A DNA stretch of 64,000 nucleotides, taken from positions 2,480,001 through 2,544,000 of the forward strand of contig NC_012963.1 of the NCBI RefSeq assembly GCF_000027005.1, given 5' to 3'. The DNA comes from Komagataella phaffii GS115. Taxonomy: Eukaryota; Ascomycota; Pichiomycetes; Pichiales; Pichiaceae. This document shows, in pieces, positions 1 to 64,000 of this stretch (position 1 is its first letter; the number at the start of each line of letters is the position of its first letter). The notes under the pieces are model-generated. The model saw only the letters and a list, made by a program, of their open reading frames with translations. It was not told the DNA's origin and did not search any database. The position numbers and the translations under genes were made by a program.

Positions 1-982
1 GAGCCATCTAACAGATAAGGGCGCTGGAGAAGCCCTGGGATCAGTTAGCACATGAAAGAAACATGAAATCGCGAAGGTGAAGAGGTGACTGTGAACTAAT
101 TTTTTTTTCTTTCCTTGCAATATTTATTTCCTCCCTTTCTTTCCACCTTCCAGTCACCTCAATCAAACAAGGTTGTCGTTACAACCAGTTCTGTATGTAT
201 ACAGACCTGGAGGTGATTTTTTGACGATTCCAACGCATAATTGTGCTATTCTGTGATGACAAGTTGTCGCCCCAGACGGAGCTATAATGACCGATTCGAT
301 TAACACTGAAAATTCTGACGGATAGCACGATGCATGGAATTGGACAAGGCTGGTATGGTTTGAGTGGTCGGTGGTTTAATGAGAGGATGAAGATGTATTA
401 AATTTATTTTTCAGTAGGGTCCTACTTTGTGTTATTTCTGAATGGGTGGCTAGCAGGATATACATTGAAGAGCCAGAAACCCTTCACCTGTTCCTAAATC
501 TGTTTGCCGTGTTTACTCATCTTGTTAGCTATGCTCTTTTTTATTCTCAGATATCTTGCGACTCTTCAGTCAACCTTCTAGCTGACCATGAATGTGTTTC
601 CTTTAAAATTACTCTTGCTCTTCAAACTGATTATAATTATTCTATTTTTTGATGTTGGTTTGAATGGAGAATATTTGATATCTTCAAGATGAGTGCTAGG
701 AAGCTGGAAAGCTGGAAAGGTATTTTGCAAGATCTCAGAACAACTCCCACATCTCAACTTGAATTCCATTCTCAGCCATATAGTAAATTGGTCATTCAGG
801 TGTATTATTCATTCACTTCATTTCACAACAGAATACCATCGTACCTCTTTCTTGAGTTCCCTATACAGTTCATTCAATCCAGCTCTCCCAGACCTCCAAA
901 TCAAGGTCGTGTACTTTCTGATCGTGCTTACCCAATAGCGACATTTTCAATCAGCATCAAATCCATCAAGCTATCAACATCC
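1..982. other. Intergenic DNA at left edge
   Basis: No convincing gene was found on either strand. Only short frames without family resemblance occur. The last few hundred bases should contain the promoter and 5' leader of the complex I subunit gene that starts at 983. The first bases could be the 3' flank of a gene outside the window. Confidence 0.5.
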
Positions 983-1353
983 ATGTCTTCCAAGTTTGTT
1001 TTTCCAAAAGTCGTCAAGGAACTCAGATTCTTCCTGTCGCAGACTGGTGAGGCTTCTGTTCCTTTAAGGTAAGTTTTTAAGCCAAATTTGGCTACATTTG
1101 GTGCCACTTTCATGCATCCACAAGCTAATGCAAAGGCCCCCATAAACTCAAAGACTAACACAACAGATCCTTCCTGACCAAAACGTACCCAGCTATCAAA
1201 AAGGCAAACCCAACTTTACCAATTCTAATCAGGGAAGCCTACGGAATTCCACCAAGCGTCACTGCCAGACTCGAAAAGGGCCATGAAGTCAAGACGAACC
1301 TGGAAGGATTCTCTGCTGACCAAATTGCCAAAACTTTACAGTCCATTGCTTAG
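983..1353 (+). CDS. Complex I accessory subunit, NDUFA2/B8 type (spliced)
   Basis: Two exons, 983-1068 and 1167-1353, give a 90-residue protein. The intron (1069-1166) has a GTAAGT donor, a GACTAAC branch site at 1153-1159 and a CAG acceptor; the junction completes an Arg codon. The protein is a small thioredoxin-like L51/S25/CI-B8 domain: an early segment containing KELRFFLSQTGE, then ANPTLPILIREAYG and a C-terminal helix. This family is the B8 (NDUFA2) subunit of the matrix arm of NADH:ubiquinone oxidoreductase. S. cerevisiae has no complex I, so the gene points to a yeast outside that lineage. The family could also be a mitoribosomal L51/S25 relative, but the length and the IREA motif favour B8. 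The start is the first ATG of exon 1; neither exon is complete without splicing. Confidence 0.82.
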
Positions 1354-1582
1354 ATACTGAAATACTCCTGTATAATACACAACCCTTATTTATTGCCCAA
1401 GTGGCCCGCATTTTTCAATATTCAGAGTAACCTCCCTTTGAGGTCATCTTACGTAATATGTCAATATGCACTTAATAATCTCTTACTCATCCCAGTATCT
1501 GCCGGCCGGAGTGGTGTGTTTTTGTGTGCCTGTGCCGTGCTCATAAAAGAAAGCGACTGTCACTTGAATGGACAGTTGAGTT

Positions 1583-2632
1583 ATGAACACGGTCTACATT
1601 CTACTTGCTGCGGTAACACTTTGTATGTCCCTGTTTTCGAACAAAATATTTTCGTTTTTTCCCACTTCAACTCAACCTGTGAAAACTGCAATGACAAAAC
1701 GTCATACTTCCTTCGATTTAGTCCAGAAGGACTACAAAACCCCAGTATTTTTTTTAAGCCATGGTGGCCCCACTTTCATGTATCCTAAAGCAGACTTTGG
1801 TGGAGATACTGGGGCTTTCAACAAAACTAAATCCATCGGAAAGTACATTAGGAATATTTTGAATCCTGACTTTCTCATTGTCGTCTCGGCCCATTGGCAG
1901 TCCAACTTGAAGGATACCGTAGAGATTGCAGTGCCCAACCTTCTTCAGATGGACAACAAACTTGATGCATCGGAAAATGAGCTGATACATGACTTCTACG
2001 GGTTCCCCAGTCACATGTACAAAGAACAATTCCATTCCCTGTCCTGTATGGATTTGGCTAACACAATCAAACAGACACTCACAGAAAACGGCATAAAAGC
2101 CAAACTGACCCAAAGAGGCATTGATCACGGTGTGTGGGTACCATTCAAACCCGCTTTCACAGAGCCAAATGTAGCCGATTCTGGGAATCTCGATGTTCCC
2201 TTTCCGTTGGTTCAGGTTTCATTGGCAGGATCTGACGACTTTGATATACAGTTTAAATTGGGCCAAGTTTTGGGAAATTTTAGAGATAAGAACGGTGTGA
2301 TTGTCTGTTCCGGAATGTCCGTCCATAACTTGGGTGATATTGGGGCCTCCATGCAATATCCCAAACAGGTGGTTCCCTACGCCTTTGGCTTCAATGAAGT
2401 TTTGAGAAACCTGTTCAAGAAGCCAAGCGAACTCCAAAGTTTCAAAACCATCTTGACCAACGAAGAATCAAGGAAACTGTACCTCAAGTCTCACCCTTCC
2501 GCAGAACATTTCCTTCCACTGGTTGTGGCCGGCGGAGCTGGAGAGAAGGAGGAGGTGGAAGAGCTGTACAACAATGAGACATTTTCCCTGGGATGGGGTA
2601 TTTACAGATTTGGAGATGAACCAAAGCTATAA
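1583..2632 (+). CDS. LigB/DODA-type extradiol dioxygenase
   Basis: The 349-residue protein belongs to the class III extradiol ring-cleavage family (LigB; 4,5-DOPA dioxygenase-like). Visible signatures are the metal-site stretch LSHGGPTF near residue 58, VVSAHW near 100, and DHGVWVPF near 180 with its conserved His. These enzymes use non-haem iron or zinc to open catecholic rings; the real substrate here is unknown. The first about 25 residues are strongly hydrophobic and look like a signal anchor or leader, followed by an internal Met at about residue 37 (MTKRHTSF) that lies just before the catalytic domain. Two products from two starts are therefore possible. The gene ends 58 bp from the 3' end of OXA1 on the opposite strand (convergent). 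Confidence 0.8.
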   Translation: MNTVYILLAAVTLCMSLFSNKIFSFFPTSTQPVKTAMTKRHTSFDLVQKDYKTPVFFLSHGGPTFMYPKADFGGDTGAFNKTKSIGKYIRNILNPDFLIVVSAHWQSNLKDTVEIAVPNLLQMDNKLDASENELIHDFYGFPSHMYKEQFHSLSCMDLANTIKQTLTENGIKAKLTQRGIDHGVWVPFKPAFTEPNVADSGNLDVPFPLVQVSLAGSDDFDIQFKLGQVLGNFRDKNGVIVCSGMSVHNLGDIGASMQYPKQVVPYAFGFNEVLRNLFKKPSELQSFKTILTNEESRKLYLKSHPSAEHFLPLVVAGGAGEKEEVEELYNNETFSLGWGIYRFGDEPKL

Positions 2633-2690
2633 TTGTATATTCAAGCTTATGTATGTACAGGATATTCTGGAGAGGTGGATAGAGTGCCTC

Positions 2691-3821
2691 TTAAGACTTC
2701 TTGGACTTTCTCTTACGAATAATTACCTCTCCCGTCTTGGAACGAGCCTTACGGACCTTCAAAGCCTCTTCCAGAGCAGCAGCTTGTGCTGCCTTGGACT
2801 CGGCACTCTTCTTCGTCTCTTGCGCAAATTTCTTGATACCATCAAACATACCTTCAGCCTCCTCACCTGGTTTCTTCACTCGTGGAACAATTTCTTGCAA
2901 CCCTGCAATCTTGCGGAAAACCTTGTTCCTTAGTAATGCACTCTGGACGAAAGAACAGGCAGCATTAGTTGCAAAATAGAGGACCACGCCGGAGGATAAG
3001 TTCATGGTGAAAGGAATAGAAAGCGTGGGGAGAACATATGTTAACAGTTTCTGAGTGCCGGGCGAAAAATTAGAAGCACCTGTTTCTCCGCCAAGCTTCA
3101 TAGAAGTCATAAAAGTAGCAGCAGAAATTAATTGCAATCCTAGGTATGGATCAGCAGCTGATAAGTCTGGGAACCAGTAAGCTCCTTGGGTGGGGAACCC
3201 ATCAACCGGCAGAAGAGCCATGTGACGAAGAGCAGTGAAAAATCCAATAGCAATGGGAAATTGTAGGAATGGGGCCATCATATATCTGTACTTGATTCCA
3301 TATTTGGCAGTAATTTGCTTTCTCATTAGAGCAGCCTTCTGACGTTCACCGACAGTCTGGGCATCTCTGATAACCTTCATACACTCGTCCATCTCTGGTT
3401 TGGCCTTTGCAGAACGAGCCATAGTGTCAGAACTCTTAACGAATAGTGGAAACATGACCACTCTGATGGCTATAGTAGTAGCTACAATGGTACCCCACCA
3501 TGGTAATCCCGAGTAGACATGGACGTATTCCAGGGTACGTTCTAGAACATCTGGAGGCCACCACCAGCTTTGAGCCATGCCCACAGAGTTCAAGTATCCC
3601 AGTTGATCATGCGTAAGCGTGGTCACTGTATCTGTGAAAGTGTTGGCAGCTTCAGGGAAAGACTGCAGCTTCGTAGAGATCTCATCAATTGGAGCAGAAC
3701 TGGATGAAGAATTAAACCTAGCACCCACAAGAGGAAAAGTAGCGCGCAGCGCAGGAACTTTGGGCGCTGAGTGAATCAGGGCAAAGGGTCTGGACCCAGA
3801 CTTCAGGATCCTAGGAAACAT
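2691..3821 (-). CDS. OXA1: Mitochondrial inner-membrane insertase Oxa1
   Basis: The product (376 residues) is a YidC/Oxa1/Alb3-family insertase that places mitochondrially encoded and conservatively sorted proteins in the inner membrane. The N-terminus MFPRILKSGSRPF and the next 35 residues are Arg/Ser-rich without acidic residues, a typical presequence. The conserved core follows: a GLPWW segment opening the first transmembrane helix, an Arg-containing helix (IAIRVVMFPLFV), a matrix loop, then further helices to about residue 305. The C-terminal 60 residues are highly basic (ending RKRKSKKS), as expected for the ribosome-binding tail. The frame extends 27 codons upstream, but only to a TTG codon and with acidic residues, so the ATG at 3821 is chosen. 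It is divergent from the neighbouring PET122 candidate, as OXA1 and PET122 are in S. cerevisiae. Confidence 0.93.
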   Translation of the reverse strand: MFPRILKSGSRPFALIHSAPKVPALRATFPLVGARFNSSSSSAPIDEISTKLQSFPEAANTFTDTVTTLTHDQLGYLNSVGMAQSWWWPPDVLERTLEYVHVYSGLPWWGTIVATTIAIRVVMFPLFVKSSDTMARSAKAKPEMDECMKVIRDAQTVGERQKAALMRKQITAKYGIKYRYMMAPFLQFPIAIGFFTALRHMALLPVDGFPTQGAYWFPDLSAADPYLGLQLISAATFMTSMKLGGETGASNFSPGTQKLLTYVLPTLSIPFTMNLSSGVVLYFATNAACSFVQSALLRNKVFRKIAGLQEIVPRVKKPGEEAEGMFDGIKKFAQETKKSAESKAAQAAALEEALKVRKARSKTGEVIIRKRKSKKS

Positions 3822-3988
3822 TTGCTCTAGTTGATGAAGTGAAAAGTCTTGGTAGATGATGTTGGTAGACGAGTGGAAAATGGTGTTGGGATCCAAGAAC
3901 AAACCATCTCACCTTACATTTCTCAAGGAAGGGAACTTGATCAAACGATCCCAGAATTACACCCTTTTCGGCGTCTGTCCCTCCTGTG

Positions 3989-5515
3989 ATGCTTAGACGA
4001 GTAGCCCGCTGCACTATGGGCGGTGGCCATTTGTCTAGCAGGTATTTTTTCAGGAGTTTGAACGTCCAGATGGGCACTCAATCAAGCATCGTGCATTTGA
4101 AACAATCGGCCCAAGACTACATCAATTTGTTTTCCTCGCCCAACAGCTCTGTTCTGCAACTTTCTACGGTCGACAGTTCCGGGATCAGCCAGCTGCTAGT
4201 GAATTTGCTGGTATTAGAGGAGTATGATTTGTCTGATCGGCTGTCCAAAGCGGTGTTTCAAAGTGATTTTTATCAGCTGGACAACGACTCGCTTTTATTA
4301 TTGATAAAGATCATTGAAAAATACGAAAGACCGTTGCAGCAGAAACTGGAATTGTTCAAGCATATTCTGTCCAAACTGTCAGAACAGTCAGGGGCTGATA
4401 TTGACGCGGAATTGAACGTCCAGCAGGAACTTTTGAACACAACTACAAGATTAATAGAGGAGGAAGAAGCCTTAGGCCTAGAACTAACAAACTTTCTGCT
4501 AGCTCTCCCTAGAACGTCATTGATATCCAGTGTTTTGTTGCACGCACTAACCATTCAAAACCATTATAGACACGCATTCATTTTGATTGATAACTGCATT
4601 CATGAGAATGTGCCCTTGAACCGATTTACATTGGACAACTATTGTTATCATGTAGCCCGTCAGGGGCTTTTGGATCCCCTCGTTTACATGATAAGATTAA
4701 TTGAAGGCACATCATATCTACGGATTAACTCCCAGCTAATAAGGCTGCTTTTGACCCAGGCTCTAGAGCACGGTAGAATCGATTTGGTGGAGAAGTGGTG
4801 GCTAAAATATATAGTCCGATCTCGAAGGTCTGTCTTCCTGGGCGAAAATGTGCTCAAGAACATTGTCTATCTGGCATCTGAATACGGAGCCAACAAGCTT
4901 ATCATACGGGTGAAAAGGTTTCTCCATTTACAAAATCCTGTCCTTCTAGCCTCGTACGATTGGAGAAGGTTATTAGGTATATCCCTCTTCGAGGCAGATA
5001 TGCTACGTTGTGGCACGACTAGTGCCAATTATCTCTTCTACAAGCTTGAACTCAACAATATGAACATCCGTGCAGTTGAACTTCCCAATCTGCAAACACA
5101 GTTAGCAAGCACAGATATCCTGGATGATTCCACAAAGATTGCCAACCTAATCTACAATTCCAAGAGAGAAGAAATATGTCGACCGTTACTACTGAGTCTC
5201 GTCATCGCACTAATAAACCAGCATAAAGGCGGTGCCGCGTTGGACTTGCTTGACCAGTGGTACGCACACTCCAAAGACGTTGAGAAAGACGAGGAAGTCT
5301 GTTTCTATCATCTCAGAGCACTCTTATCAGTTGGAGATAAGGATAGAGTTATGGAGTGTCTCGAAACACAGTTCAATAATGTTACACTAAGTCCTAGACT
5401 TTACTACTTGATCTCTGCCGAATTGGAAGGCTCTCCAGTTGAGTTTCATTTGCAGAGGTTGAAGGATCGAGCAGCCAAGGATTCCACTTGGGTACAGACG
5501 GCTTCCATAGGGTGA
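3989..5515 (+). CDS. PET122: Probable mitochondrial translational activator (PET122 by position)
   Basis: The 508-residue protein opens with MLRRVARCTMGGGHLSSRYFFR, an Arg-rich, acid-free mitochondrial presequence. The rest is almost entirely predicted helix with repeated Leu-rich helical pairs (PPR/TPR-like in style) and no catalytic motif. Sequence alone does not name it. The neighbourhood does: it is divergent from OXA1 and followed on the same strand by the YER152C-type aminotransferase, exactly the S. cerevisiae arrangement OXA1-PET122-YER152C. Pet122 helps translate COX3 mRNA on the inner membrane. The S. cerevisiae protein is, from memory, about half this length, so orthology would mean strong length change, as is common for these fast-evolving activators. 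Start: the ATG at 3989 directly follows an in-frame GTG. Confidence 0.6.
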   Translation: MLRRVARCTMGGGHLSSRYFFRSLNVQMGTQSSIVHLKQSAQDYINLFSSPNSSVLQLSTVDSSGISQLLVNLLVLEEYDLSDRLSKAVFQSDFYQLDNDSLLLLIKIIEKYERPLQQKLELFKHILSKLSEQSGADIDAELNVQQELLNTTTRLIEEEEALGLELTNFLLALPRTSLISSVLLHALTIQNHYRHAFILIDNCIHENVPLNRFTLDNYCYHVARQGLLDPLVYMIRLIEGTSYLRINSQLIRLLLTQALEHGRIDLVEKWWLKYIVRSRRSVFLGENVLKNIVYLASEYGANKLIIRVKRFLHLQNPVLLASYDWRRLLGISLFEADMLRCGTTSANYLFYKLELNNMNIRAVELPNLQTQLASTDILDDSTKIANLIYNSKREEICRPLLLSLVIALINQHKGGAALDLLDQWYAHSKDVEKDEEVCFYHLRALLSVGDKDRVMECLETQFNNVTLSPRLYYLISAELEGSPVEFHLQRLKDRAAKDSTWVQTASIG

Positions 5516-5645
5516 TCAGTGTGAAGTCTGCATAAGGACCCCGTCTAGTGACTTCACCATCTCCTTTCGCGACTGGCTGTCTCTTACCGACCTTTTTTGC
5601 CGGACAGAGCGTAAGTCTCCACTCTCATTATTTTCACTCCTATCA

Positions 5646-6965
5646 ATGAAAACTCCAATCAACTTTTTCCGTGGGCACCCAACATCTTCGCTATTGCCAT
5701 ATGGTGAGATTGCAGAGGCATCAGTTCGTGTCATGAGGAAGTTCCAAGAAAGACCTGATCTTTACGAGTTTGACGGGTCAGATAATAGAGGCCCTCTGGA
5801 GTATGGGAATGACTTTGGAAATGACGATATTCGAGAAATTATAGCCAAATGGAACGATTCATGGTTCAGAAAGTCATCATTTCCGTTCTCAGAAACTGAT
5901 GTAAATGTTATCAACATCACAGGCGGGGCATCATCTGGTGCCACTACTATTTTGAACCAATGCACCCACCCAAAGGTGACTAAACAGGTCTTCGTTGTGA
6001 CTCCTACGTATTTTCTCGTCAATAGTTTGCTCATTGATGCTGGACTTGGCGGTAGATTGACTGCAATTGAGGAAGATGATCAAGGGCAAATTGACTTGGA
6101 AGAGCTGGAACGTTTGCTGATTAAGTTCACTGATCCGGATGAAAAAACCACTATTAATCAAGACATCATGAGCGACAATGTCGAGGGTGCAACAGATCCT
6201 TCCCGTGCTCCCAGAAAGTTTTATCGTTTTGCCATGTATTTGATCCCCACGTTCAGTAATCCAAAGGGAGGAGTGTTAGACTATGAACATAGAGTGGCCC
6301 TAGTGGAACTGGCCAGAAAGTATGACCTGTTGCTGATATCTGATGACGTCTATGATTACTTGAGATATGATGGTAGTGAGCTTTTGCCTAGACTATCCAC
6401 TATCGATAGAGCTACTCGCACATCTCGATACGGGAATACAGTGGCCAATTGTACTTTCAGTAAACTTGTTGGGCCAGGTTTAAGAGTAGGTTGGCAGGAA
6501 ACCGCATCCCCACATCTGACGGAAGTATTATCACAGGGAGGTTTTGTGAAATCAGGAGGTGTTGCAGGACAAATGTCGTCTTTCCTGGTAGCTGATCTGA
6601 TTAGTACAGGAACAATAGACAGAATAATTCATCATCTCAATGAAGTTTACCAACTTCGAGCCAAAACTTTGAAACACCTGCTAGACACATATCTGCCCAA
6701 AGGTACAACATATACAGGAGGCAATGGAGGATATTTCATGTGGGTAACCCTTCCGGACAAGTACGACACCCGCTCAATTGTTCAAGATTTGAGTGCAAAT
6801 TACAATGTTTTACTTGCTAGTGGAGACAAATGTGAAGTAGAAGGTGATCCCAGACACTGGGGGCTTCATTCCGTTCGTTTATGCCTTAGTTATCTTCCAG
6901 AAGAGGAAATGACCGAGGGAGTGAAAATCTGGGGTAAAGTCTGTGAGGACCATCTTATAGGTTAA
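5646..6965 (+). CDS. PLP-dependent aminotransferase, YER152C-like
   Basis: The 439-residue protein is a fold-type I aminotransferase of the class I/II group close to Aro8/kynurenine aminotransferases. Recognisable parts are INFFRGHPTSSLLP at the N-terminus, NITGGASSGATTI in the cofactor-binding part, the substrate/PLP region PTFSNPKGGVLDYEHR, an ISDDVYDYLRY segment carrying the PLP-ring Asp and Tyr, and FSKLVGPGLRVGW carrying the Schiff-base Lys and the Arg after it. The substrate is not established for the S. cerevisiae relative YER152C either; 2-aminoadipate or aromatic amino acids are reasonable guesses. It lies 130 bp after the PET122 candidate on the same strand and 66 bp before SHU2. 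The first ATG is used. Confidence 0.85.
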   Translation: MKTPINFFRGHPTSSLLPYGEIAEASVRVMRKFQERPDLYEFDGSDNRGPLEYGNDFGNDDIREIIAKWNDSWFRKSSFPFSETDVNVINITGGASSGATTILNQCTHPKVTKQVFVVTPTYFLVNSLLIDAGLGGRLTAIEEDDQGQIDLEELERLLIKFTDPDEKTTINQDIMSDNVEGATDPSRAPRKFYRFAMYLIPTFSNPKGGVLDYEHRVALVELARKYDLLLISDDVYDYLRYDGSELLPRLSTIDRATRTSRYGNTVANCTFSKLVGPGLRVGWQETASPHLTEVLSQGGFVKSGGVAGQMSSFLVADLISTGTIDRIIHHLNEVYQLRAKTLKHLLDTYLPKGTTYTGGNGGYFMWVTLPDKYDTRSIVQDLSANYNVLLASGDKCEVEGDPRHWGLHSVRLCLSYLPEEEMTEGVKIWGKVCEDHLIG

Positions 6966-6968
6966 GTA

Positions 6969-6976
6969 TCACGTGA
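6969..6976. promoter_or_regulatory. TCACGTGA E-box upstream of SHU2
   Basis: A perfect 8-bp palindrome with a CACGTG core lies about 56 bp upstream of the SHU2 start codon. In yeasts such sites bind Cbf1 or other bHLH factors. Function is inferred from sequence and position only. Confidence 0.4.
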
Positions 6977-7031
6977 CCACTGTATAGTTCATTTTAACAC
7001 CCAAACCAACACTTTCTTGTGCGATTTATAG

Positions 7032-7520
7032 ATGGAGAAGGATGAGCAAGAAAAGGAGAGAGAGTTCAACCAAATAGCCAACCAATTGATAGAAGGCTTG
7101 TTCCGTTCGGGCCGTGGAAGTGAAATGGCTTCTATAAAGGTTGATGACGCCAAATCGGTTGCCCTGGCAGCTTTATACCCAAAAACCTTTTACAGAGGCC
7201 TTGAGTTGTTAGAGACGCGTTCGATGTACGAGATTCAGTACCAAAATGCCACATTCTTTGTTGTGAAGGATTCTCCAAAGGCAGGCAACAGTGGGGAGTG
7301 CTATTATAGGATTGAAAAGGACGGCTGTTTTTGTTCTTGTCCTACTTTTATTGAACTTTTGGAACAATCGAGTTCCAAATTATGTGAACATGTTCTAGCC
7401 TGGAAACTTTACGACGGGAACAAAGATTTTTTGGCCAATTATTCGGAGAACCTGATTCATGTAGAAAACCTAGAGGAAATGGAGGATTATCTGAAATGGT
7501 GTAAGCTATGTTTTCTCTGA
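7032..7520 (+). CDS. SHU2: Shu complex subunit Shu2 (SWIM zinc finger)
   Basis: The 162-residue protein carries a SWIM-type zinc motif near residues 99-120: Cys-Phe-Cys-Ser-Cys, then a 14-residue spacer, then Cys-Glu-His, followed by VLAWKL. This is the hallmark of the Shu2/SWS1 family, which with Rad51 paralogues promotes Rad51 filament formation in error-free repair and replication-fork tolerance. Length is close to the usual size of about 200-220 but somewhat short. Position supports the call: in S. cerevisiae SHU2 is in the RAD55-SED1-SHU2 cluster, and here a RAD55-like gene and the SED1-like GCW14 lie on the same chromosomal block. The next 1.8 kb downstream is empty, and an accessory region starts there. 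Confidence 0.8.
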   Translation: MEKDEQEKEREFNQIANQLIEGLFRSGRGSEMASIKVDDAKSVALAALYPKTFYRGLELLETRSMYEIQYQNATFFVVKDSPKAGNSGECYYRIEKDGCFCSCPTFIELLEQSSSKLCEHVLAWKLYDGNKDFLANYSENLIHVENLEEMEDYLKWCKLCFL

Positions 7521-9294
7521 GAGAGAAGGGGTGGGGTGACGGAATGCATGCTAGGGGTATTGGTAGGCAGATCCAGGGCGGTATGGTAGTTTCACATTTC
7601 CGAGTAAGTGCCACATTGAATTGCATTGGATGTTCAAGAGCGACACAGAGAGATGAACCGTTGCATGATGCATTGTATGTTAGTGCGCAATTACTGTACA
7701 TGCATAACGTCCCAGCTATCACCTTGAATAATGCAAAAACGTTATTACGTCTGAAAACTGCACGAAGTGAACGACTTCATCGATACATGCCTTTCGTTTT
7801 CCCTGACAAATTACCAAGGTGAAATGAAGCAACTGGTTTAGTTTTAAGCCTTGTGAGATTGCAAAAAGAATGCTTCTCTCAGATATATCTGGATATTAAC
7901 TTTTGAGGTGACCTTTGAAAATTGCCAAACGAAAAGCCATCCGACCATTTGAGTCTGTGAATCTCAACTAATGAGTTAAGTTGAGAATTTTTTGCTTGCC
8001 TTGCAAGGCCATGAGTGTTGAGCGAGCCAAAGTTCACCAAAGCTTCAAAGACTGACTAAAATCCTTTACGTTGTTTCTGGAGGTATAATTCATAAGTAAA
8101 ATTAATTAGACGTTACATACATACCTAGAAAATTGACTGGAGCTGAAGAAAGGTTTAGAGCTGTTAAGTTCAGCGGACCTTCATATTTAGTGGAAATTGA
8201 GGATAAGAATTTACGGTAACGGCAACAATATTGTTCACACTGACAATAATCTGCTGCAGTAAATGTGTAGATCGAGAGTAAGTGTAACTTAATGATCCTG
8301 TTGCCTGTAGTTGAATCAGTGATATTCCCTAGACCTAACAAATTCTAGATCATCTCAAACAAGCTACCTCCAAAGACAATAAATGATCCTGAGAATTGGA
8401 CCGATCAACGTAGATATTGTTGAACACTATTAAGTTTGTAGAATGCCATATTTTTTGGGTATAACCCAGCAAGATTTGGCACGATTCGCTGCGACCATAC
8501 CTAGCAGGAAGCACCGTTTTCCGTCCGATCAATCGTAGTTAAGCCGCCAAGAGACTGACCTAGTAGTGTGGTGGGAGACCATACGCGAAATTGCATTCTA
8601 TCTTCTCTCTGTCTATTATGATGGTGGAGACCTGATCCTTTAGTTGTGCTTTTACTGGACAGAGACACCATCTTGCATGCTGCTATCTAATACGAAGGGG
8701 GTTGTGTGCTCCCTTGGCCTGGAGATCCAGTGAAGGGTTTTGTTGCATGGGGTTACATGTTTCTGGTTCGAACAGAACGCTTGTTTTGAGTGTTTTATTG
8801 ATGGATACTTGTGCATGTACATTGGTCAACTACAGGCAGTCGATTCTGTAATGCCATATTGTGGTACTAACAAGAGAACTTGCTAACGTTTCTAGAAAAA
8901 AAATCATTCTTTTATACGACACATGAGCTGCGATTATCTAGCCATGATTGGTGACATTTTCTCGTTGTTTTCATGATGCACAAGGTGCCGATGCTGAATC
9001 CTGGATGAATCAGCTACAAAAGTACTATCATGCAACAATGAACCTTATACTAGATCTCTATGCATGGCTTTTGAACACCCAATGCACATCCAGCGTCTAG
9101 CGATTATTAGCATTGTAATAGTACCACATTACGCCTGCCTAAACAGATATCAGGGCTAATAGCGTCCGAAGTGACCAGAAGTTTACACCATAATTTCTAT
9201 GATCGAAGCTGTGCCTTGGATATAAAATTTAAGCTTCAGGATTCAGTACATTCGATGAAAAGAAAAGCATGAAACAAAAATAGAATTAACGAAC
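7521..9294. other. Gene-free spacer, start of accessory region
   Basis: There are 1.77 kb without a recognisable coding region, tRNA or repeat family. Frames are short and unlike any family. Small hairpins occur (8-bp arms at 7962-7969 and 7979-7986), and a tRNA-T-arm-like hairpin at 8761-8777 has no partner arms. The relic at 9295 follows. Confidence 0.5.
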
Positions 9295-9675
9295 TTAAAG
9301 GAACAGTGAAAAAAGGACCCTCCCTCTATAAATGAAGAGCAAGTTAAGCAATGAAACTACTCCAAAAAAAGCTGACCATCTCAGGGTATTTGCTTCTCCA
9401 GTTTGCAAAGAAACCGTTGAAGGGGGTCGGGAAACGGTGTCAGATGTACTTTGGGCCTCATTGTCGGATAAGGCAATGCTTTCGGCTACAGCTGCCAACT
9501 CAGAACCCGATGACTCCACTACTGTTTGAAGTGTACTCAATTCAACTGTTGGTACATGGGTGTCGACCGAAGCATACATTGGCAATGTCATAACGGCGAT
9601 TGTACTTCTATCAGCATCGGTGGTGAAAGCGGTGAACGTGCTCGTCCTTGTATATGTGGGCTCAAGGGTGGTGAG
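9295..9675 (-). pseudogene. Relic of flocculin C-terminus (inverted)
   Basis: The minus strand encodes a piece that closely matches the stalk and GPI-anchor end of the flocculin at 14685-16343. Upstream it has EPTYTRTSTFTAFTTDADRS, matching the WTGTF...TTDADGS repeat; then VELSTLQTVVESSGSE, PPSTVSLQTGEANTLRWSAF and a final hydrophobic stretch. An ATG at 9591 opens a 98-codon frame. The N-terminal PA14 domain is absent and an in-frame TAG lies a little upstream. The original stop is lost and the frame runs on (FIYRGRV...). An internal deletion of about 14 codons is seen against the other copy. It is a decayed, truncated copy in opposite orientation to the main gene. Whether the 98-codon frame is expressed is unknown. 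Confidence 0.75.
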
Positions 9676-11327
9676 TAAAAATACTTTACTTTCAAAAAGG
9701 CTTGTTAGCAGTGATAAGATCTAACCGTACTTCCCTGACTGAGGAGTACAAAGTATTGCCTAACCGAAGCAGGTGGCGATACCCGTAAATCAGCGTAACA
9801 AACTGTGGAGGTTGAACTGAGGGTGGGATTATAATACAGTAGTCCGAATCACTGCTATTCATTGTCTATGACGGCAAAATGTGAGACCGAAGCTTACTCA
9901 TAGGTAATACAAACAAGTTTGGCTATATTGTGAAGCTAACCTTGTTCTAAGTATGATAGTGAAACGCCTAGGGATTCCAGATTTGCTCCAGTATCTTTCC
10001 GCTAGACGCTTATTGGCCCTTCTTATTGGGACCCTCTGTAGACGAGGTCAAAGAAGGCACTTGAACCAAAGCTTTAAACGTTTACAATATTGTAACACGC
10101 TCCCAGATAACCGTTCCAGTCATCATTTGTGGTTTCAAAAATTTAAACCGTGAGCTTTAAGAGTACCCCGCACCGTAATTAGTCCAGTTATAGCCAACGG
10201 TGCATACCTGATCCGGGATGAATTCTCTTTCTTAATGAGAAAGACGAATGACAAACTGAGACGTATCATACCCAATAGATTAACAAACGTCTTGTCCAGA
10301 GTAACTTTTGAGTATGAGGCATTGTTTGGGATGATATTATTGGGCTGTTTATAGTGGGATCTATTACTATTACTAATGGATTGGGAGTTGTCAATTACTA
10401 GAAGTTTCGTTTACAATTACTCAATTGTTTTGAGTCATTTTTTGGATGTACAGATTAGGCTAGCTGTTGACCAGATGGGTGATACAGAGTACGCTCAACT
10501 GAGTCATTTAGTCCCAACATCTATTTTATTTCTTTTGTTCAATTCTGTTTATATCCAGGTTTGTACGATATAATGTATCTCTAAAACGCAAAGCATTGGC
10601 GTTTCATTCTCAAGTCCTAAAAGAAGTAAGTGATTAGCAATAAAACTTCTTTTGAACGCTTATTGATGCATATCCCAATTGGTTAAGTGGTTATTGCATT
10701 GTGGCTTTATGCTGACGTACGAAATACATTCTGGCACTTGGAATTTTTGATGATAGATGCCAGTGATCTGTCGTTTTGACAGAGTATCACCAGATGTACT
10801 GTTGGGTTATTATTGTGCAGACTGCGATGCAGTCGCGAAGGTCCCTATTTCAGAAGCGCATAACTAGGTTGGACGTTTTGCTGAAAGTACTTTGATTTCA
10901 CTTGCTGGTGTACTTAAGTCATGTCTACAAAAGTGGACCTGCAATTGGCAAAAGTGTTCTAATCCATTCACGTATGCGTTTTTTTCAGTTAAATTTGAGT
11001 ATTAAAAAGCATGCAAAGGATGTAATGCAAAAGCATTGCATATTCTAAAATATGCAATGCAGAATTCCAAAAGCGTAAAGATGCGCGATATGCAGATATT
11101 CTGCAACACGCTGGGCCGATGGGGAAGCCGATATGAAAGCAATTGCGGACGCCTCAAATCTGGAACAGACTAATGATTTAATCGGATAAGCTTGTTAAGT
11201 CAACATGTGTACTACAAAGATGCATCTTTAGCTCACCACCGGGGCAAATGCCTTTATTTATTGAAAAGCTCTCAAAAAAAACTAATCTTTTCACAAATTA
11301 AGACCACTTTTCATCAATAGTTACTCC
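9676..11327. other. Gene-free spacer in accessory region
   Basis: There are 1.65 kb without a supported gene. The stretch is AT-rich and contains several TGCAT/ATGCAA motifs, with one strong hairpin at 11033-11060 (listed separately). No similarity to the flocculin PA14 domain could be seen next to the relic. Confidence 0.45.
11033..11060. repeat. Perfect 12-bp inverted repeat (hairpin)
   Basis: Arms GCATTGCATATT (11033-11044) and AATATGCAATGC (11049-11060) are exact reverse complements around a CTAA loop. Further ATGCAA copies lie just upstream and a GCAGA/TCTGC mini-hairpin just downstream. It sits about 270 bp beyond the 3' end of the Medusa-like gene. Role unknown; it could be a protein-binding palindrome or an RNA 3'-end hairpin. 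Confidence 0.6.
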
Positions 11328-12572
11328 TCATAACTTTGTTTTAATTTTATCCAATGGTAACGCTACGTAATAACTTTGAAGAGCCCGCTCCAAAGCTGGT
11401 CCAAGTTTGGACCATTCCAGAATTCTTAGGCTTTTATCGACTATTAGAGGTTTCCGCACCTTATAAGCCCTGATACGTTGGGCCAACTCTTCAATACAAT
11501 CGTTTTCCCGAGATGGCTTAGAACCCTTGCTCATGGTACTTGTGGACGATGGAACTATATCTTTGGACCAGAATCGCACTAAATTTGATCTTAGACAGCT
11601 TCTTTCTCTTCTTTTCGCCTGGATATCTTGGATTAGATGATTTTCCGTTAAAAACTCTATAATCCTAATGACTTCAACACTGGTGATGTAGTATTCAAAT
11701 CTAACAGAAGTCTCAATTTCTTTATCACTACCACAGCTCAAATTTTCTTCAAAGTCGTGTCCTGCTAGCTCGCTGTACTTGTGTTCTTCACTTGAAGAGC
11801 TTGTAGGGACGGTTTGCGCTACTTCTGAGTTGTGTTCTTTGATTGGACACAATAAACACGAAAACTCCAGCACATCAACGTTAGGGTCAACTGCAATATT
11901 GGTTTGTGGATTTTCTTGAACAGAATCAACTATTGAAAAGGCAGCCTCAATTTTATTATACTGACGTCTTTTCTCTACTCGAACAATCCTTCTACTTTCC
12001 TCAAGTTCTTTCTCATTCCATTTAGGTAAACAAATGCCTTCATAGTTGACGTTGAGCAACTCCAAGCAGACATTGACGTACTCAGTTCCAGGAACTAGTT
12101 GGTTCTTAGGCGGCTTTATTTTTCCTCCAGAGCAAAAGCCACGAACCAGCGGGAAGGCCGAGTATTCAAGGAACGCTGGTACCGGCATATTCATGCCATG
12201 AAAGGAATTGAGATTTTCAGTGGTATTCTGCTGTGTTATTTGGGACTGTCGCCGTTTACGGTCCATGACCATCTTCAACGAAGTTGGAGGTGCTACCATG
12301 GTAGGAAGTTTTAGCAAAGGAAACGCTGGGAATAGGTCTTGAAAAGTTTGTCCAAAAGATGCACCCGTCATTGAGTCCATAAAGAACGATTCTGATTTTG
12401 GGATATTAATATTAACAAGTGAAGGGCTGTCAACACCTGTGACCGAGTGAACTGAACTGGTTTGAAAAGTATTGGAAAAGGTAAGTGCAGAAGAGTCAGA
12501 GTTAAAAATGTTCTCCGGAGGCATGGCAAACAACAAATCCAGTTGTTGTTCTTGCTCGAGTGGTTGAAACAT
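11328..12572 (-). CDS. Medusa-like (DUF7082) regulator, shortened paralogue
   Basis: The 414-residue protein is a paralogue of the split gene at 21521-23112; both share QLDLL..PENIFNSxSS near the N-terminus and two conserved C-terminal blocks. The first block is LPKWNEKELEESRRIVRVEKR. The second runs from YYITSVEVIRIIEF through RSCLRSNLVRFWS to RRIRAYK-like and RILEWSKLGPALERALQSYY segments. This pattern (TSV..I..LE.L, K.R.R.NL..F, RP...K.V...W..L..AL) matches my memory of the fungal Medusa/MedA regulator domain, known in Aspergillus for control of conidiation and adherence. No zinc cluster or bZIP is present. It lacks about 100 N-terminal residues of the paralogue, and decayed homologous codons lie in its 5' leader. 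Coding appears intact. A flocculin gene lies 2.1 kb away, divergently. Confidence 0.65.
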   Translation of the reverse strand: MFQPLEQEQQLDLLFAMPPENIFNSDSSALTFSNTFQTSSVHSVTGVDSPSLVNINIPKSESFFMDSMTGASFGQTFQDLFPAFPLLKLPTMVAPPTSLKMVMDRKRRQSQITQQNTTENLNSFHGMNMPVPAFLEYSAFPLVRGFCSGGKIKPPKNQLVPGTEYVNVCLELLNVNYEGICLPKWNEKELEESRRIVRVEKRRQYNKIEAAFSIVDSVQENPQTNIAVDPNVDVLEFSCLLCPIKEHNSEVAQTVPTSSSSEEHKYSELAGHDFEENLSCGSDKEIETSVRFEYYITSVEVIRIIEFLTENHLIQDIQAKRRERSCLRSNLVRFWSKDIVPSSTSTMSKGSKPSRENDCIEELAQRIRAYKVRKPLIVDKSLRILEWSKLGPALERALQSYYVALPLDKIKTKL

Positions 12573-12614
12573 GAGTTTTTAGTTGCACCTGGACTGATTC
12601 GGGTGATGTTACTG
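12573..12614 (-). pseudogene. Decayed N-terminal codons of the Medusa-like gene
   Basis: In frame with the ATG at 12572, the 14 upstream codons read Q-stop-HHPNQSRCN-stop-KL. They align with the paralogue's EQQHQNLSGCYQEL just before its conserved LLVQTEEQQQLDLL. H, N, S, C and L positions match, and two Gln positions are TAA here. The stretch therefore looks like former coding sequence, now 5' leader. Two stop codons (12579-12581 and 12609-12611) force translation to begin at the former internal Met. Confidence 0.55.
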
Positions 12615-12637
12615 CGTTTTAATGTGGTTCCTTAGTA

Positions 12638-12645
12638 TATTTATA
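12638..12645 (-). promoter_or_regulatory. TATA box of Medusa-like paralogue
   Basis: TATAAATA on the minus strand, 66-73 bp upstream of the ATG at 12572. Position and sequence fit a core promoter. Confidence 0.5.
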
Positions 12646-14684
12646 CCTCTGTTATAGGAGACTCATACTTATGATGCATGAGTACACATTTGCTAGCTAT
12701 TACGTTGATATTTGCAGCTCAATTGAAACAGTTGTATCGACGAAATGATTAAAAAGAAAGAGCACATTGCATGATCAATCGCAGAAAATATTTGGGTGTT
12801 TTTTTGCGAGAGGCCTTTGAGATGAACAATTATATACTGCTGGATGAATGCTGGACACACCTATGTGAGGCTTAAAACCATCATGGTGATTAAAATGATA
12901 GCTTTCGTCTAACGAGGGCAATGACTTCACCAATAACAATTGTGTCAATCTTTGTGTCAAGAATGTCAGTTGACATTTTTGGACTGTTGCTATACTATTA
13001 TTGGCTTATTGCTTTACATTTTGTTGGCTGCGCCCAAAATGGAACGGTGGTTTCAAATTGGTAACATTTCATACTCAAAGAATCAATTTGCAGTCTTTTT
13101 TGAAGACTCGCAGATCAAGCTGCATGCAAGTTTGAAACAGGGACTAGCAGAAAGTTATACGATTTTCGAATTGAATCCAACCTGTCTGAAAGAAAATTCG
13201 TATCAGATGCATTATGTGACCACGAGTCAGTGGCTTAGTTGTTAAACCCAAGAGTGCTGATGAGCATGACTGTTCCCGAAAAATTTGATATATCTGGCAA
13301 AAGCGTTTCTATTTTGATGTTCAAGTAACGCGTCCTCCAGTCATATCCTTGAAGCAGATTAAAACGTTCCTTTTTACTTTTTTAAAGTTATCGTTGATTA
13401 TTCTTGTTTGCACAGCTTGCCAACTTCACATTAAAGGAGCTTGAAACAGATATTAACTCAAGAATACTGCAGAAATATTTTCTACTCTGCACTTTTACCA
13501 TTTTGTTAACTTTTCTGTCAACACCCAAACAAATGCACCGCTCACCTGCTTTATTTTAGAAGGCTTGCATCCAAATTGCTTGAGAAGAAACGGTAGTTTC
13601 ACAATGTGGCAGTTTGATTACCTCTTGAGTCCAATTAAATACCTAAAACGATGCATGCAATTTCGCAATAGTTCGTTGCAACCTAGATAGATAACTACAA
13701 TTTATGAGGCCCTATCGTGAAATAGCAACGTAGAATAATTTCCTGGCAGAGTAGGGTGTGGGGTCAGTAGAAGTAATATCCAGAAGCTGATGCAGGTTAT
13801 TGATATTACCACAAGATTCTAGCTTCAAATGCACAGTTCGGATTGGTGATCCGAAGATGCTAAAAAAAAGACATCAAACTCCAAACCGTATCGCTTTTTA
13901 CGGCGTATATTGTTGCACGAAAGCGAACTATAATCATGCAGAAAACATGCGGACATGACGTAATGTATGCGTTTAGGGAAAGGTACTGCGTATTTCAAAC
14001 GCATACTTAGATCGTGCCCAGCAACCCACATAATTTTTTCTTCAAGGTCTGGACATACTGGTTGTGTCAAAATAGGGCAACAAAATGGCCAAGCTGGGAA
14101 ACGGGATTTGGTGGAACTTTATTATTCTTTCTACGATCCAAGCATTATGTTGTGGAACAAAGCGAATACTCTTATTAGCTGGTAATTGAGCGAGTTGAAA
14201 AAATCAAGTCTATTGGAGGGTATGGTCAGAGTACTGATAGAGATCCCTGTTAAGATAATCGATCTTTTTCAAATATCCAATTTCATTCCATCTTGCCATC
14301 GGGTCTTGGCTTCTTACATCAATAATTAAAACTACTTACTCTATTAGTGCCAAAAATGGTAAACCGTATTCAAATTGCTGCAAGCATATGCTTAAAAGGA
14401 TCGCGTTGCGAGCTTCTTTTGAGATTCGCAAGCTTGATTTTATGCTCTTGTGGGAAGAAAAGCAACCCACTGAATTCCAGATTTGTTGTGTTTTCATGCA
14501 TGGACGACATACTTTGAGTAATACCGTTACTGAGATTTTACCGAATTCGCATTGCGTTGAGGCGTGAAGTTTCTTAATGCTGTGCCATATGGTTAAGTTG
14601 CGTTTCAAGATGGTCCACAAGTATTTTTGTATTTAAGCAGTGTCAATTCAAGCCTAACTGCTCATAAAAACTACACGGTTTGCT

Positions 14685-16100
14685 ATGTTTGAGAAGAGTA
14701 AATTTGTGGTTTCGTTTCTGCTTTTACTGCAGCTATTTTGTGTCCTTGGTGTACATGGACAAGAAAGTGGTAACGGTACCACTAGTGACACTGCCTACGC
14801 ATGCGACATCGGTGCAACACCTTTTGACGGATTCAATGCTACTATTTATCAGTACCAGGCAAGTGATGACAATTCAATACAGGACCCGGTTTTTATGAGC
14901 ACTGGGTACTTGCAACGTAACCAGTTGCATAGTACAACTGGAGTGACTAATCCGGGGTTCAACATCTTCACTGCAGGCGTTGCCACCACAACACTTTATG
15001 GGATACCAAACGTCAACTACCAAAATATGCTTTTAGAATTGAAAGGCTATTTCAGAGCTGACGCCTCTGGAAATTATGGACTATCACTAAGGAACATCGA
15101 TGATAGTGCGATTCTTTTCTTTGGGAGGGAGACTGCGTTTGAATGTTGCAATGAAAATTTGATTCCCTTGGACGAAGCCCCAACTGATTACTCACTTTTT
15201 ACCATTAAAGAAGGGGAAGCTTCAACAAACCCCGACTCTTATACGTACACTCAATACTTGGAGGCTGGGAGATACTATCCCGTAAGAACTTTCTTTGCCA
15301 ACATAAGAACGCGTGCCGTGTTCAACTTTACGATGACACTGCCAGACGGGAGTGAACTAACAGATTTTCAAAACTACATTTTTCAATTTGGAGCTCTTAA
15401 CCAACAACAATGCCAAGCAGAAATAGTTACCAGGGAAAATTACACAACCACCACCGAACCATGGACTGGTACCTTTGAAGCCACGACCACGGTGATTCCA
15501 AGTGGCACTGAGCCAGGTACCGTGATTGTCCAGACTCCTTATTCTACTATCGACTCCACATCTACTTGGACCGGTACTTTCACCACTTTCACCACCGATG
15601 CTGATGGAAGCACCATCGCCGTTGTGCCATCGTCGACTATTGATGATCACTTTGCGTCGACTGAAACTGTTTTGACAGACACTGCTATTTCAACTACTGT
15701 TATTACCGTGACCAGTTGTGGTACCAGTAAGTGTACCAAGACTACAGCACTAACAGGGGTGACTCAGCGAACTCTCACAATCGATGATAGAACTACTGTC
15801 GTGACGACTTACTGTCCTTTGCCAACTGACGTTGCCACTATAAAAACAGCAAGTGTTAGCGGAAGTGAGGTTGTGCAAACAATCTACACTGCGAAACACA
15901 GCCAGGCCGTTTCTTATGTTCATCCATCAACTGTTACAATCACAAGAGAGGTATGTGATGCCCAAACTTGCACGCAGGCTACTATTGTGACTGGAGAAAT
16001 TCTGCAAACTACTGTTGTGGACTCTGGTTCTACAACTGTTGTTCCAAAGTATGTTCCGGTGGAGACGCATGAACCAACATTTGAATTGAGTACTCTTTAA
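14685..16100 (+). CDS. PA14-domain flocculin, ends at premature TAA
   Basis: The 471-codon frame encodes a Flo1/Flo5-type adhesin. A signal peptide covers residues 1-25. A PA14 lectin-like domain (about 40-240) contains the calcium-site Asp pair in [11 protein letters not shown] (Asp139-Asp140), the adjacent Cys pair CCNEN at 154-155, and [19 protein letters not shown]. Next comes a short Ser/Thr-rich stalk with Flo-type repeats ([11 protein letters not shown] at about 254, [14 protein letters not shown]) and [13 protein letters not shown] units. The stop TAA at 16098-16100 falls in ELSTL-stop-TVLESSG. The relic copy at 9295 has a Gln (CAA) there, so this is a single C-to-T change in that comparison. 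The frame stays open afterwards to a GPI signal. As read here the protein would be secreted but not anchored. Such proteins bind cell-wall sugars in flocculation or adhesion. Confidence 0.8.
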
Positions 16101-16343
16101 ACGGTCTTGGAGTCATCAGGCTCTGACTGGGCAGCTGCTGCAACTGGAACTTCCCAAGCCTCCCACCAAACTGCAGGTGTAGCCGAAAGTATTCACGTGT
16201 CCCAGAATGAGGCCCACAGTACATCTGTCACCGTTTCTCAACCCCCTTCAACGGTTTCTTTGCAAATTGGAGAAGCAAATACCCTGAAATGGTCAGCTTT
16301 CTTTGGAGTAGTAGTTCCGCTGCTCAACGTACTCTTCGTTTAA
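16101..16343 (+). pseudogene. Orphaned C-terminal part of flocculin with GPI signal
   Basis: The same reading frame continues for 80 codons after the TAA at 16098-16100. It is Ser/Thr-rich and ends in TLKWSAFFGVVVPLLNVLFV, a classical hydrophobic GPI-attachment tail, before TAA. The inverted relic (9295-9675) aligns through the same stretch, confirming it was once joined to the upstream part. Translation would need readthrough; the stop context (TAA ACG) is not a known efficient readthrough signal. Confidence 0.75.
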
Positions 16344-16674
16344 AAGCCCTTTTTTCTTTTCTTTTCATTTAACTTTATTTAGTTCTAAGCGTTTCTTTTT
16401 TTATTGTATTTCATGGGTCCTGGTAGCCCGCTTATTGTTCATTTACAGTCAACATCAGGCCTTTCGACAACTGGGACTAATGTAAATCTCTAATCTGCCA
16501 CTTTAGGCGATTCGCCATAGGTGCTCGCTGGAACAAGCCTAGATGCCACTACCACCCGGGGGGCCCTTACTGGGCGAGCAATGACCTTCCAACAACTTTC
16601 CCAACATCTCGCGATAACGACTCCTTTTCTACCCTTTTCCAGAGCAAAATTTATCAATTCTACCATAGGCGACC
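16344..16674. other. Intergenic spacer before UBP3
   Basis: 330 bp with no gene. It should hold the 3' end of the flocculin transcript (T-rich stretch near 16350-16410) and the UBP3 promoter. This is the right boundary of the accessory region. Confidence 0.4.
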
Positions 16675-18450
16675 ATGACCACTGGTACCCAGTCATCACC
16701 TCAACTGACCAGTGATGATCTTCACAAAATTGATGAGTATTTTCGACGACATTTGAAACTCCAAATAGCGGCTGACAATGACTCGGAACATGATCAACTG
16801 CCTTTTTTTGTTGGAGTCACAAGACAGGATTTCCACCATCTTAAACAGCTGTCACTGAGGAACAGACGGCTTCACTCTGACCCTACATATACATTGAAAG
16901 TACAAAGAGAACTATCCTCCATTAAAAAAGTCGAAGACAAGCCTGCAGCATACAAGACGTGGGCTTCGTTGTTGGTAAAACCCTCCACGAATTATCACCA
17001 GAATAAATTAACCAAACAGGACTCACCCTCTAACCACATTAAACAGTCAACCTCATTGCCAGCTTCGTCATCTCAATTGTCCCCTCAATTCCAACCTCTA
17101 GGTGCTGTGCTACTAAGATACATGTACGACAAGGATTACCAAAAACCTCCTGATGTAAAACTTCTTCCTCATGGCCTAATAAACAGGGGTAACATCTGCT
17201 ACATGAACTCGGTTCTACAATTGTTCATCTTTTGCAAGCCACTGTTCCGTGTGCTCCGTTGCATACGAGAAAAGACGATAGCTCATGTTTCTGGTACGTC
17301 TGACACACCTATTTTGGATGCATTGACTCTGTTGTTGGAACGATTTCAACACAAAGAGTCACACGAGTCAGCATCTGTGGATGATTTCGGGGAACCACTA
17401 TCACAAGAGTCATTTTACACATCTATAATATCACTGCCCAAGTTCTCTCATTTACGATGGGGGCAACAGGAAGATGCTGAAGAGTTCATGGGTTATGTAT
17501 TGGACGAATTGCACGAAGAGTTCATTTCCCAGATGACCAAACTCACAGACACTGAAAAGAGTCAGCTTCTTGCCAGCGTGAATAACGTTGAGAGTAAGAA
17601 ACAGATCTCTGAGGCGTTGAATCTGATCCAAAAAAAGCCAGGCTCGTCTCCAAAAAGCAAATATGATACCGAGGATAAGCACGACGATGACGGGTGGTGC
17701 GAGGTTGGATCCAACAATAAATTATCTGCCAAGCGTACAGTTGAAGTGAAACCGTCCCCGATCACCGAGATATTCGGAGGACAATTTAGGTCAGTGCTGA
17801 ACGTTCCTAGACAGAAAAACGGCAGATCCATAACGTTAGACCCATTTTTGCATGTTCAGTTGGATATCTCTGAACCCAATGTTTCTTCTGTGGAAGATGC
17901 ATTCACATATCTGTCTCAGATCGAGGTTATACCCTACAAATCAAGCAACGGCAATCTGGTCCAAGCTACGAAGCAAAATATGATCGATAAATTACCAGAG
18001 GTGCTAATTATTCATCTGAAAAGGTTTTCCTACGTGAGACAGGAGAGTTCATCCGACGTAGGCACTCCAGTTCCACAGTCAAGTTCACCATCTCCATCAC
18101 CTTCTCCATCTGGCTCCACCCAGAACGGATTTCACAGCAAAAACAACGATGCTGAGATGGGATGTATTCAGAAGATTCAGAAGATAATAAAGTTTGGCCA
18201 TGCACTGACCATTCCAGAGGCTTGCTTGTCTCGTGGCGAGACTAACAACGAGTACCAGCTCCAGGGTGTGATATACCACCACGGGAACAGCACAGAGGGA
18301 GGACACTACACGATTGACGTCAAGAACGACCGTGATTCATGGCTTCGCATAGACGACACGAACATAGTCCCACTCACTCCACAGCAGGTCGTAGGCGCTT
18401 CTACCAACGACGGGAAGGATGCGTATATACTAGTCTACCAAAAGAAATAG
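16675..18450 (+). CDS. UBP3: Ubiquitin carboxyl-terminal hydrolase Ubp3 (USP10 type)
   Basis: A 591-residue USP-family deubiquitinase. The catalytic Cys box GLINRGNICYMNSVLQ carries Cys175. The QQEDAEEF box follows at about 265. The His box YQLQGVIYHHG...EGGHYTIDV carries His544, followed by WLRIDDTNI with the third catalytic residue and the final DAYILVYQKK. A Ser/Pro-rich insert (about 465-485) interrupts the domain. Ubp3/USP10, with cofactor Bre5, removes ubiquitin from Sec23 and other clients and acts in ribophagy. The N-terminal region is shorter than in S. cerevisiae (912 residues from memory). Position between the YER152C/SHU2 side and the SPI1-like GCW14 matches YER151C. Confidence 0.9.
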   Translation: MTTGTQSSPQLTSDDLHKIDEYFRRHLKLQIAADNDSEHDQLPFFVGVTRQDFHHLKQLSLRNRRLHSDPTYTLKVQRELSSIKKVEDKPAAYKTWASLLVKPSTNYHQNKLTKQDSPSNHIKQSTSLPASSSQLSPQFQPLGAVLLRYMYDKDYQKPPDVKLLPHGLINRGNICYMNSVLQLFIFCKPLFRVLRCIREKTIAHVSGTSDTPILDALTLLLERFQHKESHESASVDDFGEPLSQESFYTSIISLPKFSHLRWGQQEDAEEFMGYVLDELHEEFISQMTKLTDTEKSQLLASVNNVESKKQISEALNLIQKKPGSSPKSKYDTEDKHDDDGWCEVGSNNKLSAKRTVEVKPSPITEIFGGQFRSVLNVPRQKNGRSITLDPFLHVQLDISEPNVSSVEDAFTYLSQIEVIPYKSSNGNLVQATKQNMIDKLPEVLIIHLKRFSYVRQESSSDVGTPVPQSSSPSPSPSPSGSTQNGFHSKNNDAEMGCIQKIQKIIKFGHALTIPEACLSRGETNNEYQLQGVIYHHGNSTEGGHYTIDVKNDRDSWLRIDDTNIVPLTPQQVVGASTNDGKDAYILVYQKK

Positions 18451-18655
18451 AATCAGTCACGAACAAAAGTCGTAGATCATGAGTGCAACAAAACACCTTA
18501 CGAAGAAATCAAAAGAAAAAAAAATATTATTAAGATACTATTAAGTTGAAGAATATCCTTATTGGATTAAAGTCCAGATGACGTTTGTAGCATAAACATC
18601 AGACTGAAACGAATACACAAAGAAAATATCTAACAATCTAAACGACTGGAGATAC

Positions 18656-19063
18656 TTACAAGAAGTAAGCAGCGGCAGCAGCAACACCGGCCAAACCAGC
18701 AACACCAGCCTTAGCAGCACCACCGTGAGAGATGGTAGAAACAGAGTGGGTTGGAGCTGGGGTAGAGGTAGATGGCACGTGAGTGGTGGTGGTGTGTGGG
18801 GTGGAGTGGGTGGTTGGTGGAACATCAGTGGTGATCTTGGTGGTCTTGGAGATGGTGCAAGGACAGTCAGTGATGGTCAAAGTGGTTGGGGCGGTCACAG
18901 TGATGGTCTTGTTCTTGTGAACGAAGGTGGTTGGCTCTGGGCAGTAAGTGGTGAGCTCGGTGACAACATCGGTGATGGTAGTCTCGTAAGTGTAAGTTAC
19001 GTTAGAGTAAGCAGCCAGAGCGGAACCAGCAAGAGCCAAAGTAGCGACGATAGAGAATTGCAT
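18656..19063 (-). CDS. GCW14: GPI-anchored cell-wall protein Gcw14 (SED1/SPI1-like)
   Basis: The 135-residue protein has a signal peptide ([17 protein letters not shown]), a Thr-rich middle with Cys in [13 protein letters not shown] and [10 protein letters not shown], a TTH-rich stretch, and a C-terminal GPI signal ([13 protein letters not shown] then a hydrophobic Ala-rich tail). This is the Sed1/Spi1 family of small structural wall glycoproteins. The upstream DNA matches the known strong constitutive GCW14 promoter of Komagataella phaffii. Codon use is strongly biased to preferred codons, as in very highly expressed genes. In gene order it takes the place of both SPI1 (next to UBP3) and SED1 (next to RAD55) of S. 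cerevisiae. Confidence 0.93.
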
Positions 19064-19885
19064 TTTTGTTGTTGAGTGAAGCGAGTGACGGAACGGTAAA
19101 ATGTAAGTAACAAAAGAAAAAGAGAACCAGGGGGGGGAGGAGAGTATGTATTTATACCGTACGGCACCAGGCGAAAAGCTATAAACAAACCTTTTTCGCG
19201 GTATATTTGTTTATATTTCCTATTTTAAACTCAAAATCTGCCCTAATCTGGACTTTTCATGCAAAGTTATGCACCTGAGGCAGGAATGAAGCAGGCTCGA
19301 CGACGAAAAGGCTGGAATGGGTAACTATGGATCGATTGATTTGTCTGTTGAAATCTTGATTTGGCACTCGTTTAAATTAACATTCTGCATCATGGTGAAT
19401 TGCGGTCACAGGTACTGGTTTTTCCTGAAGCTCTAGGCGGTGTTACTGTTCCCACAACTTAAAACCTAAAAGAGGTGGGTGCTTCTTTGCGTGGGTGACC
19501 AAAAATAAAACCGACTGCCTAGTGGCATTGATACCTTTTTTTGGGTGTTGTCCTGGAAACCACTGAACGTATCTGCGAGATACAAAAGTATTTTTAGATA
19601 AGTGGCAAATGCAAAAAATCTGATTGGTCAGTTAATGATTGATGAACGACTTTAAGGTTAAAAAGCAAAATAGTGACTGCTGCCATGTGCCTGTATAGCA
19701 CATGAACTGATTATTCTGTTCCCACGCTACGATGAAAACGCCTTCTCTGCCGAAAGATTAAAGCTGCGCGGGAAAAAAAAATTAACTTTACGGGGCGAGC
19801 ACGGTTCCCCGAAACAAAAGATGGTTGGCTTTCACCCAGCGAGCTCACTGGATCCCAGTTAAAAATAGTTAGGTGGGTTCACCTG
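19064..19885 (-). promoter_or_regulatory. GCW14 promoter
   Basis: The minus-strand sequence from about 19885 (CAGGTGAACCCACCTAACTA) down to the start codon is what I recognise as the widely used strong P-GCW14 region of K. phaffii. TATAAATA lies at 19149-19156, about 90 bp upstream of the ATG. The leader just before the ATG is A-rich on the coding strand (ACTCAACAACAAAA), typical of highly translated genes. The poly-T/A run at 19889-19910 separates it from the RAD55-like gene. Confidence 0.85.
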
Positions 19886-19920
19886 AATAAAAAAAAAAAA
19901 AAGAAAAAAAATGGCTGGAC

Positions 19921-20931
19921 TCACCTTGATTGTGAACTCCCTTCCAAATCGGGCTGTGTTGTGGCTTCGGCTTCACTACCCGCTTTCCTCTCTGTTGATG
20001 TCTCTGGATCCATGTTTCTTCCTTTTGTGGAAACCTCAATGATGCCCTCCCTAGATCTGCTGAAAACAACAACTTTTGTCGGATGGGGTGTTTTGGGATT
20101 CCGCGGGTTGGCTTGAACAGCGATATGGGGCAAAACTTGTAGCCCAGCAGACTCGTTCGTCCTACACCAATCTTTGAAGATTACGAACCGATCAGCTATT
20201 TGATGCAGCCAGACGCCAGTAGAGCCCAACATTGGTTGCAATATCGTTTGCGTGACATTAGACTTCCCCACCTTTCGGTTGGTTGTGTTCAAGGGACCGC
20301 AAAGAAGACTGACACTGTTGTGTGTGCGATTGTAAGATGAGACCATGAGCATCAATTCTTGGAGGAAATGCAGTCTTCGATCGGCCGCAGAGTACGGATT
20401 TCTAGGCAGTCTCACCTTGGAGATTCCAAGTTTTTTCTCGGCTTCCAGGTTGTTATTGTGGTCGGTGACAACTGCTCTTCTCTTGGTAAAAGTCTTTGTC
20501 AACTTGTGAAACGAGTAGTTGACCAGCGACGCCAGGTCTTCTAGAACTATCAAGCCGTACTTTTGATCTTGACCCCTAGGCTGTTTCTTGAGCTTGTTGG
20601 AGAAGAGATACGTCAACTCCGCCAGGGATGAGATGGTAATAACTGCGATTTGGTCCAGCATTGGACCGTGAAACCTGTCTAATTGTACCAGTTTCCGGAT
20701 GGGAAACAAGCTGCCCATTTGAATCCACAAAACACGTTCTCCCGCTTCTAGTACTTCCAGCACCACGTTGAGAATCAGATCCAGAGCTTCAGATCCAGCG
20801 CCTGGCACGAAAGAGACTTCCAAGATGCTGTTTCGACGGATTCCCCCATCCAAGATCGAATCAAGTGTGGGCAGACCCGTGGATAAGGAAGGAGCATTCT
20901 GCAACACTGTTTGTAACGGCTGGATCAGCAT
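19921..20931 (-). CDS. RAD55: Rad51 paralogue, RAD55-like, degenerate Walker A
   Basis: The 336-residue protein has a RecA-fold core: LSTGLPTLDSILDGGIRR, a P-loop position reading FVPGAGSEAL (residues 41-50), RVLWIQMGSLFPI, then YGLIVLEDLASLV as Walker B strand, and a C-terminal WLHQIADRFVIFKDW. The segments line up in order with Rad55 as I remember it. The Walker A Lys-Thr is missing (SEA instead of GKT), so ATP binding should be lost or altered. Rad55-Rad57 stabilises Rad51 filaments and works with the Shu complex. Psy3, an ATP-site-free Shu subunit, is the alternative, but the position next to the SED1-like GCW14 matches RAD55 (YDR076W). The start is the ATG at 20931; an in-frame GTG lies two codons upstream. 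Confidence 0.65.
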   Translation of the reverse strand: MLIQPLQTVLQNAPSLSTGLPTLDSILDGGIRRNSILEVSFVPGAGSEALDLILNVVLEVLEAGERVLWIQMGSLFPIRKLVQLDRFHGPMLDQIAVITISSLAELTYLFSNKLKKQPRGQDQKYGLIVLEDLASLVNYSFHKLTKTFTKRRAVVTDHNNNLEAEKKLGISKVRLPRNPYSAADRRLHFLQELMLMVSSYNRTHNSVSLLCGPLNTTNRKVGKSNVTQTILQPMLGSTGVWLHQIADRFVIFKDWCRTNESAGLQVLPHIAVQANPRNPKTPHPTKVVVFSRSREGIIEVSTKGRNMDPETSTERKAGSEAEATTQPDLEGSSQSR

Positions 20932-21520
20932 TGACACAGCATGAACGGTTGTTTGAGCGGGCCTTATGAGGAGCTGAGATAGTTTGTACCAGTCGCGTTA
21001 TGTATTTTCTCGATGCCAGATGGCAGGTTTATCAGCAGACCTGTCGAACGCGAAAAATAGGAATGGAAAAACTGACCAAATACGGATAGTAATCGACGCA
21101 TACAATTGCCGAATACAGACTTCCACATTCGTGGGTGGGCTCATGTGGAGGCACACAGCACTTTTGCTCGACTTTCACGCGGCAAAGCGGTATCTTTGCC
21201 CCCATTAAATTATTGATTATGTATCGTATGCATCCTAATCTGTATGCATGGTGACTATCACTTTTGATATGTAAAGGGTACTAATTGCGCATTATTCAAC
21301 TAAAAGTTGATATCTCATCCGATTGTGTTGTGTTTTGAGCCATGCTGCATATTTACGGCATGTTGTTTGCTCATTACGATATTGTCATGGTTTTTCCGGG
21401 TTTCTAGGTAGATTTGAATTTGGTCCTAGATAAAGAAATGGGCTGCTCGAAGGTTAAGCCCTTTCCCGACGGCTCAAAAATACTGAATAGAAAATATAGT
21501 ACAATTTTAGCCCCATATAT
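20932..21520. other. Intergenic spacer
   Basis: 590 bp with no gene. It should hold the promoter of the RAD55-like gene and the 3' end of the second Medusa-like gene. Nothing else recognised. Confidence 0.45.
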
Positions 21521-23112
21521 TTATACAAGTTTATTCTCGGATTCATCTAGGGGCACCGCCACATAGTAGCTTTGAAGAGCCCGCTGCAAAGCCGGGGCAA
21601 GCTTGGCCCATTCCAGAATTCGTACGTTCTTGTCGAATATTCGCGGCCTGCGTATCTCGTATGTCATGATACGATGGGCCAACTCTGCAAGGTAGTCATC
21701 GTTGCAAGCTGGTCCAGAACGGGGCCTCAAGGTCTTCTTAGACGAGGACACGGGATGTTTTGACCAGAAGGGCACCAAGTTTGATCTCACGCGGCCTCTT
21801 TCTTTTCTCTTTTGCTGCGAGTCTTCGATTAAATGGCTTCCGACTAGCAGTTCTATAATCTTGATGACTTCCACACTGGTGATGTAGTACTGGTATCCCA
21901 CGGAGCTCCCAGCTGCTCTGTGGCTACTACTACTCAATGTCCTGTTGAGGTTCGATTTCGGTGGCTCTGCAGAGCTATGCTGTATTTCGTTTGGGGAGCT
22001 TCCTTGTTTCCCCTCGTCAGTTTCGTTATGGTTGACGAGGCATTGTAAACATGAGACTTCCAACACTTGCACGTCAGAGTCGCTGGCTTGATTTGTGGGT
22101 TCTGCGTGGCAGAACCGACTATAGAAAATGACGCCACTATCTCGTTGGAGTGGCGTTTTCTCTCTATGCGAATGATCCTTCTGCAGTCCTTCAGTTCGTC
22201 CTCGTTCCATTCTGGTAGACATAAGTCCTCGCAGGAGCTGTTCTCTAGTCTCAGAAGGGCAGTAATGTACTGTGCTCCAGGAATTAATGGCTCTTTGGGA
22301 GGTCTGCTGTTGTTCCCACCAGAGCTAAGTCCACGAACCAGCGGAAGACTTGAGTAGTTAAGCAACACCGGTGCCTGTGCTTTGATACCGTGTGGAGAAT
22401 TGAGTTCTTCAATCCTGTTGTGCTGTCTGAATTGCAGCTTTTGTCTCTTGGAGTTGATGACCGTTTCCAATGAGGAAACGGATGACGCAGGAGCTGCCAC
22501 GGTGGGTAGTAGGTCAAGTCCTACCGAGGAGCGTGCTGAGGACGGTAGAGTTGAGTCCGTAGAGTTCATTCCGTAAGAGAGTGAGGTTTCAACAGAATGG
22601 TCAAATGATGGGCCTATGGTGTCCACAAACGATAAGCCTCCCCCCTCAGCAGAATCGGGGGCAAGAGAAGAGGTGTTGACACTGATCAGCGAGTGAACAG
22701 AATTTCTTTGCGGGATACTGGAGTACACGAACATAGAAGACTCAGAATTGAAAATATTCTCGGGGTGCATATTAGGCAACAAATCCAGTTGTTGTTGTTC
22801 CTCTGTTTGAACCAGCAGCTCCTGGTAGCAACCGGAAAGGTTCTGATGCTGCTGTTCATTCTGGAATTCTTGTGGTTGTTCGGTAGTAGCATTCATGAAA
22901 GGAGATAGCATCGAGTACAATATTGCGTCGTCGATTGGTGGGTCGACGAAATCTGCAGTCAGAAGGTCATCAGTGAGCTCTTCTTTTCCGTTGTAACTAT
23001 GACCGAAGCTGCTGCTATTGTTGCCGTTGGATTTGCTATAAGCCCCGCTACCAGAGGGTATTGTCAAGTTATCAACGAAAGGAGTGGTAGGAGTAGCTAA
23101 GTAAAACTGCAT
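21521..23112 (-). CDS. Medusa-like (DUF7082) regulator, interrupted by frameshift
   Basis: Two overlapping frames form one gene. The first (ATG at 23112) encodes a low-complexity N-terminus, PENIFNSESS, and LPEWNEDELKDCRRIIRIERK up to NPQIKPA. The second frame (to 21521) resumes with SDSDVQVLEVSCLQC, then YYITSVEVIKIIELL, RVRSNLVPFWS and RILEWAKLAPALQRALQSYY. The paralogue at 11328-12572 runs through the same junction without interruption (NPQTNIAVDPNVDVLEFSC). The break therefore lies within 22081-22100 and equals loss of one base (or gain of two). No slippery heptamer or splice site is present. Either the gene is broken, or the sequence has an indel error. The domain resembles the fungal Medusa regulators. 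A TATATA element lies near 23312-23317. Intact length would be about 530 residues. Confidence 0.65.
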
Positions 23113-24810
23113 CTTGGGAAGCAACTAATATGGGTTGGAAAAGTGACGGTAAGTGGGGAGAACAACTGAGTGAAACCTAGAGAAACAGACTGAATAGTGT
23201 TTGTCAAGTCAGTTTCTGTGGGTCCTGTACTGAAAGGCCACAAAGGAATCTTATTTGTTTGAACTGAACCAGTATTGGAAAGGAAGGCAGTAAAAGACGA
23301 CAGGATAGACCATATATAAATTAGCCCCCTGTTATCCTGAAGAGTAAGTACTGCATCCTAACTGGGCATTTATGCGGTATGCACAAGGGCATATTCCAAC
23401 CCTTCGATCACAACCAGCCTGCAAGTACTCGCATTCTTTTTCAGAAACTTCTCAGATGCTCGAAAGTCGACGAAAAGTGGCATTGTGAATAGTTCAAAAG
23501 CAGAGGACAAACCAAGAGTTATGCTTGCATGAGCAAAAAGTTAAACATCTCGCAGCCACCGTTTTGGGAGCCCCAGAATTGGATTCTCAGCACCGAAAAG
23601 GGTTGATAGTGTGCGGAAAGGAGGATGAAAATGAAAAGATCGCACGGCACGGTTTCTAGGACAATCCACAAGAGGGGAGAGTAGGTGGGGCTGAAAGTCA
23701 AGGTGGATTGAAGGCAGGGAAAAACGGGAAAAAAAAAAAAATAAAATAAAACAAAAAGAAAAGAAAGTAGGGTGGAAGCTAGTTGGTGGGTGGTGGTGGT
23801 GTGCCCTAGAATAAAACTCCTTCCTTAGTTGAGCCATCAAAAATCTAGAATTTGTAAATCCAAACACCACTTGAACATGGTGACTAATCATTGTTTATGG
23901 GTGTGGTGGTGTATCGAGTGGTATTTGCTCTGTCTTGCATATTCCTGCAGCGAGGATGCAATGCATACCCGTAAGATGGACTGTCAACACTAGCTGGTAG
24001 ACACTGGAGCAGTTCCAACTTGCGATATCCTTCCACATTATGTTGAGCGATTATCCAGCTCTATTGTTCTGCACCCTGCGATACTTTTTACATCATCTCA
24101 GTCTGTCATTTTGGAACCAGTTTAGCTGAAATTGGACGTGTTTCGGTAAAATCGAACGTAATTGTGGTGTCACAATCTTGAAACCATGGCGTGCTGCATC
24201 GTGTAATCATACTTTGACAGCTGCCAGAAGAGATAGGATCGGCACGTTGTGTCAAGATAGGTGGATCGTCAGCGATTTTGTCACCATTTGTGAGTCACAA
24301 CTTTATGGATCGGACGGCCCGGGAAGTTGGTATTGAACAGTTTCTGACTCAAGCGGCTACACCATAGACAAGCTAGGGATGAAAGTCGGGTATGGGTCCA
24401 GTAGGTAGAGTTTCCAGTCTACAATTTGGATCGGAACTTGATTCCCGATTCAGGCACACGTCCTATTTGGTAGTTATCAACACGGGTTGGTATAATAGCG
24501 CTTACAGCTGTCAGTCAACATTGAGAAGTTGCGGCTTTATTCTGACTGAAAAGAAAAAGTAAGTGAAACAGCTCACAAATTCGACCAATAACAATAGGCG
24601 TGACGCATCCTGTTGGTCGGCTGGTTAGCACAAGCGTGTGCTGAAACAGTACCTGAGTTAACCAAAATAAGAAATCAATAGCAAACAAGTGGATTGCTAG
24701 TTAATGAAGTACCTGTTGCAGAATAAGTTTCTTTGCATGAAGGTAGTGTACGGAAAAATTAAGCCATGGGTACTATTTAACAGCACTCGTAAAATACCCG
24801 CCGAAGAGAT
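23113..24810. other. Large gene-free spacer upstream of Medusa-like gene
   Basis: There are 1.7 kb without a supported gene. Frames are short, and one at 23541-23891 is a low-complexity artefact of a purine-rich run at about 23720-23767. Two Gcn4/AP-1-type heptamers occur close together: TGAGTCA at 24291-24297 and TGACTCA at 24345-24351. The right end is the tRNA-Gly gene. Confidence 0.45.
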
Positions 24811-24882
24811 GGGCGATTAGTGTAGTGGTTATCATACTTGCCTTCCAAGCATGTGACATGGGTTCGATTCCCGTATCGCTCA
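24811..24882 (+). tRNA. tRNA-Gly(UCC)
   Basis: A 72-nt cloverleaf with no intron. Acceptor GGGCGAT pairs with ATCGCTC (one G-T pair) and the discriminator is A. The D-arm region is TAGTGTAGTGGTTATCA, the anticodon loop CTTCCAA (anticodon TCC, 24844-24846), and the T-loop TTCGATT closes in an ATGGG/CCCGT stem. It closely resembles the known yeast tRNA-Gly(UCC). The anticodon stem has one T-T mismatch (24838 with 24852). Confidence 0.95.
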
Positions 24883-24891
24883 GTACTTAAC

Positions 24892-24898
24892 TTTTTTT
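24892..24898 (+). terminator. Pol III terminator of tRNA-Gly
   Basis: A run of seven T starts 9 bp after the tRNA 3' end, the expected RNA polymerase III stop signal. Confidence 0.85.
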
Positions 24899-24970
24899 AT
24901 CTTGATTGTTTGGGGAACGATTTCTAATCCTCTTACCTTACTGGTCGATATCAAGACAACGCAAACGTAC

Positions 24971-25576
24971 TCAATTCTTCTTGTACTTAGGATAATATTT
25001 ACTGGTTAGCAGTCCGTCCACAATGAGCACGGTGGCAATTACTCCGGCAATAACGCCCACTCTTTGATTCTTGGTGAATTGGTCTAGAGAGAAAACGTTG
25101 TTGATCTTGCCGGCCTTGGAGGCAACTACAACGGCGGCTCCAACACCAGCGGCTACAACATGGGATGAAACGACAGGGTTCTTCAACTCCTCCTGAGAAC
25201 GGACAGCAGCGCTGGAGGCGGCCTCTTTAACGGTGGCGGCGAAGTCAACAAGGGTAGTTTTGATTTTGCCTAACAACTGTTGCAGGTCCTTCTCAGTCTT
25301 TGGGTGGCTCTTCTTGAACTCGTCCGATGCATCCTTGACGACCTTCTCAGCGTCGTCGGCAATCTCGTCGACAACTTGCACTGATCCATGAGGGTCTTGG
25401 GTTTGTTCGACTTCTGGAACTGGTTTTGGCTTGCCAGCGGAAACTCCTTCTGGGGGTGTGGCAGCTTCGGCGTAGGTACTATCAGTGTTAATATCGGGGA
25501 TTGGTTGATGTGCGAGACGAGGCAGGCGGGAGATCCGTCTGCCTCGTCCAACTGCGATAGCTCTTACTTACCTCAT
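24971..25576 (-). CDS. OM14: Mitochondrial outer-membrane protein Om14 (spliced)
   Basis: Exon 1 is only 5 nt (ATGAG, 25572-25576). The intron (25479-25571) has a GTAAGT donor, a TTAAC branch region and a TAG acceptor. Exon 2 is 24971-25478. The 170-residue product begins MSTYAEAATPP. It has a charged helical middle, then ELKNPVVSSHVVAAGVGAAVVV and a C-terminal hydrophobic segment ending DGLLTSKYYPKYKKN. Both hydrophobic parts match S. cerevisiae Om14 (ELQNPVV and DGIISKKYYSRYDKK, from memory), an outer-membrane receptor that binds the ribosome-associated NAC complex. The S. cerevisiae gene also has an intron right after its start. Without splicing the frame has no ATG; only a GTG at 25381 precedes it. 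Confidence 0.85.
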
Positions 25577-26189
25577 GATGCTTGTAAAAAAGTTAACTGA
25601 AAGATGGAAATGGGAGGGGGAAAAGAATTGTGGTCAAATCCACGTCTTGCGATAACCTCATACATTTGCTGCATGATTGGGGGATCATCGCAATTTCGGT
25701 CCTTGTGACACACGCGAGCTTTCCGCCTGGGGTTAGAGCGCGGAGCAAGCATACTATCAAGCAAGAAAAAATGGTATGGAGAAACCTAATTGGTTAAGAT
25801 ATATGAAAACTACGACGGCTTCATACGTGGTATCTCTGGTTGAGCTACTACGAACCATTTTCCCCCTTCAAACCCTTTGGCCCATGCCATTCATGCCTTG
25901 CCTCTCTCTCAAGCAACTAAGCAATCAAGCAATTTCCCGCCTTGCTGCACATGACTGTTCGGAAATCGGAGACCCAAACACCACTTGTTATCTATGCACG
26001 TGATTTTTATCCAGGGCAATAAATACTCACTTTTGCTTCAAAACGCTTGGGGCGCGCGAGCGGCAGGCTGGGAAAAAAATAATCTCAGACTTTTCAAAAG
26101 ACTCTCCTCTTTAATCATTGAATACCGTCGATCGAAAACCACCACCATCGGCTTTCCACGTACATTCCGACTTTTTCAGTGTAGTTAAT
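25577..26189. promoter_or_regulatory. Divergent promoter region OM14 / RPS2
   Basis: 613 bp between two divergent genes. Contains CACGTG at 25997-26002 and a GC-rich element GGCGCGCGAG at 26051-26060, both on the RPS2 side, then a pyrimidine-rich leader. The roles of these elements are inferred. Confidence 0.45.
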
Positions 26190-26981
26190 ATGTCTCAAGC
26201 ACCAGCATCAGCTCAACAAGGATCAGCCCCACAAGGCCAAAGACAATTTGGTGGCGCCCGTGGAGGTAGAAGAGGACCAAAGAGAGGACCAAGAAGAGGT
26301 GAGGAAGAGAAGGGTTGGACCCCAGTCACCAAGCTTGGTAGATTGGTAAAGGCCGGTAAGATCACCTCCATCGAGGAGATTTACTTGCACTCTCTCCCAG
26401 TCAAGGAATTTCAAATCATCGACCACTTATTGCCTGACTTGAAGGATGAGGTCATGAAGATCAAGCCTGTTCAAAAGCAAACCAGTGCCGGTCAAAGAAC
26501 CAGATTCAAGGCTGTTGTCGTTATTGGTGACTCCAACGGTCACGTTGGTTTGGGTATCAAGACTGCCAAGGAAGTTGCTACCGCTATTAGAGCCGCTATC
26601 ATCATCGCTAAGCTGTCTATCATTCCAGTCAGAAGAGGTTACTGGGGTTCCAACTTGGGTGCCCCTCACTCTTTGGCTTCTAAGACCTCTGGTAAGTGTG
26701 GTTCCGTTTTGGTCAGAATCATTCCTGCCCCAAGAGGTTCCGGTATTGTTGCCTCTCCAGCCGTTAAGAAGATGATGCAACTGGCCGGTGTTGAAGATGT
26801 TTACACTTCCTCCGGTGGTTCCACCAGAACTTTGGAGAACACTTTGAAAGCTGCCTTCATTGCCATTGGTAACACTTACGGTTTCTTGACCCCAACTTTG
26901 TGGGACGACTACGAGTTGTCCGAGTCTCCTCTCGACGTTTACGCCGACGAGGCCTCTGCTTCTTACAGAAAGAGATATTAA
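26190..26981 (+). CDS. RPS2: 40S ribosomal protein S2 (uS5)
   Basis: A 263-residue uS5 protein of the small ribosomal subunit. It begins [10 protein letters not shown], with an RGG-rich segment ([17 protein letters not shown], about 22-38) that is a typical arginine-methylation site. The double-stranded-RNA-binding-like S5 N-domain follows ([26 protein letters not shown]), then the S5 C-domain with [17 protein letters not shown] and [18 protein letters not shown]. Codons are highly biased. The start is the ATG at 26190; the frame extends upstream but without another ATG. Convergent with NAB2, as in S. cerevisiae (YGL123W/YGL122C). Confidence 0.97.
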
Positions 26982-27044
26982 ATAGTCAAATATTAATCTA
27001 TTTCACCTGTTCAAACTTTACTTAATGTACAAATGTGGTAGTTA

Positions 27045-28135
27045 TTAGTTTTGCAACGGAACTTGTTCCATAATCTGGTCCTCTGGGACAGCAAACTGTC
27101 TTTCACTAGTAGCGCCAGTTTCGGGAGTCCACACAGCATTAGTCACCGGTGCACCAGCACTAATCTCACGACCTTCTGGGTGTTTAAATGGGCAGTTAGG
27201 GTTGCGGCATCCAGCTGCAAACTTACAATCCTCATCAATTGGATGAGTGAAAAAACAGTTTGGTCTGGTACAACTGTTGCCTTCACGACACAGTACAGGA
27301 GTAGTTGCGTGACGTCTTGGGCACTTGTAATTACGGCATGATTTACCAAATCGACATTGTTCCAAAGCCCTCTGTTGTTTTTGTTGTTTCTCTTCTTCGG
27401 TGATCTTGTGTTCAGGTGATCGATGAGCCTTTGGACAGTCCGGATTAGAGCATTGCTTGTCTTCTGGGCACCATTCTAGCACCGTGACTCGAGCAGCATT
27501 GTTAGCTGGAGTTGGGTGACCAAATGGACACATTTCCTTGGAACACATATTGCCAAACTTACATATACCGATTTGACCTTGCTCCAAAGTTTTCTTCAAC
27601 TGCTCCTGAACTTGACGTTCCACTTGTTTCATCAATTTGGCCTGGCTAAACGTCTTTCTTTCTTGGAATTCTTTTCTGGTCTTCTCCAGCTCGGCAATCA
27701 GTGCATCATCCTCACCTGGATGAAGATAATTACAAGTTCCAGCGGGATTTGGACAGTTGGGGAATGCAAAACAGGTCTTTGTAGGATGGCCGAATGGGCA
27801 CTGCTTGTTCTTGCAATGTGGGAAGTATTGGCAACGGTTTCCCTTCTTGGAAACAAAACTAGATCCCTCGACCTCCTGGTCAGGATTGGATGGTTGGGCT
27901 ATGTTCATTGTCGAATCCATTGCACTTAAAAAATTCTCCTCATTCTTAAGGGCAAAATTGGATCTGGCATTATTGTTTCTACCATTCTGCTTATTAATTC
28001 CTCCACGGCCTCGTTTGTTGTTTGTGGCAAATGAACGGGGTCTATCAGGAATATTAGCAAAAGCCGATTGAGGGGGTAGGCTGTTTGTGGTTGGTGCTTG
28101 AGAGATCACTTGCTGTGGCTGCTGTTGTTGCTCTA

Positions 28136-28169
<34 letters not shown>

Positions 28170-28487
28170 TTGTTGTAACTGTACTTGTTCCTGTCCATTT
28201 TGTTGCTGATATTGGGGCTGTTGATGTTGAATCTGTGCGTCACTCCTCAGTCCTTGTATATCCTGGAAAATGGACAGAACAAATTGTTGATTGATGGCGT
28301 CTCCAAACAAACTGGACAACTCATTGGTGATTTCATCTGGTGACCTGTTGTTGGAAATTAGAATCACGATAAACTCGGAAACGTATTCTGGATCGTCTGT
28401 GAAATTGATTGATTGAAGCTTTTTCAACACCAAAGACTTCAGCTGCTGACCTAACTCGTTCTCCGCCGTGATTTGTGTGTCTGACAT
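27045..28487 (-). CDS. NAB2: Nuclear poly(A)-binding protein Nab2
   Basis: The 480-residue protein has the full Nab2 layout: a PWI-like N-terminal helical domain (1-95), a Gln-rich tract (about 85-130, uninterrupted Q runs), an Arg/Gly-rich segment KRGRGGINKQ (about 155), and a series of CCCH zinc fingers from about residue 212 to 455 (RCQYFPHCKNKQCPFGH, then NCPNPAGTCNYLHP and so on). Nab2 coats poly(A), limits tail length and escorts mRNA through the nuclear pore with Mex67/Mlp1. The start is the ATG at 28487; three further codons upstream lead only to TTG. The Q tract is encoded by mixed CAA/CAG. Confidence 0.95.
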
Positions 28488-28637
28488 GATGGCCAAAGTT
28501 CTGTGTATTGAATGAATGAAGAAGAAACTCTGTTATAAGACTGACTTTTTTTTCTCTTAACGCCACCGGGCTCGCAACCAACGAGGACGACTTATGCCTC
28601 GATTTGGAAAAAAACTATGGGGAAAAACCTTGACCCT

Positions 28638-31600
28638 TTAAATGTCAAAGGTTTCTTCGGTGACTATACCGAAAAGATCAATGACATCTGCAATAATCTT
28701 GTCCAGCTCTTCAGTGATGGTGGACGTAACCAGAATGTAAGAGTACAACAAAACAAAGTCTTGGTTCGTCAAATACATGCTGTTTTCCTTATCTTTGGCT
28801 ACGCGATGTCGGATCTCACTTAGCTTAGCTAGCATTCTATCCTTTGCATGTTCAGTCGATGCAGGCTTGCTGGCTAACGGGAAGCCCAATCGAATTGCAG
28901 AAGCAACCATGTAGAAGATTAAAAAGACGCGATGTTCTAGCTCAGATCTCTCCGACTGGATATATGTAATCACCTCTTTTTCATTCTCAGTGATCATTGG
29001 ATCCACGTCAATGATACTGTTCATATTCTCAAATGCATCCATAATTTTATGTGTAGACTTCAGGAGACGGGTGTAAATATCTTGCGGGAATGGACCCTTC
29101 AGTCTCAGTTCTTTTGGAGCCTGTTTCAAACAAACCTCAAGTTCTGCAATAATACGACGAATGGCTTTTCTATCAGCAATACCAACCATCTTGTTTTCCT
29201 GCGTAAACTCATCATATTTGTAACTAAGAGGATCACTATTCCAGATTATTCCCATTCTTAACCAAAGAACGCATAGTCCTTTCCTCAATCTACTTCTGGC
29301 GCTATTTGGAAAGAAAAGCAAGGTGATTACCAGTGCCCAAACAACTCCCAGAGAAACACCAAAGAAACGGTGCATTGCAATATCGGAAACTATTGGATTC
29401 GTTCCACCTTCTTCATCATCACCCTCTCCAGAATCATAGTCATTTCTGGATAAACTGTACGAGTACAGAACGGTAAGGTTGTAAGTCAATAAAATAAACC
29501 GACCAAAGGCGTTATTCGTCTTCCATTGAAGTATGATATAAAAGGAAGGAACAGATATCAGAAATCCAGCCAAAGCTAGTCCAAAGACTTCCCCTTCAAA
29601 AATGTACCACGCTGCATAAGCGCTGAATGCACCTAAGAATGTGCCCAGGAACCTCCAATTAATCGTCATTGCAGTACCTCCTACCGATTTATTCATGATG
29701 ATACAGTACGTCACCAAAACCCACTCACCTTTCCATTCTGAAAATATGGCCTTTGTCTCTTCAACGAATGCCCATAGAGATATGCAGAATGCTCCAATAC
29801 CCACTTTGAAACCAAACTGAACGTCCACCCTTTGAAAGAACCGCAACAGACGCCACAAGTTGAAGCTCAAGGATCCACTTTGAACACTGTTCTCCGTTGT
29901 TTTTACATTTTGTAGCTTTAATAGCGCGTCATTCAATGTGACGGTAGGCCTGGAACGATTATTGTTCCTAAAAGCTTGGTAGCTATTGTTTGGGTTACGT
30001 TTCCAGAATTTCAGAAACTCGTAGCTCTTGGAGTCTACCAAAATTCGGTACTCATCTAGAACGGACAAGAACCCACTTAATTCATTGGAGAAATCAGATA
30101 ACAATGCAGCAAAATTACCACAACTTGCAGCAACCTCTTCTTGATTGATTTTGCTTTCAACATCAGCGTCTTCGGTAAACAATTTCTGGCCATAAAGCCT
30201 GTTTAAAGCTTTCATATGTCTACTGTTGAACAGATCAGAAGCTAGCTTCAAACTATGTTGAAAAGGAGCTGTGTTGGTGACTTCCAATTGAACTTGTTTA
30301 TTCTCAAACGGAACTCCATCCAATACCTGTCTCATAGTGAAAGAAAAGGATTTCATGGAAGGACCTAAATAAAAGATGAACACTTTGAACAGTTCTGCCG
30401 AATTCAATGCTACAAAATGATGATCTGCGTCTAATGGATCCTCGTCAATTCTAGATTTCCTCAAAGACTTCCCCATAAATTCATCGAGCGACACATCATT
30501 GACAAAAGTAGCAGCTTCAGTTTCGTCGTGCAATAAAGCCCATTGCATCTCAGCAGACGTCTTCAGACCAGACAAACTGCCACTCATTTTGACCAAGGAA
30601 TGAGCCATTTCTGAAAAATGTTTAAACTCTTTCTCCTTACCCCTCAAATACAGCTCATACTTAGCTTCATTGAGAGACTTGTATACTTTCTTCATATTGT
30701 TGTTCAATGAAGAATATAATTGGTTGACATCTTCTGAATCCACGGAATCGATAGTGACAAATTTATTGGGCAAAACTCGCAATAGCTGTGACATATCGTT
30801 GCAACATTCGTTCAATGAAGTACGCAGCTCAGTTATTGCACTTGTGGGCCATAAAAGAAAACAAACAATGCACGAAACAAACGATCCCATAAACACTATT
30901 GCCAGAAGGTATCTAATCTTCTCAACTGGAACTTGCGCACTGTTTAAACTTCCTTCTTTAACGATACAAGAAATCAGTGAGATGGCAGAAAGAGAACATG
31001 CGACGTTGAAGTTGGGCTTGTCTACCCTTTGTTTCATGAAGGAAATCAATCCCAGTGCAATAGAGCTAACCAGTAAATCTATTGCAATGGAGAGGATTCT
31101 ATGCCCCTGATCGAAGTAGAATGTTGAGGCTGTCATGCAAATAATGGATGTTAAGAATGCAAATGTCACACCAAGAATGGCAAATCCCATAGATTCAATC
31201 ATGGAACCCTTAGTTCTAGTGGCATGAAAATAGACACATACAGTGCACACAACATGCTTAGAGTCAATCTTTCCCAACAAATTTGATATGGGGGTGCAAT
31301 AGACGGACAAAGATGCCAAGAAGTAGGCAATTGACGACTTCAAAACGCCTTTCTGTGTCTTCGAAAGCTGGAAATGCGACATTTCTTTCACCTTGCGTGC
31401 CACCCAGGGCTCCGAGTCCAGATCAGGAGAGTAAGTAGCCAACAAAGGGTCACCTTCCTCTTCATATTCTCCTTCTTCTACCTCCATTCCATCAAGAGTG
31501 ACATCACCTGAGTCGTCCATGCCATAAGTGAAAACCCCTTGTACTTTTTTCCCAGACTCTGCCAGAATCACTGAAGTCTTCCTTGTGGGGGCTTTCATGC

Positions 31601-31745
31601 TATCGATTCTGGAGTAGGAGATATCCAGGTCGCCCAGGTCACTATGTGTGGAAGCATTGTCCTCTGTCGCCCTCAAGAAGCTTTTGTGGCGTTTAAAGTG
31701 ATTAGAAGGCCGTTTTTCTTTCTGATCTTGGCCGAAATAGCTCAT
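28638..31745 (-). CDS. BRE4-like polytopic membrane protein (FUSC/ArAE family)
   Basis: The 1035-residue protein has a hydrophilic N-terminus with an acidic patch (EVEEGEYEEEGD) and two blocks of transmembrane helices (about 135-305 and 625-790), separated by a long soluble middle and followed by a soluble C-terminus. This is the arrangement of the fungal fusaric-acid-resistance-like / brefeldin-A-sensitivity proteins (S. cerevisiae Bre4, YGL140C). The second block contains FGFKVGIGAF and EWKGEWVLVTYCIIMNKSVGGT, typical of the aromatic acid exporter fold. Transport function and substrate are not established. It lies between NAB2 and COQ8, on their strand, a position not occupied by such a gene in S. 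cerevisiae. Confidence 0.75.
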   Translation of the reverse strand: MSYFGQDQKEKRPSNHFKRHKSFLRATEDNASTHSDLGDLDISYSRIDSMKAPTRKTSVILAESGKKVQGVFTYGMDDSGDVTLDGMEVEEGEYEEEGDPLLATYSPDLDSEPWVARKVKEMSHFQLSKTQKGVLKSSIAYFLASLSVYCTPISNLLGKIDSKHVVCTVCVYFHATRTKGSMIESMGFAILGVTFAFLTSIICMTASTFYFDQGHRILSIAIDLLVSSIALGLISFMKQRVDKPNFNVACSLSAISLISCIVKEGSLNSAQVPVEKIRYLLAIVFMGSFVSCIVCFLLWPTSAITELRTSLNECCNDMSQLLRVLPNKFVTIDSVDSEDVNQLYSSLNNNMKKVYKSLNEAKYELYLRGKEKEFKHFSEMAHSLVKMSGSLSGLKTSAEMQWALLHDETEAATFVNDVSLDEFMGKSLRKSRIDEDPLDADHHFVALNSAELFKVFIFYLGPSMKSFSFTMRQVLDGVPFENKQVQLEVTNTAPFQHSLKLASDLFNSRHMKALNRLYGQKLFTEDADVESKINQEEVAASCGNFAALLSDFSNELSGFLSVLDEYRILVDSKSYEFLKFWKRNPNNSYQAFRNNNRSRPTVTLNDALLKLQNVKTTENSVQSGSLSFNLWRLLRFFQRVDVQFGFKVGIGAFCISLWAFVEETKAIFSEWKGEWVLVTYCIIMNKSVGGTAMTINWRFLGTFLGAFSAYAAWYIFEGEVFGLALAGFLISVPSFYIILQWKTNNAFGRFILLTYNLTVLYSYSLSRNDYDSGEGDDEEGGTNPIVSDIAMHRFFGVSLGVVWALVITLLFFPNSARSRLRKGLCVLWLRMGIIWNSDPLSYKYDEFTQENKMVGIADRKAIRRIIAELEVCLKQAPKELRLKGPFPQDIYTRLLKSTHKIMDAFENMNSIIDVDPMITENEKEVITYIQSERSELEHRVFLIFYMVASAIRLGFPLASKPASTEHAKDRMLAKLSEIRHRVAKDKENSMYLTNQDFVLLYSYILVTSTITEELDKIIADVIDLFGIVTEETFDI

Positions 31746-31895
31746 TTGGCTCAATAACTGCTAGGGTTATAGATTGAGCTGAGACACAATTGATGCAAGA
31801 GAGGGAAAAAAATATCAGATACGCGAATTCTGCTAATAACTATACGGCTGTTATCTATTTACATTTTGTAATGTGCTATATATTAATCAGCGTCT

Positions 31896-33659
31896 TTACT
31901 CCTCGTACTCTAATCCCACTACCTCTTCGAATATCTGCTCACAGGGCACGGTAGCCTGTAGCTTGGAGCATAGGAGGTAGGCTCCACTCAACTTTCTGTG
32001 TAAGCTGTAAGTCTCTTCTGGTGGTGGGGTAAGTCTCTCCTCCAACATGGTACCAATGTTCTTTCGGACTCTGTCAGTGACATCTTGGCTACTGAAATCG
32101 TAGGAGCTGCCAGCATTATCTGCTGGAGAAAATGGTTCCCCAAGAACAAGAACTGAGTCAATATGAGCTTGCTTCATGGAGTCTTTCTCCATTCCTGTCA
32201 GATAGCCAAGCTTCAACGAGTACTTTTCAACTCTGTCTCGATCCTTTCGCACAGAGGCTCTCAAACAGTTGGCGTAGTTGGTCACAAACTCTTCTCCAAA
32301 CTCTCTGGAAGCTCCAAAGTCTAGCAACTCAATCTTCTTAGTTTCGGGGTTGTAAAGGAAATTGGCCCAGTTTGGATCAGTCTGCATGAACCTGAACCTA
32401 AATATTTCAGTCAAACACAGCCTCATAATGTTGGTAGCAATCCAATTGTTTGTTTCTTGGTCCCATTTGCCCTTCACAATTTCAGTACCCTTCATATGTT
32501 GCATGGTTAAAATGTGCTCACTACTCAGTTCATGTAGAACTTCTGGCACTTCGAAAACAGGATCGTCATGCAGCAGCTCCCTGAACCTGTCCAGGCTCTG
32601 AGCTTCTCTAATGTAATCACACTCCCATTTCAATTCCATTCTTGCATTCGCAATGGTTTTATCCAAGAATAAACCCGCAGGAAGTAATCTGGACGCAGTC
32701 ATCAGTAGGAGTAAATTGTTCAGATCGGAATCAATACTATCGACAACTCCCGGATACTGGATCTTAACGACAACAGGGTCCAAATCTTTGGTGACAGCAG
32801 CATGCACTTGCCCGATTGAGGCAGCAGCAATGGGAACATCAGTGAACGAGGTAAAGTACTTGGTTCTCCAATCAGAGCCTAGTTCTGCCGTCATGACCTT
32901 ATGAAGCTGGGATTGAGGCATGTAATGAGCGCTATTTTGAACTCGTTGAAGGATGACTTGGATATCCCGGGGCAGAACAGAGGAATCTTGGAAGGACAGC
33001 ATCTGACCTACTTTCAAAGCTGCTCCTCTCATCTTGGAGAACTTCTTTGCAATTCTCTCAATATTTTCCGGCGACATGATCAGACTTTTCAATTCAGGCG
33101 ATTTACCGCTTGAGTAGCTTTTGAAGGTTTCTTTTGCCATTCCAACACCAACCCCGGCAGCCAAAGAGCCATAATGGAAGAGTCTGCTTAACCTTGTACT
33201 TGGTACCGAAGATTGGTCCATTTGAAACTCCGGTTGGGCCAGTTCTTGTAGAATTTTCTCCTTTTTTGTCTTAATATCCTGGTTCTCGTTTAAGGTCAAC
33301 CTAGTTGTGTGGAAGGCTCTTTTATTAGAAGGTCCTTTCGTGTTTGAAGGAGGTTTGGGTCTATGCTCTTCGCCCAAGGAGTTTTCAACCTCTGCAGTGG
33401 ATCGCACGCTATTTGCCTTTTGCCTAGCAATTTCGAAAATATCTGTTTCCACTTCTTTTGAATCTAGCGGAGGGATTCCGACAGATTTTTCAGCTTTGGA
33501 TCTGGCTTCGTTAGCTTTCTGTTTCGCTTCCTCCCATAGCTTGCTGTCTAGATGCCAGGAGGGAAACGTTCTCTGGTAAATCAACTCGGCTGACCCTTTC
33601 AGAACTTTGGAGGCCCCGGAAGCGATAAGGAATGTCTCATACAGTATTCTTCCGGACAT
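31896..33659 (-). CDS. COQ8: Coq8/ABC1 atypical kinase of coenzyme Q synthesis
   Basis: The 587-residue protein is a UbiB-family (ADCK3) kinase-like ATPase of the mitochondrial matrix face, needed to hold the CoQ synthesis complex. Family marks are the KVGQ motif in [14 protein letters not shown] (216-219), the Ala-rich loop AAAS (278-281) replacing the glycine-rich loop, [10 protein letters not shown] with the ATP Lys at about 299, the [13 protein letters not shown]lu helix, and the metal-binding [11 protein letters not shown]. The N-terminal 150 residues form a charged linker. It is divergent from PRP43 with 161 bp between start codons; the same pair is divergent in S. cerevisiae (YGL119W/YGL120C). 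Confidence 0.95.
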
Positions 33660-33805
33660 GGTTAGAGATAATTGGGTGGCAGTGGAGGTGGAGTCGTATA
33701 CGAGGCCAACCAGATGAGAGTCGGGACGATGAGAGTGGTTTAGCGAATATCAGATGCCTTAAAAAAAAAAACTAAACTCCAGAAAAACTGTACATCTTCC
33801 TCTAA

Positions 33806-36082
<2,277 letters not shown>

Positions 36083-36144
36083 CCAACTGTATATCTTTTC
36101 AAAATTAGTTTATAATATATCATGGGCATTATTGAACTCTATAA

Positions 36145-37242
36145 TCACTCTTTCAACGAAAGAACCTTCTCGACAGCTCTTATAATAGTTGGGGTGTCTG
36201 GGAAGGCAAAGTCTTCTAATTCCTTGGCGTAGGGGGTTGGAACTTCACATCCGGTCACTCTTTCAACAGGGGCATCTAGGTAGTCAAAAGCTTCGGATTC
36301 CATGACCTGAGCGCAAATCTCGGAACCAACACCAAAGGCTGGGAAACCGGCTTCAACAGTTATCAGATGGTTGGTCTTCTTGACAGATTCAACAATGGCA
36401 GGAACATCCAATGGCTTGATGGAACGAAGGTTGAGAACCTCAGATGAGACACCATACTTTTCCTTCAAAATGGTGGCTGCCTCCAAACAGAACTGCAAAT
36501 TTCTGCTGTGGGATACAATCGTGATATCGGTACCTTCACGCTCGATCTTGGCTTTACCAATTGGAACAGTGAAATCAGGGGACAGAACCTCAGGAGAAAC
36601 TTCGAACTCTTCGTTGTACAACAGTTCATTTTCCAAAAAGATGGTAGGGTTTGGGTCTCTGATGGCGCTCTTGAACAGACCCTTATAGTCCTCGGCAGAG
36701 TAGGGAGAGATAACTTTCAGACCTGGGATAGATCCGTACCAAGCAGAGTAGTCCTGGGAATGTTGGGCTGCAACACCAGCAGCAGCTCCGTTAGGACCAC
36801 GGAAAGTGATGTTACAGGGTTGCTTACCACCAGACATGTAGAGGGTCTTGGCAGCGGAATTGATAATGTGATCGATTGACTGCATGGCAAAGTTAAATGT
36901 CATGAATTCGCAGATTGGCTTCAAGCCTGCCAACGAAGCACCCACAGCAAGACCAGTGAAACCCATTTCGGTAATTGGGGTATCAACGATTCGTTTGGGC
37001 CCGTATTTGTCTAGCAGTCCTCTGGAAACCTTGTAAGCACCGTTGTACTGTGCGACCTCCTCACCGATCAAGAACACCTCAGGGTCTCTGTCCAATTCTT
37101 CGGCCATGGCTGAATTCAAAGCGTCTCTGACAGACAACTTTGTTGGACCCGCCGAGGAAGAAGCTGCTCTCAATGAGTTTACACTCATGCGGGTCAATTG
37201 GGGCTTGAGGCCTGCTTTGGCTACTGCTTGAAATGGCAACAT
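36145..37242 (-). CDS. PDB1: Pyruvate dehydrogenase E1 beta subunit
   Basis: The 365-residue protein is the beta subunit of mitochondrial pyruvate dehydrogenase E1. A presequence ([21 protein letters not shown]) precedes a transketolase-like pyrimidine domain ([38 protein letters not shown] in pieces, with the conserved GEEV Glu). [17 protein letters not shown] and a transketolase C-terminal domain follow, ending ADTPTI-like [15 protein letters not shown]. With E1 alpha it decarboxylates pyruvate using thiamine diphosphate. Convergent with PRP43 (62 bp). Confidence 0.97.
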
Positions 37243-37563
37243 TGTGGTGAGAGTGAACCTTGTGGGTAAAAGAGAAAGTAGGAACTAACAGGTAATCAAT
37301 GAGGTTTTCCTTTACGGGTTCCTTGTTTCGCACCTCACAGAAGTTTGTTAGGCGGAGTGCATCCGACCGCGGTTTATACCACTAAAAGTTACACCGAATG
37401 CATCACGTGATATGGAGATCCCCTCATTATTGTTTCGGTGGGGGAAAAGCACCAATTTACGCGCGCAATCGACTCGGACTAGGGAAGCCTCGGAACATCA
37501 GACATCCAATATTATTACTTTATTCAACTAATAGGTACTTCTTATATAACAGATAATCACCGA
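37243..37563 (-). promoter_or_regulatory. PDB1 upstream region with TCACGTGA
   Basis: 321 bp between the PDB1 start and the NOT4 3' end. Contains the palindrome TCACGTGA (37403-37410) and an ACGCGCGC element near 37459-37466. Expected to be the PDB1 promoter; binding factors are inferred (CACGTG suits bHLH factors such as Cbf1). Confidence 0.45.
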
Positions 37564-39622
37564 CTAAGCATTGATCGAGTTTCTACCCTCCCCGTTCATC
37601 AGCTGGTTCAATAGTTCAGATGATGGAGTGTTATGAGTTTCCGTAGTGTGATTGGTCACTCCACTAAACAATCCTGGGGGTGGAGGTGTAGCTGAGACCC
37701 CAGATCCTTCTCTGATGTTAGTGAACATTGGATTGGATGAGTTGTCATGCTGAGCATGGGCTAAAACTTGAGCTTGAGCTTGGGCCTGAGCTTGGGCCTG
37801 TTGCATCAAGTACTGTTGTGGGAAATTTTGGCCTTGTGTTTGAGGTTGGTGATATTGTTGCTGCTGCTGCTGCTGCAATTGCTGAAGAAGGTGTTCCTGT
37901 TGTTGACGCTGCTGTTGCTGTTGCTGCTGCTGTTGCGCAAGTTGTAGTTGCTGTATTTGTTGCAATTGTTGGATGTGCTGCTGCTGCAATTGTTGCTGTT
38001 GTTGCTGTTGCTGTGCCTGCTGCTGTTGGGCCTGCTGAGCCTGTTGTTGAACCTGCTGAGCCTGCTGGGCCTGCTGAGCTTGTTGAGCCTGTTGAACTTG
38101 CTGTGCCTGTTGCACCTGCTGAGATTGCTGCTGCTGCTGTAACTGCTGTTGACTTGGAGTAGCTCTGTAGAAACTATAGTTCTTAACTCCAGGAGAAAAC
38201 AGCAACAAGTCCACCAAATGGGACATATCCTCCGAATTCCCATCCTTACTTTCTTCGAAAAAAGCCGGGGCTTGCTGGAAACCAGATAAAAATAATCTCG
38301 GAATATCCCTCTTTCTATATTTATATTCTCCCTTCAATTGATATCCAGAATTTGATGATTGAAAAAAAGTTCTGACAGTTTCTTCAATATTTTCGACAGC
38401 AGATAGAATTTCTTTGGATACTTCATCCAAGGATTCGTGTGCATCCGATTTCTTTTCCTTCTTTTTGGGAGCAGGCGGAGTATGCAAGTTTGCATGAAGT
38501 TGCTGAGTCTCTGCAAAACTTGGGAACGAGCTGGTATTCCTCAATGTTGAGTGATCCACACTAGGAGATTGGAAAGTTGGAAGAATTGTAGAAGACGCTT
38601 TGGTATTCTTTCCCCAGGAAGCAGTAGAAGGTAAAATAGATCCATCGGATACTTGTGTATCCACATGACGTTCTGTAGCGACAGGTTCTTCAATAGTTGG
38701 TGAGGGAACCATGTCCGGGGGTGGAATAAGACCATGAACAGCAGCTCTTGGACTTTCACCCATTTTTAAACCCTGTCTAGTAGATAGATCCTGTCTTGTG
38801 TAAGAGTCGGCTTCTTCACCAGGTTCGTGCAAAAACATACAATTAGGGTTTGGACAATTCTGACCCTTTAAATAAGAAGAACAGTACTTCGTGGTACCAT
38901 GGGCAGCTCTTAAAACTCTCCCGTCAGAGATAGAACCATCTACCGCCGCTATGCATCTTGAAGCATCTTCCTTCCTAGCAAAAGTCACATAAACACCGAA
39001 GCCTGGGTTATGATTGTGGTGATTTGTGCGATTTCTTTTATTGATGACAATTTTGAGAATCTTACCGTATTGACCAAAATATTTTTCACTTCTTAAGACA
39101 TTATGTAGTTCCTCAGGAGACACTGGTGGGTTCAAGCCAACCACGTACACCAGGTTCTTTTGAATGACTCTCATGCCTGCCAAATGACGTCGAGACGCCT
39201 GCTCTGCATCTTTCTTTTCCTTTTCCTTTTGCTTTCTCTCTTTCTCTTTTCTGGCCTGCTTAGCCTGATTAAGTTTCCATTCTTCCTGGGAAATCACTTT
39301 GTATTCGACGTTCTTATCTTCATATGGCCGACGACATGCAGGGCATTTCCCGTTTAATTCAGGATTCTGACGGATGTTGTTGTAGCAGAATTGACACACC
39401 TGGTAACCACATGGACAGGGCTTGAAATTTTTGTCTGAGATATCCATTTCTTCCACACATAACGGACTAGTTGCATGTTAGTAAAACGAAGCAAAAAAAA
39501 CACACTATAACATCAAGAAAAGCCCGTCTTGAGCGAGCTTTCTGTTGCTTCAAAAAACACAATATAACTTACCAAACATCTTCTTCTTGATCCGATATGA
39601 ATGTATCGTCATTATTCATCAT
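37564..39622 (-). CDS. NOT4: CCR4-NOT ubiquitin ligase Not4 (spliced)
   Basis: Exon 1 is 39573-39622 and exon 2 is 37564-39466. The 106-nt intron has GTAAGT, a perfect TACTAAC and CTAG. The 650-residue product starts MMNNDDTFISDQEEDV, and the splice junction creates the first RING Cys (Cys17). This restores the whole C4C4 RING: CPLC at 17-20, CPCGYQVCQFC, then CPACRR. A charged coiled linker, an RRM (about 115-205) and a CCCH finger (KGQNCPNPNCMFLH) follow. The C-terminal half has a very long Gln/Ala tract (about 455-590). Not4 ubiquitinates stalled-ribosome and misfolded clients within CCR4-NOT. Without the intron the first two zinc ligands would be missing. Confidence 0.93.
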
Positions 39623-39823
39623 TTTCGTTATAGTTCAGCCGGTAGTTGTCAGCTTTATCTTGGTAGGTGATGGCGTTCTGCAGACACTGGGATATTTTCC
39701 ATCCCGCGGGAGAAATTAGGTGGTACACTTCACAATGTCTGGGGCTCCCTCACCTCTTACATAGCAAGGGCTCTCACCACACTATCGAATCTACGCGTCG
39801 TGTAGGCCTGCACACTTAAGACA

Positions 39824-42800
39824 ATGGAGACGAATATAATCCAGACCCTACGCTTTCTGGCTAGTGCTAATAACGATGAGCGATCAGCTGCAGAGAAGAA
39901 TTTGAGCTCGTGCATGGAATCCGATCCTTCTGGAACGAATTTGTCTCTGATTCGAGTTGCGTTGAAAGATTCCGTGGAATTAGACATCAAGCAGGCTTCA
40001 TTGCTGGTTTTGAAGCGATTTGTGCCGAAATATTGGTCCATGGGGTTTCAATCTTTTGTTGGACCTCCAATTGACCAGGCAGTCAAGCAGGAAATCAGAG
40101 CTTCGTTGCTCCAGCTTCTCAGTGACCCAAGCTCCAAGATCAGAAGTAGTACTTCCTACGCAATTGTCCAGATCGCTGTTGTTGACTACCCAGACGAATG
40201 GCCATCACTATTGAATGATCTTTACGAACTGACTAATAGTCCAAACAGACGCTACTATACAATTCTGGGTGGCTTGAAAGTTCTTCATGATTTATTTGAC
40301 GATCTGGTCACTGATGAGCAATTCTTTGAGCAAGGCGTGGGGCTTGCAGTGATGAAACATTGCCAGCAATTATTAGCAGATAGAGACATTCCAATTGAAC
40401 TGAAAACTGATACTTTGAAATTACTGCTAAGTTGTATCAGACAACTTCAAGGACCCGAGATTCATGACAACGATAATAGAGTATTGATGGTGAAAGAAAT
40501 CATTCCAGAACTGGTTAATATCATTTGTTCGTTTTTGCAAGAGTTTTCATCAGAGAAATTCCTAGACTTGATCAATGTTCAGAGTTATAAAGCTGAATTG
40601 TATCGAATCTTGAACGTTATCGCCAATGAGTTTTCATGGATCTTTCTCAAAGTCAACCTTCAGCTAGCTTCTCAATTGCTACCGTTAATTATAAAGGAGC
40701 TCTCAATTTTGGAGCCGGTTTGCACCAGCTTGATTATAGAAACGAAGAACTCAGCTGGCATCACGTCCGTATTCAGAGATTATGATTCCTTTAAAGAGGT
40801 AAATATAGAAGACTCAGACCCACTGAAAGTTATCAAAGATGAACTGAGTGAACAGTTAAGTTTATTAGGTACACTTTCAGAATTTTCCAAAATTTCATCC
40901 TTAGAAGATCAGTCGTGCTTCTACACATTATTAGATACCCTGACTAAACTAGCAGTCATTCCCCAAGATGTTGAAGAGATTTGGGAGTCCGATTTCAATG
41001 AATTTGTTACCACTGAAACTGGTATGTCTATTGATTTCAGCATAAGATCCGAAATACTGGATTTCCTTTCGAATTTGAACAAAATTGATTCTTCGTTTCT
41101 GACTTGCACATTACTTGATCGATACACTCCGCATGCTACTGAACTTGCAAACAATCCCTCCGAGATACTTCACGACTTAAAGGTAAAGGAAAGTACAGTG
41201 TTTCTTTTGGAGGGATGTTTTGTGAATGAGTCAGAAGGGAAGAAAATCAACCACACTCTTTCTTCCACATTAGAGGCATTTCTTAACACAATCAAACTTT
41301 ACTTTGACAATGGAGTCTTTGATAGTGCCAGCTTTAACTTGTACATTTGCCGAATTATTTTAATTATCCCCAGATTTCTGGAGAAATTTCAAGTCAATAT
41401 TGATCACATTTCCTTTGGGGTCTATGCATTAAGAGAAATTTTTACCATTAAGGCGAATAAGCCGGTTACTAATGAGCTGATTGATGCTTCTATTTTGATC
41501 AGTTTTACCTATTTGAATCATTTCATACCATCTTCCAAGTTTGAGACTGATATCCAATATGGATTGCTAAACATTGTTTCATCTTTAGTAGAGGATTCGG
41601 AGGAAGACACAAACACTGTGCTTTTGGAAGCCTTATCGATCATTATAAATATCGATATTCAGAGACTTAATTCAGCTCCTGATGCTGCGACCCTTCAGTT
41701 GATCTACTCCATCACTTACAAAGATCCTTCCAATTACCAAGCAATTTTAAGTGCCAAGGAATGTTTAGCTGACCTCCTTTCCGGTATATCGTTGGAAAAT
41801 TATATGAATCATTGTTCCAAAGGTTTACCTATTGTATTGGAGACGATTACATCATCACTATCCAAAACGTTGGAGTATTCACCGGAATTGAATCTATCTC
41901 TGGAGCTGCTAACCAATTTCATTCAGCAGGCTCCTAAGAATGAGCTTCCAGCTAGCGTTTTCTCTGCCATTTTTTCTCCCTTGACTAAACTGATTTTGTC
42001 AGTGTCAGATGACCAAATCCTCCAGAGTTCCAGTGAAGTTTTCAATGCTTTGCTCAAACAGGCGTCACATTTAGTTTCACAGTATTCGTCAGAAGATGGC
42101 GAGAGTGGGGTAGAAATGACTATCAAGGTTATATCAAAGTTCTTGTCCCCCGAACTGTCCGATAGTGCCATTTTAAACCTGGGTGATTTAATCATTACTT
42201 TGATCACTTACTTCAAAGACCAGAACATTGTTAACAAGTATTTGGAGACCATTTTGAAATCAGTTACTGTCCGATTATCAGTAACTAAAGAATTGGTCAC
42301 CATAGAAAATTTGGTCTTAATTTTCAGCACACTGACTTTGATATCACCTGAAGAAACTTTAGACTTTTTAACAAATTTTACTATCAACGATGAACATGGC
42401 GAGAAAAAATCTGCTTTATACATCATCCTTCCCATCTGGTTCAACGTGTTTGAAATTGTTAGAGGGTATGAGCAGATAATAACTAACGTCAAAGCGTTTA
42501 TCGCTATCTTCAAACTTGGTGACATGAGGATAGATGAGATGATAGTGAATGGCGACCTAATAGTTGATCCGAATGTTGACCCTGATCTCATTATCACTAG
42601 ATCAATGGCCAAAAAGATTCCAACTCGCTTCCAACAAATTACAGCGTCGTTGAAAATCCTGAAGCTTTTGATCAACGAGCTTAAATTCCAGTGCAAGCAA
42701 TTGGATACAAAGAGTATTATTGAACGATCTATCGATGTTGATAAAGTTGTTGCAGCAGGAGGAGGTGACTTAGGACAAGACAATGATGACACTGAAGGCT

Positions 42801-43057
42801 GGGAAGACTTGGAAGATGTTGGCATACCCAGCTATGAAAAGTTAAAATCTTACATTGACAATGATGAGCATAGAGGATACGATAGTGACTCTGATAACGA
42901 TAAAACCAACGCTGGTGATGAAGCGTTGAAGGATTTACTGAAAAGTTTTTTCAGAGACTGTGCTGTGCACAACATCGGTAAATTTGGAGAGCTATATCCT
43001 AAACTGAATGAGGAAGAGAAAAAAGTACTCACAGAGTATGTTGTATTCGATTCTTAA
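39824..43057 (+). CDS. KAP114: Importin-beta family karyopherin Kap114
   Basis: The 1077-residue protein has an importin-beta N-terminal domain (residues 1-110; the Ran-binding region with AAEKNLSSCMES and KQASLLVLKRFV) and continuous HEAT-type helices to about 990. An acidic patch (GQDNDDTEGWEDLEDVG) and another acidic stretch (DSDSDND) precede the C-terminus. The acidic loop and total length match Kap114/importin-9, which imports histones H2A-H2B and TBP. The first ATG gives METNIIQTLRFL. Divergent from NOT4 (201 bp apart). Confidence 0.9.
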   Translation: METNIIQTLRFLASANNDERSAAEKNLSSCMESDPSGTNLSLIRVALKDSVELDIKQASLLVLKRFVPKYWSMGFQSFVGPPIDQAVKQEIRASLLQLLSDPSSKIRSSTSYAIVQIAVVDYPDEWPSLLNDLYELTNSPNRRYYTILGGLKVLHDLFDDLVTDEQFFEQGVGLAVMKHCQQLLADRDIPIELKTDTLKLLLSCIRQLQGPEIHDNDNRVLMVKEIIPELVNIICSFLQEFSSEKFLDLINVQSYKAELYRILNVIANEFSWIFLKVNLQLASQLLPLIIKELSILEPVCTSLIIETKNSAGITSVFRDYDSFKEVNIEDSDPLKVIKDELSEQLSLLGTLSEFSKISSLEDQSCFYTLLDTLTKLAVIPQDVEEIWESDFNEFVTTETGMSIDFSIRSEILDFLSNLNKIDSSFLTCTLLDRYTPHATELANNPSEILHDLKVKESTVFLLEGCFVNESEGKKINHTLSSTLEAFLNTIKLYFDNGVFDSASFNLYICRIILIIPRFLEKFQVNIDHISFGVYALREIFTIKANKPVTNELIDASILISFTYLNHFIPSSKFETDIQYGLLNIVSSLVEDSEEDTNTVLLEALSIIINIDIQRLNSAPDAATLQLIYSITYKDPSNYQAILSAKECLADLLSGISLENYMNHCSKGLPIVLETITSSLSKTLEYSPELNLSLELLTNFIQQAPKNELPASVFSAIFSPLTKLILSVSDDQILQSSSEVFNALLKQASHLVSQYSSEDGESGVEMTIKVISKFLSPELSDSAILNLGDLIITLITYFKDQNIVNKYLETILKSVTVRLSVTKELVTIENLVLIFSTLTLISPEETLDFLTNFTINDEHGEKKSALYIILPIWFNVFEIVRGYEQIITNVKAFIAIFKLGDMRIDEMIVNGDLIVDPNVDPDLIITRSMAKKIPTRFQQITASLKILKLLINELKFQCKQLDTKSIIERSIDVDKVVAAGGGDLGQDNDDTEGWEDLEDVGIPSYEKLKSYIDNDEHRGYDSDSDNDKTNAGDEALKDLLKSFFRDCAVHNIGKFGELYPKLNEEEKKVLTEYVVFDS

Positions 43058-43077
43058 TTACAATACAGAAGAGACAT

Positions 43078-44638
<1,561 letters not shown>

Positions 44639-44836
44639 TCAAGCACTAACGTCTACTTGGGGAGGAGCGAAGAAAGGTTCAGGTTGAACTTACATGATGT
44701 TCATCTTCGCGAATGCAACTTGGATATTGCCCAATTTAGGAGTAACTGCTATTAAAATAAATTGTAGTCTTTGAAAGAGCAAAGGACCTCTCGTCTTTTC
44801 CACACATTTTCCATTGCACAACTTGTTGCGATTGCT

Positions 44837-46714
44837 ATGTCCACCGATCGGAATGCCCATTCCAAAAGGTCTCCTTCGATTTTGGTAACAGACTCCAGGC
44901 AAAACTCCGCCAGTGCTCCCTTTGCTGGTCACAGATTGAGCCGAAATAATGCTAACAGGTCCCACCCAAGCTCTGGCTATAGGGACGTATCCGTGTCAGG
45001 AGTTCTCGGAAATAGGAGTGACGTTCCATCTTCTGAGAGAAGGGACCGACTGCCCTCTATACTAGCAAATAGACGTCCCAGTAGAAGTGGACGTTATGAT
45101 GATACAATTAGAAAACAGAGGCATGCTAGAGGATTAACCCAAGAATACATGAGCAACGAGATTCAACACAGGACCATTCCGAAACTGTCTAAGACCCTAC
45201 CCACAAGAACTTCCAAGATCAATGAAAAGCTGGTTTTAATTCCTGATAGTGATGAAGAACTGCAAAAGTACAGAAAAGTCCACCAGCCTTTCAACTCTGA
45301 TCTCTACGTTAGATCAACTGCGGAGGAGATGTCAAAGGAGCATAGAGCTCAGAATTACCCGCGTGTCACGGCTTATCTTGTTGCTAATAGCTTTGATCTC
45401 AAACTAACCGCAAAATATCTGGAAAAGGAACATTTGGTGTCTCCAAGAAGGTATAGTGAGGTGTTGTATGTTCCTTACAGTTTGCCGTTGATTCCAGGGT
45501 TGAACGGGGTTAGAGTTCGGTCGAATGATTCTGAGAAAGTCCAGGCTGGTAAGATATGGATGGAGAACTATATTGATAAATCTGAACAAAAAGACCATCA
45601 TTATGAATATTATTCTGGCGTTGAATACGAGAGTGATCAGGCAATTGATCCTCAAGGAAGATCTGTGCCTTTAGAGTTTGACGAAGATCATTCCAAGTCT
45701 GCAGAGTTTGATCCTTCAGAGCCTCAGTTCTTCCCAGAAAACAGCTCACCTCGTGACACTCCAATTGAGCCCAGTTCAGAGGTGACAGAAGAAAAAGACA
45801 CTGAAACCTTGAAAACCACTACCTCCAACGAATCCCAGGTCCCAGATCTCTCTAAGCACGCGGAAGTTTTCATATTTGATTATGGAACAGTTGTATTTTG
45901 GAATTTAAGTGAGTTGAACGAGAAGAATATTCTGGCTGATCTTGTATTTGCAAAGATTCGTCCGGGAGAATACGAATTAAGCGATGATGAGGATGAGGAT
46001 GAGGATGATGAAATGGACGGTGTTAACCACGCTACAGAGGCCGCAACTGAATCGACTCCCTTAAGTAATTCCTATTCACCCGCTCCATATTTACCACTGG
46101 CCATAAAACCAGTCTCCGAACAGTACATCGAAACCGAAGAGTTTCACTTCGAATACAATGTCAATATCACTACGCCCAGAATTTACAACGACATGATCAC
46201 GCTAAAGTCTGGAGATCATATGATTAAACTTGCTATTTCCCATGCTCTTGCACAATCAAACAAATTGTCACTCTTCGAATCAAGAATGTCAGTGATTCTT
46301 ACCAGCATTTCTAGACTACCCAAAGCGCTTGCACTTACCGGAAAACTAGCCAACTACACCCGTAAAAAGGTTTTAATAAAAACAGGAAAACTGTTTCAAC
46401 TAAGAAATGAAGTTAACTTGTCTTCTACAGTGCTGGACACTCCTGAGTTTTTCTGGTCCTTTGAACCTGCTCTGCATCCATTGTATAATGCCATAAGGGA
46501 CTATCTCGAGATTGAGCAGAGAGTTGAAGTGGTCAATGACAGATGTAAAGTGTTTTTGGACTTCTTCGACATGGTTGCCGACTCGTTGGTGGAGAGGAAA
46601 GGTACAAGGTTCATTTACTTCGTTATTGTGGCTATCGGAATGAGCGTGATTGTCGGCGGGTTTGAGATCCTAATAAGATATCTACTTATCAAGAAGAACT
46701 CAAACTCAATATAG
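44837..46714 (+). CDS. DUF155 family protein, Rmd8-like
   Basis: The 625-residue protein has a disordered basic N-terminus (to about 130) and a DUF155 domain (about 170-590: RVTAYLVANSFDLKLTAKYLEKE, then EVFIFDYGTVVFWNLSE and RPGEYELSDDEDED with an acidic run). It ends in a transmembrane segment FIYFVIVAIGMSVIVGGFEIL and a basic tail. This is the Rmd1/Rmd8/Sif2 family; length and the tail anchor suit Rmd8, required for meiotic nuclear division in S. cerevisiae by genetic screen, with molecular role unknown. The start is the ATG at 44837; the upstream frame begins only at TTG. It lies between RTF1 and GUS1. Confidence 0.8.
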   Translation: MSTDRNAHSKRSPSILVTDSRQNSASAPFAGHRLSRNNANRSHPSSGYRDVSVSGVLGNRSDVPSSERRDRLPSILANRRPSRSGRYDDTIRKQRHARGLTQEYMSNEIQHRTIPKLSKTLPTRTSKINEKLVLIPDSDEELQKYRKVHQPFNSDLYVRSTAEEMSKEHRAQNYPRVTAYLVANSFDLKLTAKYLEKEHLVSPRRYSEVLYVPYSLPLIPGLNGVRVRSNDSEKVQAGKIWMENYIDKSEQKDHHYEYYSGVEYESDQAIDPQGRSVPLEFDEDHSKSAEFDPSEPQFFPENSSPRDTPIEPSSEVTEEKDTETLKTTTSNESQVPDLSKHAEVFIFDYGTVVFWNLSELNEKNILADLVFAKIRPGEYELSDDEDEDEDDEMDGVNHATEAATESTPLSNSYSPAPYLPLAIKPVSEQYIETEEFHFEYNVNITTPRIYNDMITLKSGDHMIKLAISHALAQSNKLSLFESRMSVILTSISRLPKALALTGKLANYTRKKVLIKTGKLFQLRNEVNLSSTVLDTPEFFWSFEPALHPLYNAIRDYLEIEQRVEVVNDRCKVFLDFFDMVADSLVERKGTRFIYFVIVAIGMSVIVGGFEILIRYLLIKKNSNSI

Positions 46715-46727
46715 CTAGATACTTTAT

Positions 46728-48890
46728 CTATTTCTTAGCACCATATCTGTTGACAGATTTACCATCTGGAATGGTGAAGAAAACATATTTACCATCTTTA
46801 TCAGAGTCCAGTCTGTAATAACCTTTTCTCTCGAACTGGATAATGTCACCAACCTTCATATCCTTCACATTTAAGTCGGCGACAGCAATAGAGTGAAACT
46901 CAGTGGTTGGCGTAATGAAGTCTTCAAAGTTGTCACCTTCTTCCAGTTTATCTTTAGTAATTAGGTGGTCAAAATCGACCAATTCAACTTCAACCTTGTC
47001 ATCAGTGTTGGCCAACCAATTGATCTTCTTCTTGGTCTTCTTAAAGTCACCCTCCAGGTGCAAAGTAGCGTCAATGGAGGTTACAATACCAGCATCATTC
47101 TTATGAATCTTATCAACAATCACATTACCCCAGTCCATGAAAGTGATTTCTTCACCCTCTTCAAAAGTAGCAGCATCGTCTTGCTCTACCAAGACGTTGT
47201 CGATGAAAATAACCTTCTTGTAACCAACTTCTGGGTTCTTCTTGTGTTTTAGTTTATCTTCAATGACAGCAGAGGATGGAGCACCAGTAAGTTTGACAGG
47301 AACAATGTTCTCCTTGTTAAGAGCGGTGTGTCTAGGGGCAATTGGGTCAATGATCTTTTTGTTGACAGCCCAGATTAAATTCCAGTCCAAGTTGATGATG
47401 TTCTTGGAAGGACCTTGAGAGATAATGAAGTTCGTTAAACCTTCGACAGTCATACCTCTTCTGCGAACACCTCTTACGGTTGGGAATCTAGGATCATCCC
47501 AATTTCCAACATATCCCTTATCAACAAACCACTGCAACTTACGCTTGGAAAGCAAAGTTCTGATAAAGTTGACACGAGCAAAATCCCAAATGTGGACTTT
47601 TCTCAACCCCAAAGCTTCTAGCATCCATTGATATTGAGGATTACGGTCACGGTACTCATTGGTACGTAAAGCATGAGTAACGCCCTCAAGAGAGTCAACA
47701 ATTGGGACACAGAAGTCATACAATGGGTACATCTTCCAAGTCGTACCTGTCCTATGGTGAGGAGTCAAGTTACATCTGTAAATAGCAGGGTCACGAAGGG
47801 CCTTGTTAGGGTTCTCGTAATCGATTTTTGCTCTCAAACAGTTCTTAAGACCAATTTCTGTTCCGTTCTTCATCTCTTCTGTGAAAATCTGCAAGTTCTC
47901 CTCGACTGTTCTGTCTCTTCTGGAGGATTTGATACCGTCCATTCTTTCAGCTCTCATTTGTTCACTTGGAGTGTCATCACAGTAAGCTTTACCGTCCTTG
48001 ATCATCTGAACAGCGTAGTCATACATGATTTGAAAGTAATCCGAAGAGTAAGTGATCTTGTCACCTTTTATTCCAAGTAACTTCAAGTCTTCTAAAATGG
48101 AATCTTGGAACTCCTCTTTCTCTTTGGAGGGGTTGGTATCATCGAATCTGATAATCAGCTTACCCTTGTACATATCAGCAAAGTATTTGTTGAGTACGGC
48201 CGCTTTGGCATGTCCAATGTGCAAATATCCAGAAGGCTCAGGAGGGAATCTGGTGACCACCTCTCCGATTTTGGCACCTGGCAAATCGATGTCAAAGTTA
48301 GCCTTGTGGCCTTCCTTCTTACCACCAGTAGATTGTTGCTTAGCTAGCTTACGTATCTCAGCGATAGATTTGGTCATCAATTCCACGACAGCGCCAAATC
48401 TCTTATCTGACTCTAAGAATTGGTACCATCTGGTAACATTGATGTAAACGGAGTTCTTAATAACTGATCCCATCAAAGGATTGGCTCTTAATACACCCCA
48501 GACAGCAATATCAGAGAGACTGAACTTGAACCCGACAATGAAAGAACGGAAGTTCAGGTGTGACTCTAACTTTTCCAAGGAAACAGAAAGCTTCTTAAAA
48601 TCCTTCACAGTCAGCTCATCTTTGGCAAACTTGATCCATTCTTGTGCCTCCTCCTTACCAATAATGACTTGAGGGTATTCTTCGGCAAAAAAGTTCAACA
48701 CATTGTCAATATTGGAGGCAACTACTTTCTCATCTTTGGAGACAGAAACAGTAATGTCCTTCTCCAACTCCTTGACATCCTGAAAATCCAAGGTGATTTG
48801 GTTATCTGTTCCGGTGTTAACAAATGCGGAAGCCACTAGCGAGGCATAGTCAATCAGTGGAGCTTTAGCTGCCAACGATAATGTGGTCAT
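46728..48890 (-). CDS. GUS1: Cytosolic glutamyl-tRNA synthetase
   Basis: A 720-residue class I synthetase. The N-terminal 190 residues form a GST-like domain (the part that binds Arc1 in yeast). The catalytic core opens with RFPPEPSGYLHIGHAKA, which contains the HIGH motif. IYRCNLTPHHRTGTTWKMYP and THALRTNEYRDRN are GluRS-type signatures in eukaryotes, and LLSKRKLQWFV replaces KMSKS. The anticodon-binding beta-barrels fill the C-terminus. GlnRS is closely related, but the GST-like N-domain and the catalytic motifs favour GluRS. Convergent with the Rmd8-like gene (13 bp between stops). Confidence 0.93.
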   Translation of the reverse strand: MTTLSLAAKAPLIDYASLVASAFVNTGTDNQITLDFQDVKELEKDITVSVSKDEKVVASNIDNVLNFFAEEYPQVIIGKEEAQEWIKFAKDELTVKDFKKLSVSLEKLESHLNFRSFIVGFKFSLSDIAVWGVLRANPLMGSVIKNSVYINVTRWYQFLESDKRFGAVVELMTKSIAEIRKLAKQQSTGGKKEGHKANFDIDLPGAKIGEVVTRFPPEPSGYLHIGHAKAAVLNKYFADMYKGKLIIRFDDTNPSKEKEEFQDSILEDLKLLGIKGDKITYSSDYFQIMYDYAVQMIKDGKAYCDDTPSEQMRAERMDGIKSSRRDRTVEENLQIFTEEMKNGTEIGLKNCLRAKIDYENPNKALRDPAIYRCNLTPHHRTGTTWKMYPLYDFCVPIVDSLEGVTHALRTNEYRDRNPQYQWMLEALGLRKVHIWDFARVNFIRTLLSKRKLQWFVDKGYVGNWDDPRFPTVRGVRRRGMTVEGLTNFIISQGPSKNIINLDWNLIWAVNKKIIDPIAPRHTALNKENIVPVKLTGAPSSAVIEDKLKHKKNPEVGYKKVIFIDNVLVEQDDAATFEEGEEITFMDWGNVIVDKIHKNDAGIVTSIDATLHLEGDFKKTKKKINWLANTDDKVEVELVDFDHLITKDKLEEGDNFEDFITPTTEFHSIAVADLNVKDMKVGDIIQFERKGYYRLDSDKDGKYVFFTIPDGKSVNRYGAKK

Positions 48891-49110
48891 ATTGTCTATC
48901 TATGGTTGAAAAAGAAAAATAGTCAGTGGTCGCTGGAAAAAAAAAATGAAGTGATTGATATTAATGATTATGTAATCGATATTATGACTATGCATTAAAC
49001 CGTAGGATGATGATGCTTCTAGCATCAAGAGTCCACATGGAAGGTGGCTATGGTGTTGTTGTGACTTTTGGTTAGTTTAAACTTAAATGCATTCTTGTGG
49101 GAGAGGTTTT

Positions 49111-50070
49111 CTATTGTGTGTCTGAATGTCCGAGTGATGATGTCATTTTCCTGTAAGAACCAAACGTAGAGTTTGCAAGGATAATAGATCCAAGAAAGAG
49201 AAGTAACAAAAAGAATATAGTTTTCCAGCTGATTGGTTTGACAAATCCATCGATGATTTCGGCAAAGGTCTCTGCCCCAAGTTTGGCTCTGCCTACTAAT
49301 GCAGGGTCACGATTCATGCATTTCTCCCAAGCCAAACAGCTTTTCTCTAAGGCTGGAACCCTTTTCAAAGGATCACAGTTATTTCGAATATACTCTCTTG
49401 AGCATACAGAGATTTCCTGAAGGATATCTAAGGCATAATCTTCGATCTTGTGCTCAACATCTGCCCGCACAGTTGATACAAAAGAATAGACAAAATAGCC
49501 TATTATTGAGACTAATAAGATGTTAAAAAAAAGTTGTAGATAAAGAGCGAGCACGTATGGGGTGCTTGGGTTGGACAATATTCTGTGTACTGTTGAATGC
49601 TTAGATCTTAGGCCTTCAGTGTTTTGGGGACTGGGTTTCAGATGCGGAGTTGAGCTATGGTGACCGTCCGATTCATCTATGACTTTGTTTATCAATGATC
49701 CGTTCAAAGGGAGCTTTTCTGTGTGAAATGGCAGGTGAACGTGTGGGCTCTCTGGATTGTCGAAAAGGGCGTTCGCAGTTTTAACCGGATTCTCACTCTT
49801 ACCACAACTGCTCAATTCAATTATAGACGTTTTAGCTGATAGAGGCTCTGGAGTTGAGACACCATTGCTGGAGTTCTTACTGTGTTTCGCATATATGTTT
49901 TCCGAGCCGTTGTTTGGCTCATGATCTGTCTGATGCTGTCCAACTATGAACTTTTCGGGAATCACTTCCCTATCCGAGTTAGTAAAAGTATCCGTGAAAA
50001 GAATGCCATCACCAATTTGCGTCTCATCCGACTCTGATTCCAATTGGCTAGCTTTCCCAGGTGGAATCAT
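49111..50070 (-). CDS. BRL1: Nuclear-envelope protein Brl1/Brr6
   Basis: The 319-residue protein has a hydrophilic N-terminal half and the Brl1/Brr6 core: a first transmembrane segment (YVLALYLQLFFNILLVSIIG), a lumenal domain with four conserved Cys (VCSREYIRNNC, then SCLAWEKC), and a second transmembrane segment (ISWKTIFFLLLLFLG). This membrane protein of the nuclear envelope assists nuclear pore assembly and lipid homeostasis. The ATG at 50070 is chosen. Eight codons upstream lead only to GTG, and a 36-nt GT-AG stretch further up cannot restore a longer frame. Divergent from KGD4 (165 bp between starts). Confidence 0.85.
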   Translation of the reverse strand: MIPPGKASQLESESDETQIGDGILFTDTFTNSDREVIPEKFIVGQHQTDHEPNNGSENIYAKHSKNSSNGVSTPEPLSAKTSIIELSSCGKSENPVKTANALFDNPESPHVHLPFHTEKLPLNGSLINKVIDESDGHHSSTPHLKPSPQNTEGLRSKHSTVHRILSNPSTPYVLALYLQLFFNILLVSIIGYFVYSFVSTVRADVEHKIEDYALDILQEISVCSREYIRNNCDPLKRVPALEKSCLAWEKCMNRDPALVGRAKLGAETFAEIIDGFVKPISWKTIFFLLLLFLGSIILANSTFGSYRKMTSSLGHSDTQ

Positions 50071-50235
50071 AAAACTACAAAGAAAATATGTCACATCGCT
50101 TGATACATACCAGATGAGTTGTAGATAATAGTCGCGTATTCAGCCGGTGCACTACACGGGCATATGGAAAACCCGGAGTCGGGGCCATACATAACCTTCA
50201 ACAGAACTACTCCAAAGACCACCACACAACTGAAG

Positions 50236-50574
50236 ATGAGAGTATCGTTAACATCTTTGGCTCGAGTGCCCTCTATCAAATTTGTTGGGGGCCCCCATGT
50301 CTTCAAAGGTAAGTTTTTTAGTGAGGAATAATTGGGATAACACCCGTCACATCTCCACCTATATACTAACATGGGTAAAGCCTCTACCAAATCAACTATT
50401 GGTCAACCACATCCGCTGGCACCCAACAATCTGGTACCATCTGCTGTTTCCCAAGTGGCTAAAGACCTTAAATTTGAATACAGAGGTGATTTGTCTAAAA
50501 GATTTCAGTACCGACCCATCAGAGATAACGAAATAGAGCTAGTCAACGGTGGAGGATCAACAGTAGTATTCTAG
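50236..50574 (+). CDS. KGD4: Alpha-ketoglutarate dehydrogenase subunit 4, Ymr31/Kgd4 (spliced)
   Basis: Exon 1 is 50236-50308 and exon 2 is 50381-50574. The 72-nt intron has a GTAAGT donor, a perfect TACTAAC (50364-50370) and an AAG acceptor only 11 nt after the branch A. The 88-residue product starts MRVSLTSLARVPSIKFVGGP, a mitochondrial presequence followed by the family's IKFVG motif. It ends FQYRPIRDNEIELVNGGG, matching the conserved Kgd4/MRPS36 tail. The protein tethers E3 to the 2-oxoglutarate dehydrogenase complex. An ATG inside the intron end (50371) is in frame with exon 2, so an unspliced transcript could give a 67-residue form without presequence. Confidence 0.85.
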
Positions 50575-50631
50575 ATGAAGTATTCATTTTTACCACTAAA
50601 CTGTCAATATGATGTAATTATATTAGTCTCT

Positions 50632-52317
50632 CTATGCTACTATACCCCAAAACTTCTCCCAAATGTTTGTAGGCTCTTGCTCCTCCCATATGAGCATATC
50701 GATCTCTTTTCTGTCGGTATCCAAGTCAATGTCTGCGACTGAACGCATAATGGGTTCTCGGTACCACACAAGAGCTCCTATCCATAGGGCAAAAAACAGT
50801 ATCAACGAAATATAAGCAGTGAAAAAGTCAGATGCGTTGAAGTCAAAGAAACTGTCGTAACCCTGGATGAATGTAATAATGGTGATAGCAATGGCAGCAT
50901 ACCAGGCAAACCATGGCATGTACTTGGCTTTATAGGGCAACTCGTCTCTGGATACTCCTCTCCACTCTAGGGCCTTCATAAATCTAAGATGGGCGACAGA
51001 AATGAACACCCAGGCAATCAAACCGGATACAGCTGAGATGTTGACCAACCACTCAAAGACAGTTTTACCATCTTGATCCACGTTAAGGAAGGCCAAAAGA
51101 CCAATCAAAGACGTGGCCATCACCGATAGGTAAGGGATACCCCAAGTAGTTGTCCAAGAGAAAAACTTTGGAGCAATTCCCGCTGTGGACATAGAGTACA
51201 TCACACGACTGCCCACATATACGTTGGAGTTACCAGCAGAAATGACAGTTGTTAAAATAACGGCGTTGAAAATGTGAGGAAGAACGGGAGTTCCAGCGTT
51301 CTTAATAGCAATAACAAATGGCGATGAAGCAATGTAGGAAGTGTCGGATGATAATTCTGGGTCATTGTAAGGAACCAATAATCCTAGGAAGAATAAAGTT
51401 GCAACGTAGAAAATCAAAATTCTGAAGATGACCTTATTAATAGCCCTCGGAACTGTCTTTCTTGGATTGGAAGTTTCACCTGCGGAAACACCGGTTAACT
51501 CTACACCCTGGTAAGTAAAGGCAGCATTGACTAAAGAAGATAGCCAACCCAAGAATCTCCCCGTGTTCTTGTTAGCTACCAGGATACCGGGACCCCAAGG
51601 CCCAGGGTTTCTCCAGTATCTAAATCCAATTGGACCAGTTCTACCAGCACCACAGACGATGCACAGGGCGTAGACAATGAATCCCATAATCGCAATAACT
51701 TTGATGGAAGCGATCCAGAACTCAACTTCACCATAATATTGAACAGGGACGAAATTAGCTGCAACCAGAACAAAGTAGAAAATTAAGATCCAAGCCCACA
51801 GTGGAACAGCGTCAGTCCAATATTGGATAATCTGGCCGATAATGGAAAGTTCAATGGCAAAGGTAGTGGACCAGTTCCACCAGTACAGCCAACTTGTTGC
51901 AAACCCAACAGCCTTTGAAATGTATCTAGTATTGAACACGCAGAAGGAGCCTGAAATAGGAGTGTACGTGGCCATCTCTCCCAGAGATTGTGTCACTGAA
52001 TAGGCTAAACTACCCATGAAAATATAAGCGATCAAAGCATTAACTGGGCCTGCAATCTGTAAAGGAGTAGCAGTTCCAATGAACAGACCAGTACCAATGG
52101 TACCACCGAGAGCGATCATCGAAACATGTCTCGGTTTCAAGTTTCTTTTCAACTCTGTTTCTTTGAGATCTCCTTTTTCAATGTTGAGGTGAGGATTATT
52201 TCTTTGCCAATCTTCTAGTTCGTAGGTCTCATCTTTAAAGCCGTTAGACTTGGTTTTTGAAAAATTTTCGGTTTGTAGGGTATCATCGGATTCAAAGATT
52301 TCCCCATGGTTGACCAT
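50632..52317 (-). CDS. Basic amino acid permease (LYP1/CAN1/ALP1 type)
   Basis: The 561-residue protein is a yeast amino-acid-transporter (YAT) family permease of the plasma membrane with 12 transmembrane segments. It has the helix 1 motif MIALGGTIGTGLFIG, the helix 3 segment LGEMATYTPISGSF, ELTGVSAGE, and a cytosolic C-tail IDLDTDRKEIDMLIWEEQEP...WEKFWGIVA. That tail closely resembles Lyp1, Can1 and Alp1, so arginine or lysine is the likely substrate; which one cannot be told from sequence. The N-terminal 75 residues carry Lys residues suitable for ubiquitin-mediated endocytosis. First ATG used. Confidence 0.85.
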   Translation of the reverse strand: MVNHGEIFESDDTLQTENFSKTKSNGFKDETYELEDWQRNNPHLNIEKGDLKETELKRNLKPRHVSMIALGGTIGTGLFIGTATPLQIAGPVNALIAYIFMGSLAYSVTQSLGEMATYTPISGSFCVFNTRYISKAVGFATSWLYWWNWSTTFAIELSIIGQIIQYWTDAVPLWAWILIFYFVLVAANFVPVQYYGEVEFWIASIKVIAIMGFIVYALCIVCGAGRTGPIGFRYWRNPGPWGPGILVANKNTGRFLGWLSSLVNAAFTYQGVELTGVSAGETSNPRKTVPRAINKVIFRILIFYVATLFFLGLLVPYNDPELSSDTSYIASSPFVIAIKNAGTPVLPHIFNAVILTTVISAGNSNVYVGSRVMYSMSTAGIAPKFFSWTTTWGIPYLSVMATSLIGLLAFLNVDQDGKTVFEWLVNISAVSGLIAWVFISVAHLRFMKALEWRGVSRDELPYKAKYMPWFAWYAAIAITIITFIQGYDSFFDFNASDFFTAYISLILFFALWIGALVWYREPIMRSVADIDLDTDRKEIDMLIWEEQEPTNIWEKFWGIVA

Positions 52318-53071
52318 CTTGATATCAAAATAGGGCAGGAAGCTTGAAAACGGGAATGAAGTGTGATTGGAAAATTAGAAGGGTAACGTTCTAGAGAGGA
52401 AAATGGTCACTTGAGGGGCATATAATCCCATCAGCTCAGATGGCATTACTTTATCCAGGACACTCAGAATCTTCTTTCTGCGGGTAATTCAAGGCGAGCT
52501 GAACAGGTTGTGAAAGGTACCTGCGCAGAAATTCCCCTATTCAAAGGGGTCTTCGCATATAGATGAGGTCGATGAAAAAAAAATAGAAAAAGAAACGAAC
52601 CGTGAAAACGGGGACAAAATGATGTGAATGTGTAGATAGTCGGCTTCTTGCGCTAGGTTCGAAAGGGGTCCGTGATGTGCGTCATGAGAGATGTTGTTGA
52701 CAAGCGGTCGAACATCTTGAATTTAGGGGTTGATCAGGGAAAAGTGTCGAAGCCATCGAAGGAATTGACCTGAAATATTTGTCACCCCAGTTTTACCGAC
52801 AAATCAACTGTGACCAATTGGTCCGATAAGATGCCATCCCAGCCCGGAGCAAAGTCATCTTCCAACCATTCCATCGGCAATTAGCTTTATGGTTCACCAA
52901 CACGCACCACTTTGCCGTCATCTTCAATGGTGCATCCAACATCCGAATCTTTATGACGTCAGAGACGATCTTCCCAATTAGGAAAACGACATTCAACCTT
53001 TCAAAAAAAAATTATTTCCAGCTCATCTTCCAGAACCATAAGGTGTTCACTATCAATACTCTCTGCCCATA
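52318..53071. promoter_or_regulatory. Divergent promoter region permease / EFM5
   Basis: 754 bp without a gene. Holds a perfect CRE-type palindrome TGACGTCA (52954-52961), about 110 bp upstream of EFM5, and A-rich runs near 52576 and 53005. No GATA cluster was obvious by eye for the permease side. Confidence 0.4.
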
Positions 53072-53885
53072 ATGGACTTTGACGATTTGTATGTTCCCCC
53101 AACCGTTTAAAAGAGTAAATAATCAAACCCCTTTACCTCAGAACCGTTTTTTACTAACATAAACGTCTAGACAGTTATCTGCCTCCACTTTAGCTGCATT
53201 GCAAGAATTCAAACAGGAAGAGGAGGGGAGAAGAAAACAATTTGAGGAACTCTCAAATTCTGCACAGGCAGATTATGACAAAATGAAGGCAGCTGAGGAA
53301 GATCCAGAAAAGGCCAAAGAAATTTTTAGTATAGATAATTTTCAGGAAGATTGGGGACTTTCTCAATTTTGGTACGCCGATAGCACTGCAGACACTTACG
53401 CAAGGACTTTGTTCGACGGAGCTGATACTGACACAGTAATTTGCGTTGTGAGTGCACCATCTGTCTATTCTGCTATGAGAAAGATCCCTAGATCATCGTG
53501 GCCCACTGAACATGTCTATTTGTTGGAATATGACATAAGATTTAAAATCCTTGCTGGGGACGAGCACTTTTTCTTCTTCGACTATAAAGCTCCCGAGAAC
53601 TTACCACCAATACTCCTGGGTAAGGTCGACAGACTGCTCATTGATCCTCCCTTCCTGGGCGAAGATTGCCAGGTACGATGTGCCTTAACTACTAGAGCTC
53701 TGTTGTCCGGAAAGGCTTCAGACAAATTAATTTCCTCAACTGGTCAGGTGACAGCCAAAGTGATGAAGCAAATATACCCCGAATGCAGCATCACTGACTT
53801 TGAGCCAGAACACAAGAATGGTCTTAGCAACGAGTTTTCTTGCTATGCCTCTTTCGAATGCGATGCCTGGAAGTTCGTGACTTAA
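53072..53885 (+). CDS. EFM5: eEF1A lysine methyltransferase Efm5 (spliced)
   Basis: Exon 1 is 53072-53088 and exon 2 is 53171-53885. The 82-nt intron has a GTATGT donor, a perfect TACTAAC (53152-53158) and a CTAG acceptor. The 243-residue product starts MDFDDLQLSASTLAALQEF, the N-terminus expected for the N6AMT2/Efm5 family. The seven-beta-strand methyltransferase domain has DNFQEDWGLSQFWY and the catalytic IDPPF motif in DRLLIDPPFLGEDCQ. Efm5 methylates a Lys of elongation factor eEF1A. The S. cerevisiae gene (YGR001C) also has an early intron, to my memory. Confidence 0.9.
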
Positions 53886-54003
53886 AGTAGCTATCTACTG
53901 TGTAGTGATTATGTAATCTTTTAGAACCGTTCCTCGAGCATCCCAGACAAAAAAAAGGAAAGCCTGTCCCAGAAACTAATCCGTCTCACACTCCAAACTA
54001 GCT

Positions 54004-55455
54004 ATGTCAGTGATACGAAAACATGGTCAGCATCACTCACAGCGACCATATGACCCACCAGAAGGCAATTCACCCAAATCAGGGCTGTTTAACAAAGTGA
54101 GAGGGTTTCTCTTTGGAGACATCAACAAGGACCAGCAGTCTATTTCTAATAGTCAATCCCAAGTTTCAACTTTTAATCGGTCTGCACAAATAACGCAGGA
54201 AAGACCGCCTATCTCTCCAGCTTTGTTTAAGAAGGTGAACCAATCAAACACTTCCATTTTGCCATCGTCTCCTGTGTTTTCAACCTTGGTAGACGACGTC
54301 TCCATTCAGCAGTCCCCTAGTGCCAGATTGGCTAAGTTTTTCACAGAGAAAGGTGACCAGCCGTTGTCAGATGTTGAGATACAAGGTGTTCTTTCGCTAA
54401 TGAATCAGTCAGCCAGATATCAAGATGACACCAGAACGTCACAGAGTACTCCTAAAATTCTGCGTCCCCAAACTGTTGAACCAATAAAATCGACTCCAAA
54501 ATATAAACCATCGTTCAATTCTCCTGCAAACAAATCCATGGATGTGTATTCTACAAGAAAGAAAAGGCTAGTTGAGTTTTCCAGTTTACCGTCTCCATAT
54601 CGTGTTCGCATTTCATCCCCCTTGGCTACTCTTATTTCCAAACAGGAAACCAAAAAAATAGAAGAGGTTGCAAAAAAAGAACCCCCAAAGCAACTTAGTG
54701 GAACAGCAAATGCGTTAGAAGGTTTATTGAATCAAAACCAAAAGGAAGCAAACCCCAAGCCGGAAGTTTCCAGGTTTGCCAACCCGTATGTGTCAGGATT
54801 AAAGAAGTTGAACAAAATCAATGGCATTCCTAAACCTCCTATCTCACAGCCCGTCAAGGTTGTAGAAAAGGTGCAGGAAAAACCAAAGATCAGCATTTTG
54901 GAGAAAATGCAGCAAACAGCACCAAAGGATGATTTATTCGGAAAGAAGAATGACCAAGAACAGGCACCAGCCACTGTTCTATCAAAGCCGGAAGTACCTG
55001 CACAAGCTCCAATCTTTACTCCGCAAACTGCTAAGGAAGAACCCAAGAAATTGACTCCACCTTCAACAGTGGAGACGGAAAAATCAGCTACCAAACCTGT
55101 TTTCAATGCACAATCAACAGCACCCATATCTGAGGCAGTCACTACAGAAACCAAGCCATTATTCTCATTCACCCCAAGCACTCAGTTTTCCAAGCCACCA
55201 TCTATTCAGCCATCCAATGGGTTCTCTCTTACTAAGAATGAGCCTATCGCACAAGCTCCCAAGAGTTCAGAATCCGAGGAGTTTTCCCGAGAATCTACCC
55301 AAGATTCCTCCAAATCTCATCAGCCACCAGTACCTGTACTCTTATCTCAAAACAAATTTTCATCCACTGAGTACCACTTTCCCACAGTGGAATCCAAAAC
55401 GCTCCAACTTGACTCCTCCAAGGTGGCTCAATTTGAAAGCTCGTTCGTCTTTTAG
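54004..55455 (+). CDS. NUP60: Nuclear-basket nucleoporin Nup60
   Basis: The 483-residue protein is mostly disordered, as Nup60 is. Conserved islands are a basic amphipathic N-terminal piece (SGLFNKVRGFLFG, membrane-binding region), LAKFFTEKGDQPLSDVEIQGVLSLM, SSLPSPYRVRI and TANALEGLLNQN followed by RFANPYVSGLKKLNK. Phe-containing degenerate FG-like spots occur in the C-terminal part (FSFTPS), and the C-terminus is FESSFVF. The island order equals S. cerevisiae Nup60 (YAR002W). It anchors Nup2 and Mlp1 at the nuclear basket. First ATG used. Confidence 0.88.
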   Translation: MSVIRKHGQHHSQRPYDPPEGNSPKSGLFNKVRGFLFGDINKDQQSISNSQSQVSTFNRSAQITQERPPISPALFKKVNQSNTSILPSSPVFSTLVDDVSIQQSPSARLAKFFTEKGDQPLSDVEIQGVLSLMNQSARYQDDTRTSQSTPKILRPQTVEPIKSTPKYKPSFNSPANKSMDVYSTRKKRLVEFSSLPSPYRVRISSPLATLISKQETKKIEEVAKKEPPKQLSGTANALEGLLNQNQKEANPKPEVSRFANPYVSGLKKLNKINGIPKPPISQPVKVVEKVQEKPKISILEKMQQTAPKDDLFGKKNDQEQAPATVLSKPEVPAQAPIFTPQTAKEEPKKLTPPSTVETEKSATKPVFNAQSTAPISEAVTTETKPLFSFTPSTQFSKPPSIQPSNGFSLTKNEPIAQAPKSSESEEFSRESTQDSSKSHQPPVPVLLSQNKFSSTEYHFPTVESKTLQLDSSKVAQFESSFVF

Positions 55456-55552
55456 ACCACCCACGAAATATTTATGTATCGTATAGAAAAAATCAAATAA
55501 ACGAGATCTGAAAGTCTTACCACTCCAAAAACAAGCTGCTTCACTCTCCTCA

Positions 55553-56602
55553 ATGTCGCAGTTCAACTCGGTTCTATTGGTTGGTGGTGCTGGATTCCTA
55601 GGATCCCATCTTGTACAGCAATTCCGCACCAACAAACCAGACGTTGAAATTCACGTGTTTGACATTCGTCCTTTTCCAGAGAAGCTCGCCAAGTACTTCA
55701 CTTTCGACCCAAAAGAGATCACATTTCACCAAGGAGACCTGACCTCGGCAGAAGATGTCTCTAAAGCGATCAAGGATAGCAAGTGTCAAGTAGTGGTGCA
55801 CTCGGCTTCTCCTGTTCACGGTTTAGGAAAGGACATTTACGAGAAAGTTAACGTGTTGGGGACGCAGACTCTCCTACAAGTCTCCAAGGAGCTCAACATC
55901 AAAGCTTTCGTGTACACCTCATCGGCTGGAGTAATATTTGATGGATCTGATGTCTACAATGCCAATGAGACGTGGCCTATACCTAAAGTTGCCATGGATG
56001 GTTATAATGAAACCAAGGCAGCTGGTGAAGATATGGTACTGAAAGCCAACGATCCTAAAAACGGATTCCTTACCATTGCGTTGAGACCTGCCGGAATTAT
56101 TGGTCCTGGTGATCGTCAAGTCGTTCCAGGCTTGAGGCAAGTTGCTCGCACTGGTCAATCAAAATTTCAGTTAGGAGACAACAATAACCTATTTGATTGG
56201 ACCTATGTTGGAAATGTTGCCGATGCCCATGTTTTGGCTGCTGAGAAGTTGTTGAGTGCTGACACTCGAGATGCTGTCTCTGGTCAAGCCTTCTTTATTA
56301 CCAACGATGCTCCAGCGTACTTTTGGACGCTGGCCAGAGCTGTTTGGAAAGCGGACGGACATATTCCAGCCAAGACCGTCGTTTTACCCAGGCCGGTAGC
56401 TATTGTTGCAGGTTATCTCTCTCAAACTGTTGCTGGGCTTTTGGGTAAGGAGGCAGGTTTAACTGCTTTCAGAGCTAAAGTAGTCACTGCGACTAGATAT
56501 CACGATATCACCAAGGCAAAGACGCTGTTGGGATATAAACCTCAGGTTGATATCGAAACTGGAATTAAATACACTCTGGAATGGCTCAATGAGGTTGTCT
56601 GA
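55553..56602 (+). CDS. ERG26: Sterol C-3 dehydrogenase (C-4 decarboxylase) Erg26
   Basis: A 349-residue NAD(P)-dependent SDR/3-beta-HSD family enzyme of ergosterol synthesis, acting after the Erg25 oxidation in the ER membrane. The Rossmann motif GGAGFLG lies at residues 11-17 and the catalytic YNETK at 151-155. RPAGIIGPGD and NLFDWTYVGNVADAHVLA follow; the latter two are family signatures. Length equals the S. cerevisiae protein (349). Same strand as NUP60, 97 bp downstream. Confidence 0.95.
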   Translation: MSQFNSVLLVGGAGFLGSHLVQQFRTNKPDVEIHVFDIRPFPEKLAKYFTFDPKEITFHQGDLTSAEDVSKAIKDSKCQVVVHSASPVHGLGKDIYEKVNVLGTQTLLQVSKELNIKAFVYTSSAGVIFDGSDVYNANETWPIPKVAMDGYNETKAAGEDMVLKANDPKNGFLTIALRPAGIIGPGDRQVVPGLRQVARTGQSKFQLGDNNNLFDWTYVGNVADAHVLAAEKLLSADTRDAVSGQAFFITNDAPAYFWTLARAVWKADGHIPAKTVVLPRPVAIVAGYLSQTVAGLLGKEAGLTAFRAKVVTATRYHDITKAKTLLGYKPQVDIETGIKYTLEWLNEVV

Positions 56603-56690
56603 TAGGCGAAAGCATGGATTGAGTCGGTTGTTTGGTTCAGCGTCTATTAGTGTCTATAATTATATAGGTAGAAAGAGAGAAGGGAAGGGC

Positions 56691-57404
56691 TTATACAACG
56701 ATTGTGCTCACCAATGTACCAAGCATCAATGCTAACACTTTTGGTAGGAGTCTAACTGATGAGGACAAATCCTGCTTGCTCACTGTTGTATTTGATGTGT
56801 TGGTGTGGTTATAAGTAGAACCTTGCAAGAATTTACCGTCTGGGCTAACTCTGCTATCATCTTTAACCTGTAGTCCTGGAGGCGTCGAATCCCTAGATCT
56901 ATTTTTTTGGGCCTCTGTTTTATATTTTCCTTTTGTGATAAAGGGAACTTTGGAAGTGGTCGATCCTTGGCTCACTGATCTGTTTCCAGATACAATCTTG
57001 GACCCATCCATTTTCAAGACTGAGTTTTTAGTCTTTTTGTTCTTTTTTGATCCTATGGCGGATGCATAGTCTTTTTCTTTGAATTGAAAACTGCAGGCAT
57101 TTACTTCCTTGAAAGGTTCACAATCTTCATACAAAACATTTAAAAAGTTACTTGAAAAAGAATCGGAACACAAGTCATAACAAACGTGCTTTAATGATTG
57201 CAAGGCGCAGCATTCACACGCCAGATCATCAGCTCCACATTGATCCAGCTTTTTGAGAACTTCCTTGGCACAATGGTTCAGCACAGCCAAGTCTTGGTTA
57301 TTGCATTTGTCATGAGAATCAAAACCATTAATTTCAAACGGCTCTTTCGCCATGTCAGCAGTTACAATAACTGCACTCAGTAACACCAAGCCAACAAACT
57401 TCAT
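56691..57404 (-). CDS. Cysteine-rich secreted protein with GPI-like tail, unknown
   Basis: A 237-residue protein I cannot name. The N-terminus MKFVGLVLLSAVIVTA is a signal peptide. Ten Cys fall between residues 34 and 104 (including CECC at about 63-66), suggesting a compact disulphide domain. A Ser/Thr/Lys-rich linker with possible N-glycosylation sites (YNHTNTSNTT) follows. The end, SSSVRLLPKVLALMLGTLVSTIVV, is a likely GPI-attachment signal. It is probably a cell-wall or plasma-membrane protein. The Cys spacing does not match the CFEM pattern as I know it. Convergent with ERG26 (88 bp), and upstream of it lies the 3' end of VPS8. Confidence 0.65.
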   Translation of the reverse strand: MKFVGLVLLSAVIVTADMAKEPFEINGFDSHDKCNNQDLAVLNHCAKEVLKKLDQCGADDLACECCALQSLKHVCYDLCSDSFSSNFLNVLYEDCEPFKEVNACSFQFKEKDYASAIGSKKNKKTKNSVLKMDGSKIVSGNRSVSQGSTTSKVPFITKGKYKTEAQKNRSRDSTPPGLQVKDDSRVSPDGKFLQGSTYNHTNTSNTTVSKQDLSSSVRLLPKVLALMLGTLVSTIVV

Positions 57405-57541
57405 TTAAGTCAATACGAAATAAAGATAATTGGAGAGACCACAGATAGTTTTTGTAACCAGGGACACACTAGCCCAAGATGCATGTCCCAAATATTGAGG
57501 AAGAGCCGCATACTCAGCGGCTACAACATCTAACGTTCTAC

Positions 57542-60500
57542 CTATTGAGCATCGTCGGCTGCACATATAATACACTTGATCTTCTTCTGCGTTCCTAAAT
57601 TGAAAAGACATTTACTGTGATATCCATGGCGACAACGGAAAACGACAAGTTCGTAAGGACTGTAATCGTTCAATTGTACGGGTTCAATTTGCATGGCTCC
57701 ATTCACAGTTGAATTGGTCATGAGCTCACCTTCATCATTGATAAAAAAGGAGGTCTTCTTAGCACTTTGATCGTCTTCCAATATTCCTTCTTCCCACATA
57801 GAGTACACTTCATTAGGCATGGAAGATCCCCAAAGCTTTTTACCACAAATTACACAATCGGTAACACCAGTTGTCCAGCCTAAGTACTTCTTACTGTGTA
57901 GCTTCTCCATCACCTTATAGATATCCTCATTGATTAGGCCCAGGGTGATGTTCAAGATTACCTTCTCAAAGCCGTAAACAATGAATATTTCCCTTAGCAC
58001 AGCTCTTACATCGCCAAGTGTGGTAATCTTGGAAGAAGCTCTTTGAAGGAACGAAGAGAATACGTCCACAAATGTACTTTTGACATTTTCCGGAGCAGTG
58101 GTGGATTGGTAAATTCCTATAATATTCATAAAAGTATCTTGGACAAATCGCTTCAGGATATTGGTGGTTTCTTTACTGTCATTTCCGCCTTCTGTAAAAC
58201 TATTGAATAATGCAACAGGCATTTCCATAACCTGAACCATTAGCTCTTCGTCATTCTCAATTTTCAGTATTTCTATAACCATCATCAAAAATTTCCACAA
58301 TTGACCTTCGATTCTATGTACATCGCTTTTTGTGTTTTCTAGCTGAAGTTGTTGACCCAACGTAGATATATGCTGAATTAAAATCTGTAAGGCTTCTCGC
58401 TGCTTTCTTTCTTTCTCCAAAAGTAAAACTAGGGCCTCTATTTGATGAAACTTTGTCAAATAGGATTCAGCAGCAATAGCATCTATTGTAGAAACTTCAA
58501 TTTTTTTTATAAATTCCAGCAAAGCCTCCTGATCAAACTCACAGAGAAGCTTAACATAAAGTGTTCTAAACTCTATGTAGACCACTGATCCATACGAGCA
58601 TTTTTCTTGTTCAACCATTGCCGATATATACTCGTACTGTAGTTCTTCGTTTGAACTTCGCAAAATATTGTAATGTAGTTTTGGGCAGTACTTGTTGAGA
58701 ACTCTAACAATATTACTGGGCTTTTCAATGGAAAACAGTGCTTCAAAATTCTCAGAAAGAAAGGTCTCAATACCTGCCTTCTCTTGGGAATTCTTACCGA
58801 CTGACTCAAAGCAATTCTCTAAGGTTTCAACAAGGGTGCCAATATCATTATATGATTCATCTGAATCATCGCCGACATCTTGCAAAGCTTGTTTTTGCTT
58901 CTCTTGGAGCCACAGCTTCAAAAATGTATCATATTTGTGCTCATATTTGTAGACATTGAAAAGCACGTTAAAAAAACCACATTCTTCAAACACGCTGATC
59001 CACTCATTCAAATTGGGAATGTGGTATACTGACAGCAAACTTTGGAGACTCAATTCACATTCTTTCTTCAATGAGGGATCTGGTATTATACACAATTTTG
59101 TTAACACTTCGTGTAAAACAGATTCTGAGAGCCTGATAAACTGTTTGTATTTGGGATAATTTCTGGCTATAAATATTGCGAGAAGTGTATTTTCTTGGTC
59201 CTTAAAGTCATTGTCGTTGAAAACACCAAGGAGAACGTCGACGACATATTGTCTGCTGACTTTCCAATTTTGAAGATCATTAGAGAATGAGTAGTTGATA
59301 TCTTCGTCATTCAACTGAGAGTCTTCAAACACTTCATTCAAAGCCGATAACATTGAAAAACAATCGTACTTTAAAAGAAGGTAGAGGTAGGGAAAAGCCG
59401 GCTCATGTTCCAAATCATTTGTAATGTGAAGTTTTCCCGCACCCTTGGGCCACTCAATCGAAGTACCATTGAACAGAACATAGTAGACACTTGACTTAGC
59501 CTGTGTTTCCTTGTCAAAATCAATGAGTCGTTCAATTGGATAATGTCTCCCGGTCAGAATGTAAGTGATATAACCGTAGACCGACCGTGCCTCAGCAGAA
59601 AGACTTTCCAATTCAAGAACAGACAGGTTGGCCGCTTCATTGGAGATCTGGATGATTTTCTTAATAAAGTTCACAAGAGGTGTAATATAGTCTTGGAAAA
59701 GATAGTTTGTTACGTATATCAGCAAATCCTGAAGCTTGTATTCTTCACAGAGTTGAACGGTAGCATCAATATCTAACTGTTCGATGTCCAATAAGCAGAC
59801 TAATTGTTCAACTCTTTCGCCCCTATTCATCTTAAGATAAAATGGGATCATTGCCTTCAAAATTGAAGGAGTAAGTGTATGGATCTTATTGTTCAAAATG
59901 AACGGCTCTAACGTATTGAAAAAAAGGTACTCGTACCCGTGGATCATATAAGCTTCATAGAATTGATCGTAAGTTGACTGATCAACATCGATGGTAATCG
60001 AACAGTTTATGCAATTCTCTAGAAACAATTCCAAAAATGCTTCGTCTTGAAGTTGTTTTTTGGAGAATATAAAGTCCAATGAAGCGGTCATTATCTGTAA
60101 AATATGACTGGAAACAACGAGGTGACGTCGATTGTCATCTTTTGGCAACCTTAATAGGTTCAAATCACAATTTCCATCGTAATAGTCTTTTGCTTTCGTC
60201 AATGCTTCCAAATAGTCACCTTTTGAAAGCAATTCCAACAGTCTATCGGCCCAGTTGTTTAATGTTCCAATGTATATGTCATGCTTTCCCAAAATGAAAA
60301 GTCTATGCTTATAGACTTTGAAAACACAATGGTACATGAATGGAGTAAGCCTGTCTATTTCAGTGGTTGGCTTGAACAACTGAGTAACATGGATGCTTTT
60401 AGTGAAAAGGTCAATAATGGACGAGACTGTCATCGTGTCGTAATTGATCAAAAGAAGCCTGTGAGATTCTGTTATCAATGCAATAATGTCTTTAGTAAGC

Positions 60501-61597
60501 CAGGAAACACTGATAATGGCTTCCCTTCCGGCCCATCTTTTTTTATTTTCTAGCTTCAAAATCAAAGATTCTTGATCTTGGGAGTCCTTGATTGACTCGT
60601 TATTACAATCCAGGACTGTCAAGACATTGGACCAACAATACGCAAGTTTGGGCTGTCTCTTGCCATTTTCTGTCTTTACAGCAGGAAACCAAGCTAAACT
60701 ACCAGTAATTGGAAGACGCTTGTTCATAGATTTGGGTTTTCCGACTTTGAAATGAGTTTGAAGTGATGGATTAGTTGAGATGACGAGAAGTACATTAGAA
60801 GTCATCAATGCAATAACTCCAATATTATCAGTACGGTCCATGGCAGTACCCAGAGCCAAAGGAGCAAATGAAAGAATCGTAGAGTCGGTAATTTTGTTAT
60901 TATTCATGTGGTATTTTCCCAGTACATTTTTTGTTTGAACTCGAAGACCCCTGATATTTCTATAGCCGTTGTGCTGGACCATGATTCCCGTTATGTCAGT
61001 GGACAAAAGTGCCGTTCTTCGCTTTCCCATGAAGTACAAATTGTGAATAGGAGTGTTATGCAAATGACCATTAGCTTTCGGATTCTTCAGCAGGTCCTCT
61101 TTAGGAATAGCAGGGATTTTCAGTATAGGTACAGATTTACTAATTTCCCATAAATAGATATCTCCACTTTGGTGACCTGACGCAACGTGTGTAGAGTCTG
61201 CGGATAATGTGAGAACCGTAATCGGATCATACGTTGTGGCACTTTTCAATATCGTTCGCAATTCCTGTTTGTAGTCAAAGATAAGTACGAATCCCTTGGA
61301 GGTTCCTATGCAAATTTGAGATCCAGTAGCCATTGAGATTGGGGCTCCATGTTCGATTCTGGTAGCATGCGTAAAATGGGCCGACAGCTTCTTCAACTTG
61401 ATCCATTTTATCGGCTCATTATCATCATCTTTAATCGGAGAGCTAGAACCATTCTTGAGTACGTTTTCTTCAATTGAAACGACACTAAATCTGGTTTTCA
61501 GTCTTTCATCAAAAGAAGACCTGTTTACAGTAGATGAAGAGACAATTGAAGGCGAGTATAGCCGCCCTTGAGACCCCTTCGTGTCTGGAGAGTCCAT
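57542..61597 (-). CDS. VPS8: CORVET tethering subunit Vps8
   Basis: The 1351-residue protein has an N-terminal WD-like beta-propeller (about 70-480, with TVLTLSADSTHVASGHQSGDIYLWE), a long alpha-solenoid, and a C-terminal RING-type zinc domain (DCVICGKKLWG, then FRCRHGYHSKCLFN and KCIICAADDAQ). This is the Vps8 layout. Vps8 binds the endosomal Rab Vps21 and gives the CORVET complex its identity in endosome fusion. The first ATG is at 61597. Divergent from SWD1 (147 bp). Confidence 0.93.
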   Translation of the reverse strand: MDSPDTKGSQGRLYSPSIVSSSTVNRSSFDERLKTRFSVVSIEENVLKNGSSSPIKDDDNEPIKWIKLKKLSAHFTHATRIEHGAPISMATGSQICIGTSKGFVLIFDYKQELRTILKSATTYDPITVLTLSADSTHVASGHQSGDIYLWEISKSVPILKIPAIPKEDLLKNPKANGHLHNTPIHNLYFMGKRRTALLSTDITGIMVQHNGYRNIRGLRVQTKNVLGKYHMNNNKITDSTILSFAPLALGTAMDRTDNIGVIALMTSNVLLVISTNPSLQTHFKVGKPKSMNKRLPITGSLAWFPAVKTENGKRQPKLAYCWSNVLTVLDCNNESIKDSQDQESLILKLENKKRWAGREAIISVSWLTKDIIALITESHRLLLINYDTMTVSSIIDLFTKSIHVTQLFKPTTEIDRLTPFMYHCVFKVYKHRLFILGKHDIYIGTLNNWADRLLELLSKGDYLEALTKAKDYYDGNCDLNLLRLPKDDNRRHLVVSSHILQIMTASLDFIFSKKQLQDEAFLELFLENCINCSITIDVDQSTYDQFYEAYMIHGYEYLFFNTLEPFILNNKIHTLTPSILKAMIPFYLKMNRGERVEQLVCLLDIEQLDIDATVQLCEEYKLQDLLIYVTNYLFQDYITPLVNFIKKIIQISNEAANLSVLELESLSAEARSVYGYITYILTGRHYPIERLIDFDKETQAKSSVYYVLFNGTSIEWPKGAGKLHITNDLEHEPAFPYLYLLLKYDCFSMLSALNEVFEDSQLNDEDINYSFSNDLQNWKVSRQYVVDVLLGVFNDNDFKDQENTLLAIFIARNYPKYKQFIRLSESVLHEVLTKLCIIPDPSLKKECELSLQSLLSVYHIPNLNEWISVFEECGFFNVLFNVYKYEHKYDTFLKLWLQEKQKQALQDVGDDSDESYNDIGTLVETLENCFESVGKNSQEKAGIETFLSENFEALFSIEKPSNIVRVLNKYCPKLHYNILRSSNEELQYEYISAMVEQEKCSYGSVVYIEFRTLYVKLLCEFDQEALLEFIKKIEVSTIDAIAAESYLTKFHQIEALVLLLEKERKQREALQILIQHISTLGQQLQLENTKSDVHRIEGQLWKFLMMVIEILKIENDEELMVQVMEMPVALFNSFTEGGNDSKETTNILKRFVQDTFMNIIGIYQSTTAPENVKSTFVDVFSSFLQRASSKITTLGDVRAVLREIFIVYGFEKVILNITLGLINEDIYKVMEKLHSKKYLGWTTGVTDCVICGKKLWGSSMPNEVYSMWEEGILEDDQSAKKTSFFINDEGELMTNSTVNGAMQIEPVQLNDYSPYELVVFRCRHGYHSKCLFNLGTQKKIKCIICAADDAQ

Positions 61598-61744
61598 GGG
61601 GTTGAGAGAAAGTTGGCGGAGAGATCGGCCACTGTAGTATGAGACCTGATGGAGCGCGGGGGATTTCTTCTGGGAAGAGCGACACTAGCATAACATTTTC
61701 GTGATAAGTGCATCTAGGGCTTGCCTGTCTACACGCAAGTACAA

Positions 61745-62986
61745 ATGAACTTGTCATTGCTGGATCCCTTTGCAGTTGCGAAGGAGTACCCTGAGGTTTT
61801 ATTTTCCAAGCTGGAATTTGGCCATTCGACTTTGATAAAGTCCTCCTACAATAGCGATTACTTGGCGTCAGGAACAATTGATGGAGACATTGTGATTATA
61901 GACTTGGACACACACGGAATCATTAAAATCCTTAGAAATCACACCAGGGCGATCAATTCGTTAAGGTGGTCTAATTGTGGAAGGTATTTACTATCTACTT
62001 CGAGAGATTGGAAGGTCAATTTATGGGATTTAACTGCCAATGAACCCATAAGAAGTCTCCGCTTCGAAGGGCCCATATGGCAGGCGGAATTCTCTCCGAA
62101 AAACCAGCCCTTTGAAATATTTATTTCAATCTTTGAAGACGATTGTTTATTTGTGAATTGGGAAGATAAAGATGATATCAGGATGAGCCCCATCAGCGTT
62201 GAGGGGTCTGAAGAGTCCTCAAATCACTACATATTGACGGGTGTGTATCATCCCTCTGGAAACTTTCTTTTTGTGGGAACAAACAAAGGTTTGGTGAACA
62301 TCATCAGTACAATCGATGGATCTACCTTATTTACGGAAAAGATAACTTCTTCCAACGTAAAAAATATCATTTTGTCCCAAACAGGTTATAGAATAGCGGT
62401 CAATTTTTCAGATCGTATCATAAGGCAGTTCAAGATTCCAGATTTGGTCAATGAGGAGCCCGAAAATTGGGTTCTAGAAGTAGAACACAAGTATCAAGAC
62501 GTGGTCAATCGCCTACAGTGGAACTCTGTAAGTTTCAACTCCAATGGAGAATATTTGATCGCATCCACGTTTGGATCTTCTCATGAAATTTACATTTGGG
62601 AAACCACGATGGGATCACTGGTAAAGATTCTTGAAGGGTCCAAAGAAGAGCTAGTAGATGTGGACTGGAACTTCAAAAAGTGTGAAATCTACGCTGTGGG
62701 GTTGGATTCTGGAAAGATTTATATGTGGGGTGTGATTGTGCCTCAGAAATGGAGTGCTCTGGCCCCCGATTTTGTTGAGATTGAAGAAAATATAGAGTTC
62801 ATGGAGAGGGAAGACGAATTTGACATAATACCAGAGAATGAAATGGCCCAGAAAAACTTGGAACTTGAAGAGGATATCGAAGTCGATCTTTTGACTAAAG
62901 ACACAATAGACGCAAGAGGATTCTCCATAGAAAAAAGTTTTGTTATCCCTTTGAAGCTAGAACATTCACAAAATCTATTTGAGTGA
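61745..62986 (+). CDS. SWD1: COMPASS subunit Swd1 (RbBP5 homologue)
   Basis: A 413-residue WD40 protein. Repeats are visible at YLASGTIDGDIVIIDLDTH, LLSTSRDWKVNLWDLTAN, FLFVGTNKGLVNII and IASTFGSSHEIYIWE. The C-terminal tail holds the acidic EYDEF-type stretch MEREDEFDIIPENE that contacts other COMPASS subunits in RbBP5 proteins. It acts in histone H3K4 methylation with Set1. The start is the ATG at 61745 (MNLSLLDPFAV); eight upstream codons lead only to TTG. Confidence 0.92.
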   Translation: MNLSLLDPFAVAKEYPEVLFSKLEFGHSTLIKSSYNSDYLASGTIDGDIVIIDLDTHGIIKILRNHTRAINSLRWSNCGRYLLSTSRDWKVNLWDLTANEPIRSLRFEGPIWQAEFSPKNQPFEIFISIFEDDCLFVNWEDKDDIRMSPISVEGSEESSNHYILTGVYHPSGNFLFVGTNKGLVNIISTIDGSTLFTEKITSSNVKNIILSQTGYRIAVNFSDRIIRQFKIPDLVNEEPENWVLEVEHKYQDVVNRLQWNSVSFNSNGEYLIASTFGSSHEIYIWETTMGSLVKILEGSKEELVDVDWNFKKCEIYAVGLDSGKIYMWGVIVPQKWSALAPDFVEIEENIEFMEREDEFDIIPENEMAQKNLELEEDIEVDLLTKDTIDARGFSIEKSFVIPLKLEHSQNLFE

Positions 62987-62996
62987 TCTATAATTT

Positions 62997-64000
62997 CTAC
63001 AAACCAAACTCTTCCTTGAGAGCAGAGCCAAACCTTTCCAATCCCAGTTTAAGTTGGTCCAATGGAACAGCGGCATAGGTTCCTCTGAAGAAGATCTTGG
63101 AGTCGACTTCATTTGACAGCGCTTTCTCGGGGAATGAATGAGCTATTTCGAACCATGATCCTGGTATCATCAAAGCACCTTTCTTCATAGAGCTCTCAAA
63201 AATAGCATTCTCAACCTTGAGTGGATCACTGTCAAACTCAGTGGAAAATTTAGGGTGTCTAGCAGCATCAATAAACACAGTAAAGAACATACCAGCCACA
63301 GGAGGAACGTACTCGATAATTTCCTTAGGGAAACTGGCTGCGATGGCATCAATGGCCACATCTCTCTTGATGGTGTATTCAGCACGTAGACCCATCAACC
63401 AGTTCAAATAGCCATCATTACCCCAGCGAGAAAGTAAACCAGTTACGATGGAACTGGAGAATCCACATGGGTTTTGAATGGAAACCTCGTGGAGTCTGAA
63501 AAACTTCATCAACAGTGCTGGCTGACCAACGATCCAACCGATTCTGGTACCAGGAGCTAAGACCTTGGATAGAGAGTCCAGTCTGAGAACTCTTCCATCA
63601 ACATCCATAGATAAAAATGAAGGCTCCAGAGCATTAACGAACTCCTCTTTCCCCTTTGGAGCGTTGTCCCTCTTTGACGCATCAGGTGTGTATGTTTCCA
63701 TTTGTAAGAAATAGTAAGGTTCATCTTCAATAATCAAGAAATCGTACTTTTGGGATAACTTATAAATTGCCTGTTTTCTCTCCTTGTTCAACGAAGATCC
63801 AGTAGGATTGTGCCCTGTAGGGATGGTGTATAGCAACTTAGGGAGTTGGGATTTTTCCAATTTAGCTAGCTGTTCGTCCAATTTTTCAGGCAAAATACCT
63901 TCGGCATCCACAGGAATGGGAATAAACTTGACCGCCTGAGACTTTGCGGCTTCCATTGAAGAAGGGAATGTGTACTGCTCAACCAGTATGGAGTCGCCTT
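62997..64000 (-). CDS. ARO8: Aro8-type aminotransferase (partial, runs off window)
   Basis: The frame is open from the window edge (begins GDSILVEQYTFPSSMEAA, so the true start lies beyond 64000) to its stop at 62997. It is a fold-type I aminotransferase of the Aro8/2-aminoadipate group: LYTIPTGHNPTGSSL, LIIEDEPYYFLQME with PLP-contacting Asp and Tyr, SLSKVLAPGTRIGWIVG with the Schiff-base Lys. These enzymes transaminate aromatic amino acids and 2-aminoadipate (lysine pathway). Convergent with SWD1, only 10 bp apart. About two thirds of the protein is present. Aro8 and its paralogues cannot be told apart firmly from this fragment. Confidence 0.85.
   Translation of the reverse strand, partial: GDSILVEQYTFPSSMEAAKSQAVKFIPIPVDAEGILPEKLDEQLAKLEKSQLPKLLYTIPTGHNPTGSSLNKERKQAIYKLSQKYDFLIIEDEPYYFLQMETYTPDASKRDNAPKGKEEFVNALEPSFLSMDVDGRVLRLDSLSKVLAPGTRIGWIVGQPALLMKFFRLHEVSIQNPCGFSSSIVTGLLSRWGNDGYLNWLMGLRAEYTIKRDVAIDAIAASFPKEIIEYVPPVAGMFFTVFIDAARHPKFSTEFDSDPLKVENAIFESSMKKGALMIPGSWFEIAHSFPEKALSNEVDSKIFFRGTYAAVPLDQLKLGLERFGSALKEEFGL

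What the first reader, a model, noticed from the sequence alone, without database searches (positions are those of the whole stretch)
2691..20931. An unduplicated ancestral block joins two S. cerevisiae segments
Read from right to left the order is RAD55-like, GCW14 (Sed1/Spi1 family), UBP3, SHU2, YER152C-like, PET122 candidate, OXA1. From memory, S. cerevisiae has RAD55-SED1-SHU2 on chromosome IV and SPI1-UBP3-YER152C-PET122-OXA1 on chromosome V. SED1 and SPI1 are paralogues, and every orientation agrees. This window therefore looks like the single pre-duplication block from which both segments came by gene loss. It gives independent support for naming the RAD55, SHU2 and PET122 candidates, and makes GCW14 the unduplicated counterpart of SED1 and SPI1.
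Basis: partly seen in the sequence, partly recalled or inferred. Interest (0 to 1): 0.75.

Follow-up and report, generated by a model that had tools for sequence, protein, structure and literature searches.

The report
Unduplicated ancestral yeast gene block
A stretch of a Komagataella (Pichia pastoris-type) yeast chromosome keeps in one row seven genes that in baker's yeast are split between two chromosomes after its ancient genome doubling; this is expected for such a yeast, but it helps to name fast-evolving genes, one of which, the DNA-repair gene RAD55, appears to have lost the usual ATP-binding residues.

Summary
In detail: seven ORFs at 2691-20931 lie in the stated order and strands (OXA1, PET122 candidate, YER152C-like aminotransferase, SHU2, UBP3, GCW14, RAD55). 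Two further genes and a 5S rRNA gene separate SHU2 from UBP3. The host is a Komagataella.

Neither stated refutation occurred. The 19921 protein's best solved-structure match is yeast Rad55; Rad57 lies elsewhere in the genome. The 7032 protein has the Shu2 SWIM signature and is the top, though weak, hit of a Shu2 profile. PET122 rests on position: its Pfam score is below cut-off and no larger than chance matches of decoys.

A pre-duplication yeast agrees in part: Ashbya AGR138W is SED1, AGR140C is SHU2. Other outgroup orders were not available.

GCW14 as the unduplicated SPI1/SED1 counterpart is already in print as PpSPI1.

New lead: Rad55 lacks the Walker A lysine and Ser/Thr in 3 of 3 Komagataella-type sequences, while 17 of 17 other aligned Rad55s keep [K/R][S/T]. 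Komagataella Rad57 keeps its motif. In S. cerevisiae it is Rad55's hydrolysis that matters.

The parts
2691..3821 (-). OXA1 (mitochondrial inner-membrane insertase)
   Evidence: Pfam 60KD_IMP 81.4 bits; PDB OXA1L E 8e-39 over residues 52-335
3989..5515 (+). PET122 candidate, 508 aa, divergent from OXA1
   Evidence: Position and orientation. Pfam PET122 12.1 bits, E 0.12, below the 22.3 cut-off; an implausible Tautomerase_2 hit scores higher, 18.3 bits. Of 4 decoys (1 reversed, 3 shuffled) none hit PET122, but 2 hit unrelated families at 12.8 and 12.2 bits
5646..6965 (+). YER152C-like PLP-dependent aminotransferase
   Evidence: Pfam Aminotran_1_2 67.5 bits; PDB aminotransferases, best E 8e-28; ortholog level by position only
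7032..7520 (+). SHU2, SWIM zinc-finger subunit of the Shu complex, 162 aa
   Evidence: CxC-X14-CxHxxA; Pfam SWIM 18.9 bits, cut-off 19.6; top of 607 ORFs for a Shu2 profile built without Komagataella, 12.5 bits, E 0.0035, best single domain only 8.1 bits, E 0.075; hhalign 82.5%, P 1e-5, against 1.9% for a control
8487..8604 (+). 5S rRNA gene lying inside the block
   Evidence: Rfam RF00001 43.4 bits (gathering 38), model positions 1-120 of 120
11328..12572 (-). DUF7082 protein gene interrupting the block
   Evidence: Pfam DUF7082 53.7 bits; paralogue at 21521-23112
14685..16100 (+). GLEYA/PA14 adhesin-like gene interrupting the block
   Evidence: Pfam GLEYA 73.3 bits, PA14 44.3, Flocculin_t3 41.9
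16675..18450 (+). UBP3 (ubiquitin-specific protease)
   Evidence: Pfam UCH 150.9 bits; 78 PDB sequences matched at E<=0.001, 60 shown, all named as ubiquitin- or Ubl-specific hydrolases; assignment to UBP3 among USPs by position and orientation only
18656..19063 (-). GCW14 = PpSPI1, single counterpart of SED1 and SPI1
   Evidence: 135 aa as listed for GCW14; N21, N51 and G114 as described for PpSpi1; one match in its own genome at E<=10, itself
19921..20931 (-). RAD55 with a degenerate Walker A motif
   Evidence: Best PDB match yeast Rad55 (9q2c_A) E 6e-7, next 0.033; Rad55 profile 52.5 bits against 27.5 for the genome's Rad51-type gene and 7.1 for its Rad57; hhalign 97.5%; PGAGSE where the others have PG[IV]G[KR][ST]

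Best explanation
The segment is an inherited gene block that was already present in the common ancestor of Komagataella and the Saccharomycetaceae. In the Saccharomyces lineage the block came to be present twice at the whole-genome duplication. Reciprocal gene loss then left RAD55, SED1 and SHU2 on one copy and SPI1, UBP3, YER152C, PET122 and OXA1 on the other, with only SED1/SPI1 kept in both. Komagataella never duplicated and so keeps one row, with two genes and a 5S gene between SHU2 and UBP3 and different neighbours on both sides. Shown here: order and strands in the window, one GCW14-type gene at the search's sensitivity, identities of OXA1, RAD55, SHU2 and GCW14. Inferred: the time of duplication, the loss pattern, and the ortholog-level names UBP3, YER152C and PET122.
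For: Order and strands. Family matches. Rad55 and Shu2 profile tests built without Komagataella sequences, with negative controls. Rad57 (E 1e-47 to PDB Rad57) and a Rad51-type gene found elsewhere in the genome. One GCW14-type gene, equal to PpSPI1; SED1 and SPI1 reported as WGD paralogues and P. pastoris as non-WGD without a paralogue (PMC10653784, passages). Ashbya AGR138W=SED1 (PMC8618306, table row) and AGR140C=SHU2. RAD55 and SHU2 two tags apart in S. mikatae and S. uvarum.
Against: PET122 is not established by sequence, so at the sequence level the block is six named genes, two of them to superfamily only, and one syntenic candidate. The Shu2 match is weak by itself: Shu2 chains are in the PDB but are not found with the Komagataella sequences; the profile comparison does not put the two CxH pairs in register; the low-confidence Shu2 model matched nothing with confidence, best E 0.2. 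Two genes and a 5S gene break the row. Whether a better RAD55 or SHU2 lies elsewhere in the genome could not be tested: the nine genome requests with P0050 or P0032 did not complete. Kluyveromyces, Lachancea and Ogataea orders were not examined.
Confidence: 0.92

Rival explanations
1. A refinement that does not exclude the best explanation: the two S. cerevisiae segments descend from two different parental species (the duplication was a hybridisation), so the Komagataella row resembles each parent's own copy rather than a block literally doubled inside one lineage.
For: The start of the abstract of PMC5891031, seen in the listing, counts baker's yeast among allopolyploidy events; the rest is recalled.
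Against: It makes the same prediction for a non-WGD yeast; nothing in this window separates the two.
Confidence: 0.4
2. The row is kept by selection because RAD55 and SHU2 act together, rather than by inheritance with slow rearrangement.
For: Rad55 and Shu2 chains occur in the same solved structure, 9q2c; Rad55 interacts with the Shu-complex subunit Csm2, which the complex needs to reach Rad51 (PMC8472222, passages).
Against: The other five genes have unrelated roles. Several other rows in and beside the window look conserved too (yeast locations recalled), so retention is not special to this block.
Confidence: 0.05
3. The names are wrong and the resemblance is coincidence: 19921 is another RecA-fold protein and 7032 another SWIM protein.
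For: Pfam alone does not name either protein; the Shu2 profile score is low (12.5 bits); the Rad55 model's 50 listed structure matches are RAD51/RadA-type entries without a Rad55 entry among them.
Against: Rad55 is the best solved-structure sequence hit by more than four orders of magnitude in E-value; profile comparisons have clean negative controls; seven of seven strands agree.
Confidence: 0.02

Closest known systems
Double conserved synteny blocks of pre-WGD yeasts (Ashbya gossypii, Kluyveromyces waltii, reconstructed ancestor)
   Same: One row in the non-duplicated species interleaves genes of two S. cerevisiae segments, with one retained pair (SED1/SPI1); Ashbya has SED1 (AGR138W) and SHU2 (AGR140C) in the same order and orientation.
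   Different: Komagataella branches outside the Saccharomycetaceae (recalled), so the row is older than those reference genomes show; it carries two extra genes and a 5S gene between SHU2 and UBP3.
PpSPI1 (PAS_Chr1-4_0586), mBio 2023, PMC10653784
   Same: Same protein as GCW14 by N21, N51 and G114; described as without paralogue in non-WGD P. pastoris, counterpart of ScSpi1 with a fragment shared with ScSed1.
   Different: The name GCW14 does not occur in its main text; in the passages seen, the gene neighbourhood is not used.
Saccharomyces cerevisiae Rad55
   Same: RecA-core paralogue, N-terminal part clearly homologous.
   Different: Walker A lysine and Ser/Thr replaced by Ser and Glu/Asp in 3 of 3 Komagataella-type sequences.

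Membership tests
Double conserved synteny block of a non-WGD yeast | Genes of two S. cerevisiae segments interleaved in one row with matching strands | tested here: met
   7 of 7 strands agree; the S. cerevisiae YER names and order are recalled, RAD55/SHU2/SED1 names seen
Double conserved synteny block of a non-WGD yeast | Host has no second copy of the block | tested here: inconclusive
   One GCW14-type match in its genome; the Rad51-family search found two other genes, Rad51-type and Rad57, but not the window's Rad55 either; genome queries with P0050 and P0032 did not complete
Double conserved synteny block of a non-WGD yeast | Same order in other outgroups | tested here: inconclusive
   Ashbya SED1 and SHU2 tags agree; other outgroups not available
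Rad55 | RecA-core protein closer to Rad55 than to Rad51 or Rad57 | tested here: met
Rad55 | Walker A GxxGxGK[S/T] | tested here: not met
   Window PGAGSE; 3 of 3 Komagataella-type sequences lack Lys and Ser/Thr, 17 of 17 other aligned Rad55s have [KR][ST]. Walker A is a RecA-core feature and not what separates Rad55 from its paralogues
Rad55 | Heterodimer with Rad57 | not testable with these tools
   A Rad57 gene exists at G000:C1:47350
Shu2/SWS1 | SWIM signature CxC...CxHxxA | tested here: met
   C101-x-C103, C118-x-H120-x-x-A123; the signature is in 26 of 26 aligned rows, with Gly for the last Ala in 1
Shu2/SWS1 | Profile similarity to known Shu2 proteins | tested here: met
   E 0.0035, top of 607 ORFs, best single domain E 0.075; hhalign P 1e-5, 82.5%, residues 8-127; PDB searches from the Komagataella side negative
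SED1/SPI1 | Small GPI wall protein with the conserved Thr-rich fragment | tested here: met
   Equality with PpSpi1 by three named sites; 49.1% identity to ScSpi1 and the 41-residue fragment are the paper's findings
PET122 | Pfam PF05476 above its cut-off | tested here: not met
   12.1 bits against 22.3; the whole-genome search with the family found nothing, and nothing rang in its controls either
OXA1 | 60KD_IMP domain, closest to mitochondrial OXA1 | tested here: met
UBP3/USP10 | UCH domain | tested here: met
UBP3/USP10 | Closer to Ubp3 than to other yeast USPs | not tested
YER152C | Closer to YER152C than to other yeast aminotransferases | not tested
   Superfamily only

The most novel reading that the evidence does not exclude
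Komagataella Rad55 is a natural pseudo-ATPase: with the Walker A lysine and Ser/Thr gone it can no longer bind or hydrolyse ATP in the usual way, and the Rad55-Rad57 mediator in this genus works without the Rad55 hydrolysis that in S. cerevisiae releases the complex from Rad51 filaments, perhaps with that task moved to Rad57, whose Walker A is intact.
Probability: 0.55. Interest if true: 0.5.

Novelty: new member of a known kind. Interest (0 to 1): 0.33.

Why it matters
The row gives position-based support for naming genes too diverged for ordinary annotation: in the entries returned here RAD55 is a 'hypothetical protein' in K. kurtzmanii and SHU2 carries only a locus tag in K. pastoris. It also implies that this gene order predates the split of Komagataella from the Saccharomycetaceae. 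The most useful by-product is a Rad55 without a normal P-loop, which offers a natural test of what Rad55 ATP hydrolysis is for.

Tried and rejected
Structure prediction of SHU2 gave a poor model (pLDDT 60.8); its best PDB match had E 0.2 and no Shu2 chain was among the 50 listed. I treat that as uninformative, not as support. Structure prediction of RAD55 (pLDDT 59.3, pTM 0.63) matched RAD51-paralogue entries (best 8gja, RAD51C-XRCC3, E 6e-12); no Rad55 entry was among the 50 listed, so it supports the fold and not the name. The PET122 family search of the whole genome found nothing, and nothing in its 14 control genomes, so it says nothing. PDB searches with SHU2 and the PET122 candidate found no family member. 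Decoys of the PET122 candidate: 0 of 4 hit PET122, but 2 of 4 hit unrelated families at 12.8 and 12.2 bits, as high as the PET122 score itself; I therefore dropped any sequence claim for PET122.

Papers. Name-string searches found 1 and 0 papers; SED1+SPI1+WGD/GCW14 1, of which I saw passages (PMC8144909: Sed1 a paralogue of Spi1); GCW14+SED1+pastoris 1 (PMC7446130, passages); SED1+SPI1+paralog/ohnolog 11 (PMC10653784, passages); Komagataella synteny 85 papers, 20 listed, one searched for six gene names without a hit (PMC2675101); Rad55 Walker A evolution 33 papers, 15 listed, one seen in passages (PMC8472222); RAD55 with Pichia/Komagataella, any two of three terms, 1,071 papers, 12 listed, none of the 12 with RAD55; RAD55 and pastoris together 2 papers, and in neither do the RAD55 passages concern Komagataella; Ashbya tags 1 (PMC8618306, one table row).

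I considered an intron in the right-hand DUF7082 gene and thought it unlikely: the parts that match its paralogue end and begin at about the same base in two frames.

Rows left out: of the 48 hits, 2 are Komagataella-type, 17 went into the Rad55 alignment, 12 near-duplicates or fragments and 17 distant proteins did not. Of the 43 other hits, 24 went into the Shu2 alignment and 19 did not.

Changed on checking: residues between the SWIM cysteines are 14, not 12; the decoys' chance matches are now told; confidence in the best explanation lowered from 0.93 to 0.92 for that and for the unanswered genome queries.
Full report
What was checked. The seven ORFs named in the finding exist at the given coordinates and strands. 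The host is a Komagataella: the SHU2 candidate is 84% identical to a K. pastoris protein, the RAD55 candidate 98% to a K. kurtzmanii one, and the window lies at 2.48-2.54 Mb of contig 1 in a 9.22 Mb, four-contig genome. K. phaffii is the likely species, by inference only.

Identities. OXA1: Pfam 60KD_IMP 81.4 bits and OXA1L in the PDB at E 8e-39. RAD55: the best of all solved structures by sequence is yeast Rad55 (9q2c_A), E 6e-7, the next hit being at 0.033. A Rad55 profile made from 17 non-Komagataella sequences scores the window ORF at 52.5 bits, a Rad51-type gene of the same genome at 27.5 and its Rad57 at 7.1, among 607 ORFs of the window and five fetched loci. Rad57 itself was found elsewhere (PDB Rad57 E 1e-47). 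Profile comparison gives 97.5% for Rad55 and 0.2% for a Shu2 control. The predicted model matches RAD51-paralogue structures but does not pick out Rad55.

SHU2: the protein has CxC-X14-CxHxxA; all 26 aligned rows have the signature, one with Gly for the last Ala. Pfam SWIM gives 18.9 bits, just under the 19.6 cut-off, and matches 15 of 26 rows at E<=1, the best E-value being the window's 0.0011. A Shu2 profile made from 24 non-Komagataella sequences ranks the window ORF first of 607, at 12.5 bits, E 0.0035, though its best single domain reaches only E 0.075; the second ORF is at E 0.6. Profile comparison gives 82.5%, P 1e-5, against 1.9% for a Rad55 control; that alignment matches the CxC but not the CxH pair, because the other Shu2s carry 51-68 residues between them. 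Against it: Shu2 structures exist but are not found from the Komagataella sequences, and the predicted model is too poor to use.

GCW14: the ORF has 135 residues, as listed for GCW14 (PMC7446130, passages). It has N-glycosylation sites at N21 and N51 and Gly at 114, as described for PpSpi1, PAS_Chr1-4_0586 (PMC10653784, passages). That paper reports 49.1% identity to ScSpi1, a fragment present once in PpSpi1 and ScSpi1 and twice in ScSed1, ScSed1 as the WGD paralogue of ScSpi1, and no paralogue in P. pastoris, most likely because it is a non-WGD species. My own-genome search found one match at E<=10, itself. The GPI deletion-library paper lists GCW14 as hypothetical with no hits found.

PET122: only 12.1 bits with Pfam PET122, E 0.12 over 24,736 families (cut-off 22.3); a Tautomerase_2 match that makes no sense scores higher. 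One reversed and three shuffled forms gave no PET122 match (0 of 4), but two of them matched unrelated families at 12.8 and 12.2 bits, so a score of this size is chance level for this protein; that the predicted family is the one that scored is suggestive at most. The protein is twice the length of S. cerevisiae Pet122 (recalled, 254 aa). UBP3 and the aminotransferase are secure only as a ubiquitin-specific protease and an aminotransferase of the Aminotran_1_2 family.

Order. Read right to left, all seven strands equal the W/C letters of the S. cerevisiae names (YER names recalled). RAD55 and SHU2 are two locus tags apart in S. mikatae and S. uvarum. In Ashbya, SED1 is AGR138W (PMC8618306, table row) and SHU2 is AGR140C, the same order and orientation with one gene number between; that AGR139C is UBP3 is my recollection. 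Beyond the block the neighbours change: left of OXA1 come a LigB-type dioxygenase and snR67, right of RAD55 a second DUF7082 gene, a tRNA-Gly and a ribosomal S5 gene; none of these is a neighbour of the S. cerevisiae segments as I recall them.

How ordinary is it. Other rows that look conserved sit beside it. The window holds S5 (RPS2), NAB2, an ABC1 kinase (COQ8) and a DEAH-type helicase (PRP43), then an importin (KAP114), a Plus-3 protein (RTF1), a Glu-tRNA synthetase (GUS1) and BRR6 (Pfam families; the yeast gene names in brackets and their places near YGL119-123 and YGL241-247 are recalled). So long-lived local order is probably common in this genome. What singles out the present row is that it interleaves two S. 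cerevisiae segments with one retained pair.

The by-product. The Rad55 P-loop reads PGAGSE in the window and PGAGSD in K. kurtzmanii and in an unnamed 172-residue fragment that is 90% identical to the window's protein, against PG[IV]G[KR][ST] in all 17 others aligned (16 Lys, 1 Arg). The Walker B Asp-Gly is Glu-Asp in two and Asp-Asp in one of the three. Komagataella Rad57 keeps GGSSCGKS. In S. cerevisiae rad55-K49R is radiation-sensitive, though less than the deletion, and the mutant complex leaves filaments about three times more slowly, while rad57-K131R behaves like wild type (PMC8472222, passages). The loss is present in separate records, K. kurtzmanii among them, so a sequencing slip is unlikely. 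Whether it is limited to Komagataella could not be tested. I found nothing on it in the searches (15 of 33 papers listed, one opened; 12 of 1,071 listed; 2 of 2 listed, RAD55 passages seen in both).

Verdict. Observation confirmed; interpretation supported, PET122 excepted at the sequence level. It is an instance of a well-known kind, with one published conclusion (GCW14/PpSPI1) and one new lead (Rad55 Walker A).

Noticed in passing
window 20931-19921 (-), residues 43-48; P0002, P0003: Komagataella-type Rad55 lacks the Walker A Lys and Ser/Thr (PGAGSE/PGAGSD), and the Walker B Asp is Glu in two of three; Rad57 of the same genome keeps its Walker A.
   Followed up: partly
window 7032-7520: Komagataella Shu2 is 162 aa with 14 residues between CxC and CxH, while the 24 other aligned rows are 201-298 aa with 51-68 residues there.
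   Followed up: partly
window 11328-12572 and 21521-23112: Two DUF7082 paralogues (43-50% identical) lie on either side of the GLEYA-UBP3-GCW14-RAD55 part; the right one is split over two frames, so it is either a broken gene or an assembly slip.
   Followed up: partly
window 8487-8604: A full-length 5S rRNA gene stands alone between SHU2 and the DUF7082 gene.
   Followed up: no
window 53283-53885 and 55553-56602: An N6-adenine methyltransferase-family gene (EFM5-like) and a 3-beta-HSD gene (ERG26-like) lie close together; from memory these two flank CEN7 in S. cerevisiae, so the row may be kept here without a centromere; no centromere was looked for.
   Followed up: no
window 26190-36082 and 39824-50070: Two further rows look conserved with S. 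cerevisiae chromosome VII (RPS2-NAB2-COQ8-PRP43 and KAP114-RTF1-GUS1-BRR6; yeast names and locations recalled).
   Followed up: no
L004 and L005 (20 kb left of the window): By reading the translations only: a TRA1-like giant ORF next to a GEP4-like gene, and a HEL2-like gene next to a PEX10-like RING gene, pairs that from memory are neighbours in S. cerevisiae too.
   Followed up: no
window 14685-16100: A GLEYA/PA14 adhesin-like gene with a flocculin repeat lies inside the block.
   Followed up: no
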